DNA of 64,000 bases, taken from positions 1,858,001 to 1,922,000 of the forward strand of contig CAIIXF020000006.1 in the NCBI GenBank assembly GCA_903813345.2. The letters run 5' to 3'. Source of the DNA: Owenia fusiformis (lineage: Eukaryota; Annelida; Polychaeta; Sabellida; Oweniidae). A program made the position numbers and the translations under genes. Below are positions 1 to 64,000 of this stretch, one piece after another. Numbering within the stretch: position 1 is the stretch's first letter; the number at the start of each line of letters is the position of its first letter. Below the pieces are notes generated by a model. That model did not search any database. It was given only the letters and a program-made list of their open reading frames with translations, and was not told where the DNA came from.

Positions 1-187
1 CTACTTCGAGTCAGTCTCTCCTGGAAGCACAATGACTTGATATTTAAAAAGTATGAAATATAATCCTGTTTTATCTTCTCTAGCATCAATTGTTGGTTTC
101 ATGACTCATGCAAATATATCCACCATCTATCAGTATAGTCTGTTTTCTTTTTAAACAGCATAGGATCATTTAGTAGTGATCAGACAC

Positions 188-195
188 TGACGTCA
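188..195. promoter_or_regulatory. CRE-like palindrome TGACGTCA
   Basis: Perfect 8-bp ATF/CREB consensus next to a poly-C run (about 222-236). No transcription start is recognisable nearby, so a regulatory role is only possible. The rest of 1-540 shows no gene or clear repeat. Confidence 0.25.
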
Positions 196-660
196 GAAGG
201 GGGAGGGCATTGGGGGCAACCGCCCCCCCCCCCCCTTTTCCCAGATATTTTTAGATTTGAAAACGAGCCTAGAATTGAAAGCTCTAGAGCTAATTAAAGT
301 CAAAGCTAGTAATGACAGAAATGATAATTTGTCAGCATCTAGTCTAAATCAGGCATAGAAGATCTCTTTTCTCATATTATATTTAATTCTATACCATGTA
401 TAGTTTCTCAGGAACCCATAAAGTATGTAAATACTTTGAAGAATAAGTGCAAATGTATATTTTAGTAAAAGAAGTTTTTTAATTAAAGACAAGTTAAGTT
501 TTCTAAAAACACATTTTTTCTTGTTTTTATTATTGGGAATTTTGTGCTGGGATATGTTCAGAATGCACCAGAGAGGGTCTAAATTTGAAAATTTCTGGGG
601 ACAGATCCCCCGAGATTGCGCTTCGCGTGCGAAGATGTTTTGCTTTGGATATGGGATATA

Positions 661-836
661 TCCAGGCCCTTTTCAAGATATGTTCATTTCTCTCAGAATA
701 TACCCCTTAATCAAAAATTCAAATTTGAAGTCTAACTTTGAAGTTAGATCCAGGCCCTTTTCAAGATATGTTCATTTCTCTCAGAATATACCCCTTAATC
801 AAAAATTCAAATTTGAAGTCTAACTTTGAAGTGCAC
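661..836. repeat. Tandem duplication, 2 x 88 bp
   Basis: The block beginning tccaggcccttttcaag at 661 recurs at 749 almost unchanged, and both copies run through the same aatttgaagtctaacttt stretch. Near identity points to a recent local duplication. The preceding 540-660 is single-copy here and holds no supported gene. Confidence 0.85.
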
Positions 837-909
837 CGCTTTCTGGAGAAAATATGAAGATCAAAATGATAATTTTGTGAATTTATATATAAATGACTAA
901 TAAACTTAC

Positions 910-1872
910 TTCAACAGCTTTTGCTGTGCTTGACTTCTTAGGTTTCTTGACATGCACATGGACAGGGGTCACCTCGTCTACATGTACATGGATGGGTGAG
1001 GTAGACCCCAACCCTCGCTCAATAGTCATTGGTTTTTCTGCGGACCCCTGCAACACATTGATAATCATTTAAATATTAACCCCTCTTGTGAACTGGATAG
1101 AAAATAAGTCAAGGATATTCACGGTTGCTTTTTTTATTTCCAGTCATCAATAATGGCTATATTTCCTCCATACAAGATTTAACCAAAGTGATTTTACTAA
1201 ATGAAATTAGAGATACAGTAGTAGTTACAGCAGTAGTACAATAATATGAACACTGCATTAAAAAAAATCAATGTTTCGTGGGATCTGATAAATATGCAAT
1301 CTGTTAATTTTCTATTATCCTCAATATCAACGCTCTGCATAATGCAAAACTTGATCCTTGGCACGATCTCCCTGGGATTTTTGATTATAATTTCAACAGG
1401 GGCGCATGTAATTTTCAAAAGCAATATCAAATTTTAGTCTGTTCTCTTTAACTATTACAAAATTAATTGAGAGAACATACCTTACAATATGCTTAACTTT
1501 TATTCCCTAAATATTCAACATCAGAACAATAAAGTTAATAAAAAAAAAAAAAATCATATAGTCTAGTGTCATCATAGGTCTTTTTTGTTCCAGTAGTGTA
1601 TCAACACCAGTAATAGGTTTTACTAGTGTTCCTATTCCAAAAAGAGCAAGGTGGGCTTGATGCGAGACTACATATCATATCTCTAAATACTGAAATAACA
1701 TTAATATCTTCCAGCAGCTAACTACTTTAAGCAACAAACCACAATTTTGTCAGATTCATCCTCCACATAAACATGGATTGGTTCAGGAACCTTGACTTTC
1801 TCATCCATTGTTAGACCAACCAATCTACTTCGTTTCTTTTGTTCATCTTTTTTGTTTATTAGAACCATACTA
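910..1872 (-). CDS. Two candidate exons of an unidentified gene with HVHV motifs
   Basis: I do not recognise this gene. Exon complement(910..1047) has a good acceptor (tgttgcag) and a strong donor (gtaagttt), is phase 0 on both sides and encodes 46 residues including PIHVHVDE and PVHVHVKK followed by a Lys-rich end. Upstream, complement(1740..1872) starts after attacag and reads open for 44 residues including EPIHVYVEDES; its donor (gtttgt) is weak and is inferred only because it restores phase 0. The two peptides align with each other (TMDE...PIHVYVEDE against TIER...PIHVHVDE), so the product may be built from a repeat ending in P-[IV]-H-V-[HY]-V. The gene would continue beyond the left edge or into unrecognised exons. 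A related motif lies in the exon near 7.8 kb. Coding status is an inference from splice signals, phase and repetition, with no family match. Confidence 0.45.
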
Positions 1873-2394
1873 CTGTAATTTAATTGAGCAAAAGGAAAAT
1901 GGTTTCAGTATGGCAATAAAAAGAAATATTTGTGATACAGCTCTATATGAAGTTATAAATATTTGTGATACAGCTCTATGAAGCGATTTGAGATCACAAA
2001 ATACTTCAAACAATTAATTCCTCAGTGTCACTAAAATGTTACCATAGCAACACAATGATGCTATTGATTACCTATTGCTTGCCTTCTGATTCTAATTATG
2101 GCAAGATAAAGCAAGGCAATACAGATTTATTATGAATTATAGATTACTAAATGCATAATCTCAACGAGACTGGGTACTACAATAGGTACTTCTACCACTG
2201 ATAGGTGATTGGCATCAAGTACAACTACAATACCTTGTAATCAGTGGGATTAATTACATAGATGTTTGCGATGTTCTCACTGTAACAGTCTTTTCACTGA
2301 AAACCTTTACTTTATTTCTCAATTATTTTTAGTTACCAAGGTCCAAAACACACCATAATGGTTATAAATAATTAAAGTTTATACCTTGAAACCT

Positions 2395-3500
2395 CTCTTA
2401 GTGCCGCAATAAATTTCAAAACATATATCTCAGTGCCACATTAATTTTGAATCAGACAGCTTTTTGACATATTTTGCACTTCCATCATTCAAACCTGAAT
2501 TTTAGACTTAGTTTAGAACCAAATGCAATGAAACTTGACATGGTGTATCATAATAACACTGGCTTGAAAATGCATGTACAACATTATGTCAATGGCTGTG
2601 CTGGTTACTATGGTAACCATATTAATCTTGAAATCTTATAAAACATGAAAATCGTGAAATTTTCCAATTTGAAGACAATATTTCTTATTACTGGTACCAG
2701 CACATTCCATCTTAATTTCGGTTTTGGAACACAGGAATCGTCTCTTACTCAAAAAAACACATTTATCAAGTCTAGATAGTGTATCCAAACTTGATGTGCT
2801 GATATTAGGATATGATTGATTGATGCCTTAATAGGTTTCAAAACAGACGTCTCAGTGCCGCATTGTCTTTAAATCGGACAGGTTTTTGACATATTTTGCA
2901 CTTTCATTATGAGAACCTGGATATAAGACTTAATCCTGAACCAAATGCAATGAAACTTATCATGGGTCATGAAAATAACAAAGGCTTGAAGATACATGTA
3001 TAACACCAAGTGATGGCGTTGTGGGTTGCCATAGTAACCATATTCACCTTGGTATCTTTAATAACAAGAAAATATTCAAATATCTCTGTTCAAAGACAAT
3101 GGTTTTGTATTAGCAATATCAGCACATTACATGTCATTTTTATAGTTGTTGCATGTCAGAATTATTTCTTATTCAGAATAAAACATTCTAAATTAAATAA
3201 AGCATACAGTGTAGGGTTGTATCCAGATGTTAATATATAATGTCTTAATGTGATGATAAGATTTCAAATATTGAAGTCTTTGTGACACATTATCATTTAA
3301 ATATTATAAAGTATAACATTTTGTAAAGATTTTTTTGAAACTGTATTGCTGAAATACAGATATTTCATTCAGTTGATAATGAGTTGTTGTGACATTTGCT
3401 ATGGGTCATCATGATGACATTATCTTGAAAGTTCATAAGAAACTTTAGTCCACTTAACATATCTGTTACCATGGTAACCATATTAAATCTCAGGTAAAAA
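2395..3500. repeat. Degenerate tandem repeat, about 423-bp period, 2.6 copies
   Basis: Units start near 2408, 2831 and about 3256 with a shared order of landmarks: TTTCAAAAC...CTCAGTGCC, tttttgacatattttgcact, accaaatgcaatgaaactt, then a ggttaccatagtaaccat-like palindromic core. The third copy is heavily diverged. No long reading frame is shared, so this looks like amplified non-coding or transposon-derived DNA. Confidence 0.75.
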
Positions 3501-3583
3501 ACATCAGGTAAAAAAAAATATATATAGAATTTCAAAAAATTGCAATTTCCTATTCTGAATTATTTAGCCTAGTCTATGCTAAA

Positions 3584-3822
3584 TCAAGAATGATTGAATC
3601 AGCAATTAATACTTACTCTTTTATGAGTTTGTATTTGTATTTTATTTTCAGAAGATATAAAACAATAAAAAGGATGTGTGCAGAAGTAAAATTATATAAT
3701 CAAGAATGATTAAATCAGCAATTAATACTTACTCTTTTATGAGTTTGTATTTGTATTTTCTTTTCAGAAGATATAAAAAAACAATAAAAAGGATGTTTAC
3801 AGAAGTAAAATTATATAATCAG
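3584..3822 (+). repeat. Tandem duplication, 2 x ~119 bp, containing an exon-like segment
   Basis: The two copies (start about 3584 and 3703) differ by a few bases and a small indel. Each contains a splice-acceptor-like pyrimidine tract ending in tttcag, a short AAGATATAAA... segment and a gtaaaatt donor-like site about 35 bp later, all on the plus strand. It could be a duplicated small exon (a YKTIKRM-type peptide) or chance resemblance in AT-rich sequence. No adjacent exons confirm it. Confidence 0.5.
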
Positions 3823-5964
3823 TGGTCCACCCTGTAAATGAAACATGTTTTCTTTTCTGTATTTTGATTACTGGAGTTCACCTCTAAATGATATCTTGGG
3901 AAGCATCTTCCAATACAAAGAACAATGCACCAGTTTAATTGTTGATTTGTAAAGATGCTATGTTGAGCATCAATATTATGTGTTGCCATTCATGTTTGTG
4001 AAAATAGGTATATGTTGTAATATTAACTACACATCGGAAGAATGCCTTCTTCGTGCCAGATATTTGTGTTTTACATTGAACAATAAAATGTAAAACATTT
4101 TTACTGGCTCAGCACAATTCTTTTCTCCAGACTGATTATAAGTACACTAAACTGCAACAATAATCATTTATTTTCAGATTCACTTTTAAACTTCTGGCTC
4201 ATTAGGTTATGTACAGTACCAGGTATCTTATCAATTAAATGATATTCCTTCAATCTCCTTTCAAAGGTATTATGCCTTGGTGTCCAAATAAATGTTGTTG
4301 TTCTCGTGTCATCTGTAAATCAAGTTTATTTCCATAATGGTAACTGAATCCAGGAATCTGTGCCAGTCATCTTAGCTGTTGACTGAAAAACAACAAATGA
4401 ATTGGAATAAATTATATGCACTTCATGCAATTACATGTATGCAGTTTGTACTTGGTTGGGGATGATTTCATCAACAACAGAACCACAGGGTGAGCCAAAA
4501 ATGCCACTTTAAAAAAAATGCTTTAACTTTTTTATTACCCAACCTGTATGCACACAATTGTGCAGTTATAAAGGGCCAGTGGTCCTGATTAATTAAGTAG
4601 GCTAATGTAATGAGTACTTTAACTTAGGATTTTATTTGCTCTTAAAAGAGATATTCAATTGGTTCACCACCCTTTTTGATGACAGTTTTAGTTTTGGTTC
4701 TCATGCTGATAGAGCATTATCAATGAAATGTTGGCTAAGTTTCTTCCAACATTTCATTGCCCATTTTCTGGAAACCTCTCTAGTAAATGTGTACAATTCA
4801 TTATGCATGGCTGGATTGCATTCTCAAGTTTCTTTGGGTATAAATATGATTTTGGATCAAATATTAAAAAAGATTATTAAACCCATGTATTATAACATAC
4901 TGGAACTCTATAAAAAATTCAAATATACAATTTAACTTTGTTCTATGTTTCACTTTAACCAATCAAATCGTTTGAATTACACCATGTGACTAAGAATTAT
5001 TATAATACAATTTTAAACCAAGAATTGAATTTATTTTTGAAAAAAAAAATGATTAGAGAAATTTGTGTCCATTGAAAATACATAGCAAAACGGACATAGT
5101 TCAGCTTTTATCTTTCAATTTTAGTGATACGAAAAACTGCCTAAACTTTCAAAAATTGATTTCTCCATTTCACAAAAATTTTTATTCTCATAGGGCGATT
5201 TGTAAAAGTATTATTACCTGTTGTTATTATCAAATGTGATGCAATTGACACTTTTTATCTTAATTTAATGTTTTCATAAAAAGTCAACTTTTTCAAAATA
5301 TGACAAATAATATTTGGATGATTAAACATGGGGCCATTCATAATAAAATATTACTAGGGATTTTACATGAATAGCCATACCTGCAGTCATAAATTGTGGT
5401 CATATAATCTGCTAGATCGACTCCTACTTTGTTCTTTTAATATTTGTGTGTATCATTTCAGGTTGATGTTTTCTTCTGCACTGCTCCCATGACAGTTATA
5501 ACTAAGCTATGTATCTCTGGAAAACAAAATTGAAACATGAATAAATATTCCTTTCAAGTATAGTCAGCTATGAGTATAAGGCAGGACAGACAACTGTTTT
5601 TTCAAAGTTTTTGTATAAAATTGTAAAAATTATGTCACAAAGAAATATAAAATTTGCTCTTTGACTAAAATTTTAACTTGCTGTGGTTACTTTTGGATCC
5701 TATGTTCAGTAACTTTAATAATAAAATGAACTGCTTGCATTCATGTCATTATTGACGTCACTGTGAACAATAAAAGTTTTGAAATGGATGTCCTGTGAAT
5801 TTCTGCTTTCTGTATGAGCTCACTTTATCCTTTGAATCTGAACTCAATTTCTTGAATACCTAATAAAAATAATTCAAGTTATTTGTTAGATATTGACAAA
5901 ACAAAACAAAACCTTTTTCAACAAGAACAGATTTCTGCTTTTTTGAGGGGACTAAAAATGAATA
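3823..5964. other. Gene-poor spacer with isolated terminal-exon-like signals
   Basis: No gene can be defended here. Two possible 3' exons are noted. On the minus strand an acceptor (gtttttcag) near 4391 is followed by a short open frame that ends close to an AATAAA signal. On the plus strand an acceptor (tatcatttcag) near 5461 is followed by about 23 open codons, a stop and AATAAA near 5544. Neither can be linked to upstream exons. A CRE-like TGACGTCA lies at 5753-5760. Confidence 0.35.
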
Positions 5965-6401
5965 CAGTGAAACCCGTACATCCGAACACCTGGCTAATCC
6001 AAACATTTTTTGATGTCCAAATTTTTTCCTCCCATTGATTCCTATGTTAAAAAAAACTTCTAATGTGAACACTCATATTTGAAAAATAACTTGTCTAAAC
6101 AAACACTTTTCACAAAATATCACATATTTCTTGCAAAACTGCTCACGTATTTTCAATTTAACACTGATTTCTTATGCTATCAAAACTTTTGAAAAAACAA
6201 CAAATGATCTCAATCTTAATTGGTTTCTCTGGCATGACTTTGGAACAAAGCTATGTTGTCAATAAAAGTATTAATATTAATTCAGAATGATTTTATGCAT
6301 TTATATTTCTTCAAAAGCAAGAATCTTGCAGATGAAACCACCTCAAAATCTCAAAGCTTTTAGCCAGCCCTACTGGCATTCGGATTAGACAGGTTTTACT
6401 G
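5965..6401. mobile_element. TA-flanked MITE, TIR CAGTgAAACCcGT, 437 bp
   Basis: Terminal inverted repeats (cagtgaaacccgtacatccg at the left, the complement of cggattagacaggttttactg at the right) are flanked by TA on both sides, as expected for Tc1/mariner/pogo-type insertion. Three more copies of the family occur at 24450-24611, 24824-24973 and 35257-35748. No transposase frame is present. Confidence 0.75.
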
Positions 6402-7290
6402 TATATATTTTGCTATCTGAAATGATTTAGGAAATGGATAGTCCGACCAAACTTTATCTCGTGCATTGGACATTTATTTTTTTGTCAAATAAAATGATGG
6501 CTATGTTTATGATAATTGTTATTATACTGTATTTGCTACTTCATACTTTACACAGTATCTGCATGGAAAAAATAAATGTACTGTATTACAATATCTAGCC
6601 CCGGGAATCTAGCATGATATACTGTATTCTCTGTAAATTTCCTGTTCAATTATATTTTGCACTTTTCATGATTTTTTGAAGATTCACAAAATGTAATACT
6701 GTATTCTATTAAATGAACACATAGTATCAATAAAGTACATGCGACTTTCATGATCTCAAGAAAACACAAAGTTTAATGCATTATAGTTTTGATTATTATT
6801 GAATATGGTATATGATTAATCTAATTCAGAGAAAGATATATGGGAGCTGTACAGTATGTAAACCTCAGTTCAGTGATAACATCTTGTAAAAAGATTATTG
6901 GCGATATTATTTCTACCTATCCCTTCGACTGATTCAATTTCAACTGATTCATCTTGGGAAGTACAGTATGCTCTCATTGGAGAGAATACAGTAGCCGCAA
7001 AATCCCAATAGTTCAATTTCGCACAATATAAATTTTAGTCTAGTGCTTGGTGAAAAAAGGTAGAATGGTACTGTTTTCTTAATTTTAAGTTGGGTTCTGA
7101 AAGATTTTAATCAAAGAAATTAAAAAAAAAATGGAAAAATTTGTTCCCAAATCTACAAAAAGTACAAGCCAAGAAATTCAGAAAACTGAAAGTTAGTGAA
7201 AATAAATAGACACAAAATTTCAAAACTGCGAAAAAATATATTATTCTTGATTTCGTTATTTGGGAAGTTAAAACAAGTCATACATATGTA
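6402..7290. other. AT-rich spacer, no feature recognised
   Basis: Several copies of tactgtatt-like microsequence and AATAAA hexamers occur, but no splice-bounded open frame, RNA gene or bounded repeat was found. Confidence 0.5.
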
Positions 7291-7296
7291 CCTCCT

Positions 7297-7849
7297 TTAT
7301 CTATTTCTGGTCATTACTTTCCAATGTTCATGGTATCTATGGACTAGCATCCAGTATGTCTTTCTGATGACACCAGATATACAGCAGGAGTCCAACGAAA
7401 GCTTTCTCGGGTATGTTAGCATCGGTCCACTCATCCTCCCCCTACTCTCTTTGCTGACAAACCAACATTTTGCTACTTTGCCGCAACATACGTATTTTCC
7501 TAGAATGCCTAGAAAAGAATCAAATGCATTCAATAATAAATGAATGAGTACAGAATACCTTACCGTGGTGATCAAAAGAATTTCTATCTGATATTCCGCA
7601 ACCATTGGTATTACAGTGCTCTGTCATTGTATGTCATTGAAATCATGCAGTACTTCTGGTACACTAAGTAAGATTATGTACATGTAGTCTGCTGAGAGTA
7701 AAAGTACATAAACAATGAACTACTTGGATAGTCGTTACGATTTAAGTTTTTACAAGGAATATAGATATCATGCTTACCTATCAAAGATGCCATTGGATAC
7801 ACCACAAGGCCCAATTTCACATGGACATGTACTGAATCAATGTAAACAA
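7297..7849 (-). CDS. Two phase-compatible exons, second part of the HVHV-type gene
   Basis: Exon complement(7778..7849) follows a pyrimidine-rich acceptor (gaattttccccag) and ends at a canonical donor (gtaagc); it encodes 23 residues containing SVHVHVKLG. It ends in phase 1 (one G), and the next candidate exon, beginning at 7508 after cttttctag, starts with GC and completes a Gly codon. That exon stays open to about 7297 and is Cys/Lys/Arg-rich (KYVCCGKVAKC near its start). Its 3' boundary is unclear: a gtgtca donor near 7373 is weak, and it may instead run to its stop. The shared VHVHVK motif suggests, but does not prove, that these exons belong to the same transcription unit as those near 1-1.9 kb on the same strand. 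Function unknown. Confidence 0.4.
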
Positions 7850-9210
7850 CTGGGGAAAATTCAGTAAAAAAATTCATTGTACAGGAAACCTCCTTTTCCG
7901 GTGAACTGACAACATTGGATATGATCATTTCTGAATAAATCGACATCCTCTTCAACATTTTCATCAAGGTATTTGCTTGATAGGTCTGAATTTAAGTCTT
8001 TTTTACTCCAAAATCAAAATCTCACATGTTTTTGTCAAAAACAAAAAACGACTGATTTGTGGCAGTGTATGCTGTAAAATGAAAGTGAAACGAAAACTTC
8101 CAATCTGCTTCAGCAATGACACACGCGAGGTACTTGATGAGTATAGCTCCAAATCAGATTACTTTGTATTATTGATAACATACAGAATGCATTCATAAGT
8201 CATAAAATCTGCTAAACATACATGAAGGTCGGGGGATGATCTTCATTTGAAAAGTAGGTTAAATCTATGAACCGATCATTCTCAAGATATATATATTTTA
8301 GTTACACTTCTTTATATATATCATTTTGTAATAATATGCATTTAGAATTGAGTAATACTTCAAATAAGATTATAAATTATCGTTAAATTTTTCGTTTGCA
8401 AGCATTATTGAAGTTTTTATCAATTATTAATCAATTATCATACGTTTCAAAATGACATGTCAAATGGATTTTCCCAGGGATTTCCCCAATGGCGCCATAT
8501 TGAAAAGATTTCCAAGACGTGGAGGAATATGTCGAGTTTCACTCTAATTTCTCCTCTTATCACTATTCCATTGGCTCAATATGAGGCATTTACATAAGGT
8601 ATAGTACTGAAGTATGTAATCAGATAGTTTTATTGTGTTTTCAATCACTTCTGAATTGGAGATACGAACATATTTGAGTTTTACACAATTTTCCTTCAAA
8701 AACGACCTAAAAGTCGCACCGGCACTGAGACGTCAAACGAACAAAAAGTCGCACCGGCACTAAGAGAGTTAAATGTCATGATGATTGTTAAAAGCACTTA
8801 GAAATATGTAATTTTTTCAACCAAACTCTTGAGTGAATCGAAGTAAATGGCTTCTTTTAGGTCATGTGACCTTGAAACTGTCAATCAGAAAATTCATATT
8901 TAATGAAGTAATCAATCAACATTTCAAATTCAGAGCAAAGTTTAGATGCCGTTTGACCAGAAAATCACTTTTAAATTTTTGATCGTTAAAATATTTAAGG
9001 AACACATCAGATCAAAATTGTTGAGCATTGAACCGTAACATGGAATTGCAGAGTGCCTCCAGTAATTTTTGGGAAATCTGAGGTTTTTATTTATCAGACT
9101 TCATTCATCTATAGTCCATAGACTAATAGAAAAAAATGATTTGACTGAGGGTTGCATCACTGAATACCTGGGAAATATGGATAAACAAAAGAGCCTGTTA
9201 TCGAAAAACC
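7850..9210. other. Spacer with a short direct repeat
   Basis: No gene supported. The motif aaaagtcgcaccggcact occurs twice (about 8709 and 8742), probably a transposon end. Confidence 0.45.
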
Positions 9211-9214
9211 CATG

Positions 9215-9450
9215 CCTACCTTGAACTACCAAAATATTTCGAAGTAAATGTGTGACATACGGCATCCACGTGAAAAGTCTGAACAAATATGTTCGTTTTT
9301 TTCTTCTACAGAAATATTTTTGCTTGACAATAATGGGGTAAAATGCGTACTTGCGTGACATATTCTGTCACGTAATATAAACTGGCGTGACTTCAAATTT
9401 TCCAGCAAATGTGTGACAAATATACAAATTGCGGGACAGTTGGACGGCCT
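9215..9450. repeat. Dispersed repeat copy 1 (partner at 10500-10705)
   Basis: About 200 bp aligns in the same orientation with 10500-10705; shared landmarks include gacatattctgtcac, cgtgacttcaaa and gcgggacagttgg. The copies are diverged and carry different indels. Probably an old non-autonomous transposon; open frames across it are fortuitous. Confidence 0.7.
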
Positions 9451-10033
9451 GAATTTTACATGTTCTTAGGTGGCCTATATGACTTCCATCAATATTTGAG
9501 ACTATATGCTCTTAAATATTTTTTTTTAATTTGGTTGGAAATATTACATCCTCCTAAGCAGGTGTCCAGAATCCATACCTCCTTCTTTCCCCCTGCTTTA
9601 ACCAATTTGGAAGCGCCCGATAAAACTGAATCAAGTGATCCTATTATGTCCCGATGACGTATTCATGATTGCTGTTGCAATGTTGCTACAGCGAATCAAA
9701 TTGCAAGTAATTCATTTGCATATTTGTTAGTTACACTCGCTAAATATCTCTACTAGACAATATGCTATGTAAATTTTATAGCATTGAACTGTACCTTACT
9801 ACCTTATTGAATTTTTTATGTTTATCTAATTGAAATAATGCTTCCTCTAACTGATAATTATGTTTAAAAAAATAAACTGCAATTACCAAACGACAGAACA
9901 TAAGAGTAACAGACTGAGTTCTAACTCAGTCTGTTGGATACAGACTAACCAATGTTTGAAATAGTTTTTCACAATCAGTTAGAGGTTGATACTCATCTGA
10001 CTTAGTAAGCATGAATAAATAGATCTCGATGGG

Positions 10034-11424
10034 GTTTGTGTAAAAAACTGGGTGACTGGTACCTAACATTCCTAGCAGGGTTCATAGTACATAACTGACA
10101 AATTGAGTACTTAATAGACATAGCTTCCCATGTAGACTACCGTTCGATATTTAAACATTATCATTTTTACCAAGAACCTGTAAGGGATAGAGGACTAAAC
10201 CTGAACACGTAACAGACTGAATTCAAAAGCCTTAAGCAGTTTACATTTGATTTTACACAGTTTACATAGACATTAATTGCTTGATTTTACTGTCTGAGTG
10301 ATTCACAGAATATCAAAAATTGTTTTCTACGATGGCGATTTCCAATAGATAAGTCTTGCAGATTTGTTTAATATATATTATGGACGCGTAAATTAAAATG
10401 TTCTTCGCAGTTTTAAACTGTCAATTTCAGGCCTGTCAACTTGGGAACACCTAACATGAGTGACTTACAAATGTTGAACAGGGGGGGTAGGGTAGGTACG
10501 AAATATTTCAAGAAAAATGAGTGAAATACGGTATCTGCGTGAAAAGTCCGAACGAAATTCTACAGGAATATTTTTGCATGACAATAATCAGGTAAAATGC
10601 GTATTTGTGTGACATATTCTGTCACACAAAAATAACTGTCGTGACTTCAAAATTTCCAGCAAATACGTGACACATACCAAACTGCGGGACAGTTGGGCAG
10701 CCTGCAATTAACGTACGCTGTAGAAACGTTAGTTGCTTGATTTATTGCCGAAGTGATTGGCAGAATATCGATGTTTCTTTGTTTTGGCGGTTGGTTTAGT
10801 TAGTAGATTAGTTGATTGCTTGGTTGGTTGTTTGCTTGATTGGTTGTATGACTTGAATATTGAGTTGGAGGTCAGGCGTTTTGAGGCATAAAATGAAAAA
10901 TCAAATTCCAAACCCAGGTAGGAACTAGTGGTGCAACTCGAATGCCAGTACTCGCCACTCACTCGTTGAACCTGTCCAAGATAGTTACTCGAGTACGTTT
11001 TTTCAAACTCGAGTAGGCATTGAATTCCCAAACAACGATCTCATACCCCGGGAATGATCATTTTTGGATGCACTGAACGAAACAAAATATCGATTCCGGA
11101 AAAAAAATGAAAATATTTAAAAACAAACAAACAAACACAATTATGGCATGAATAACTACATTTATTCTCACTAAATTGATACAAACTATATATAACATCA
11201 ATAACATATAGAAGAAACGAAGAAATTGTATCTATTTGGTCTTCAAACAGTCGACTAGGTGAGTTTTTTATTTTTTTTAATTTTTCCCTCATTTTTTGCG
11301 AGTGGTACTCGATTACAGTGGCATTTTCACACTTTCTACTCGAGTAGAATTTTTCTTGCGAGTTGCACCACTAGTAGGAACATTAGGTACCTGGTCACCA
11401 GGCTATTCAGTTTTTTACACAAAC
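10034..11424. mobile_element. Older element bounded by inverted repeats GTTTGTGTAAAAAACTG
   Basis: GTTTGTGTAAAAAACTG followed by a GGTACCTAACATTC-type segment begins at 10034, and its inverted counterpart (gaacattaggtacctgg ... cagttttttacacaaac) ends near 11424. The interior holds the second copy of the 9.2-kb dispersed repeat (10500-10705) and a younger hAT MITE, so it is a nest of insertions. No transposase found. Confidence 0.6.
10926..11373. mobile_element. hAT-type MITE, 448 bp, with intact 8-bp target duplication
   Basis: The ends are TAGTGGTGCAACTCG and its inverted complement CGAGTTGCACCACTA. The element is flanked by a perfect 8-bp direct repeat GTAGGAAC (10918-10925 and 11374-11381). 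Eight-bp duplications and TAGNG-type ends are typical of the hAT superfamily. The interior has no transposase frame. It sits inside the older inverted-repeat element. Confidence 0.85.
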
Positions 11425-11937
11425 CACTAGATTATTCACATTATCTGTATACTACGTCGATTTTGAGGAAGCAACTGATCAACTCAAAGAGGATTGAATC
11501 CCAGGGTTCTAACTCCATACTTTTAATTTCCAAGCAATTTGTTCAATGCCAATCTTAGGCCAAGAATGCATGAATGAAGTGCAATGAGAATGACCAATAT
11601 TCTAGCAATGGGATGACAACAATGAGATTGCCGTTATTGTGACATTATAACTGGCTATAAATTTATAATCAACAAACCGAACCATTTAAAATGTAGAGCT
11701 AAATCTAATATAAATATAGGCTATTGATCACTTGTTTCGAAATTTATTGCTTACAAAACTCGCTATTCAAATTCTGAAGCGAAAAAATGACGGCTCCCTG
11801 TTAATTTTGTAATAACAACCTGACTCCATAGTTCAGAATATACACTTAGAACTCTGGGAGACAATCCTATACTTGCGATCGATTGTGATTTTTCAAGAAT
11901 AAAAAATCCTGGCCTGAATAATGAATTTTCCACAGTC

Positions 11938-12060
11938 TATATGCAGTTATGATTTGGGGCAAGCCCAAATCATAAGTCTATCTACCTTCTCTACAGAGAG
12001 AAGGTAGAGAAGGTAGATAGACTAATGATTTGGGCTTGCCCCAAATCATAACTGCATATA
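11938..12060. repeat. Near-perfect inverted repeat, 57-bp arms, 9-nt loop
   Basis: Left arm 11938-11994 and right arm 12004-12060 are reverse complements with one mismatch (a/t at the end of the CCCAAATCAT block). Each arm carries its own smaller palindrome, ATGATTTGGG-gcaag-CCCAAATCAT. No target duplication is evident. Transcription of either strand would give a very stable hairpin. Confidence 0.95.
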
Positions 12061-14640
12061 TAGAGGAGATAGGGGCATTCTCGGCCACGGGGCATTCCCG
12101 GACAAACCCTTGGTATCCGGTGCAAATCTGGGACAAAGTTAGAATTTTTACAATATATAGCACCACATCTAGCCTATAATATGATGTGTCTAATACAAAG
12201 TTTCAATAAAGAAACCATATAAAACAAAGAATTATTGAAGATCGTCCGACAATGCCCCGTGTCCGAGATTACCCCTTAGCCCAGATCTAGGCTAGACTGG
12301 AATTTTCAGTGAAATTCTGAAAACAAATCCAAAATATTCTTGTTCTATTATTATTAACTGATTTGATCAGTTTTCAGGGGTTTAAGCGCTCACCTGTTGC
12401 AAAAAAAACGTTTGAGTTGTTCCACAGTCTGTCTAAATTCACGGGAAATCAGCTACGTAGATAGTAAACGTCCAAAAACACATTTTATTTTAGATTTATT
12501 TATTTTGATGAATTTTGAATGGACGCGGTTTTCGATTCTCTGATTGGTCAACAATCAATTCATACTGCGGTGCTGCCACCTTTCAATAATATTGACGCTT
12601 TACTCTAGACGAAATGACTTTTGGCTAATGTTCATTCGAGATTCGAGAGTAATTCCCCGGGCTGAAAATATGCTTGTAATGCGCAGTTGCCCACATGCAT
12701 TTGCATAACAAGAATGTATTTATGGATGGATTTCCCTTGGAGGAAATTTTTACTTCATCATTTTAGAATGAGGTCAATTTGTATCCAAATATTTTACCCA
12801 TATGTTTAGTAACATCATGGGCTTTCAACTAAAGCCCATGGTAACATCCAGCTTGGAATAAAATCAACATGGTTTTAGGCCCTGTGGCTTTAGTATTCCG
12901 AGCATCCAGTTACTGAAGAGCTTGTTAGTCATGATTAAATAGAAGCAGCAGCTCCAATAATGGAGTAAGAATTCCTCACTTCAGCAATCAGGACGTTATC
13001 GCTGGGTATACTCCGGGGGTATACTTGCTCATGACTGAATAGCTTTTCAGTAACCAGATGTTACTATTTCCATACTGGTAAAATATTTGAAATAAGAAGG
13101 GGCAGCATCTTCTCACCCAGGTCCATTGAACCCCCCCCCCCCTGGCCAAAACATCTTTCAAAATCATGCAGTTTTTCATCATTCTGAGCACTTTTTAAAG
13201 GGTGACGCATATCGTTTAGCAAATCGAACGCTCGTTTCTGGTGTTGCTCACCGTTTAGTATAAAAGGCCCGATCCCGGAATAATACTCAAGGGTTCACAG
13301 GTTCGAGCTCGTTGTGTCAACACCTCTAACTGTTATATAGCATAAGTATATTATAGATCGTCACACATTTATAAAAGGGTGATTTTTATTTTGACAAATC
13401 AATTCCACATTTATGGGTGAAGTTTCAGGATCTTCTATTTGTGTATAATAAGGAAAAATTGGCATCTAAATTTCCCCATAACGTAATAGCACACAGCTTG
13501 GCATATGAAATATCCTACAAATGAACCAAAGCAAGACAAACCGGTTTCTAATACAAGGATTTATATTGGCTGTTGTACATGTATTCTTTGAACGCAATCA
13601 CTCTTTGGATAACGTTTTCAAAATCGTTATAAACGGATTACTTTATCTCAAAGACAATTTCAATAAACTGGATTTTACAGAACTCCCCTTATTTCTTAAA
13701 AATGGACTGATCCAGTTGATTCGCCTGTAGCCGCCATATTGTTTTTATACGGGATGCTAATCGGAACCCTTTAAGTGATTTTGGCAATTTTTAGACCAAA
13801 ATTGTCCGAAGTTAACCCCCCTGGAATTTTTCAAAAAGTGAACCCCCCTGGCTACAGGCCTGTCAACTGTTGCAAACATTTTCCTTATTACCGTTATTAT
13901 GATGAATTCCATTTGGTCTTTTATGATCAACATGTGTGCATGTCATCATGTTAAACATCATGTCAAAAATAAAATTATTATAAATAAATAATTGTTTGTA
14001 AATAACTCTTTGTATAATTAATGTTAAAAACTTTTCTTGAACATGTTGAAAGAATGAAGTAAAGATAAACAATTAAAAACCCAATGACATGCTCATATTT
14101 GATAACTGAGAAGTTGCATACTGTACTTCTACTTAATTTAGTGCTACTTACTTTGGCCGATTTCTGTTTTGAACATTTGGTGGCTACTTAATTTGGCAGA
14201 CTTGCAATATTAAAATGCACAAATTGTACTCATTTACAGAGTACTAAAATTACCCTTGAATTTGGTGACGACTTAATTTGGCGGACTTGAGCAATTTAGT
14301 GGATCCGCAAAATTAAAACAGCTGCCAAATTAAGTTGAAAGCCTACAGCTGTATGGGATTATGGGAGTGATACTATAATACAGATATAATAATAAAAACA
14401 AAACTATATATATTTTCATACATAATGTATTTTTTCCTCCCTTACTTTCTTGCACACAAGTTTTCCTTGCATTGTTTCTATCGCATGTCTACATATTTAC
14501 ACCTTTAACATGCTATATACTGCTTTATTTTGGCACTTATTTTCTGCATTGCATTTTTGCAAACTGCTTTCATTTCAATAATGAATCATACATCACTCTA
14601 ACCAGAACTTAAATCAAAAGTAAAATAAACAAGGCATTAA
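12061..14640. other. Spacer without supported genes; contains one CATGGGC palindrome
   Basis: The longest open frames lack splice-site or family support. There is a poly-C tract at about 13132-13142. Around 14140-14345 a block with repeated acttaatttggc(a/g)gac motifs in both orientations looks like transposon debris. Confidence 0.45.
12809..12848. mobile_element. CATGGGC palindrome, copy 1, with direct repeats
   Basis: CATGGGCTTT (12816-12825), spacer caact, AAAGCCCATG (12831-12840), flanked by GTAACATC at 12809-12816 and 12841-12848. Direct repeats around a minimal palindrome resemble a transposon excision footprint or an extremely short foldback element. Confidence 0.75.
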
Positions 14641-14650
14641 CATGACAAAA

Positions 14651-16236
14651 TGTCACCACCTAAAACAATTTGGTCAATTTAAAGCAAGTTGGAAAATTGA
14701 GAAGGTCATTAAAGGTCAAATGTCAAATGTAAAGTCAGATTTGAATTTCTGAGAACATGTAGATGATTTTGAAAAAAAAAATTAGTCGATTTGAAGCAAG
14801 TTGAAAAAGACCTTTTTGACCTCTTTTGACCTTGAGAAGGTCATTGAAGGTCAAATGTCAAATCTAAAGTCATATTTGAATTTCTGAGAACATGTAGATG
14901 ATTTTGAAAAAAAAAATTAAGTCAATTTGAAGCAAGATGAAAAAATACCTTTTTGACCTTTTTTGACATTGAGAAGGTCATTGAAGGTCAAATGTCAAAT
15001 CTAAAGTCAGATTTGAATTTCTGAGAACATGTAGATGATTTTGAAAAAAAAATTTAGTCAATTTGAAGCAAGTTGAAAAAAGACCTTTTGACCTTTTTTG
15101 ACTTTGAGAAGGTCATTGAAGGTCAAATGTCAAATCTTAAGTCAAATCTAAAGTCAGATTTGAATTTCTGAGAACACGTAGATGATTTTGAAAATTTTTT
15201 TTAGTCAATTTGAAGCAAGTTGAAAACAGACCTTTTTGACCTTTTTTGACCTTGAGAAGGTCATTAAATGTCAAATGTCAAATCTAAAGTCAAATTTGAA
15301 TTTCTGAGAACATGTAGATGATTTTGAAAAAAAAAATTAGTCAATTTGAAGCAAGTTGAAAAAAGACCTCTTTGACCTTTTTTGACCTTGAGAAGGTCAT
15401 TGAACGTCAAATGTCAAATCTAAAGTCATATTTGAATTTCTGAGAACATGTAGATGATTTTGAAAAAATTTTTTAGTCAATTTGAAGCAAGATGAAAAAA
15501 TACCTTTTTGACCTTTTTTGACATTGGGAAGGTCATTGAAGGTCAAATGGCAAATCTAAAGTCAGATTTTGAAGGTCAAATGTCAAATCTAAATTCAAAT
15601 CTAAAGTCAGATTTGAATTTCTGAGAACATGTAGATGATTTTGAAAAAAAATTTAGTCAATGTGAACCAAGTTACAAAAAATACCTTTTTGACCTTTTTT
15701 GACATTGGGAAGGTCATTGAAGGTCAAATGTCAAATCTAAAGTCAGATTTGAATTTCTGAGAACATGTAGATGATTTTGAAAAAAAAATTTAGTCAATTT
15801 GAAGCAAGTTGAAAAAAGACCTTTTTGACCTTTTTTGACCTTGAGAAGGTCATTGAAGGTCAAATGTCAAATCTAAAGTCAGATTTTGAAGGTCAAATGT
15901 CAAATCTAAAGTCAAATCTAAAGTCAGATTTGAATTTCTGAGAACATGTAGATGATTTTGAAAAAAAAATTAGTCAATGTGAAGCAAGTTGAAAAAAGAC
16001 CTTTTTGACCTTGAGAAGGTCATTGAAGGTCAAATGTTAAATCTAAAGTCAGATTTGAACTTCTGAGAACATGTAGATGATTTAGAAAAAAATTGAAGTC
16101 AGTCTAAACAGTATTTGTTAAGTTATAGGAAGTTGTAAGAAATTGTTACAGACGCCGGACGCCAACCTCCAACCACCAACCGCCGTCGCAAAAAAACGGA
16201 GACCATAACAATATGTCACCACTTTTGGTGGTGACA
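14651..16236. mobile_element. Tandem-core non-autonomous element, about 1.59 kb
   Basis: Starts TGTCACCACC and ends GGTGGTGACA. The core holds ten copies of a repeat marked by gagaacatgtagatgatttt (first near 14750, last near 16056) spaced 117-181 bp, most about 135 bp; the longer spacings come from an extra gaaggtcaaatgtcaaatct block. After the core come a gacgccggacgccaacc segment and a terminal hairpin (TATGTCACCACttttGGTGGTGACATA, 16213-16238, arms of 11). A core of tandem repeats plus a 3' hairpin recalls pearl/Helentron-associated elements, but the symmetrical TGTCACCACC ends could equally mark a TIR element. No protein is encoded. Confidence 0.8.
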
Positions 16237-16239
16237 TAA

Positions 16240-17570
16240 TAAAAATGGAAAAATCAGCACACTTCTATGTCAAATTAAAGAAGTATACAGTATAATTGGT
16301 ATTTCTCATAATTAAGCAAAATAATACATAAAGAAAAGTATAATATAAGCAAACTGAAAGCAAAAATGAAAACAAAACTTTATCAGCATGGGATAATAAC
16401 AACCATGCTAATTAAATGAAAATATTTGAATTGATTATGTACAAGTACATGTCATTATTAAGGTTGAATCATTATATTTTGTTCTAGACCTAGATCTTCT
16501 TAACCCATGTAATCTCAACTTGATTCATTTTATTTTACACGTATTTAAAAGCAAAATTAACACAGCTGAGCCCTAAAACATTTAGTCCATCTAAACCCTC
16601 AACATACATGCATATTATATTTTCAAACCACATTTGATTCTTCACTTTTTTATTTGGTAATATTTACCAATAAAATCCAAAATCGTCTTTTTACAAGATT
16701 TGAATCCCCTAGGTTTAATCACAAGACATTATTCTTTTCTGAAAGTCGACGACCATGATTTACTGATTTAAAAGTTGCCATATCAAATCAAATTGGCAAA
16801 ATTGCCTAGTGCCTAAATAACAATAGTAGTACAATAAACTTCAAAATTGAAAACAAAAGTGTAATAGCACATGTGCATCTCCTTTGAAGTATCCCCTTGA
16901 TCAGATTCAGTCTAGTGATCAAATCAACTTGACATTGCCACCATTCAGCCATTTGATGTAAATAGTTTTCTGAACTACGGTACATGTGAAATGTTAAATA
17001 AATTCTAAGCCTAGCAAGCTTCCAAAACAATTTGGAATTAATAAGCACCACATATCATAATATCAGGCATGCAAAACTAATTCTTAAAATCTATTTTGTA
17101 GTTGCAATATTGTGCTCCACTTTTTCTTCACACGCATAAAAAAGGCCTACAAATCATTTATCAAAGAAATTGTTCCCAGACCAGCCTTAGCTTGATATAA
17201 AATACTAAATCACATTTAACTCATTTTTTGAATTTCAGTTCTTAATTTTATCAGTTTTACTCCTGCCTCGTTGCTGTAATGAGCAATTTATGTCCCTTCA
17301 GTTGTGTGTACAGCAAAACATGAGACCCATCATATACAATACAAGATAATCACCATCCTACCACAGGTACAAGGACATTCAGTCTCACAATACATCAACT
17401 ATGTTTTTATGTTGTATATAAATAACTGTTCCAAGATGACCTCTATTTCCAGAGGGCAGAAATGGATTCACATAACACACAGTTTACATTCAGATTTGAG
17501 AGGAGGATTAAGCCCAGAGTTCAGAGATGACACACGCTTATAATGTAAACCTGTATTGAGATGACCCACG
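16240..17570. other. Spacer, no feature recognised
   Basis: AT-rich. No splice-bounded coding frame, RNA gene or bounded repeat seen. Confidence 0.45.
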
Positions 17571-17579
17571 TCTCTGATT

Positions 17580-17627
17580 GGTCAAAACATGGGCTTTCAA
17601 CTTCTAATTGAAAGCCCATGGTCAAAA
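17580..17627. mobile_element. CATGGGC palindrome, copy 2, with direct repeats
   Basis: CATGGGCTTTCAA, spacer cttctaa, TTGAAAGCCCATG (17588-17620), flanked by GTCAAAA at 17581-17587 and 17621-17627. It keeps the longest inverted arms (13 bp) of the family in this window. Confidence 0.75.
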
Positions 17628-17629
17628 TC

Positions 17630-19500
17630 AACAAACAAAAAATTGCAGATTCAAAATTTTCTTATAACACTTCGAATAATATTATGTTAATTTCTGGCGT
17701 GTTAACCAATGTTATTTCACATCAAGATAAAGATGTAAGGAGTATGCTTAAAATAATTAAAACATCACAACGACGCACTATATTCGAAAACTAACTGGTG
17801 AGAATTTGAGAAAACGAAGGTGGTACGCAAGAGACATATTATGTCAGTCATCGCTAAAACTCTGGGGCTTTCCCTCCTCTTATTCAGATTTATATCAATT
17901 GATTACATTACAGAACATGTTTCAAGAACAGACTTTTAATTCAACAATTGAATTCAGGCAAGACTAAATCATCATTTATAGATGGCAGACCACGACTGTC
18001 ATTTTTACACCTCTTCAAAAGGATTGGCTCCCAGGGTTCCCACTCAATATTCTGATGTCATGACTTGTGATTCAAAAATCAAATTCAAACAGCTACCATT
18101 TTGTTCAAAAATCTTATTTCCAAACAAAAAATTCCAAAACACACAAGAAGTGATCGAGATATTGGTTACAATCTTTTGGATAGCTGATTATGAATTTAAG
18201 TCAGAGTTATCATATCAGAAATAACGACATTCTGACATTTTCATTGTTGGAAAATATATAATTGTATCCCTGCCCTGAGCCAATCCTCCTTGCCTCTTCA
18301 GTTATAAAAAGATGGCTAAATCTGCATATAACCCTATTCGATTTAAAAAGAATGATACCTTTTACATGCCCTGTGTTTTAGTTTGGCTAATTACATGCAT
18401 AATGGAACAAATTTGGTCATTTTTTACCAGAACACCTTGTAGACTCAATCTGTTAAGACCAGCCATAAAACAAAAAGGATGGATTGGTATACATAATCCC
18501 TTATTTAACAACTACATTTTTCCGAGACCAATAATTTGCAGATAATAATTCTATTTTCCAGTATAATTACCATTCATGCAGTACATATTATACATTCAGT
18601 CTCACAATATATCAACTTTGTTGACAGTGGTTTCATTAACAGCAAGCAAGGCAATCTACTCCCATTTGTTTTTACCCAAATTTCCAGCATTTTTTAGGAA
18701 TGTTAGATTTATAATTTCCTATAATTTTGCGTGTTGTTTTCATAGCGTTCTGTCTGAAATTCTATGAATCCCCAAGTTTTGTCTTCATACTATTTTGGCT
18801 AGGCTAATAGATATACACATCTATCTGGTATGTTATTGCACCAATATAGAACATACACTAAATGCTCAGCACCTCCAAGAATGAATACATACTACATCTC
18901 ATAAGTCAGAGAGTAGTTTTGGCAATAATTTTGTTTCTGAGATGCTCTTGCACTTCAATTAAAGGAAGAATCCAAGACAGACAGTTGCAACTTTCCCCAA
19001 ATTTACGCATTCTTAATGTTCGATTCTATTTTAATAACTGCATCATTTGATTTGATCATTTTAGATGGTTGAGAACACATTCTGTGGTTGATTGCAACAC
19101 CCTGTATCGTATTCTGCCTTTAAAGGCCCAATCATTTTTACAATGTTGATCTGGACATAAAAGAAGTATTTCCTGTTTTACAAAAGAGAACTTCCTTTGC
19201 TTTTGTCTATTAATTTTCTTCCTTTTTGTGCTACAGTTTAGAGTAAAGTTCCAGGAATTGGACATAATTTTGAAATATTTAAGGCATAATGTACACAAAA
19301 TACTAGCAAATTGAATACACAAGCTATCAAATTGGCGAGCACATTCCTGAAACTTTCTGACCCCACTGTAAATGCACATCTACTTAATAATTCAAACCAA
19401 GTTTCACTGTTTGATTTTGTTCACATCATTTACTTTTTAAAACATGATGATGACCATTTATAATTCTGACGCTACTTGTACATGCACCCTAATGAGAATG
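17630..19500. other. Spacer downstream of the first ELAV-family gene
   Basis: No independent gene supported. The part nearest 19500 is presumably 3' untranslated sequence of the ELAV-family gene, but I could not place its polyadenylation site with confidence. Confidence 0.4.
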
Positions 19501-20637
19501 TTACTGTTTGAATGACACTTGAAGAGGCTTCTGTGTGAACATATAACCATTGAGAGCTTGCACTGCTTCACATGCCTCCTCATAATTCCTCATGGTCACA
19601 AAACCATATCCTTTGCACTGTTCTTTGTCCTTGTCAATGATAGTGTTCACTTTGAGAATCGCCCCATAGGGTGAGAATAATTGGAAGAGTGTTGTATCAG
19701 TGGCATCTGTGCCAATGTTATACACAAACAGTACGTGTCCAGCTGCAGATTCAGTACCAATCATAGCAGTATGAGTAAGGGGAAGAGGCTGGGATAGGGG
19801 GTTGAAACGGTTAGTATGTAGGCCTTGTGCAGCCATATTGGTTGTGTTTGCAGCACCTCTCATTGGACCTCCTAAGCCATACCCTCTCCCCCGAGCTGTA
19901 GTTCCTTGATGAAATCCACCCCTCCCTGCCCCTGCCCCAAACAATTGTTGTTGGTTTCCATAGTAACCAGTATCTGCTGCATAGCCCCCTCCCCCTCCTA
20001 CAATAGGGAAGTTACGCTGAGGTGGTGGACGCACTTTTTTTGAGTTATCCTGCGCAAAACTCACAAGAAGGGGTTCCTTAAAGCCTGCTGGCTGAGTGTT
20101 GTTTAGAGCCTCAAGGGCAGCCTCAGCTTGCTTTCTGTTATCATACAATACAAATCCAACTCCTTTAGGTAACTGGGTTATGCTATCACGTACCAACCTT
20201 GATTGAACCACATCACCAAAGTTGGAAAACAGATCATGTAGCATTGTATCATCAAAGTTACGTGGAATATTGCGAATGAAGAGATTAGCTCCCTTTGTAT
20301 CAGACCCATCACGAGAGTATGCTACCTTAAGAGTTTTATTTTGTAACTTAAGGCCATTTAGGACATCAATGGCCTGTGCTGCATCAGCAGGGTCGTGATA
20401 GTCCACAAATCCAAACCCAAAGCTATAGCCAGTCTCCTTATCTCTCATAATCCGCGTTTGCTTCACTGGACCAACACTGACAAACATAGACTGGAACTCC
20501 CGATCAGTGAGAGTCTGGGGTAGATAGTTCACTATGAGACACGTCTTGCCTTCACTGCTTTTGCCATTTGTATGGGGACCACTGGTGCCTGGTTTCATCA
20601 GTGGTTGAATGTCTTTTTTAGTCCCCGCATTCATCAT
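19501..20637 (-). CDS. ELAV/Hu-family RNA-binding protein, three RRMs, single coding exon
   Basis: The 378-residue protein has the ELAV/Hu order RRM1-RRM2-hinge-RRM3. RRM1 spans about 31-108 (RNP2 LIVNYL, RNP1 FGFGFVDY), RRM2 about 117-197 (LFIRNI, KGVGFVLY) and RRM3 about 300-378 (LFVYNI, KGYGFVTM). The hinge, 198-299, is rich in Gly, Arg and Gln. Family members bind AU/U-rich RNA and control splicing, stability or translation; that role is inferred here. The start is the first of two adjacent in-frame ATGs; a stop precedes the frame shortly upstream, and an acceptor-like tgcag at 20666-20668 hints at a 5'-UTR intron. The whole coding sequence is uninterrupted, whereas many animal ELAV genes have introns in the coding region. 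A paralogue lies 5.8 kb upstream on the same strand. An exact orthologue (ELAV, Rbp9 or Sxl-like) cannot be named. Confidence 0.95.
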   Translation of the reverse strand: MMNAGTKKDIQPLMKPGTSGPHTNGKSSEGKTCLIVNYLPQTLTDREFQSMFVSVGPVKQTRIMRDKETGYSFGFGFVDYHDPADAAQAIDVLNGLKLQNKTLKVAYSRDGSDTKGANLFIRNIPRNFDDTMLHDLFSNFGDVVQSRLVRDSITQLPKGVGFVLYDNRKQAEAALEALNNTQPAGFKEPLLVSFAQDNSKKVRPPPQRNFPIVGGGGGYAADTGYYGNQQQLFGAGAGRGGFHQGTTARGRGYGLGGPMRGAANTTNMAAQGLHTNRFNPLSQPLPLTHTAMIGTESAAGHVLFVYNIGTDATDTTLFQLFSPYGAILKVNTIIDKDKEQCKGYGFVTMRNYEEACEAVQALNGYMFTQKPLQVSFKQ

Positions 20638-20639
20638 GG

Positions 20640-21154
20640 TAATATAACGTCAATGCCTCTCTCCACTGCATCGTGAAAAAATTAAAAATCATAAAAAATT
20701 ATTTGGTAAAAAATAAATAAGATGTAAAAATTGATAAACAGCTGGCTGTTGACATGGTAGGACCTGGATGTACCTGAATGAAACAAGAAAACAATATTTA
20801 GACAATTTCAAAATTCAACAAGGAAACAGATGCAGTCTAATTCAAGTTAAGGAACTACAGTTTTACCAAAATGCTAGACAGTAAATGCATCCCAAAGATG
20901 TAATTCCACATTTCGTTTTGATGATGGTATATTTTGTAATTTTAAACTTTTTAAGACAGGAAGGAACAGTGACAGGAAGACTGATAGGTTAGATTGCGGG
21001 TATGCTTTCATGGCATGTCTGTTCAAATGAGTCCTACACACCATAGAATTTGCTTAAAGCATCAAATAGAAAGTAAACCGATTATTGAAGAAACACGCAT
21101 TTTGTTTGAATTTAAAATATTTTCATTTTGACGAACCAACAAAATTTTAAGTGC
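20640..21154. other. Upstream region of the first ELAV-family gene
   Basis: Contains a candidate 5'-UTR splice acceptor (complement 20666-20668) and AT-rich sequence. No TATA element or first exon can be assigned. Confidence 0.35.
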
Positions 21155-21645
21155 AGGGTGACCCCAAAAAAAACCAGAACACTCCAAAAATGAAATAATT
21201 TCTTTAAAATACATTTTTAAATGAGAGCTTCATTTTTCATATAAAAACTACAATCTATGGATGACAATGTGAAACCAACTTTGTTACATAGCATTCAATG
21301 TTTTTCTTTTTATGGTCAATTAAAAAATGTGCCCACTTTTAAAAGAACAAAAAAAGATTTTCGTAAGATTTTCGTGTCAACCAAAAGGTTACCGTCTTCT
21401 TCGGAAATTTCTTCTGAATTTCTCATAAATCTCAAGATATGATTTTGTCTCAATGTTGATTTTCCTAAAATTGACACATTCTAAGATCATCCATGATATC
21501 CCAAATAATCAATATTGTGTGACAAATTTGATATCATATTATCATCCATAGATTCTAGTTTAGATAAAAAATTAGCTTGATGGGATAGGTATTTAAGAAA
21601 TTATCACATTTTTAGAAGGTTCTGTTTTTTGAGGTCACCCTGTAC
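21155..21645. mobile_element. Mariner-like MITE, TIR CAGGGTGACC, about 490 bp
   Basis: Begins cagggtgaccccaaaaaaaa and ends with the inverse ttttttgaggtcaccctg. The right flank is TA and the left TG, consistent with a decayed TA duplication. The CAGGGTG...AAAAAA terminus is common in Tc1/mariner elements. The open frame inside is not a transposase. A lone similar end (cagggtgagccaaaaatg) lies near 4488. Confidence 0.65.
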
Positions 21646-21649
21646 CCAG

Positions 21650-23261
21650 GGGTTCAACAGGCACATGGTGCTGTTCACTCCCTCTACTGCTAGTTTTTCT
21701 CATTTTTCTAAGTTACATACTTCCCTTCTGAGTGTCTGTTGATACCCTTTGTAAAAAGAAACGTGAAATAACTGGGATGCATTCATTGTCTACCAATATG
21801 AAGACTTTGTCACTTGGGTTATTGTAACAATAGCAAAAGAACAAAGACAATACTTCCTGATGAACCATATGCTGCCGTGGTACTATGTTATTCAAGTAGA
21901 CAGAACTACTATGCATTTTTGATCAAAATATTAAAATGTGACTTGACCTCAATGAGGATGTTATGAAAATGACAATTTCTTCAACTTAAGATCTGTGATG
22001 CTGTTACACTTTACAACTAGATGAGAACAAGGACAACTTCAATCTCATTTGAGTGACCTACTTGAGATCATTATTATATGAATACCGTTATGTGGCACCT
22101 AATACTCCCTCTTGGGGGGGGGGTCATAGCCACTACAACCAGTAAATATGTAACATTGATTTTAATAAAAAATAAATAAATAAAAGTCAATTGCTGCTAC
22201 TGCACTAAAATCATAATTTTATTTTATATTAGCTTTATCCATGCAGATTTTCAAAATTGATTACACACTAGAATAAAAAAAATAAAAATAAAATATGGGT
22301 TTCTTGCAATCCCTTCCTAATAAATTTCCACCTACTTACCACACTATATGAATCTGAATTTACAATTTCTTTTAATAAAAAAAATAGTCGTAAAATAAGG
22401 GAGACTGGCAAAATGGGCCCCTCTATTTTTCTCTGGCAACAACCTACTATAGCTGATTTGGCACCAATTTAAAAGATCATCATAAAATAGGGGAGACTGT
22501 GGCAAAAAAAGATTAGAATCGAGTGTACTGTTTTGTCACAGTTTCCAACGTTGATTTTTCTTTGAACTGGTGCCTAATCAGATATACAGGTTTCCCAGAG
22601 AAATACCGAGAGTCCCATTTTGTCGTCATTGCCAGGATAATTTGACAGGAAAACATGAGCATTCCATTCTCTCCTATGATTTTTTTAAGTAGGTGCCATA
22701 TCAGCTTTACAGGTCCTTACCATGGTAATTACAAACATGCAACCTTCTATTTGATTATGACAGTTTCTCGCGAAACAAAATACATTGAAATCAGACCCTG
22801 GAATAAGCTGCATATATTTATGTATTAAATGAAAGCGTGTATGAGTGTTGAATTTTTGTTATGGATTTTGCCACTTATTGTTACCTGAAGATCATCCTAC
22901 TGGGGTTAAAGACAATCAACAAACATAATGGTTTGTATTCTATTTTAGTGGTCATCTCCCTCAGAGAAACTCTGTAATATGTCATGATGAACTTTCATCT
23001 AGATTTATTGGCAGCAAGCAAAAATAATCATTGGTCAGAAAATATCAGAGAAACTTGGGTAAATTCCCTAGAAATATGGTTCATAGCATTGGAAATATTA
23101 AACACCAACATGGTTTAGCCTTGCACACTGTAAAAAGTTAACTTCATCTTACCCCCCCCCCCCCCCAAGTTCTTGATTTTATTTTTTCTTGCTTCGTGCT
23201 AGCAAGATAATTTTCAATTTCTGCCCAAAAATGGAATCATAAAGAAACAAAAATCCAAATG
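21650..23261. other. Spacer with transposon debris
   Basis: Poly-G (about 22116) and poly-C (about 23153) runs and two similar blocks beginning ataggggagactg (near 22400 and 22489) are present; no gene is supported. Confidence 0.4.
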
Positions 23262-23689
23262 CACTGGTGATCCACTCGATTACGCTGGTTACCAAACGGT
23301 TCGTTTTGGTAACAAAATGTCGGAACATCGAAGGTAAGATTTTTCTTTTTTCCTTATTTCACACGTTGTAGGCAGAATTTCCCACGACATTTTTAACATA
23401 AAGCATAAACGGTTTTTCGAAAAACAGTTAAGATCTGCACTTTTAACCCAAACCGTTTATGTAACTTAAGTGAGGAATTAAATCGACGATTCTGTTGTCT
23501 TCTGAGCTATTTTTTTCGCAAACATGTACATTTTCTAAAACATATGATGCTGATATACATTTGTGAAAAAAAACGTTGTTGGGATTCTGCCTACAACATG
23601 TGAAATAAGGAAAAAAGAAAATCGCACCTTCGACGTTCCGACATTTTGTTACCAAAACGGTTCCAGCGTAATCGAGCGGATCACCAGTG
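23262..23689. mobile_element. Foldback MITE with ~110-bp terminal inverted repeats
   Basis: The ends CACTGGTGATCC and GGATCACCAGTG continue inward as matching arms (ttttggtaacaaaatgtcgg, ttccttatttcaca, ttgtaggcagaat on both sides in opposite orientation) for about 110 bp. Flanks carry AAATG on both sides (23257-23261 and 23690-23694), a plausible 5-bp target duplication. No coding capacity. Confidence 0.85.
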
Positions 23690-24449
23690 AAATGCCTAAA
23701 TATTTTCAATCACATATTTTAATGTGAATCAGATTGTATATAATCTCCAAGAATGTAAATCGTGCAAAAAAACTGAGTTCATAAACAAGAGACTGGAAAT
23801 CTAATTTAAAATATATTTCCAAAATTGAAGAAAGCTTTATCAACAAAGCAACTACATGTAAATGGAGAATTGGTCGACTACATGGAATACAATTATAATT
23901 CCTAGAACACACATTGCATGTAATGTAACTTATGGCTCATCAAAATTAGATAGAGTTGGTTTTACCCAGTAAATTAATCAATCAATATATAAGCTATAAT
24001 CCTATCAGTTTAGAATAATTGAGATCAAGAAATAATACCTCCTAGTTTTGAATCATGTCGCCTGTAGTACTCTTTCGTACCAACCTAGGCTACGACTTCT
24101 TTCACGAAACTATTGCAAGCATTCAATTGTATTTCATAATTTTGATAGATATACATGTAGCAACATCATTCTGAGACAGCTGAACATCAAACAATCAGAT
24201 TATATATTTAAGAAATAGACCCTTGTTTGTTAAAAGTATAAAGATAGCATGTGATTGACTTGATGGAAAACCTTGAAATTAGTCATTGCAAAAGATCAAT
24301 GGAATAGTATTGAAAAATGCTATTCAATTATTCATTGTGCTAGTATTTACAGTTGAAACTTTCATGAATATTTCATCATGATAGTAAGCAATAACTGTTG
24401 TTAACAATGACAGAAATCAAATATTTCATCAATACATGTGATGCGTATA
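23690..24449. other. Spacer, nothing recognised
   Basis: AT-rich, without a supported exon, RNA gene or bounded repeat. Confidence 0.45.
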
Positions 24450-24611
24450 CAGTAAAACCTGTATATCCAAACACCTCTCAATATGAACACTTTTAATGGG
24501 CCCCACCTTTGTTATCTCCCATTAACTCACATACAAAGAAACCTTGAAATATGAAATCTGCTAATCTGAACACTTTTTGGCTGGTACCTTCGGATTAGAC
24601 AAGTTTTACTG
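24450..24611. mobile_element. TA-flanked MITE, TIR CAGTAAAACCTGT, 162 bp
   Basis: Same family as 5965-6401: cagtaaaacctgtatatcc at the left, cggattagacaagttttactg at the right, TA on both flanks. Shorter than the 5.9-kb copy by internal deletion. Confidence 0.8.
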
Positions 24612-24823
24612 TATACGCAATGTTTATCACACCAATTTATGGTTCACTTCAGCTAAAAGTCATTCCAGGTGTGCAATTGACAATTGAAATGTGAACTATT
24701 CTTCATAAAACACGGATGTCATTGACAACTGTTCAATTCTGTACTTGTTTGAGATCGTATCAAGATGCCATATGTATGATGAAGGAAAAAGTTGGGTTTC
24801 ATTTTGATATAGCACCTTCACCC

Positions 24824-24973
24824 ACGGTAAAACCTGTGAATATATCTGAACACATCTCTTATACGACCACTTTTCAATGTGAACACACCTGTTTAAGACT
24901 TCCCTGTTAAAAAATCCTAAAAACACCTGCCAATCAAAAACAAGTGGCACTCACATTAAACAGGTTTTACAGT
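24824..24973. mobile_element. Diverged copy of the CAGTAAAACCTGT MITE
   Basis: cggtaaaacctgtgaatat at the left pairs with ttaaacaggttttacag at the right, with the family's aatgtgaacac block inside. Ends and flanks are eroded. Confidence 0.65.
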
Positions 24974-24979
24974 TCTATG

Positions 24980-26471
24980 TAAGTTCATCTCTCTGTTTAT
25001 ATATATTAAAGAAATGAATAAAGTAGGTTTTACTGTGTTTTGACATTATGACTACATTATTCTATACATCAAATATTTTAGCCTTCCCCTTCACAATATT
25101 GAGAAGTGATATTTAGAAGCATGATCCTATCTAGTATATTTCCTGGGGTAAATATATATATGAGGTCTTTAACAAATAATGCTGATTCTGACAGTGCCAT
25201 TTAAATGCCCCAATAACTGCAACTTCACAAGGAGCAGTAGTTACAAAATGACTTTTACAAAGAAATTACAGATATTAGGAAGTCATTTGAAGTTACAAAG
25301 AAATTACAAATATTAAGAAGTCATTTGTCAAAAATATCAAATGAGCCAGGCCACAGGAAAGGGGGTCTTATCACAGATTTTTTCAATATTCTGATTTTTT
25401 GTTTATCTTAAAAAGCACAAAGAAACCTTTCAAATGAGCAATGGCTTATGTTCTAACAATTTTTCCTTGCATATTTGGACCAAAAAGTTTCTGAATTTAG
25501 CACATTTTCCTCTTAATCGTGGGCACATTTTTGGCTCTGTAGCACAATTTTAATTTTTGCAATAAGACCAGTTTTCCTATGGCCAGGCTCAAATATTGAT
25601 TCCTTACACGACAATAGAGCCAAAAGACAATTTCATCTTGAATCACAATTCAAAATATTTTCAAGAAATGATCTACATGTACTTTATACTTGCAATTCAA
25701 TGACAGGCAGCACTATTTATCAATGTGATAAAAACATTCTACCATAATGATAGGCTTATGTAGATACATAACATATACTCTACAGAAACCCAAGAATAAT
25801 ACAACTGACTGATAACATTTTCTTTTGACTGTTTTAGTTCTAAAAGACATGTTTTCTTTGACTCTACATTAAATTGACTCTTATTAGGTGAACTTAACCC
25901 GCCATTCACCTCTGTATGCTAAGACATTCTAAGAGTCAAGTTCAATAGAAACCAGATGACAGAACAATTACCCAGACAGTAAACAGGAAGAGATAATTTG
26001 GGGGACCATTTCTAGAAACAAAATATATTGTTTGTACGGTATGCCTTTCTCTTTATGTGTTCCTTTCTAGGATTTTACAAAAATGTTATCCTTCAAATTA
26101 ATCCTTGTAATTTTTAGAAATGGCCCCTGAAAAACAAATATACTGTACTGTAGATTTATTATAACCTCTAAATCTGCATTATATTAAGCTTAAAATTCAT
26201 GATGATCTTAAACTACAATGTAAGTAGTGAAAAATAATTATTGTAGAGAATACTAAAATAATCAGCTATGCTTTATTTTGAGTGAATGAACTGTCTCTGG
26301 GTAACATACACAGGCCTAAGAGGCTGGATTCTAATATTCAGATATTATATTACATACATACTCTCAGGTCACATTCTTCTTTAGACAAATAATATGTAAT
26401 GTTTCAGAATTCATGTCTGGGATATCTTAGACTGTGAGTCACTGGTACAGTATATCAACCTTCACTTGAAT
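24980..26471. other. Spacer and probable 3'-UTR of the second ELAV-family gene
   Basis: A short direct repeat (ttacaaagaaattaca... agtcattt, about 25253 and 25296) is the only structure seen. The part next to 26471 is probably untranslated mRNA of the ELAV-family gene. Confidence 0.35.
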
Positions 26472-27809
26472 TTATTTCTTTTTGTCAGATTTGAATGAGA
26501 CTTGGAGAGGTTTAGCAGTGAACTGGTATCCATTAAGAGCTCCAACTGCAGCCTCTGCTTCGTCATAATTCCTCATTGTTACGAACCCATAGCCTTTACA
26601 TATTCCCTTTTCTTTGTCCATAATGGTATCTACTTTCAATATAGCCCCATAGGGTGCAAATAACTGCCATAGTGTACTATCCTGGGCATCACTACCAATG
26701 TTATACACAAACAGAATATGGCCCTCATCTGTAGCTGCAGGACCTGGGGTATATGGTGGGTAAGATTCGGAGTAAACATCAGATTTCAAGGTTGATGCTG
26801 CCATTGGGTTGTAGCGATTGTACGCCATGCTGCTTCTCATTGCACCACCTCCAGCTGCCAGTCCTCGTCCTCTACCACGTGCCCTAGTGGCGCCACCTAG
26901 TGCACCACGACTTGGTGCTGGGGCAGTAGCTCCATAACCACCTCGTCCTTTGCCTGTACCTGAACCATAGAAGCTGTTGTAGCCAGTGTCACTATAATCA
27001 GTGTCTTCATAATATTCACTATAACTGGGGTCTTCATATTCAGAGTAATCAAAACTACTAAGGGGAGCAACACCGCCATATCTCCCCGCACCTGCTCCAT
27101 ATCCCCCTGCTCCTGCACCATATCCTCCAGCACCCGCTCCAAATCCCCCTGCACCTGCTCCTCCGTATCCTCCTCGGACACCAAATCCTCCAGCGGCACC
27201 ACCGAATCCTCCAGCACCTCTCCCTCTACCTCTGGCTGCAGCCCCTGGAGGAGGACGTACCTTTGCTGCACTATCTTGGGCAAACTGGATATTCATTGGA
27301 CTACTGAATCCATCAGGACATATGTCGGTAAGTCCATCGATGGCTGCCTGGGCTTGCTGACGCTTATCATAGATAACAAATCCATCTCCCTTGAAACGCT
27401 GGGTGTTGGTGTCTCGGACCATTCTGCATTGGATTAATGAACCAAATGGGCTGAAAGCTGCCCGAAACTGATCTTCAGTTACATCAAGTGGAATATTACG
27501 TACATATAAACGAGCACCTTTGGAATCAGCATCATCTCTAGAGTATGCAACTTTCAGTCGCTTATGTTGCACAGGCAACCCATTGAGAGTTTCTATGGCC
27601 TTAACAGCATCCATAGGACTAAGATACTCGACAAATCCATAGCCATAACTATATCCACTACTTTTATCTCGCATGATCCTTGTATTTTTCACTTCTCCGA
27701 TCGCTTGGAACATTGAGGAAAACTCGGTATCAGTCATAGTTTGTGGAAGATAGTTGATAATCAATTTGGTTTTTCCCCCAATGGAACCATTTCCATTGTT
27801 GTATGCCAT
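26472..27809 (-). CDS. ELAV/Hu-family RNA-binding protein with long Gly-rich hinge, single coding exon
   Basis: The 445-residue protein is a second three-RRM ELAV/Hu member: RRM1 about 13-90 (LIINYL, YGYGFVEY), RRM2 about 99-179 (LYVRNI, KGDGFVIY, where Asp in RNP1 is unusual) and RRM3 about 363-441 (LFVYNI, KGYGFVTM), ending in a Lys-rich tail. The 183-residue hinge has three low-complexity parts: RG/GFG/GYG repeats (AGAGGYG-type, about 190-246), an acidic Tyr/Ser block (DYSEYED, about 254-272) and more RG repeats (about 287-316). Such a hinge may support RNA granule formation or arginine methylation, which is inference. The sole ATG fits the family's short N-terminus; an acceptor-like tttatcag at complement(27865..27872) suggests a 5'-UTR intron. 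The paralogue at 19.5 kb is on the same strand, and divergence in all RRMs says the duplication is old. Confidence 0.95.
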   Translation of the reverse strand: MAYNNGNGSIGGKTKLIINYLPQTMTDTEFSSMFQAIGEVKNTRIMRDKSSGYSYGYGFVEYLSPMDAVKAIETLNGLPVQHKRLKVAYSRDDADSKGARLYVRNIPLDVTEDQFRAAFSPFGSLIQCRMVRDTNTQRFKGDGFVIYDKRQQAQAAIDGLTDICPDGFSSPMNIQFAQDSAAKVRPPPGAAARGRGRGAGGFGGAAGGFGVRGGYGGAGAGGFGAGAGGYGAGAGGYGAGAGRYGGVAPLSSFDYSEYEDPSYSEYYEDTDYSDTGYNSFYGSGTGKGRGGYGATAPAPSRGALGGATRARGRGRGLAAGGGAMRSSMAYNRYNPMAASTLKSDVYSESYPPYTPGPAATDEGHILFVYNIGSDAQDSTLWQLFAPYGAILKVDTIMDKEKGICKGYGFVTMRNYDEAEAAVGALNGYQFTAKPLQVSFKSDKKK

Positions 27810-27839
27810 TTTGTGGTGCAGATTGTTGTCGTAGATACC

Positions 27840-28660
27840 TCAACTTGTATTTGTTACTTGTACACTGATAAAAAAAATGAAAAAAATAATTTTACAATTA
27901 TTGTTTGAGACAAAAGATTTTTCAGCTTCTAAAATGTGGTACTGCAGCAACTGTGATGGATAAAAACATTTAAAATAAATGAAAAAACAGAAAAATATAT
28001 TTATATACAAATATTGATGTAAAACACCGATTTCCTTCATCCTTAAGAAAATCATCAGCCACCGCAACTGTGAGAGAAAAAGCATTCAAAATAAATGAAA
28101 AAACAGAAAATTACTTTTCTACAAATGTTTTGTAATTTTAATGCAAAACACTGACTAACTGTCATTACTTGACAAAAAGAAACTTATCTGCGCCATTAAA
28201 CAAGGTTCCTAAAAATGCGAGGACAGAATGAACTATAACTGTCCTCACAAAAAAATTACAAAAAATATTCAAATATTTAAAAATAATGAGTCATGTCTAT
28301 AGATAATGTAACATGAATCCATTCGTGTAACATCAACATCTAAAAACCTCCGTATTCTGTTGTTCAGAAAAAAACACAGCTGAAAAAGCATCAAATAAAT
28401 GAATAAATACAAGAACAAACAAAATGTGTACAAGTACAGTACCTACTACAACAATCCTCACTGTGTGGCATAGTGGTGAGGCAGTCTTCAAAAATATATA
28501 ACATTAAAAACAAAAACAATTTTCTCTCATTGGGAACATTGGAGGAAGACGTCCATCTTGTTGTCTTCGTTACCAATCAGCCATAAGTCAGCTATCAGCA
28601 AAATCCATCATTTTTAATTTAGATAAAAAAATTAATACTGAATAATTACCAGAACAACGG
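27840..28660. repeat. Upstream region with ~114-bp local duplication
   Basis: gcaactgtga followed by aaataaatgaaaaaacagaaa occurs near 27948 and again near 28062, with a weaker third copy near 28375. Otherwise AT-rich. A first non-coding exon of the ELAV-family gene may lie here but cannot be placed. Confidence 0.45.
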
Positions 28661-28679
28661 CAACGCCAAAGCGTAGCGA

Positions 28680-29811
28680 ATCCCATCGAACAGAAATGGC
28701 TGGCATTTTTACAAACGAATAGCAAATATCATAAAACAACACACCAGAAAGGCCACCATTTTCAAAATGGTTGCTCACTAGCCAAGTTGTCATCAGAAGA
28801 AATAATATGCTTTTAAGTAGCCACCTCTAAAATTTTGAAAAATCGCGCCCGTACTTGTAAAATTACACACATAAAAATGGTGGCCATTTTCCAAAATGGC
28901 CGACTACTCCCCAAAGTTTTATTAGACAATGTGCCATGCTTAAAGTATTCACATATCAAATATGAACAAAATCGCTCCACTACTTTTCGAGTTAAAGTAA
29001 AATACGTTAAAATGGCGGCCATTTTTCAAAATGGCCACCGTCTACCAAAAGTGTCATTAGAAATAGACAGTGTGCCATGCTTATAGTATTCACATACCAA
29101 ATATGAACAAAATCACTCCACTACTTTTCGAGTTATAGTAAAATACTTTAAATTGGGGGCCATTTTTCAAAATTTTTTTCAAAATGGCCACCTTCTACCA
29201 AAAGTGTCATAGGACAGTCTGCCATGCTTATAGTATTCACATACCAAATATGAACAAAATCGCTCCACTACTTTTCGAGTTAAAGTAAAATACGTTAAAA
29301 TGGTGGCCATTTTTCAAAATGGCCGCCTTCTACCAAAAGTGTTTTTAGACAGTGTGCAATGCTTATAGTATTCACATACCAAATATGAACAAAATCGCTC
29401 CACTATTTTTTGAGTTATAGCAAAAATCGTAAAATGACGAGTAAAGGCCGCCATTTTTCAAGATGGCTGCCATGTGCTTCTTTAATATCTACATTTGTAG
29501 CATTAATAATGTCCTTTATATTTTTTTACATTTAAAACATATTGCTAATACAGTTTTACATATTACACCTAAATTACTGTAAAATCGGCACTAAAATGGC
29601 CGCCATTTTGAAATGAGCGGCCATTTTGAAAATCGGCTTTCGAGCAGAACTTCTACCCCCATAGGGTATATGTGTACAAAATATGAACAAAATCGGGCCA
29701 ATGGTATTTGAGTTATTGCCCGGACGGACGGACAGACGGACGGATGGATGTACGTACGGACGGACGGACGGAGGCGTTCCCTATATCCCTCCGAACTTCG
29801 TTCGATGGGAT
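28680..29811. mobile_element. Tandem-core non-autonomous element with GGAC microsatellite, about 1.13 kb
   Basis: Subterminal inverted repeats ATCCCATCGAAC (28680-28691) and GTTCGATGGGAT (29800-29811) enclose about 4.5 copies of a 135-148-bp unit with aaaatcgctccactactttt and a ttcaaaatggcc palindromic block. A ggacggacggacagacgg-type tetranucleotide run lies near the right end (about 29720-29772). Inverted ends, tandem core and a tetranucleotide tract match the architecture described for pearl elements of bivalves, later grouped with Helentron-associated elements. No protein. Confidence 0.8.
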
Positions 29812-29819
29812 AATAAAGA

Positions 29820-31530
29820 GTAATATTGTGTGTTCGTTTTAATATATTTACATATTGGAGGGAGATGACCATATATTGCATAAAATGCTTCAATTATTTT
29901 ACAAATCCCCCCCCCAGATTTTTTTGTGTGGCATCATAATTGTATTTAAGAATTTTTAGTTTTAGCTTGTATTAATTATAACAGATTTCAGTTAACATTT
30001 AAGGATTTTATTCTTTGTAAGTACATTTTGAACTTTGGAACTTTTAGGTGAATTTTTGAACCTTGCAATATATTGAATTAAACATTTTCTAGGATTTTCA
30101 AAAGTTTCTATTCAACAACCTTTTCCGAATGTGGTAACATATTAACACTCTCAGTAACAGGTCAAAATTCAGATATAGTAGCAATAAAATCAACTAACTA
30201 AATGTAAAGATTGATTTTTGTGCATGCAACATATGCTTGTGGTGGGAGGTGATTAAATGCAATGCCATCAGACTACAAAACCAAGGTTTTTTACTGAAAT
30301 CATAAATATTATTTATAACAATATCTTGCCTCAATTGCAAAGTCCCAAAAGCTTACCTTCAAATAGAAAATTTATAATCGCTTTGAAAGGAGGGCAATGA
30401 ACATTCTCTATATAAGTCTTAATTCATGTAAAGCCTATTATACAGTGAAATTAGGCAGAGGATTTTATTGAGGTATACTCAGGTTCGATTCCAGGTTCGA
30501 TTCCATGTTGGTACAATTTTTTTCATTATGAAGTTTGTTCTCTGAGGTCCGGATATTATGTACACAATTTTTTAAAAATTCATGGGCTCGCTCCAACGCT
30601 CAACCATCCATGTTTAATGAAATTAATCACTTGTATTGGCTTTACTATATTCACAAGCTTACAGCATACGGGGAATCCCATTTGAAGGTGGCAAAAAGTA
30701 TGAAGGAGACTTTGGGATGAAGAAAATGATCTTGTTGAATTCTAGATACAGCACATCATGATGCAGTTTATCAGGAATGTAGGGACATCAGCCCGGGGAC
30801 ATCAGAGAATACACTTCCAAATCTATTGCCTATAAGATTCCAATGCCTATTTTTAGGATTTTCAAATGACAAGAGGCACAAAATATTTTTTCAATTTTTT
30901 GCAAAAACTTCCCCTTCAAAAGTCCTTCATTTGTATCAACGTTTTTTTAGGCTAGCCTCCAATTGGGCATCACTAAATGTGACCTCAACACCATTCTCCC
31001 AAGGGCCTATTCTAAACATCAAAATCTTTACTGATTAGTAAAATTGAACAAGTATATGACTGATCCAAGTTGCCGCACCACGAAGGTTACTGAACCTTTA
31101 AAAAGCGAAATTTAGACTGAGGATTGAAAAGGTTCTAAGAACTTTTTTTCGGTAGACCGGAAGTAAATTTACGAGTCGAGTAAAAAGTGATAATGTTCTT
31201 TTTATGAAGTGGGAAAGTCAAAACAGTTCTTATAGGAAGTCAAAGTAAGCATTCAAGGATCATTTAGAAGCATTTAAAATCAAATCCACTGCAAAAGTGA
31301 AATGAATAAAATCGTTGTATGTTTCCTTCTTCGTTTTCTTCGCGGACCTCAGAGAAGACACTTCCGGTTTAATAATCGGTGAGTTTATCGATCAAAAAAT
31401 ATATTTTTATGAATATCTCCGGTATCTGCTTTAATATAGTATGTTAATTTGTGTTGATTGTTAAATTACAAAACAGGTTGAGTAAAAATATGTCAAAATC
31501 GTTTGATCTCGTCCCAGAAGCAATATTTTG
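29820..31530. other. Spacer, no gene supported
   Basis: Holds a poly-C run (about 29907) and an exact short duplication (caggttcgattcca, near 30480). Open frames here lack splice or family support. Confidence 0.45.
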
Positions 31531-31554
31531 TCATTTCCGTCACTTAGAATTCCT

Positions 31555-31715
31555 TTAAGGCTGGCTCTCTAGCAAAATTGGCAATCAAAATGCTAAAGAC
31601 CCTATTTAAGGCTTTCTAGCCGAAATGCCATAGAACCTTAAAATTTAAGGCTCTTTAGCCAAATGGGTTACCAAAATGCTAAAGAGCCTAAAATTTTAGG
31701 CTCTCCAGTCACTGC
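31555..31715. repeat. Cluster of inverted AAGGCTCTTTAGCC motifs
   Basis: The motif appears as aaggctggctctctagc, aaggctttctagcc, aaggctctttagcc and, inverted, gctaaagagcctaaaattttagg. About 160 bp can fold into several alternative hairpins. Origin unknown, probably a foldback element. Confidence 0.5.
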
Positions 31716-31954
31716 CTTATTTTTTACATCGGGCTGCGCATGCGTATTGGAGAGAGTGGATGGATCGGTAAATATCGTGACAAACAGCTTTTGAACTTCT
31801 CTCTTCTATTACTAAAGGTAAAGTATACCATTGATAGTGCTGACTGTGCTTCCCTGTCATGTCTGGCTGGGTTTCACTTGGGTAACCTGAGAGTTGGAGG
31901 ACATAGAACATACTGGTACAGTTTTGACCATAAATAAATGAGTCATGGATTTAA

Positions 31955-31990
31955 TGAAATCATGGGCTTTCTGTAAGCCCATGCTGAAAT
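31955..31990. mobile_element. CATGGGC palindrome, copy 3, with direct repeats
   Basis: CATGGGCTTTC, spacer tgt, AAGCCCATG (31961-31983), flanked by TGAAAT at 31955-31960 and 31985-31990, the right copy offset by one base. Slightly more eroded than copies 1 and 4. Confidence 0.65.
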
Positions 31991-32756
31991 GAGAATTTCC
32001 AGTTCCAATAAGAAAATTTTCAAGAGGCCGTATATCAGTGGATTAGAGTACAGAAAATGTAAAAATATATCCCCTACAATTTGAAGACAAAAGATAAACA
32101 TTATGGAAGCAAAGGTGAAGTAAAAATGTTCACTCATATTCAAATAAAACATCTTTTCGTTCAATCTAAAAATGATTCTTTTTTGTTTGAATGAAAAATT
32201 ATCAAAAAATGAAAAATACAAACTGAATGTGATCCTTATTAGAGTCTATTGAGGAAAATGAAAACCAAATTCATATTACAAATAGTCACTAAACATCTCT
32301 TCATCTTTTTTTCAAGTTGTCACATCTTATTCTAGAAGAAATATGAAGATATTGCACAATACATACCGGCTTCTATTATTCCATCAATTTTAGGAACAAC
32401 GTGATCAAGATGGCAGTCAGCCTCGTTTTGATTCCAAATTGGTTAGTTCCCTTGATCTTTTATAGATGGCAGGATACGTAATCAGACACAAAATCAAGAC
32501 AGCACACAACACAACACGGTCAATATCACCCGGATTCAGTTCTTTTTTGAAAAGAGCTGAAAAGTGATGATCAAACTCCCGACTTTTGACTGTGGACCGG
32601 ATAGATAAATAACCAATCTTTGCTAATTGTACATCAGGTCTAATTAAGGTTCAATGACTGCCTAGCCTAAGTGCATTCCTCAAAGGTTCATGATCAAACC
32701 CGAGTGCACGAGATGCATAGGATCGAGAGCTGAATTATGGTTCATCTTTGAGGCCA

Positions 32757-32932
32757 GGTGTAAAAGGGTAGGAGGTCCTATCAACTTATGGTCCTACTCT
32801 CCATTGATTTATATGGTGACCTAAATACAACTCTTCCCCTCATTATCTTATACGCAATCAGGGCCAGTAAGGGCCGTTAAGAAAGGGGACCATAATCACT
32901 GGGGGACCATCATCTCTTTCACACCGGGTATG
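32757..32932. mobile_element. CCGGTGTGAAAG-family MITE, copy 1
   Basis: About 175 bp, CAGGTGTAAAAGGG at the left and ctttcacaccgg at the right, in the orientation opposite to the copies at 34301 and 42917. The interior (ccattgatttatatggtgacc) is shared by all four. No coding capacity. Confidence 0.8.
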
Positions 32933-32976
32933 GAATCATTAATAAAATGAATTGCAAAATATTTTGCACAATATCA

Positions 32977-33013
32977 CTTAAACTATGGGCTTTCGAAAGC
33001 CCATGCTTAAACT
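32977..33013. mobile_element. CATGGGC palindrome, copy 4, with perfect direct repeats
   Basis: TATGGGCTTTC and GAAAGCCCATG meet with no spacer (32984-33005). Flanked by CTTAAACT at 32977-32984 and 33006-33013, a perfect 8-bp repeat if the T belongs to the target. The cleanest case in the window. Confidence 0.8.
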
Positions 33014-34300
33014 GAAAAGGTTGAATATATTTTCAAGGAAACTTTTTTCCAAGGGTCAAGTTGTGGACAACCATTCAATACTTTCCATTTGACCTGCATA
33101 AGTACTTGGCTTGTTATTGAACGATGTTGTTTATAGTTTTTTACTAATTATGAAATTGATGAAGAATCGGTTTCATTAGTTTCACTATCTTTTACCTCAT
33201 ATTTCATTTTCATCACGGGCTATAGAATTGAATTTATTAGTTCTATTAATTCTAGATGATTGTCCAAAACTGGGTACCAGTCACCACCGAGGACCGGGTA
33301 TTTAATCCTGCATAGGGGATCTGTAAAAGTGTAGGAACGAGTATGAAACATACAGGTCATAAGATCAGCTCAGAACAGTCGGTTCAAATGATCTGCAATT
33401 CTTACCGAAGTACATGACTAGATTCAGTCAAATCGATTACCCTCATGAATTTCAAAATGCAAACATGTCAAAACCATTGTTTCTTTGCAAAAAAGCATTC
33501 TTTGAATGACTGTGCAAAATATTTTGCAATGTCTAAAATGAATTTAGGTGAGTGAGTTAATGCACTCTACTTGTCTTGTATCCTGGACGACTTTGCCGCT
33601 TATTCAAAGTCTTGATATTAGACATACGTGGTTGAGTAATTCATCGACAATTGAATCCTGGGTTTCAGTTCATGAAAAACTTGTAAATTGTGTGTTCAAT
33701 GTTCAAAATTCACAAGGACTGCAAACTAGCCGTTTTCGTCTTTTTTAAAGAGTAACATGTAATGATTGATTTCTCAGTTGTCAGCAGACTTCAAAATCTG
33801 GTAAGATATTTTAACTCTATTAGAAGGAATATGCACGTTATATCGTCGTTCCGAAGAATCGTTTTGGTATTTTATAGGGAAACACGTAGGCCTAATATAT
33901 GATTTTCTCAGAACTAATTTTATTCTGGTAGAAAGGACATTAAAGGACAATAAAAGTTGTTAGGAGATCTAGTGATATTCTGGTGAAAACGGAATAAGAG
34001 ATGGCACATACATTGGTAATATAACGGACTTTCGTCAATGTAACAAAAGCGAGGGACTAAATATATGAATTACAATCTGCAATTTGACTTTTAAGTAGGT
34101 TTGAATCGAGAAAACAAAAAACTCATAATCAGGAAATTCATCCATTTTCGGTTACATTGAGTTTCCGTCAAAGTAACTAGTTGTGGAAGTGATAATCACG
34201 GCTGCAGTTGCGTTGGGATCGAAAGATTTGTCCGTTGTGACGGCGTATGCTATTTTCAACAAAGTGCTTTTTATTCTTTACCATTGTGTTTCGTTAAACC
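33014..34300. other. Spacer, nothing recognised
   Basis: No supported exon, RNA gene or bounded repeat. Confidence 0.45.
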
Positions 34301-34475
34301 GGTGTGAAAGAAACGATGGTCCCCCAGGGATTATGGTCCCCTTTCTTAACGGTCCTTACTGGCCTTGGTTGCGTATAAGATAATAAGGGAAAGAGTATAA
34401 TTGAGGTCACCATATAAATCAATGGAGAGTAGGACCATAATTTGATAGGACCACCTACCCTTTTACACCGGCTTT
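34301..34475. mobile_element. CCGGTGTGAAAG-family MITE, copy 2
   Basis: Starts ccggtgtgaaagaaacgatg and ends acccttttacaccgg, 175 bp. Internal sequence matches 32757-32932 (inverted) and 42917-43090. Confidence 0.85.
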
Positions 34476-34594
34476 GTATAAAAAACCGCCTACCTCATAC
34501 CCACCTACGTGGAACATGATAGAGTCATTGAAGGTTTCAATTTTAAAGATTATTAAATCTCAAAATAGCTCAAATTATTAACATTTCTACAATG

Positions 34595-34741
34595 CCAGTG
34601 TAAAAGGGTAGGAGGTCCTATCAAATTATGGTCCTACTTTCCATTGATATATATGGTGACCTAAATACAACTCCTTCCCTTATTATCGTATTCACAATCA
34701 GGGCCTTAAGAAAGGGGACCATAATTTCTTTCACACCGGCT
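34595..34741. mobile_element. CCGGTGTGAAAG-family MITE, copy 3, internally deleted
   Basis: About 147 bp, ccagtgtaaaagggtagg to ctttcacaccgg. It lacks about 30 bp present in the others around the ggccgttaag/ggggaccat region. Confidence 0.8.
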
Positions 34742-34744
34742 TTA

Positions 34745-35255
34745 TTTTATGACTAGACAGATGTCAGATCAATGAATAAAGGCATATTATCGATGCATTC
34801 TAATGTGTTATGACTCAAGGGCGCCCAAGCTAGGATGTAGTAGCAACTTGCTATCAAGGGTCGTTACAAATGCATAGATTTTATAATTAATCATAAACTA
34901 AGATTTAATAAACATCTTTAAAATTGAACCCTTCAAAGACTATATTATGTCCCACGTACGTGGGTAGGTGCTGGGCATTAGGTAGGAGGTTTTTTATACA
35001 AAGCCCATTAAACCAAAGAAAATTACATATCGGTCATCCGACCACCTGTCCACGCTGTTCCCCATACAGGCTGAAAAACTCGGACTGAAATTTGTTTTGC
35101 TATACTTCCAGACCCCGGCGTCGAGGATTACAGCAGTGAATTTTGATGATAAGATCTATATTTGGTGCCCATCTATAAGACGAGTAGCACAAGACAATGA
35201 CAAATAACACTTTTCAAATAAAGTGCAATAAAAATCTCCCAGACTCCATTCAACT
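34745..35255. other. Spacer with an inverted short repeat
   Basis: ctttgtataaaaaaccgcctacc (34475 region) recurs inverted as ggtaggaggttttttatacaaag (about 34981), with cccacctacgtgg / ccacgtacgtgggt inside, so 34470-35005 may be one foldback element into which MITE copy 3 inserted. No gene. Confidence 0.45.
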
Positions 35256-35256
35256 A

Positions 35257-35748
35257 CAGTTTAACCTGTATAACAGTTTATAACCGAACACATCTCTAAT
35301 CCGAATATCTCTCAATGTGAACACTTTTTCTCAGTTCCAAATTAGTTTTTCTCCTATTCACGTACATAGTTATAAAAACCTTGAAATGTGAATACCTGCT
35401 TTTTTATTATTATTATATCTTGGTTGCCGCCATATTTGGCGAGCAATACCTCATTGGTATATTCCGTATTTTACACTCGAAGACAGAGCCAGAAACCCCT
35501 CCTTGGAGGAGCCCTGTGTTCTTTTGTGTGCACAGGTACACACCACAGCCTTTTATACGAATGGTGAACCACTCAGTCAAACACCCAGAATTACATAACG
35601 CACAAACAAACTTGTCTGAACCGGGAATCGAACCCGGGGCCAAGCCATATTGGAAACCTTGACTTTGCTACTGAGCCGATAGCGGGTGGACTAATCTGAA
35701 CATTTTTGACTGGTGACAGAGGCGTTCGGATTAGACAGGTTTTACTTT
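35257..35748. mobile_element. CAGTAAAACCTGT-family MITE interrupted by a SINE
   Basis: Left end cagtttaacctgtataac with TA flank, right end cggattagacaggttttact. The family interior is split at gaatacctgc/ctaatctgaac by 35401-35690. Confidence 0.75.
35401..35690 (-). mobile_element. tRNA-derived SINE, about 290 bp
   Basis: Read on the minus strand it starts near 35690 with a tRNA-like head: A box TCGGCTCAGTAGC (complement 35668-35680) and a perfect B box GGGTTCGATTCCC (complement 35623-35635). A non-tRNA body follows, containing a cctccaaggagggg palindrome, and it ends in an A-rich ATAATAATAATAAAAAA tail near 35401. These are the parts of a pol III-transcribed SINE, mobilised by a partner LINE. 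Target duplications are not clear. It lies within an older DNA MITE. Confidence 0.85.
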
Positions 35749-35749
35749 A

Positions 35750-36130
35750 TTGTGAGGATATTTCTGTATGTATATTTTATGTATTAAATAGGTCAGGGTT
35801 GTCCACTGAATTCTTTGTTTTCATTGATTTACCATCAATTCAAAGTAACAACTTTTTTGTTTCCTCAATTCAACCATCATTAATAGACTTTAATTTGACT
35901 GATTTAATTCAAGAGTATACTGGCCGGCGGTTCTATACTTGGTTTACAAATAAAGGAACAATTCCCATATATTTTGTCCTTCACTTTGGTTACAATGTAT
36001 ATGAGCAATGGCCTTTGCATTTTTGTTCCTTATCTAAGCAACAAATTAGTGTCTACACTACAGTATTTGTGAATTTAAGAAAAGTGTATACTCTATATTT
36101 GAATTGCAGCAAAGTGTAAATTAAGGAAAA
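35750..36130. other. Spacer, chance open frame only
   Basis: A plus-strand frame of 137 codons (35706-36119) starts inside the MITE, has no family resemblance and has AT-driven composition. Not annotated as a gene. Confidence 0.45.
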
Positions 36131-36271
36131 TGTCACCACCTAAATGCTCAAAATATGAGTTCAATCAGATTTGAACTTCTGAGAACTTGTTACAGACACC
36201 AACCACCAACTGCTGTCACTAAAATGGAGACAATAACAATATGTCACCACCTCCACCTTTTGTTGGTGACT
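36131..36271. mobile_element. Short, core-deleted relative of the 14.65-kb tandem-core element
   Basis: Begins TGTCACCACCTAAA and ends with gtcaccacctcc...ttggtgac. The interior keeps atttgaacttctgagaac, a block of accaaccaccaac and ggagacaataacaatatg, all present at the ends of 14651-16236, but has no tandem core. Confidence 0.8.
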
Positions 36272-36395
36272 TAAAAACTCCAAGGACATTCATGTTGTAA
36301 GTTGTAACAAGATGGGAACAGTGATAAATCTGACACTTCAAGTTGAACATCACAATCTAACATATAACAATTGTATCTTTAGGCAGACTGCAGAA

Positions 36396-36401
36396 TTTAT
36401 T
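36396..36401 (-). terminator. RPL32: RPL32 polyadenylation signal AATAAA
   Basis: AATAAA on the minus strand 36 bp after the stop codon. A second AATAAA (complement 36436..36441) overlaps the stop codon itself (GAATAAAC) and is less likely to be the functional one. Confidence 0.6.
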
Positions 36402-36436
36402 TCAACGCTCTGTGGTACATAATATATAAGAATAGT

Positions 36437-39400
36437 TTATTCATTCTCCTCTGAGCGTAGTCTGGCATTGGGGTTGGTCACTTTAATAGAAAGCTGCTGA
36501 GCTCTCTCTACAATGTTCTTTCTTTTCTTGCTGCTGACACCATGAGCAATCTCAGCAGAGAATGTCTTGTTTTGCATCATAAGCACCTCAAGCTCCTGGA
36601 ACACACAAGAGTGACATCTTTTAAATGAGGTAACATTTAAATGCAGTTTTGCCTAAATTGTAAATCTAACAGTTGACTCCAAAGAATTTGAATTTCAATA
36701 AAAGAATTGACTGAAAATGTTGTAGACTGTAAGGATAGACCTGAGACATGATGAAGTCTCAGCACCGAAGACGAAGTCTACATTTCTCTTCCTCACTCTT
36801 CATTCACAAGTAACCATTCTAGTCACCAGTGCCATTGGAGCAGGTACATTCCCTCAAAAGGTTTTGCAAACTTAGCTCCCTAATTAGAATTTATGTTAAA
36901 GCATGTTTACATTTGAATTTCTATTTATATTGGAGATATAAATTAATTTCCCATGACTCCAATCTTTTTAAATTTCTTTGGGTCAATGGGTAAGAAATCA
37001 ATTACTATTCAACTATTTCTTGAAAATCGTGATTCCCCTCTAACCAGTGAGAAATGGTGAGTTCAGGGTAAACTTAGATAACAGGATCAATTTTTTTAAA
37101 TCAAATTTACAAATCTTCAAAGTCAATTTTGAATTTTATTTCACCTTCTGTGTTATTTCAATGGGAAAGATTTCTCAAAATAGAATATTATTCATTGTTA
37201 ACTTTGAAGATGTATAACCTTGTTCGCATATTTAACTATTTACATAACATGAATATTTAAGAAAGCCATAGAATGGATGAATATCCTCTCATACGATTTG
37301 CGTCAAATTTACCATTTCCCATTGATTTACATGAGCATGGTGATTTTCAAAAATTCATTATGTCATGTCATCCATTTCTGACCGTTGTAATCATGGACAA
37401 AATTTAAAAATGGGAATGGAAATAATCTCAATTCATCTTTCTCGCTTCAAAAGTGCTTTTTATCACAGAATATGCAAATAAGAATTCAAACCTAAAGAGG
37501 CTTTAACATGTAACCAGAAGGTCAGGTAGAGCACTTAGGAGGAGGGTGTATGGTCAAGCATGATATATCAAAAATCCCTACTCACAAGACTCTCATCAAA
37601 ATACCACCACATAAAACAATAGTGTCATAAATCTTTAAATGGTGCATAACAAGGTAACAATGGTGCATAACATTCCTAGGTGATTTTCATTAATTTACTT
37701 ACTGAAATATTGTGAACGAGGAATTTTTTGAATCCATCTGGGCACACGTGCTTGGTGTTTTTGTTGGAACCGTAACCAATGTTGGGCATGAGGAACTGCC
37801 CCTTGAAGCGTCTTCTCACTCTGTTGTCAATACCCTTGGGCTTGCGCCATGCTTGCTGAAGTAAAATAAAACATTGGTTTTAGGTAAATTACTTACAATT
37901 ACACATGGTGACATAGAGGCCAGAACATTGTAATTTATTTCAATTCATTTTCATTCATATATTGACAGGGAACCATGTTGATTATTAGATATAGATGTTA
38001 GATTTTTTGTTGTGGACTGTAAGGATAGACCTGAGACATGGTAAAGTCTCAGCACCGAAGACGAAGTCCACATTTCTATCCCTCACTCTTCATTCACAAG
38101 TAACCATTCTAGTCACCAGTGCCATTGGAGCAGGAATAAACATATAGCATTTATAGACATTTTTTGAACAAGGATAACATAGTTCTAGGGGATCATACGA
38201 TTTTTAAAAAAGAATTTCAGCAAATTTATAAGATATATTTTTTCAAGAGAAAGTTCACATGTACAAACAAATTTCTGAATCAATTTTATTTTTTAAAGGT
38301 TTTTCATTTGTTGTGCATATGCATATAATGCACAGTAAGAAAAGCGGGCGGGCCAATTCCAGTTCGCTAAGCAATAAGCTGTCCTTTCCGAGAAAACTGA
38401 TAATATTCTATTTACAAAATTGTAAGATTATTGAGAAGTTCCAAAAGTCAGATTTCCATGATCATTTCAATAATCATTGAAACATGTTACTCACACACTA
38501 GCTCAAATATGACGCAAAGTTTGATTTGCTTGAATATTGAACAAAGAAAAAAATAACTCACAGAAAAAAGCATTTGAAGTTCAGAGATCATAAGACATGC
38601 ATGCACATATTAAACAAAGTGCATGTTTTAAATTACTATTGATTAAAAAGATGGCGACACTTCTATAAAAAAATGAATGTATCCTGTAATACAAACAACT
38701 TCTCCATCTTTCAATGAAATTGATAAAAACTTGATATTTAAAGCTTGACAGATCAAAATTATTTTTTGATAATTTATTGTCAGCTTTGATGTGGTCAGTT
38801 TGAGCTGTTGCTGGTGTCAAATGAAAGACAAGAACACAAATGTGTACAAAATGTCCCCACTAAGTGGTGATCCCGTGAAATGGTTATCCTGAAAATGAGT
38901 AGACAAGACTTTACCAACACAATTTGAGGACGGAAAATCCAAAGTGGCCACCTTAAAATTTACCCAGAATGCCCAAAATTTAGTCAGTTCTAGATTTTCA
39001 TACGAAGAACCACCCCTGAAAATTTGAAATTGATCCGTCACACAGTTAACCAGAAAACATGTAAACAAGACTTTACAGACAAGATTTCAGGATGGAAAAT
39101 CCAAAATGGCTGCCTTGACATTTACCAAGAATGTCAAAAAACTAATCTGTTTGTAGATTTTCATACTAAGAATCATCCCTGAAAATATGAAATTGATCTA
39201 CCAAACGGTTCACCTGAAAACGGGTAGACAAGACTTTACAGACAAGATTTTAGGAGAGAAAATCTAAAATGCCTGCCTTAACATTTACGCAGAATGCAAA
39301 AAAAGTAATCAGATGTAGATTTTCATACAAAGAATCATCCCTGAAAATTTGAAATTGATCTATCAAACCGTTCACCTAAAAACGCGTAGACAAGACTTTA

Positions 39401-41665
39401 CAGGCAAGATTTTAAGACGGAAAATCCAAAATGGCTGCCTTGACATTTACCCAGAATGCAAAAAAACTAATCAGTTCTAGATTTTCATACTAAGAATCAT
39501 TCCTGAAAATTTGAAATTGATCTACCAAACAGTTCACCTGAAAACGAGTAGACAAGACTTTACAGACAAGATTTTAGGACGGAAAATCCAAAATGGCTGC
39601 CTTGACATTTACCCAGAATGCCAAAAAACTAATGAGATCTAGATTTTTATACTAAGAATCATCCGTGAAAATTTGAAATTGATCCACCAAACAGTTCACC
39701 TGAAAACGCGCAGACAAGACTTCACAGACAAGATTTTAGGACCGAAAATCCAAAATGGCCGACAATAAAAAAGTCCTTATGAGTTTTTGCTGATTTCTTT
39801 TTACAAAATTATCACATATAACTACTATTAACAATAAAGTAGGCTTTTACAGCAAAGTACATCTGAAATTATTTATAAAGCTACTAAATAGTTAAAGTAT
39901 GAAAACTCAAAAACACCATTCAATATGATACAAAGTATTATCGCGCGCTAACTTTTCTTAAGACATTCAAAATGGCTGACATGACTGAGCTAGCAGGTCC
40001 AAAACCTAATCAGATCTAGAATCAAGTGAGCTGAACAAGATGTTAAAGTTTTAAAAGCAACTGTAAAGCAGTTTTTCTTAAAGTTTGCAGACAAGGATTT
40101 TAGCATTTGACTTCAAAATGGCCGACAGGAAGTAGGTTTCGAGTTAAAGTTTTTTCATCCACATCTATAGGCACTCATAAGTTATTCCTGAAAATTAGAA
40201 GGTGATATCTGTAGCGGTTTTGGAGAAAACTGCCGGACGTACGGACGGACAGACAGACAGACAACCAACCAGACAGACGGACGCGCCTAGGACGACAATA
40301 TGGCCCCACACTATAATAAGGTTGTTTTCAAAACATTGGACATACTATGAATATTAAATGTAAGTCTTTATTTTGACCAAAAATGTTGAAAATTCCCAAA
40401 GTGGGCCTTTAAGTTTCAATAAAAAAATCCTATACTGTAACAAAAAAATTAGCTACGTTTATGGAGCTGCTCCGCACCCAATATTTAGAGGGGGCTCATA
40501 TCTGAAAAAATTTCCGAATTTTTATAAAATCACACAGATACTGCCTGGCTTCCAAGATGCAAAAATAATTTGTATAGATAGTGCACCTTGAACACCATTT
40601 TTTATGAATGCTGGGGACTCAGTATTAAAAGGATAATTTCAAAATATATAGGTCTGGGAAAGGTTTAAGGCACACTGCGTCGCTATAGAATGAATTGCGC
40701 TACTATTTTCACAATTGTATTGATATTTGGTGTCCAATACACATATCTTGGTATATTTGAAGTCCCAAAACGGCTTAGTTTCAGAAATATTCCAAATTTA
40801 AATTCAAAAATAACCGTTAGCTCCGCACCCTCCGCTCATTTGCTCCGCACCCAATATTTCCCACAGGCTCTGTCTGCTGAGGGTGTATTTTGCCGTTCTA
40901 CTGACGCAATGAAACGGTGAAATGGACTCTAGAAGCAATCCAAGATATACAAATGTCATTCATGTACAATAGGAATATAATTTTTCCATATATTATTACA
41001 AAATGATATTTTGATTTTTAATTTTTTAGCTTTTACTGACACAGTAAAACAATGAAATGTAGACCCGGCAATCATAGATACTAGTATTCCGTAATTTCGC
41101 GGCGTGGACGGAATTTGACAAAACTTCAATTTTTTGCAGAATCCCTGATTTTCATGAAAATCCCGCGGAATTACCAGAATTTCCAGAAATTACATATTTT
41201 ACGATCTCCTACCTTTGCGGGGTATTTGAAGAGTGTCTGTTTATATCCAACAATCAATCATTATTGAGTACAAGTACGATTTCACCGTGAAATTCAACAT
41301 TCTATCACGTTTAAATTCGCTAAAGCGAGTTCGCTAATGACGCGCAGTTCTTACCTAGAAAGTAGCTGACTTCCGTTTCCGTTTGCTACATCAATTTTCA
41401 TCGTTTTTGCAGAATTTGGACTTTTTTTGAAAATTTGTGCAGAATTTCGATTTTCTCCTTGCAGAATTTGCTTTTTTTCTTGCAGAATTTTGATTTTTTT
41501 CATGCAGAAAACTAGTATCTGTGGGCAATGTTGATGTCATCTTCGATTGATGAACTGAAACCTATGTCTTACCTTGACCTTGATGTAGCGATCAGACTGA
41601 TGACGGATAAACTTCTTTGTCCTCTTCTTGACACGCTCCTTCTTGACCAGAGGCCTGATTGCCAT
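36437..41665 (-). CDS. RPL32: Large-subunit ribosomal protein eL32 (RPL32), three coding exons
   Basis: Coding exons are complement(41573..41665), complement(37703..37855) and complement(36437..36595), all phase 0, joining to 134 codons plus stop; the vertebrate protein has 135 residues. Recognisable segments include RPLVKK and [11 protein letters not shown] in the first exon, [18 protein letters not shown] and PNIGYGSN in the second, and EIAHGVSSK and the exact C-terminus [12 protein letters not shown] in the third. eL32 is a structural component of the cytosolic 60S subunit. Donors are gtaaga and gtaagt; acceptors are tttacttcag and gtgttccag. A non-coding first exon lies at about 42035-42073. 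Intron 2 (3.7 kb) holds a snoRNA and a tandem-core transposon; intron 3 holds the second snoRNA copy. Expression probably follows TOP-mRNA control. Confidence 0.97.
36715..36843 (-). ncRNA. H/ACA box snoRNA, copy 1, in RPL32 intron 3
   Basis: Host-sense orientation. The 3' hairpin has a lower stem GTAGACT/AGTCTAC and an upper stem GCTGAGAC/GTCTCAGG, with an ACA box one base after the stem and three bases before the predicted 3' end at 36715. The hinge between hairpins contains AGAGAA, matching the H box ANANNA. The 5' hairpin includes CAC-GTGAC/GTTAC-GTG. H/ACA RNAs guide pseudouridylation by dyskerin complexes; the target is not assigned. Human RPL32 also hosts an H/ACA RNA (SNORA7A), so orthology is possible but untested. 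The second copy is at 38005-38133. Confidence 0.85.
38005..38133 (-). ncRNA. H/ACA box snoRNA, copy 2, in RPL32 intron 2
   Basis: Almost identical to the copy in intron 3. Differences include a compensatory pair change in the lower stem (GTGGACT/AGTCCAC here, GTAGACT/AGTCTAC there) and an H box of ATAGAA instead of AGAGAA, both matching ANANNA. The ACA box is again one base after the stem, with the 3' end at 38005. Conservation stops just beyond both ends of the predicted RNA, as expected if selection or duplication acted on the RNA unit. Confidence 0.87.
38840..40320. mobile_element. Tandem-core non-autonomous element in RPL32 intron 2
   Basis: Six copies of a 161-164-bp unit (gacaagactttac at about 38905, 39065, 39228, 39389, 39550, 39714), each with gaaaatccaaaatggc and cctgaaaatttgaaattgatc. 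After the array come further aaaatggc blocks and a tetranucleotide tract (ggacggacagacagacagac, about 40240-40285). The boundaries are approximate. Same plan as 28680-29811 but with different unit sequence. No protein encoded. Confidence 0.75.
40330..41080. other. RPL32 intron 2, repeat debris
   Basis: The phrase ctccgcacccaatattt occurs twice (about 40470 and 40840). No gene. Confidence 0.4.
41085..41521. repeat. Block with repeated tgcagaattt, bounded by actagtat ends
   Basis: ATACTAGT at the left and ACTAGTAT at the right enclose six or more ttgcagaattt motifs. It resembles a degenerate foldback element in RPL32 intron 2, just downstream of coding exon 1. Confidence 0.45.
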
Positions 41666-42034
41666 CTTGAATTATATTGGTACTAACCTGCAACAGATAT
41701 GTTTAGAGCCCTATCAATATCTAAGAATGTCCCTAGCAAATTGTATCTGTACCATTGCTTCCAATGTTTACCGAAACATTTTTACAATACTTATTCGTGA
41801 ATACAATCAGCTAGTGCAAAAGTTTACATCTAATTTTAGTAAATTTAACAAAAATAAATTAGAAATAAAATGCAGTCACATAAATCGTAATATCTAATTT
41901 AAAAAGACATTGTAATGATACATTGAGACACAAATATGATCAGAAATACTCTATAGTTTTTATATTTTGTGTAATTGAAGCAAGATGATCGTATTTTGTC
42001 ATAGATATTGGTCGATATGTTTAAAAAAAATTAC

Positions 42035-42073
42035 CCAAATGTGATGGGAAAATCCAATATGGCGAAAAGGAAG
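42035..42073 (-). promoter_or_regulatory. RPL32: RPL32 non-coding exon 1 with TOP-like start
   Basis: On the minus strand the sequence CTTCCTTTTCGCC begins at 42073 and leads to a GG|gtaatt donor at 42035. A pyrimidine tract starting with C is the hallmark of ribosomal-protein mRNA 5' ends (TOP motif), and a short untranslated first exon is usual for RPL32. The matching acceptor (tctgttgcag) opens exon 2 at 41687, 22 bases before the ATG. The exact start site is inferred. Confidence 0.65.
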
Positions 42074-42309
42074 TGTAAATGCAAGCGCCACCTATCGTTC
42101 ATACAGCCAACAGAACGCGAATCACAGATGGCAACATATAAAAATACACGTATACAAGAAAATTGTCCAATTCAATTTTTTGAATCGAAAATACAACTCG
42201 TGTGGATCTTTATAGTCTTGCATCAAGTTTCTTCCCCTCTCAATATTGTGATTTACATGATTGACTATTAAAGGCAGCACCAGACCCATTATGGCAGGTG
42301 ACAAATTTC

Positions 42310-42910
42310 AAATTGATGATCTATCCTACATGTATTATCATCAGAAAGATCTGTGTTATTTTATAAATGGCCATCAGGTGTAAAGATTTGTAAATTCTCC
42401 AAATATGATAAACGTGGAAACTTATTTCAGTGGCGGATCCAGCAATTAACAAGGGGGGGGGGGGGGGGGTTTGAGTATGGAAAACAATTTACGCTTGCAT
42501 GGAAAAAAATTTGGGCCCCTTAAATTTTGAAAAAATTAGGCTCATTTTTGATGAATTGGCCAAAAAAGTCCTAAAAAGCCACATATGGCCCATTTCTAGA
42601 GGGCCTACAAAATTTTGGGGCCCAAAAACTAAAAACAATTCTGGGTCCATTAAAGGCCCACCACCGATCACTGTATTTATTTATTATTACTGACTTACCT
42701 TAAAATGGCTCATATTCAGAAATCAACAAGAGACACAATGGTACATGTAAGTTCAGGTCTGTAGCCAGGATTTACGTGTGGGGGGGGAGCGTTTTTACAG
42801 AGGGGGAGCTTTTGCCAAGGGGGCAGGGATTTAGCGGACCACATAGACAATTGGCTGTATAAGTTATACTTGATCGCATAATTATGTGTTTGATCACTCA
42901 AAGAAATGTT
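42310..42910. other. Spacer with poly-G tracts and generic repeat ends
   Basis: Contains gtggcggatccagca followed by a G17 run (about 42454), and ctgtagccaggattt followed by a G8 run (about 42760). Both phrases look like ends of dispersed repeats; a related aatccgccactgg lies near 54403. No gene. Confidence 0.45.
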
Positions 42911-42916
42911 TACAAC

Positions 42917-43090
42917 CCGGTGTGAAAGAAATGATGGTCCCCAGGGATTATGGTCCCCTTTCTTAACGGCCCTTACTGGCCCTAATTGTGTATAAGATTA
43001 TGAGGGAAAGAGTTGTATTTAGGTCACCATATAAATCAATGGAGAGTAGGACCATAATTTGATAGGACCTCCTACCCTTTTACACCTGGT
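42917..43090. mobile_element. CCGGTGTGAAAG-family MITE, copy 4, with target duplication
   Basis: cccggtgtgaaagaaatgat to cccttttacacctg, flanked by GTTTACAA on both sides (left copy ends at about 42916, right copy starts at about 43088). An 8-bp duplication and CAGGTG-type ends suggest a hAT-related MITE. Confidence 0.8.
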
Positions 43091-43170
43091 TTACAAAATC
43101 CAAATTATTAGTGGCAGTGTCCCTTTAATAGAATAACGACAATACAAGCACTAGCTTCTTTATGGTAAAA

Positions 43171-43178
43171 TGACGTCA
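43171..43178. promoter_or_regulatory. CRE-like TGACGTCA upstream of a candidate first exon
   Basis: Perfect ATF/CREB palindrome 140 bp upstream of the ATG at 43320, in a locally more GC-rich stretch (ccgcgcaccttgtctgcgcacc). The position suits a promoter; transcription is not shown. Confidence 0.35.
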
Positions 43179-43319
43179 CATCCAGGGACCATACCGCGCA
43201 CCTTGTCTGCGCACCTTAGATGACCTGTACAATTTTGTTGAAAATGTTCGAGTTTTGGCCTAAATAACAGCGGTTTTATTTTGCATTATCTAATGTAAAG
43301 GCTGTAGAAAGCAAGATCA

Positions 43320-46300
43320 ATGTTTCAAGAAGGGATTGCTGCCAAACAGTTTGCAGAAGCATTGGGAGTTTTGGAAAATGCAACAGTATCACAGGTGGGT
43401 ACTCGGGTGTTTAGAGTTCGTTGCTCCGAGATGGGTGATATGGGTCACAACCTCGTTCTGGAGTTAGACACATTCGGTAATGAAAGAACGTGTGATTCAC
43501 TTACACACAATTTCTTAGGTGTTATGAGCCATGAATCCCCTTACAGTCCAGTTTCATAGAAGCAGATGTGACCCAGAGGTGGCTTTGTGAGATGCTACAC
43601 GCAGAACCTCTTATATGTTTCCTGGAGCAAGAAAATATGAAGAGATAAACTTTTTGAAAAGGTACAGAAAAATCAGGATTTTTTTTCATTCTGTGACTAA
43701 TAAGATTAGTAAGAAGTGAAAGTTATCCCGATCTACTTCACTTGTTATCATACCACAAGTATTTTTTGTTTGGTGTAGTATTTGTGATTACGGTGACTCA
43801 GCGAGTGGTCGTAGCATGTGTAGTACTTTGGAATGGTGTGGGTGGAAGTTTATCAATCAATGTAATATTCAACCCTAATCTTGATTCTCATCAAGGACTC
43901 TCACCTCTTTGTGTGCCATAACTTCACAAGTCGTTCAGTTGACAAAGAAAGGTACGCTGGATAGAAAAATAACCAGGTATTTATACAGTTACTAGAGTTA
44001 TTCTAGATCTACTCAAAACTAACTCGAGATAAGTTATTTGTTATGTTCTTTAGTCAACACATCACACAGATTAGAAGGATTTGGAAGTTCACCATGATGT
44101 CAAACTACACAGGGAGTAACCGAAATTTTAGGTGCTCACATATAGTATGCACTGACGAATGAAGAAAGGATGGAAGGACATCATTATTTTTTTTTACAAT
44201 TTGGCATCTTAAAAAAGATTACCTTATGCTTATATTTCAAAATGATTGGATTAGAGTAGTGTTTCAGTTATTTTAATGTATCACCTTCGAATTGTATAGA
44301 CAATTGATATTTATATACATTTCTGCAATGGCTGTAGTCATTCTCCCATGCATGGGCTTTCGTTTCGTCCCATGTATATCAAGATCAAAACCTAGTTCCA
44401 AACGGTAAACTACATGTCATATTGAAAATATATTTGCAACTGAGAGCTTTGAAAATGATATTTTTGCACTAATTTGACAAAAATCTTGGAGAAATATTCC
44501 CTGATCTACCATTTTTCCACATCACAATTTTAATTGTGTTTTTTGGTCTTATTACCTCACCAAAAATTGCAAAACACTTAAAGTGGTCAGTGTATTAGTT
44601 CACATCTTCTGGATCGCTAACTTAGAATTTACAGCCAGTTACTAATGTCAGACATTAACGACATTTCGTCCAGTTTTCGAACATCACCATTTTTCTTAGA
44701 GCCATTTTTTTTAATTTAAGACGAAATCCTGATGAAATCATGTCATATCTCACCAAGGAGCCGAGCGGGTTCCGTTTTAATTAATGATTTATTTATCTGG
44801 CGATTTTTAAAATATTCAATAAATTTATGACACAGCGTCCAGCTTTTTTTCAAATGGAGTTCACAGTATTCCAGATGAAATCACCTCTAGCCAAGTATTG
44901 GCTAGAGACTCGAGTAAATGTAAATCATTATTTTATCTGTTTTGATCAAATTTGTCAGTGTTTTATCCTTTTCACAGATTTGCAATGTAGATTTTCAACA
45001 GATTTCCAACAGGTTAGCATGTAATTTGGGGAATTTTCAACAGGGTGACATGTGATTTTAAGATTTTCAACAGTGTGTATCAATGCTTGAAAGGTAATCA
45101 TATCAATGCTTGAAAGATCACTAGTGAAACACGTATATATAGTACAAAGCTCATACATAGATTTGCTATTATATTTTTTTACCATACTCATCAACTGCTT
45201 TATGTCGAGATGTTACTTGACCAATGAACTAGTGGGTAAGCAGTTCTCAGAATCTAAAGCCTAAAAATTTGGAGTCTCGTTAATCAAGGTTTTTTGTTTC
45301 TGTTAACATCACATTGAAATGCCTCTGCTGCTTTTTTGTTAACATGTCATTTAAATTTCAAATTTGAAGATTGTATAATTGATTTGATAAAATCAATAGA
45401 ATTTTACATTGTCAACAATGATATACCTATGTAGAACTGTAGAACCAATTGCTTTTTTTTGCATTATACTATATTGATACATATTATGTTTCTAATATCA
45501 TGAAATCATATTAAAGTGGCAGATATATGAATTTCAAATTGTTTTTAATGCACATGTATCTAGTTTGAGTACTTGTACAACATGAATATAAGAAATTTCC
45601 TTTCATTTTCATACATTAGTACATGATGAATGCGATCACAATTCAGTTTTATAATTGGGATACCTGTAATCATTTGCCTATTACCAATTAACAAAAATCA
45701 GTTCATTAAATTTGAACCTATTCAACTTAGAATGAGTAAAAGTATATACCAATTTACTAGTACATAAATGAAATATATGTATTTATGTTCATGTATAATT
45801 CAGTCATTTTGTTTTTGCAAAAAGGTATTCCGGCTGGAAATAGTGTATAAACTTTGACATCTATTAAGATTTTTATTGGTTACATCCCTAGATTTTTATA
45901 ATTTATGGTATTAGACTGGTGTTCCTGGATATCATATATATTGTTTGTATTAGTTCAGCTAGACTTCCCTTGTTTGTCAATAACGGTCCAGGGCTATATA
46001 CTAGGAATATTATCATATTTGCATTTCCATAAAATGAATCTCTGCATACCAGCTGGTTAAATTGTAAATAATTTCTAATGTTTATCATGTACTGAGCCTG
46101 GTTTTTAATAAGTGCAGTTCATATATGTTTGTTTGGCTGAAATGTCAAGTTAAACACATATCTCTGATATGAGATGCCTTGACTAATATAAGGTAAAATT
46201 CAAGTTTGCTTCCTTTTCATCAAATTGATCAGTCATCATGTTTATTCATACTTAATTCACATATACTATATAGTATCTATCACAAATATATATAAGTGAT

Positions 46301-49300
46301 AGAATTCCACTTTAAAAATTAATGATAAGATCAGTATAACATAAACAGAGGCCCTTTATAAGATATCATCTGTCACAAGACCAGTGTATGACACTTTTGT
46401 TATCAATTGTTTAGCAATTTGAAAAAGCACAAGTATAGAAATTTTAGGCTTGAATCTACAATTTTTGTTATTTTGTTTTTATCATACTTTTACTATATTT
46501 TTTACTCTATGTAATTCTTTGAAAACATGTAAGGTTGAACAGCATTTTCATATAAGCTAAGGTCGAAGCAGTTTTTCCTGCTTCCACCCTCCTGCTTCAA
46601 GGAAGGGTTGATTTTGTTCCAGTCACATCTTGATTTTTGTCCTGTCAGTGCTGTCATCTCTTAATTTTGGTCCTGTTATATTCTAAGAGGGTAATTTCTT
46701 ACAAATACTATACTCTCTCAACAATCTGCATGTGATTCATCTCTGGAAAAATATCAACACATTCCTGGTATTTTTGTTACTTATCCAAAATTTATTTTTT
46801 GCTTGTAAATCCCTAAAAATATGTAGGAATTTTTAATTTTGAATCATATATCCTGCTTATCATATATACTATGTAAAGAATCCATGAAAATCATTAAAAT
46901 GTAATGCTTGTAATGTTGTTTATATGGCTGATAGACTAGTAAGGGCCTTTGTCTAATAATCATAATATTGACAGTTTTGATACTTGGTTTGTGAATTCCT
47001 ATAATGTTTTATTTGGTGTTGTATCGTTCATGATACTAATTTTGATTTTTGAATGTATTTTCAGAAAGAGCGAAGGAGTGACAAGTGGTGCATGAAGTTC
47101 CCTTCTTATATAAGGGAATCTCATGTTTGTTTGGAAGCAGTCAGATAAACAGGTATATAGAAGTGCATGGTACAGTTACCGTTGCATGGGAATGAAAGGA
47201 GGTACACCCGTAATCATAAAACACCAAATGGTACATGGTGAATAAAGTGTGATACACAGAGTGGCGCATGGTGTAGCGGTAGGCGGTTGAAAAGCCCACC
47301 ATGCCGCAGTGAATATTAAGATGATAAGGAAAGCTAACAAACTGACTGTTACTCAGGATTCACCAACAGCCGCAAGATTAGCTAATTATCGTGGTGAAGG
47401 AACCACTCCTTTAGCAGGGCAAGCTTACCCACCTCCTATAAGCCCTATAGCTATCGGCACAATCTCACCCCCATTGACCTCCCCAGATACGGACTCGGAA
47501 ATGCAGGCCTCTCCCAGTAGCAGTCCTGGGACCTCCCATGATGTCACTGTTGACCTGGCTGCCGATCTTGAGGCTCAACACTTCCTCAAAGACAAGGTAG
47601 GTCTCCTTTCATTCACTAAGTTCATGTTATATAACATTCTTTCTCTTGTATTGTCATGTTGGGAAATTAGAGAGAAGGGCTGCTTTTTAGAGACATTAAA
47701 TATGCAAGAATTCTCCACTGGGAGCAAACCTCTAAATTACCTATTATTGTTTGAAAAATTAATTAAATTTAGCTAAAATGTTAGTTTTTCAAAGTTTTTC
47801 AATTTCCTAACCAGCTTTATCATATCCGTAGATAGGTTAACCATGATGCAGCATTCAGTTGTTGTGGAAATGAGAGATTGCTGCATGTATGTCTTATGTG
47901 GTCATCAGAATGGGTTAAAAAGTTCTCACAGACAAGAGACACTAAAAGCACTGTAGTCAATGTGATTTCAAAAAGAAAAATGTTCTGATTTGTATCCCTA
48001 AATGCATCAGTTTGACTAAGCTTCTTAAAGAGAACTTTGTCTAAATGTCTTGTAATGTCATAAACAAATTTGACCACTGATCTGTCTTGCATTAATAGAT
48101 AAATCTTAGGAGAACTTTCTGACTAAATAAATCCATGATATGATGTTTATGTTAATGACTTACCTCTAACTTGCTCAGAAAGCATTCCTCAAAGTCCTGT
48201 AACATAAAATACATTGTGGGATCTACAGCCTCTTGGAGGACATGTACTAGCATTAGATGAAACAGACATAAATTTATCTTCATCATAAACTTCAAGTAGA
48301 TGTAGAAGGCAATCAAAAACACTGGAGTAAGAAGTGGGGAATAGCAGTCTCCAATTACCCAGATGTGAGTAGGTAGTTACCATTATCACCACCAGGTAGC
48401 TGATATGGGGTAAATAACATGGCAGGGTATTAGAGTATTCCCTTAAACTTGAATATTCATCAGTTTTAGTGGTTCCATTTTCATATTACCCTAGTGTATC
48501 TGATAGTTATACAAATTGAAATATGTGCAGTAAAAGAAAATATTATCTGTCCAGTATAAGAAGAGATATTTCACCTTTTAGTGATTTTATAACATGGGGT
48601 CTATGGGGATTCTCCCCGACCTAGAAGTCACATTTTCAAAAAAAATTAAATTTTCAAAGTTGATGAACACTTTTTAAAACCACATTTCTAGATGTAATTA
48701 ATATAGATTTCAAATATGATATCACTTTGTCATTGACTGAATTTTGAATTTCTAATGACGTAAATCAAAATTATTTCTAGTCACATCTAGTGCATTCTAT
48801 GTGATTTTATGACAATAGTGTTAGATATATATAAAGATTGCCCTGATACATCAAAAAATCTTCAATATATTGTTGATCAATCAAAAAATACCAGCAGGGT
48901 TTTTCTGGTAAATGAGGAAATTTGAATTTCTCAAAATGCACTTGATGAAGAATACCTTCAATTTTAGGAAACACTAATTTAACAGATATTCTATTTAAGA
49001 ACCACAAGTCATTTTTCATTAGATTTTTCATGTTCTGTTGATGAATATTTAGATGAGTAGACAGGGTGATGTATAGATATGGAGACATGATGAAAACACT
49101 TGGCATTTTGTGGCGTATGGAATCACTGTGGCATACAGAATCATGACTATGTTTTGTGGTTGAATTCTATATGTTAGACTTCTTTATGGCACCAGGCTTG
49201 TTTATGGCACCATATTTCAGGACAGTAAATCTTGAAATTTTGTCAACTAGGCTATTGAGTGAGAGGTAGAGGTATACTTGGAGTTTTCTTTTTGTAGAAA

Positions 49301-52300
49301 ATGGAAATGCAAAAGCACTAATTAGAAATCTTGTCCGAAATGTTGAAAATCTTGTCATTTTTTAAACCTCAACTTTTAAAATGTATAATAAGCCTCAAAT
49401 TTATAATTGTGGCATAACATACATAGAAATGACCATGAAAATACCATTATCACATATCAGTATTATCAGTGAAGGAAGTCTCCATGTGTATCTTTTGAAG
49501 ACAAGTAAGATGTACTGGTACAAGCAGTTTAAGCTGTTTCTGTTTTCCTTTATAGATTTTCATGTGCCCCATGTCTGTATCATATAAATTGTTCACAATA
49601 TCTTAATAATTAAAGTAAGAATTGACACTCATATTTTTGCTTGGTCCCAAAATAGCTACCTGACCAGTCTTCAGGTAGTTATATGCACCTACTGTATTAG
49701 GTTTTACAAGTTGCTTATCTGTTTTCAAGCTTAACCAAAAGAAAACATTGATCAATGGAAAAGATTAATTTTTCTCAAAGGGTTTGAGCAAATTATTTCA
49801 GAGACAGGTAGAAAATAATTACTTGAGGAAATAAAATGTAAGGTAATTGTTCTTTGAAGTCTGGTAGAAAAGCAAAGTAAGTTTTGAGCATCAAGAGTTC
49901 AATTAAAATTTTGTCAAAATCAGAATATTTGCTGAGGCTTTATTCTGGAAAGCAAATCTTTAAGGAAGTCAACATCATCTAAATTCAAATGGAGGAGTTA
50001 CAACTAAACAACATATGAAAGTTATAATAGAACTGCATAAATGCATATTTGCAGCATGTCATGACAAATCATACAGCTTCTTTATTGATTTTAGAAACAT
50101 CAAGTTCTTACTTTGGAAATCCAAGTTGTTGATACATAGTTTTACTAGATATGTGACTAATAAATATTTAGGCCAATATGAAATAAGAATCTGTTTCAGA
50201 GTTACCAACTAACCTGGACTGGGGTTCTTACTCTAAAATGAAAAAGCAGAAGTCTTATTGTGTACATACTTGCTTCCTGTATATCACTTTTATATAATAG
50301 GGCTCTCTCTCAAATGATGGAGTTTAGTAGCTTTCACTAGGCTTTCTCATTTCTTATATTTTTTAATTGGTGGTATTATAACTATTTAATTTTCCAAATT
50401 TCATGAGCTTAAATTATGGGACTTTTCTCTGAGTTAATAATTTTATATTTTTGAGGTAATTTTGAAATTCTTTGGACTTTTTCAGTCAGTAAAATTTAAG
50501 GTATTCTGAGAACAGGATTTTAATATAGCACTAAAATCTAATAGTAATAGGATATATTGTTTCTGTTCATGATCGCCATTTTCACTTAATCATAATTTTT
50601 AACTTCAAATTGTTCCAGCTCGAGTCTTTGTTGTAAATGTTTTTTTTAGTATCACCAAAATGTAAAGAAAACAAATAATCATCATAAAACGAGCTTGGAT
50701 ATGACGAAGTAGTTTTAACTCATAGATCACTTTTGTATCTTAAAGGTTCGTGAAGTTGCCATACATGTATTTTAAAATTATATAAATTTATCCTCATTGA
50801 TTCTAGCTCAAAATTTTTTGATGGACAAAATAATAGATTAAAGCAGAGGTGGCGTTAACGCAATTTTTTACGTTTTTTACTCACATTTTTGCAACTCTGA
50901 CGCAAATATTCATTGTCTACCGAGTCTTTCTGACGCACGTTTGTTCACATGCAAAATCCCCGCTTGGTACTTGGTTAAATTGATCCCTATACGTGAAAAT
51001 ACGTGATTCGTGATCAAATTCATAATTTTGCTAATTCCGGAAATCTAACATTTCGTTCAGCGCAATCGAGCCTCCTTCCTACCGATCATTTTCTCCATTC
51101 GGTATTTCATATAATTTTTAAAGCCCTGTGATTCAGATTCAATGATAAACTTGAAAACATTGATCGATCCCTTGATTTGTTTATCTCGTGAAGCACGTTG
51201 CTAGGGGGCGTATCAAAAATGCAATAAAACGAACATAACATTGAACAATAATTTATTAATTTCATACTCCCTTCTAAGGATTTTAGTGATCGTATATTTA
51301 TCTAAATTACCGCATAAAATCTTCCCTTGAATGTTCACACGCTAGATTTACGAACCTTTAGTTTCCTTCGCAAGTTCGCAAAATTCCTTCGCTAAGTAAG
51401 CAAGTTTCCTTGAGCCGTCCCCTTCATCAGCATGCGCAGATGTAATGCGCAGTAGGTTTATCAATGGTGCTCACAGTGACCGATCTATCGTAAGTTTTCA
51501 CCAAGTATTTTCAATTAACTCCCTCAAGTTAAGATCTTCGATTCACTAGATCTGAAGCTGATCCTATGAAGATAGATAATGGGCACATGAAAATCCAGTC
51601 GATCGCACATTAAGGGGGGTAATGATGATAAATTAGGTATGAAAACAAATCTACTTTCGGTTTCATTTGATCAGCTATAATTACAAGATTCTACCGTATT
51701 CAATTTAAATGATGCCCAGTATTGTAGTCGGACTTATATTGCCGTTTTAGACTTTGGAATGATTGCAAAAATGTTGAATTTCAACATGAAACGCTTTGAC
51801 CCCAATTTGTGTAACTCCACACAGGGAGAAACTCCTCTCCCACTCCATTCACACCCATGACTCGCTGGACCAGATAATCAGATGATTAATAGTGACATTT
51901 TTCTTGCAATTGCCTAATTAATTAATTGTTAGTTGTTAATGTGCTATAAGAGTACAATAAAAGGTATGCACAAAATCAAAAAATAGATTTTGTATGTGGT
52001 TTCTACATTTTGTATGCATTTTTACTCAAGAAAAACACTTTTATAGCTTTGACTCAACTTTTTTTCTTGTGACTCACTTTTTTGAAACTACCTGAGTCAT
52101 GATGACTCACAAAAATATATGCCTACCGCCACCGCTGTTAAAGCATCCGTAAAATATAGTTTAGAGGTTCTTTTTTAGAAGTTTTTTGGAGGATAAATTA
52201 TTTTATAGATATTTTTATCACATTTTTTTTATAAGTATATTCTCATTTTTATTTAAGTATATTTACATTTTTTGTAATTGTATACATGTTTTCACATTTT

Positions 52301-55300
52301 TTTTTACAATTGTATATTCACATTTTAATTCAGCTTCATTCCTATTCATCCAAAATTGTGTGATCCCTGGAGCAATCTTTTTGTACAACGGACCACAAAT
52401 ATTACCTAGTTTGGAGACCCCACAATCTCCTTCCATCAAATACATGGAATTCATTAATATTAATCCCCCAGGGTAGCATTCAGTTGTGAGAAAAATCTAG
52501 GGTATCGTTTTTTGTCCTTATCCTCACCCCATAACCTTCACCTCCTTTGGTGCAAGTCAATTAATCAGATCTACAGCAGACAAAATCACTGTATTCACTG
52601 ATTCAGGGTGGCCAGGCTATTATTGCATGCTATATTACCCTGAAGAGTTCAATATACCCTGGATCCCAGAGGATTGTACAAGATGAAACTCTCTTTTAAA
52701 GAAGCATAATTATTCTAAACTATTTAAAAGGGTATTGTTGATATACATACCAAAATTTGCTTTTTGTATATTTTTCTCGTGAATTTTTGAAAGAATTATA
52801 TTAAACATATTTTGAACCTTTCTTTTTTTGTTGTACAATGTTTTTTTATTTTTTTATTTAGTTTTTATTTAATCACATGGTAATTGATTCTAAGCTTAAA
52901 ATTGCTTACAAGGATTAGGCTTTCATATAACAATTGTCCTTTTCTGAATTTTAACATGAAAAAGTATGTCTGCATGGTATTCCATATAGCAATGGATGCA
53001 TCTCAAGAAAAATGTTTTGTATACAGTTTGGTTTTAATAGAATCTATGAGTCAGTTGGCCTCTCCTACACTTACAAGCGCATCCCGCATCCCTGGGATAA
53101 TAGGTATGAAATTTCTTATTTTTAGCAACAAATGTAATATCTAAATATTTATTTTTATATGTAAGTATGAGTGACATATTGTAAATGCATAAATCAGGTA
53201 GATGAAAACATGTCAACATGAGATTTTTACCTGGATAGCATTGAGCCCATCTTTTAGAAGCTTTATTAGACTCTATTAGTGAGATTACTTATTGGGTTGT
53301 CCTCACTGTGACCCTTATACATCCAGGCCTTGTGAAATTAATAAAATCATGCATAAAACACTGGCAAAGTAATTAATAAGGTTGTAGAATAGAATTAGTA
53401 TGAGGACTTCATAGCCGGTGTATTTTTGTGATAGTACACTTAACCTGCTCAGGTCATGCACATATTTAATGTGTTCAAACTGGAGCTTTAAATCGCTCAT
53501 TTTTTTCCAAATTAAAGGACGATTCTCGGTTTGGAGAACAGTCTCCTGGGCTAATTTTTTTTTTCATGAAAAATATAGAAATATTACCCAAATTAAACTA
53601 TGAATATTCAAAAGAGGACATTTAAATCTACAAGATGTAAAAATAACAAATTGGTCTGAAGCAGGGATAACGCTCAATTTGACCGATTCAATAAAATACA
53701 AGTCTCGATTTGGGGGAAAAAGTTCATCAGTGTACTGCGCTAATATTTTTTTGCGAAAAATCTAGAAATATTACCCAAATTAAATTATGACTATTCAAAA
53801 GAAGATATTCAAATCTATATTATGTAAAAAAATCAAATTTGTCCGAAGCAGGGATAATGCTCATTTAGATTGATGAACTTCGTTCTCCAAACCGAGAATC
53901 GTCCTTTGTTATATTCTAACAGTATTCCTGGTCTAGTTACAATATCCATTTTCAATAAATCAAAATAAATTTGAAATTAAATTGAAATTCATGATTGCAT
54001 CTAATGATCCCATGTATTTAGATTTTTATAGCACCACTAAATTCTGTTCATTTTTGCTTTTCTTGCTAACATGATTTCTTTTGATATTTAGATGGTACAT
54101 ATTGGATATGCACGGGCTTCACTAGATTTTCTCAAAACAGGCTAAGTAAATGAAAACAACTGGCAAAATTAATGTAAATCATAAATTTAACATGGAAATG
54201 TTGAAAAGTTCCTAAAAACAACAGGCGATTTTGTGAAAACAACCGGTGAAAATTGTCTGCTGCTAATAAAACCCCTGGATATGTGTTTGAAATTTGAGTT
54301 GAAATTTGAAAGTGTGAGATTGACCAAAATGACTTTGAAATCAATATTCAAATGTAGTATTTATGACATACAAGTATTAACAGATTTCCAATTACATCTG
54401 GAATCCGCCACTGGATTGGAAAATGATGTATTTTAGAAATTTGACAATACCAAACCAATGTTAGTCAGTTTTTTTTATTTTATTTATATTAGGCTGGACT
54501 TGATAAGTCAGTGGGGTATGTTAATCATTTCCCTTTACTATTAGTGACTTGACAACTCTAGTCCTGCTGCCAGGACTGGACTACTCTAGTCCTGCTGCCA
54601 GGACTGGACTACTCTAGTCCTGCTGCCAGGACTGGACTACTCTAGTCCTGCTGCCAGGACTTGACTACTCTAGTCCTGCTGCCAGGACTGGACTACTCTA
54701 GTCCTGCTGCCAGGACTGGACTACTCTAGTCCTGCTGCCAGGACTGGACTACTCTAGTCCTGTTGCCAGGACTGGACTACTTTAGATCAGTAGTAGATTT
54801 AATTTTGCTGGCAAGACAGACAAATCTAGCTTTAAACCAAGAATTGACTTTTCATTGAAGTATAAATAGGATAATTAAATAGGTTATGATTTTTTATTCT
54901 CTATCAATATAGAGAATAATAATATAAAATAACATCATGTTTGTTTTAATATTTTTATTTCAGAAAATACTATGTTACAGGGTGTTTCAATTCTATTTCT
55001 AATATCTGTACAATCACACATGTAATGCATTTGTCTTTAATTCAATTACAAAAGTAGGTTCTGTTCTTATGAAGTGTTTATTTACATGAATTGTGTGATA
55101 ATATCATCATGGTTATTTCAATAAAGTTATATATTTTATTTCAGGAAATACTGTGTTACAGGGTGTTTCAAATCTATTTCTATATCTGTACAATCACACA
55201 TGTATTAAACATGAAATGCATTTGTCTTTAAATTCAATTACAAAATGACAAAAATAGGTTCTGTTCTTATGAAGTGTATATTTACATGAAATGTGTGGTA

Positions 55301-55580
55301 GTATCACCATGGTTGTTTTAATAAAGTTATATTATTTATTTCAGGAAATACTATGTTACAGGGTGTTTTGATTCTATTAAAATATGTACTGTATTTGTCT
55401 TTAATTTGATATTTGACAATAAGGAAAATGCTATAATCTCCATAATAATTGCACTTTTTAACTTGTATATTTTACTGTACTTCCAGGTGATGGTGTTTTG
55501 CTATGCTTTCTTCTTCAACCTCACCAAGCTTTAACTACTCACCATCTACACCTTAGACCTTTACCAACTACCACAATAAA
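43320..55580 (+). CDS. Tentative gene with a short Pro/Ser-rich product
   Basis: Not recognised. The best-supported exon is 47065-47596: acceptor tgtattttcag, donor gtaggt, with a 92-codon frame from ATG 47321 rich in Pro, Ser and Thr (PPPISPIAIG, SPPLTSPDTDSE) and ending in acidic/hydrophobic DLAADLEAQHFLKDK. It ends in phase 0, and 53027-53103 (acceptor atacag, donor gtatga) continues in phase for 25 residues (YESVGLSYTYKRIPHPWDN). Joining to the exon at 55487 (acceptor cttccag) gives Arg then a stop, with AATAAA at 55575-55580. A possible upstream exon 43320-43394 ends at a gtgggt donor. The 5' leader of the 47-kb exon has a complete mini-frame (ATGCCGCAGTGA at 47301). The exon chain is my inference; the 47-kb exon is the firmest part. 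Confidence 0.35.
44342..44374. mobile_element. Decayed CATGGGC palindrome, copy 5
   Basis: CATGGGCTTTCG at 44351 followed by a partial partner ending GTCCCATG at 44374. No flanking duplication is visible, so membership of the family is uncertain. Confidence 0.4.
44375..47060. other. Intron or spacer, nothing recognised
   Basis: AT-rich. A short ttttcaacag(g/t) motif recurs three times at 44995-45070. No exon, RNA gene or bounded repeat seen. Confidence 0.4.
47600..50843. other. Intron or spacer, nothing recognised
   Basis: No open frame here has splice or family support on either strand. Low-complexity AT sequence only. Confidence 0.4.
50844..52137. mobile_element. hAT-like non-autonomous element, 1.29 kb
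   Basis: The left end CAGAGGTGGCGTTAACGC matches the complement of the right end (gcctaccgccaccgctg). Flanked by TTAAAG on both sides (50838-50843 and 52138-52143), extendable to TTAAAGCA if the first two bases of the left end belong to the target. CAG-GGTGGC ends suit the hAT superfamily. No transposase frame remains. Confidence 0.75.
52145..53026. other. T-rich spacer
   Basis: Long T tracts and repeated ttcacatttttt motifs (about 52200-52330). No gene. Confidence 0.4.
53514..53907. mobile_element. MITE with 26-bp perfect inverted ends and two internal repeats
   Basis: AAAGGACGATTCTCGGTTTG begins at 53514 and its exact complement ends at 53907; the match covers 26 bp. Inside are two copies of a ~190-bp unit (ctaattttttttt...gaagcagggataacgctca and ctaatatttttttgc...gaagcagggataatgctca). 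No clear target duplication. Confidence 0.85.
54551..54785. repeat. Minisatellite, 8 x 28 bp, each unit a hairpin
   Basis: Eight copies of AGTCCTGctgcCAGGACT joined by ggactactct. Each unit has 7-bp perfect arms around a 4-nt loop. One copy has a single t/g change (ggacttgac) and the last has ctgttg, so the array is nearly homogeneous and recent. Confidence 0.95.
54950..55400 (+). repeat. Tandem repeat, ~185-200 bp, 2.3 copies, starting at splice-acceptor-like sequence
   Basis: Copies begin near 54954, 55134 and 55335. Each starts with tttatttcag followed by (a/g)aaatact(a/g)tgttacag and carries gttctgttcttatgaagtgt and ataaagttatat. The third copy is cut short. They sit just before the candidate last exon of the plus-strand gene and could act as alternative 3' exons; no expression evidence. 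Confidence 0.85.
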
Positions 55581-55599
55581 CTAACTGTCTGTCTGCCTG

Positions 55600-56472
55600 G
55601 TGTGCTTATCCTGTGTAGTACCTACACCCTCACCCTCACCCTGCATGCTAACAAAGCAACAAGATTATAGATTGTAGAACTAGATAGATAGTCTGACTGT
55701 TTACTTCTTTTACACTTTCTGCACCTTTATTGTACCTTGCTATTCATGTAATCCCCATGTAAAACCTGCAATATTCATGACATTACTGCATTGCAGCATT
55801 GTTAGTTGACTGTAACATCCAGCAATGTTTAAATAATAATGGAAAAGATTAGTGCATACTGACATAAAACTAACAAGTGTGTTGTAAATTGTACTGAAAA
55901 CGTCAGTGTCATTTTTGAAGTTCAAACAATGACTTTAGCAGATTTATGATGTCATCAATTAACGTTGAAAAATTATGAACAGTTAGGCATCAAAAAGTTA
56001 TCATTTAAACTTGAAGCAATCTGAAAATATATTCAGAAAAATATTAATTAAGGATGTTCAATTCCAGAAAATGTGATCCCTAGTATTAGAAATGTCGATG
56101 AGTGAAAATCAAGTTTTAAGATGTGTTTCAAATATTTTCAAAATTGGTCAAGTTTTTCCGATTGCTTCAACCAACTGATGTCTAGTGACAGTATCAATAT
56201 TTGTAACCGTGCTCATCACATAGAATGGTCACAAGGAATGAGCGAGCTTAAAACATTGAACCCCATGTATACAGGTTTAGTTAACCTTAAATGCACATAG
56301 CGTAATATTAATATCAAAAGCATTAACAATCAAATGATAAATGCTAAAAGTGTTATACCCTCGATGTCAAACATGTATACAATGATGTTATACAGCAGAG
56401 GTTAATTAGTGTATCCCCAATCACCTAATCACCAGGAAATCTTCCCTTGATCAGAATACTTTTTGATGATGA
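55600..56472. other. Convergent 3' region
   Basis: Lies between the possible end of the plus-strand gene and the stop codon of the minus-strand ParB-like gene. No exon recognised; part is likely 3'-UTR of the latter. Confidence 0.4.
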
Positions 56473-59400
56473 TTAGTTCTGTTTTTTGAATTCCCTTTTA
56501 ATGTATTGCTTTTGTGAGTTTAACAATTTCTGGAATTTTGCTGAAAGGTGTATGTCCGAAAGGGGTTGTCCGTCCACCGTTATGCTTATATCTACGTCAA
56601 TATCTCCGTCATCTGCTTGGCCTTGTGAATTAACAAATTTGTGAAAGCTCCTTGACGTACTGACATTCCATTTTTCATCTGAAAATTAACATGTGAAGTA
56701 TTTTGTTACAATAAAATCTTTTGCTAAATTGTTTATATTTCAATTGATTTTAAAACATTATACAAATAGCATGATAGCGGCTGTCATTTTGGCACTATTT
56801 CTTGGAAAGGTGGCAGTCACTATTTGTTCATTATATACCCCATAGTACTCTGTAAACAAAAAAAGAATAAGAAGTCTTAATTTCAAGATTTAATGCTTAC
56901 AGGTTCTTAAAGGCATTTGCCAGGTTCTGAAAGGCATTTGCCATTCAACCCCTATAATCCCTGCTAGAGGCACTAGAAGGTAGATAAAAAAAGTTAATGA
57001 CTGTTGATATGACGTAACTGGTACTTAATAGTGCGTTTTTATGTAAGCAGGGATTTGGGACTTTAAGGGTGTTTTAAGTTTATCTATTTCACATCATGTG
57101 ACCATGACTAAGCCAATGAGCATCTAGAATACATATGGGGTACTATATTAATATACAAATAGTGACTGTCATAGAGGGAAATAGTGAAAAATAACCAGTT
57201 CACTGACATGTTCCCGAGGCTGCAGTCACTGGTGATTAGTACAATTCATCTTCCATGATACTAGCATCTTCCCCACTAGAGATTTATATATTAGGATTTT
57301 CCAAAAAATGATTTCGTATCATGCGAGCATAATTAAGCCACTAAGCATTTTGATTACTAATAATAAAAATAAGTTTACCACAAAATTCATTCAAACTGTC
57401 CAGGGTGACCATGTTGCGATTCACCGCCTCTTCCCATGTCACCTGGCTAATCTCATTCCATTCATGAATGAGCTGTGTCTGCCTCTGCTTTAAGTTCAGC
57501 CAGCTCTCTGCGTTGTGAAGTGGCCCAGTACTTGCCATTTGGAGGGCCTGGCGCCTTATCTCTCGATCGACGGAATTGCTAGTGATTCTCTGGAAGAACT
57601 GAAGATAAATATGCATTTAGTAAAACTAGTTACTGTAGTTCAACAGTCATGACATTGGTAATTCTCGTTAATAAATGAAACCCTTTTTATTTCTTTTAGT
57701 CTTTTACTAAATTCTGTTCCCTTTGATCACGTCATTAGTGAGCACAAATAATAGTCACAGCTAAATGCTCGCCATCTCTGTACTGTGTGCTGTGATGGGC
57801 ATCTAATCTCCAGCAGATCAACTCTACTGTACCCTGCGAGTCGAGTTAGAAGACGAAGCTCTCTTTTAAAAAGCGAAGTTGAACGAATGCAAACGAAGGG
57901 TAACACTACTGCTACTGTTATTATTTTGAGCAATTGAAGTTACATTTCATATAAGATGGTACCAGCTTCTGGACCTAATAAACATCTGACTGTATTGTTA
58001 GTGAGCATTTTTTTCTGTAACTAAAACTAAATACCTTCTGAGGAATGGACCCATTGGGATTTCTGGCCTCGTACATTGTAAATGCCTCCTCCACACGGGC
58101 CCATTCCTCATCCTGCAGTCTGGACACAGCAATGATGACAGTCATGCTTTCCTCCTTTAGAAGCTACAAAACAAGCTAAACTGTCAGTTTACAATATAAA
58201 CGAATATACAGGATCAATAGTTTCACCATTTAAATAAGCAATTTTTATCATTAAAATTCTATTGACGCCTTGTATTGACTGTTGCATGTACTTCTTTATA
58301 CATTTTTATATATTCTTTGTTATTGTTATAAACGTTTAGGCCATGCACTAATGATCAGTGGGCGTGCCAATAAATAAATAAAATGTATCATTACATGATT
58401 GCATTAGTCACAGTTAAATATGTAAATAGGAATGGACCAGAGTAGTTGCACAAATATTATTCCCAAAGTCTTTACATTATTAAAACATGTTGAACTTATT
58501 ATAATGCAGAAATATCATAAAACTAAGTTTTCAAAATCGCACTATTCTCGAATTTATTACATCATGACATTGATAATCAGTGTTGTCATTAACAGCCGGT
58601 CCACTGGTCATCATCTGGTTACTTTTGATACGGACCAGTTGATTTTTTCACTAGGTATAGGAAAATAACATTGCAACTGGTCCGTAATATCATTTTGACC
58701 AGCAGGTTTCAGCCCCTTAGTGTCTACACTGTTGATAATGTTTACCTTTGATTCAATTGTGCCAAAATGCTGTGCTAGTTTTGTTCTCAAAATTGTGATA
58801 GGTATGTCTCTATTCTTTAAGAACAAGTCACGCGCCTGCCGACATCGATCCTAAAAGTACAAATCCATTCATAAATGTTAACTAAAAAGTATCAATGAAT
58901 CAATCTGAAATTGATGAATTCAAACTTTGTTAAAAAGTTTAAAGAGTAACTATGCATGTTTAATTTTTTTTAAATCAAATGAAGGATAAGAATCAATGCA
59001 ATTTCTGTCATGCAATTACCTGGAAAGTTAATTTAAAGGTTGCCATTTTGCTATTGTGGTCATTTGCGATAGCTCTCGCCTCTTCAACGTCAAGGCCCAT
59101 ATAAATATGGACGGTAACTGTGCTGGAAAAACATAACAAAGTCATTGCAAAAACTAATTTTTTGTTTCGAAATGTATGATCAACCTGAAATGACAATTTT
59201 GTCACATATTTGGCTTTATGTAATCTTCCTTCTCAAAAAGTCAAATAGGAGACAGGGGCGTAGTTTTCTGTGCGATCTTGGCATTCAAAAGTTTCAAATG
59301 AGATGTGGCGTACGTTTTAAAGCTATTTTTCTTCTATCTAATACTTTTATTTATATATTTTTTGCGTTTGTTATGCGTTCTCAGTTGGAAATAATTGCCT

Positions 59401-62400
59401 CATTTTCCTCATGACAGTAGTAGTGTGATGCCCCCCCCCAAATAAATATAAGTTCAGGTCGTTTGGATCTATACGATCTGTTGGGATCAAAAGTTTCAAA
59501 TGAGATCAGCCTACGTTTTAAAGCTATTTTTCTTCTGTTTAATCGCTTTATTTTTTATATTTTTGGGGTTTGTTATGCGTTCGCAACCCTTGTTATGCCT
59601 ATTCATTGCAGAAATAAAGTCTCAGAAAGCCTCAGAAAATATCATATTGACACTCGGGCTATCGCCCTCGGTCAATATGATATTTTCCTTGGCCAATATC
59701 ATATTTTCCCTCGGAATAAAATCCATATTCCATCCCTCCCATTAAATAACCTCTATAAATTGAGACATATTAGTAATTGTTATTTGTTTGAATTTATAAT
59801 ATGAAGTAAATTACCCTAAAATCTCAGTTGGAAATAATTGTCTGACTTTCCTCATGGCAGTAGTAATATGATGCCCCCCCCCCAATAAATACAAGTTCAG
59901 TTTGCTTGGATCTATACGATCTGTTGGGATCATTTGTTGGTCCTTCCACAAAGCGACGACGGGAAGAATGGTTGACAATCTGGTGTTGTTGGCAATGAGC
60001 CTCTGATAAAGGACCTGCATGAAAATATAAAAGAACAAGGTGAAAGTCCTGCTTACAAAAAAACTTGTTCACCGAATCAACATTATGTGGATGTCATTTC
60101 TTTGGTCATTCTTTTTACTACCTATTGAGTCCCTATTGCGTTCATCATTTTCGGAATATAATATATGACATTTTGATTGATCTCTCAGGTTACTGTACAA
60201 TGCATTTTTGGGGAGTCTCAGTTATTTCCTCAGTTAAAATCAATTAAATGATTTACAAACACTTTAATATTTTGAATGTTTGCATTATGTATTTCATTCA
60301 CATCTATAATGGTGATATGTGCTTAATGAACATAAAACTTACATTCACCCAGGACTCATTCAACTCCCTTACTCGGTGGGCTGGCAACGCATTGTTAATA
60401 GTGTCTATTGGCACTGTAAACTCTCCTGAAACATGACAACATTGATATTGGTTTGACAAAACACTATTGGACAAAGATAGATGCGTTTTAGCTTTTGAAA
60501 GATAACATGCAGGTAACACTAAAAGACCGATCGCAGACCAGTCAGCCTCTCCGCTTAGTTCCGAGGGAAAATATGATATTGTCCAAGAAAGATATCTTAT
60601 TCCATAATAACAACTTTTCCCTGGGAAAATAACAGTGAATAAAATTGATATTCAAAAAATCCCGTATCAGATCCCGTATCATAAATATTCCCGGGGATTT
60701 TTTCATTTTTCGATATGTTTTAAAGCTTCTCAATTAAAGTTGAAAACGTTATATGATCAATCAAACTGTATCATGTCACCATCATTGGGTGATGACAAAT
60801 CGATATTGAAAATAATAAGTAAGTTTCAGAAAAAAATATTATAGAATAAATAGGTTATTGATGGTCGTGATGGAATATGAATTTTTACCTCTAGAAAATA
60901 TGATATTGGCTTCGGAAAATACGATATTTTCCTCTGCCAATATTATATTTTACCTAGGAATAAAATTCGTATTCCATCCCTCCCATTATATAACCTCTAT
61001 ATATTGACCGACTTTATTAAGAGAAAAGAAAACGAACAGAAACAGGTTCAACATGTTACATAATGTGGGGATTCAGTATTTTTATAATAATTATGAAATC
61101 ATATTATTATCACAATTTCAGCTATTATGAACAAGTTTTAAAATAGAAACGACTTCTAATTTTGGATTGTTCTATTAAGGGATCTGATACAGGATGCAAT
61201 TCGGGATATTTGGAATATCAATTGTATTACTATTCCATTATTTTGGAATAATTGAATATTACCCTATTCCCTCGAAATATCGCAAGATCTCAAATTGTAA
61301 AATTTGTTTCAGACGCCGAACCCCGTCCAATGACTACAACAATTGTATTATCAATTTTAGTTTCATGATTAGATTGTTTCCTCACTTCCGAGGAACACTT
61401 GAGGGTCAAAATTCATAAAATCAGGATATCGATGTACCTTTAAACTTCTCTTCAAACTTTGACGTCTGGATTTTATCTGCCACAGATTTACATATTTTAT
61501 TTGGGTGATCCAACACTTCTGCGATTGTCCTCTTTCTCTTACTTGGAGGTACATCAATGCCTGGGTAATCAAAATAAACGTAACCACTTAATTCTATTTA
61601 AAGGTGCAACAATTAGTTCAGAGGGGCCTTCAACGATCATATACCAATGTCAAAATATATTTAAGTTTGATATTTCATCAAGACTAACATATACAATCTT
61701 ATGGAGGCCCTGTAGGAGCTTTTGTCAATTCAAAGGTCAGCCAAAGGTCAACTTTCAAACTTAAGGTCATATAATGACTCGGGAAAACTTGTGGATGAGG
61801 GTTGAAATGTGGGGTGAAACGTCTTGATAAAATAATTGAATTCAAAAAAATTATCAGCGGAACGATTGAATCTGTTCTATTCTTATTAGAGTTCTTTCTC
61901 AATTACGTCGTCCCTGTGGCCATGATAAGGAATTTATATTTGATAAAATGAATCAAAACTATTAGAATATTTTGCTTGTGTATTTCCATCTTGTTTTCAA
62001 ATTATATGCTTATCATAACGTATCTAATGGAATTGGGTCATTACTTAATATATTATGCAGCAAACTGTACATATGATTTGTTCGTATTTAATGAATTTTC
62101 CTCGTCCGCCATTTTTATATAGTTGCTCACCGTGGGTATGGGATATTTTGACATGTTATCTTGAATTTCTTAGTACTCAAATAATGTTGTTACTTGATCT
62201 TTTTCATATTTGTATAACTTTTTAAATCTTCCGATATATTCCTTGAATAGAAAAACACATACTTTTTAGAATTGACCTGATTTATTATCAAAATTTTGTA
62301 TTTTATTTAATCACAGATCTAGATTGAAATTAATACTTACCTAGGCAATCAGCCATGCAGTTCAGAAACTGCCGGTTTGTTTCTGATTTCTCCAATACGT

Positions 62401-63825
62401 CGGTCAGAGTTAGCCTGCTGGAGAACTTAAGCCTGTTTACCTCTTTCCCTGCCTGTTGGTTTTCGAACTTTAGCTGGAAGAATAAGTTAGGTCGACGTGA
62501 TCGGTGAACTATCAGCAAACTTACTTTCTTTTGTGTATGGTATGATATGGTATGGTATGGTATGGTATGGTATATGGTATGATATGGTATAGTATGGTAT
62601 ATGATATGGTATGGGGTATGGTATGGTATATGGTATGCTATGGTATATGGTAAACGGAATGGTATGGTGTATTGTATGGTGTATGGTATGGCGTATGGTA
62701 TAGTATGGTGTCTGCTGTATGATATATGGTGTATGGTATGATATGGTACATGATATGGTATGGTATATGGAATGGTATTGTATATGGTATGGTACCTGGT
62801 TTGGTATGATATGGTATGGTATGGTATATGGTATGGAATGGTCTATTGTGTGGTATGGTGTATGGTATGGTATATGATATGGTATGATGTATGGTATAGT
62901 ATGTTGTATGGTATGGTATGGTGTATGGTATGGGATATGGTATGGTGTATGGTATGGTCTATGGTGTGGTATGGTGTATGGTATGGTATATGATATGGTA
63001 TGGTGTATGGTATGGTATGGTGTATGGTATTGTATGGTCTACGGTATGGTCTGATATGATATGGTATGGTGTAGGGTATAGTATGGTGTATGGTATGGTA
63101 TGGTGTATGGTATGGGATATGGTATGGTGTATGGTATGGTATGGTATGGTATGGTATATTGCATGGTATGGTATGGTGTATGGTATGGTATGGTCTATGG
63201 TATGGTATGGTATGGTCTATGGTATTGTATGGCCTATTGTACGATATAGTGTATAATATGGTATATGGTATGATGTATGGTATAGTATTGTGTATGGTAT
63301 GGTATGGTATATGGTATGGCTTATGGTATGGTGTAGGGTATGGTGAATGGTATGGCTTATGGTATGGTGTAGGGTATGGTATATGGTATGGCTTATGGTA
63401 TGGAATTGTCTATGGTGTGGTATGGTGTATGGTATGGTATATGATATGGTATGGTGTATGGTATAGTATGGTGCATGGTATGGGAGTTTGGGATCATTTA
63501 ATTTGAGGAAGTAAATGCTTTGTTAATCATTGTGCCAGTATTATAAATATGTCATCTTATTGTAGGTAAAACCGGGTGCTTACAACACGTTGTCACTGCT
63601 CCCCCTTCGCTATAAATTCTTTTAAAATCATCTAATTAGACTGGAAATACAATAAAACTGTTCTTACTGTAATAAGGTTGGCCCCAGAGCTGAACCGCGC
63701 TGCGATGAGTTTCCCAAATGGTAGTCCTTTGATGTCTGTGGCCTTGACTCCTGAGTCGCCAATAGATAGGTAGAAACTGCCAGCATCGTTAATGATGGAC
63801 CAGCCCGGGTACTGTCGAACTTTAA
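56473..63825 (-). CDS. ParB/sulfiredoxin-like domain protein, ten exons, 5' end beyond window
   Basis: Exons on the minus strand: 63668-63825, 62341-62473, 61438-61560, 60343-60425, 59815-60014, 59020-59122, 58746-58850, 58035-58163, 57379-57598, 56473-56678 (stop TAA). Every boundary is AG/GT, mostly gtaa donors, and phases agree throughout, giving 485 residues. Counting from the first complete codon, residues about 138-266 resemble the ParB/Srx fold: FTVPIDTIN (strand and turn), HRVRELNESWVN, LPVVALW, the conserved loop LGGGHH (209-214) where ParB has G-x-[HR]-R, and then MGLDVEEARAIANDHN, like the ParB segment before its ENLQR box. A basic PPSKRKRT (101-108) may be a nuclear signal. The helical C-terminal half shows no known domain. 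In bacteria the fold binds or hydrolyses nucleotides or acts as a nuclease; activity here is unknown. Intron 1 carries 1 kb of TATGG repeats. Confidence 0.85.
59283..59590. pseudogene. Decayed partial copy of the ParB-domain exon within a ~200-bp duplication
   Basis: 59382-59487 aligns with 59821-59931 inside the exon 59815-60014 (shared ctcagttggaaataattg and ggatctatacgatctgttgg). It carries a C9 run where the exon has C10, which shifts frame, and several substitutions. On either side a second block (aaagtttcaaatgagat...ttgttatgcgtt) is present twice, at about 59287 and 59489, so the fragment sits between tandem copies of unrelated sequence. It lies in the intron just downstream of the real exon. 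Confidence 0.75.
59636..59770. repeat. Hairpin-bearing repeat, related copy at 60885-61015
   Basis: GAAAATATCATATTGAC and its complement flank a ctcgggctatcgccctcg core. The following segment (ggaataaaatccatattccatccctcccatta) is nearly repeated at 60955-60990. Probably a dispersed foldback element within introns of the ParB-like gene. Confidence 0.65.
62533..63482. repeat. TATGG-type satellite, about 0.95 kb
   Basis: Almost entirely variants of tatgg with tatgt, tatgat and gta interruptions, lying in the intron between exons 63668-63825 and 62341-62473 of the ParB-like gene. Long Met/Trp/Tyr/Gly open frames across it are artefacts of the repeat. Confidence 0.97.
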
Positions 63826-64000
63826 CTGAAATAACGTTAAATCATATGGATGGAACATGAATGTTAAGTTATACGGTTCATAATTAACACATCTAAGGAA
63901 ACGCATAACATTATTAGGCCTCATTAATCATGTTATGGCTATAACAACTGATTACCCAAAATTGTAGCTAAAAAAATTCAATGCACAGAATGATGTCTAC
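63826..64000. other. Intron upstream of the first visible exon
   Basis: No further exon can be defended before the right edge; the start codon of the ParB-like gene lies outside the window. Confidence 0.5.

Follow-up and report, generated by a model that had tools for sequence, protein, structure and literature searches.

Excision of the Drosophila P element is described as leaving long-stagger breaks (17 nt) that are mended by end-joining, and in the products seen there the tails are joined with microhomology or templated filler and the target copies are kept (PMC2895639, PMC7776569). For Galileo, a 7-bp duplication and a palindromic target, GTANTAC, are given in PMC4168063. P-derived MITEs of Anopheles gambiae are short and non-autonomous with P-type TIRs (27–31 bp in their parents), and the word "footprint" is absent from the main text on them (PMC1562414). 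In rice, an alignment of two genomes recovered 94 putative natural excision events, with deletions and filler at the scars (PMC4423477).

The sites analysed here, from the annelid Owenia fusiformis, share features with each of these systems as described. As in Drosophila P, the TIR is 31 bp long, starts with CATG and would leave its first part as a 3′ tail, and the scars have the same layout as the end-joining products of PMC2895639; unlike in P, the duplication measures 7 bp and not 8, the limit lies at 18 nt and not 17, the set is natural and genome-wide as opposed to laboratory products, and the transposase was not found. The 7-bp duplication and a palindromic target with a GT...AC core recall Galileo, whose TIRs are long, whereas those here are 31 bp; the motif here, unlike the Galileo pentamers, includes a T three bases ahead of the duplication and an A three bases beyond it. 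The A. gambiae MITEs resemble our element in being short, non-autonomous and bounded by P-type TIRs, but have 8-bp duplications and known autonomous parents (PMC1562414). In contrast to rice, one genome suffices here, because every scar is tagged with as many as 18 nt of each of the two ends. Being self-labelled in this way (up to 18 nt per end plus the target duplication), the scars let one assembly show where the element was apparently cut, which targets it preferred and, in a large natural sample, how inherited breaks were repaired, with neither crosses nor a second genome. New here are the 18-nt limit, a sister TIR in which nt 18 is not retained, and strict scars that outnumber the 246 exact right ends.

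We propose, with a probability of about 0.9 as judged from sequence, that the sites are scars of a short non-autonomous DNA transposon that was excised by a P-type long-stagger cut and then end-joined. Insertion of the ~540-bp element would have duplicated 7 bp of target, and the element would later have been cut out by a P-type transposase whose two cuts are staggered, one at the element tip and the other, on the opposite strand, 18 nt further in. Each broken chromosome end would then carry a 3′ single-stranded tail made of the element's first 18 nt; since the two tails are alike and not complementary, the cell would trim them and anneal them at short matches, or add bases. Annealing at TAG or CTAG, or insertion of a few bases, would give a near-palindrome between both target copies. 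The abrupt stop at 18 nt, the joining of unlike ends and the microhomology or filler at the junctions together argue for end-joining of long-stagger breaks, and they support the reading of imprecise repair after excision put forward in an earlier note on this DNA.

Four sites in the window

The window, a stretch of 64,000 nucleotides, contains 22–33-bp inserts with CATGGGC tips, three of four having exact 7-bp duplications and one a match of 6/7 (Table 1). We scanned it for CATGGGC facing GCCCATG with one mismatch allowed per tip, a gap of 0–30 and at least 5 of 7 flank letters equal. Exactly four sites were returned, footprints 1–4, and as a control, 60 Markov-made windows gave 0 sites with a flank match of at least 6/7. 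Single copies of CATGGGCTTTC with up to 2 mismatches numbered 17 in the window against 13.95 expected, which is no commoner than chance; the signal lies in the paired arrangement. An Rfam search of the window gave no match.

All four palindromic sites lie where the earlier note had placed them. The direct repeats that it reported at each are present, with lengths corrected to 7 bp throughout: its 8-bp lengths arose because the first tip base was counted in, and its 6-bp TGAAAT at footprint 3 extends to 7 bp if one mismatch is allowed. Its arms of 9–13 nt with 0–7 extra central bases, remeasured against intact ends, give the compositions in Table 1. A fifth, decayed site proposed at 44351 was not among the sites returned by the scan and is not supported.

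Table 1. Coordinates and make-up of the window sites
Feature	Position	Make-up
Footprint 1	12816-12840	16 nt and 10 nt of two ends, overlapping by 1 nt; measured against intact ends
Footprint 1 target duplication	left 12809-12815, right 12841-12847	GTAACAT, 7 bp, exact
Footprint 2	17588-17620	15 nt of type A end (CAACT) + 18 nt of type B end (CAATTAGA), no overlap
Footprint 2 target duplication	left 17581-17587, right 17621-17627	GTCAAAA, 7 bp, exact
Footprint 3	31961-31983	11 nt + 9 nt of two ends, 3 nt filler TGT between
Footprint 3 target duplication	left 31954-31960, right 31984-31990	ATGAAAT (left), CTGAAAT (right), 6/7 match
Footprint 4	32984-33005	11 nt + 11 nt of two ends (by eye); first tip base T, not C
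Footprint 4 target duplication	left 32977-32983, right 33006-33012	CTTAAAC, 7 bp, exact
Proposed fifth site	44351-44374	One arm, opposite tip altered, flanking duplication absent; unsupported as footprint

The intact element and its superfamily

Longer elements with these ends, on whose existence the excision reading depended, are present in the genome. They are mostly 537–542 bp long, with the same tips, 31-bp TIRs (97% terminal inverted match) of the sequence CATGGGCTTTCAA[C/T]TAGAAGGGTA[T/G]GCAACT, and exact 7-bp duplications. A 542-bp query was matched over its full length or to within 1 base of each end, at 98–100% identity, by 40 of 40 scored copies (the best 40 of 686). The 7-bp duplication was exact in 15 of the 17 element copies for which both tips were found and matched at 6/7 in the other two (L027 and L130); in a nested copy at C5:18604790-18605651 it is evident by coordinates. 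At two sites, TIRs have A or G as the next base in place of the element's C or T. No stop-to-stop frame exceeds 113 aa, even in a 5-kb copy with nested inserts. With many short, similar copies, TIRs plus duplications and, judged by frame length, no transposase gene, the element fits the description of a MITE.

Four longer elements were considered as autonomous copies (L007, 5.1 kb; L026, 2.1 kb; L028, 1.4 kb; L097, 2.1 kb) and rejected, each being the 540-bp element with other DNA inside. Sixteen orphan right-end loci were fetched, 12 of which match the element widely and four (L087, L090, L095 and L096) only over the last 175–200 bp; beyond that stretch, these four differ from the 540-bp element and from each other, and no left end was found in their ~5.2-kb extensions. 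They may be truncated copies, copies with inserts or longer relatives. Some of the longest frames in these extensions look repetitive. A 15-kb pair of ends lies at C1:18578034-18593421 and was read in part (L089, L129).

The anatomy of the element supports membership in the P superfamily, as the earlier note had guessed: the stagger is apparently long, the TIR is near the 31 bp expected, the 7-bp duplication falls within the expected 7–8 bp (as in Galileo, not the 8 bp of P that the note cited), and the target is palindromic with the expected GT...AC core. Over 46 target sites (those of 38 scars whose duplication is exact, whatever their tip family, and of the eight inserts L007–L014), the motif GT-NNN-AC is made up of G at 24 and T at 35 for positions 1–2, and of A at 36 and C at 19 for positions 6–7. 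The argument is drawn from anatomy because no transposase with these tips was found. The genome has 13 matches to the P-type RNase H and 4 to the C-terminal part. We viewed the 13 in 11 loci of ~7.5 kb and, in the case of two near-identical copies (L003, L005), in 3.4 kb only, and a search around them for the 17-nt tip with up to 4 mismatches gave none; two further P-type loci have single, unpaired tip matches with 4 mismatches. Genes matching PF21787 and PF21789, tried as the autonomous source, are P-type but lack these tips at the loci examined. The search proposed in the earlier note for full elements with a P-type transposase thus recovered full elements, but at the loci examined no P-type transposase with such tips. 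The PF12017 profile had 0 matches in this genome and likewise in every control genome, so that search is uninformative.

Long-stagger excision by a transposase of a superfamily other than P would accommodate this missing link between tips and transposase, as well as the 18 nt and 7 bp found here against 17 nt and 8 bp in Drosophila P. We nevertheless consider it improbable: the long stagger is described, for P, as unusual and atypical (PMC7776569), the GT...AC motif together with the 7-bp duplication matches Galileo, a member of the P superfamily according to PMC4168063, and the genome does contain P-type RNase H genes.

Putative scars genome-wide and the apparent cut position

The pattern CATGGGCTTTC-N{0,10}-GAAAGCCCATG was found at 766 sites genome-wide against 0 in the control, roughly one site in five belonging to copies of a single repeat. 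A looser 7-nt-tip pattern gave 2315 sites; with 728 sites in its control, this figure is not taken here as the number of scars. Fifty of the 766 strict and 50 of the 2315 looser sites were listed, and 40 strict and 34 looser ones were fetched; in the looser set, C1:672744 was passed over (its core looks like chance) and 15 more listed sites lie outside the fetched set. For other patterns, 100 of 1009, 100 of 530 and 100 of 422 matches were listed; under all these patterns, the listed matches come nearly all from contig C1. Removing 7 copies of the one repeat from 60 fetched scars left 53 distinct scars, of which 38 have exact flank duplications, 7 match at 6/7 and the remaining 8 fall below 6/7. 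The earlier note had staked its reading on flanking repeats being commoner than chance, and 45 of the 53 distinct sites carry them, against a chance of ~0.0001 per site for an exact 7-bp match. When exact duplication lengths of 4–12 were checked at the 40 fetched strict sites, only 7 occurred (24/40); 8 of the 40 are copies of the one repeat with a decayed duplication. An empty-site test on a scar-carrying repeat gave no empty copy, the 40 scored of 1097 candidates all holding the scar. Exact right ends number 246, fewer than the 766 strict scars (about a fifth one repeat), the two patterns differing in strictness; the comparison suggests more past activity than the resident copies record.

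We then analysed places that retain a single end, which account for 27 and 30 matches, respectively, in two lists of 100 each. These 57 one-sided ends (200 listed matches minus 38 intact and 105 two-tip ones; two are both ends of L014) retain nt 18 in 49 cases, and nt 19 matches in 11 of those 49 (P = 2e-16 for nt 18 retention and 0.13 for the nt 19 match, each against 0.33), among the matches listed. The stop of the retained ends after nt 18 points indirectly to long-stagger cleavage inside the TIR. Repair of excised elements' gaps could in principle have shortened elements that stayed put (internal deletion by SDSA) without end-joining of an emptied donor site. One locus (L029), where 22 nt of an end are followed by other DNA, next by a duplicated flank and finally by a scar, resembles a partial product of such repair, and C1:47309135-47309262 is by position a short derivative; but gap repair would give end fragments of every length, and the stop of the listed one-sided ends at nt 18 makes this account very unlikely.

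In a sister TIR that lacks one base (CAAGAGA-AGGGTA), nt 18 matches in 9 of 37 one-sided ends among the matches listed (100 minus 7 duplicates, 5 intact and 51 two-tip-like). The transposase may thus position the inner cut, just before AGGGTA, by a motif within the TIR and not by the element tip, a reading to which we give even odds. Stagger length would then vary between subfamilies, and the joint proposal of 18 nt in CAA[C/T]TAGA-AGGGTA and 17 nt in CAAGAGA-AGGGTA is in our view equally balanced between true and false. If true, the genome would amount to a mutagenesis experiment done by nature on P-type cleavage, and would offer hundreds of independent break-repair outcomes in one lineage. 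We also asked if one-sided scars run up to the target copy that was lost: 6 of 16 had a match of at least 4 letters to that copy (shuffled mean 2.3, maximum 8), which is not significant.

End pairing and junctions

The palindromes are each composed of a left and a right element end. Counted over sites with one arm of at least 17 nt, 53 scars comprise 45 AB, 6 AA and 2 BB pairs, against 26.3/15.3/11.3 under random pairing. Such an AB excess is expected where elements carry one B and one A end, as does the element at C1:7757542-7758083. The scar cores, of which 39 different ones occur among the 53 distinct sites, lack the AAGGGTA stretch that lies farther inside the TIR. The junction analysis covers 85 of 105 sites, three of them in the window. 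The other 20 had different tips and were excluded; sites without an exact GCCCATG, 4 unfetched looser-pattern sites and 7 of the 8 copies of the one repeat were left out. Filler was absent from 68 of the 85 junctions and present in 17, and the filler-free ones overlap by at least 2 nt in 30 of 68 cases, against 15% in simulated joins.

The alternative raised in the earlier note, a self-standing ultra-short foldback in which the 22–36-bp palindrome is the mobile unit and makes the 7-bp duplication, would explain the clean 7-bp duplications and the recurrence of some cores at more than one place (14 times among the 85 sites for the commonest), but is scarcely credible given the diversity of cores, the 45 of 53 sites that join unlike and not equal arms, the many places retaining one end only and the lack of AAGGGTA. 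The commonest core itself is a joint at the TAG common to both unlike ends.

Scars in the window and across the genome

Direct reading bore out the earlier note's description of four sites in the window as near-palindromes with CATGGGC tips. Each was found to be flanked on both sides by a repeated 7-bp sequence (table); in scar 4, one tip base is changed from CATGGGC. A window-wide scan returned exactly these four sites, and 60 Markov-made windows gave none at a flank match of at least 6/7. The fifth site proposed at 44351 was found to be without a flanking duplication. Allowing two mismatches, the 11-mer alone showed no enrichment within the window; the enriched feature is the paired arrangement, not the single 11-mer.

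Coordinates of scars and related features (window positions unless a contig is named)
Feature	Position	Target duplication (7 bp)
Scar 1	12816-12840	GTAACAT
Scar 2	17588-17620	GTCAAAA
Scar 3	31961-31983	ATGAAAT/CTGAAAT
Scar 4	32984-33005	CTTAAAC
Proposed fifth site	44351-44374	
Weak match to interior of the 540-bp element	13877-13952	
Locus L029	C1:24645420-24645760	
Locus L014	C1:10337848-10337979	

In the 498-Mb assembly, CATGGGCTTTC faced its own complement across 0-10 nt at 766 sites, and a backwards control gave 0; the count includes one high-copy repeat with a frozen scar, whose flanks were found at 8 of the 40 sites examined among the matches listed. A looser pattern (7-nt tips only, 0-30 nt between) returned 2315 sites, which we did not take as a scar count because its control returned 728. 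At 34 of the 50 looser-pattern sites listed, the 7-bp duplication was exact in 25 and matched at 6/7 letters in 4. Over the distinct scar sites examined, duplications were exact at 38/53 and reached 6/7 letters at 7 more, while the 8/53 sites with fewer duplicated letters count against an excision reading. Between 4 and 12 bp, no exact duplication length other than 7 was seen at 40 strict-pattern sites. A search of titles and abstract openings found no description of a genome-wide set of P-type scars from one genome, a weak negative with most subscription journals outside the search; for rice, one report gives 94 putative excision events, counted by comparing two genomes (PMC4423477).

The high-copy repeat (L058, L062-L064, C1:9688717-9698200 and 36 other places listed) carries a 26-bp scar, CATGGGCTTTCAATTGAAAGCCCATG, whose duplication has decayed. 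Of its 1097 candidates, 40 were scored and proved 99-100% identical, and in one place it is arranged in tandem with a spacing of 4,689 bp. Any scar count is inflated by this repeat. Among the sister-TIR matches listed, CATGGGCTTTCAAGAGAGTCCATGATTGCAGTCTA recurs at several places in the genome and seems to be a further repeat with a trimmed scar.

Between 12816 and 31983, three scars have both tips perfect, about ten times the genome-wide mean of 0.30 per 64 kb for the looser pattern; local clustering is possible, a mere remark since the window was picked by a reader. Among the looser-pattern sites listed, seven scars with other tips had arms such as CATGGGCATTC and CATGGGCTCTA (L106, L107, L111, L114, L115, L117, L120), with an exact 7-bp duplication in 6/7 and 6/7 letters in the remaining one, so that relatives of the element whose first seven bases are identical seem also to have left scars.

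A 540-bp element as the proposed source

Many non-scar matches to CATGGGCTTTCAACTAG among those listed fell in pairs about 540 bp apart. The element copies examined have a 31-bp TIR, CATGGGCTTTCAACTAGAAGGGTA[T/G]GCAACT, and exact 7-bp duplications; where a script located both tips, duplications were exact in 15/17 copies and matched at 6/7 letters in 2/17. When one copy was used to query the whole genome, 686 first-look candidates were obtained; scoring of the best 40 showed every one to be essentially full length, with 98-100% identity. Older copies (79-94%) were also present, 246 exact right ends were counted, and one copy was nested inside another with a 7-bp duplication evident from the coordinates. 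Some single copies have unlike ends, with CAATTAG at one and CAACTAG at the other.

Longer copies retrieved whole proved to be the 540-bp element plus other inserts. Two copies at different places (L089, C1:18.59 Mb; L097, C1:56.40 Mb) are interrupted at one and the same internal position by a shared insert, 95.5% identical over 690 bp, and a 2.1-kb composite version may therefore itself have moved. At four of 16 orphan right ends (L087, L090, L095, L096), the match was limited to the last 175-200 bp, followed by unlike DNA, and extension by about 5 kb revealed no left end. The weak match in the window (71-72% over 73-76 bp) is perhaps a decayed relative.

Retained ends, arm pairing and junctions

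The sample of one-sided ends (n = 57) comprised 27 of 100 and 30 of 100 matches listed in two pattern searches, with intact ends and two-tip scars set aside. The element base was present at nt 18 in 49/57 and at nt 19 in only 11/49, the background level; retention thus stops sharply after nt 18. One-sided scars showed no clear sign of a trimmed second target copy, which counts against excision.

A sister TIR, CAAGAGAAGGGTA, has one base fewer before the AGGGTA motif; 93 distinct matches listed included 5 intact examples, one with a changed motif. Among its one-sided ends listed, nt 18 matched in 9/37 (background), compared with the 49/57 of the main kind (Fisher P = 3e-9), and a sister-TIR scar with full-length arms (L103) retained 17+17. 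Such a result would be expected if the cut were measured from an inner anchor. Because the search pattern fixed nt 1-17, what follows is that nt 18 is not retained, rather than that the cut falls exactly after 17.

Had the palindromes originated as perfect foldbacks, their arms would be equal, whereas scar arms are mostly unlike, as an element with unlike ends would leave them. At 53 sites where one arm was 17 nt or longer and its partner reached nt 14, C-type/T-type pairs numbered 45, C-C 6 and T-T 2 (random expectation 26.3, 15.3 and 11.3). A T-type first arm had a C-type partner in 34/36 and a C-type first arm a T-type partner in 14/20.

Junctions look like end-joining products. At 85 sites of the main subfamily, 17 held filler and 68 none; filler-free junctions overlapped by at least 2 nt in 30/68, compared with 15% of simulated joins, and the commonest junction (14/85) lay at the TAG common to both unlike ends. 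Fillers at C1:7174190 and C1:8247835 repeat TIR letters, as templated filler would. Excision, as the earlier note had proposed, is well supported by the nt 18 limit, the unlike arms, these junctions and the 7-bp duplications.

Two further loci were unusual. At L029 the flank is present twice, at a distance of 128 bp. After the first copy come 22 nt of an element end and further DNA, after the second a 34-nt scar; the arrangement looks like an aberrant repair product. L014 is an insert of 132 bp that carries 18 nt of element end at either side and has an exact 7-bp duplication; the DNA in its middle is rich in simple repeats, and it may be a scar in which the filler is large.

Relation to the P superfamily

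Published passages describe the Drosophila P transposase as cutting 17 nt within a 31-bp TIR, leaving 17-nt 3' tails termed unusual and atypically long (PMC7776569), and P end-joining products as target copy, TIR start, junction, reversed TIR start and target copy (PMC2895639), the same layout as the scars here. Taken over 46 sites, the targets give a palindromic motif whose core is GT-NNN-AC; Galileo, of the P superfamily, is likewise described with mostly 7-bp duplications and a GTANTAC consensus (PMC4168063). Of 13 matches to P-type RNase H genes in the genome, one reading frame was confirmed by Pfam, and no CATGGGC-type tips lay near such genes at the loci examined. The suggested P-superfamily source thus gained from layout, target motif and duplication length, but among the loci examined no P-type gene had these tips; the mechanism is therefore well supported, and membership of the source element in the P family likely but unproved. 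At L003-L006, L016 and L017, where no CATGGGC tips were found within the stretches read, the P-type transposase genes include four near-identical copies (~99%), a recent expansion.
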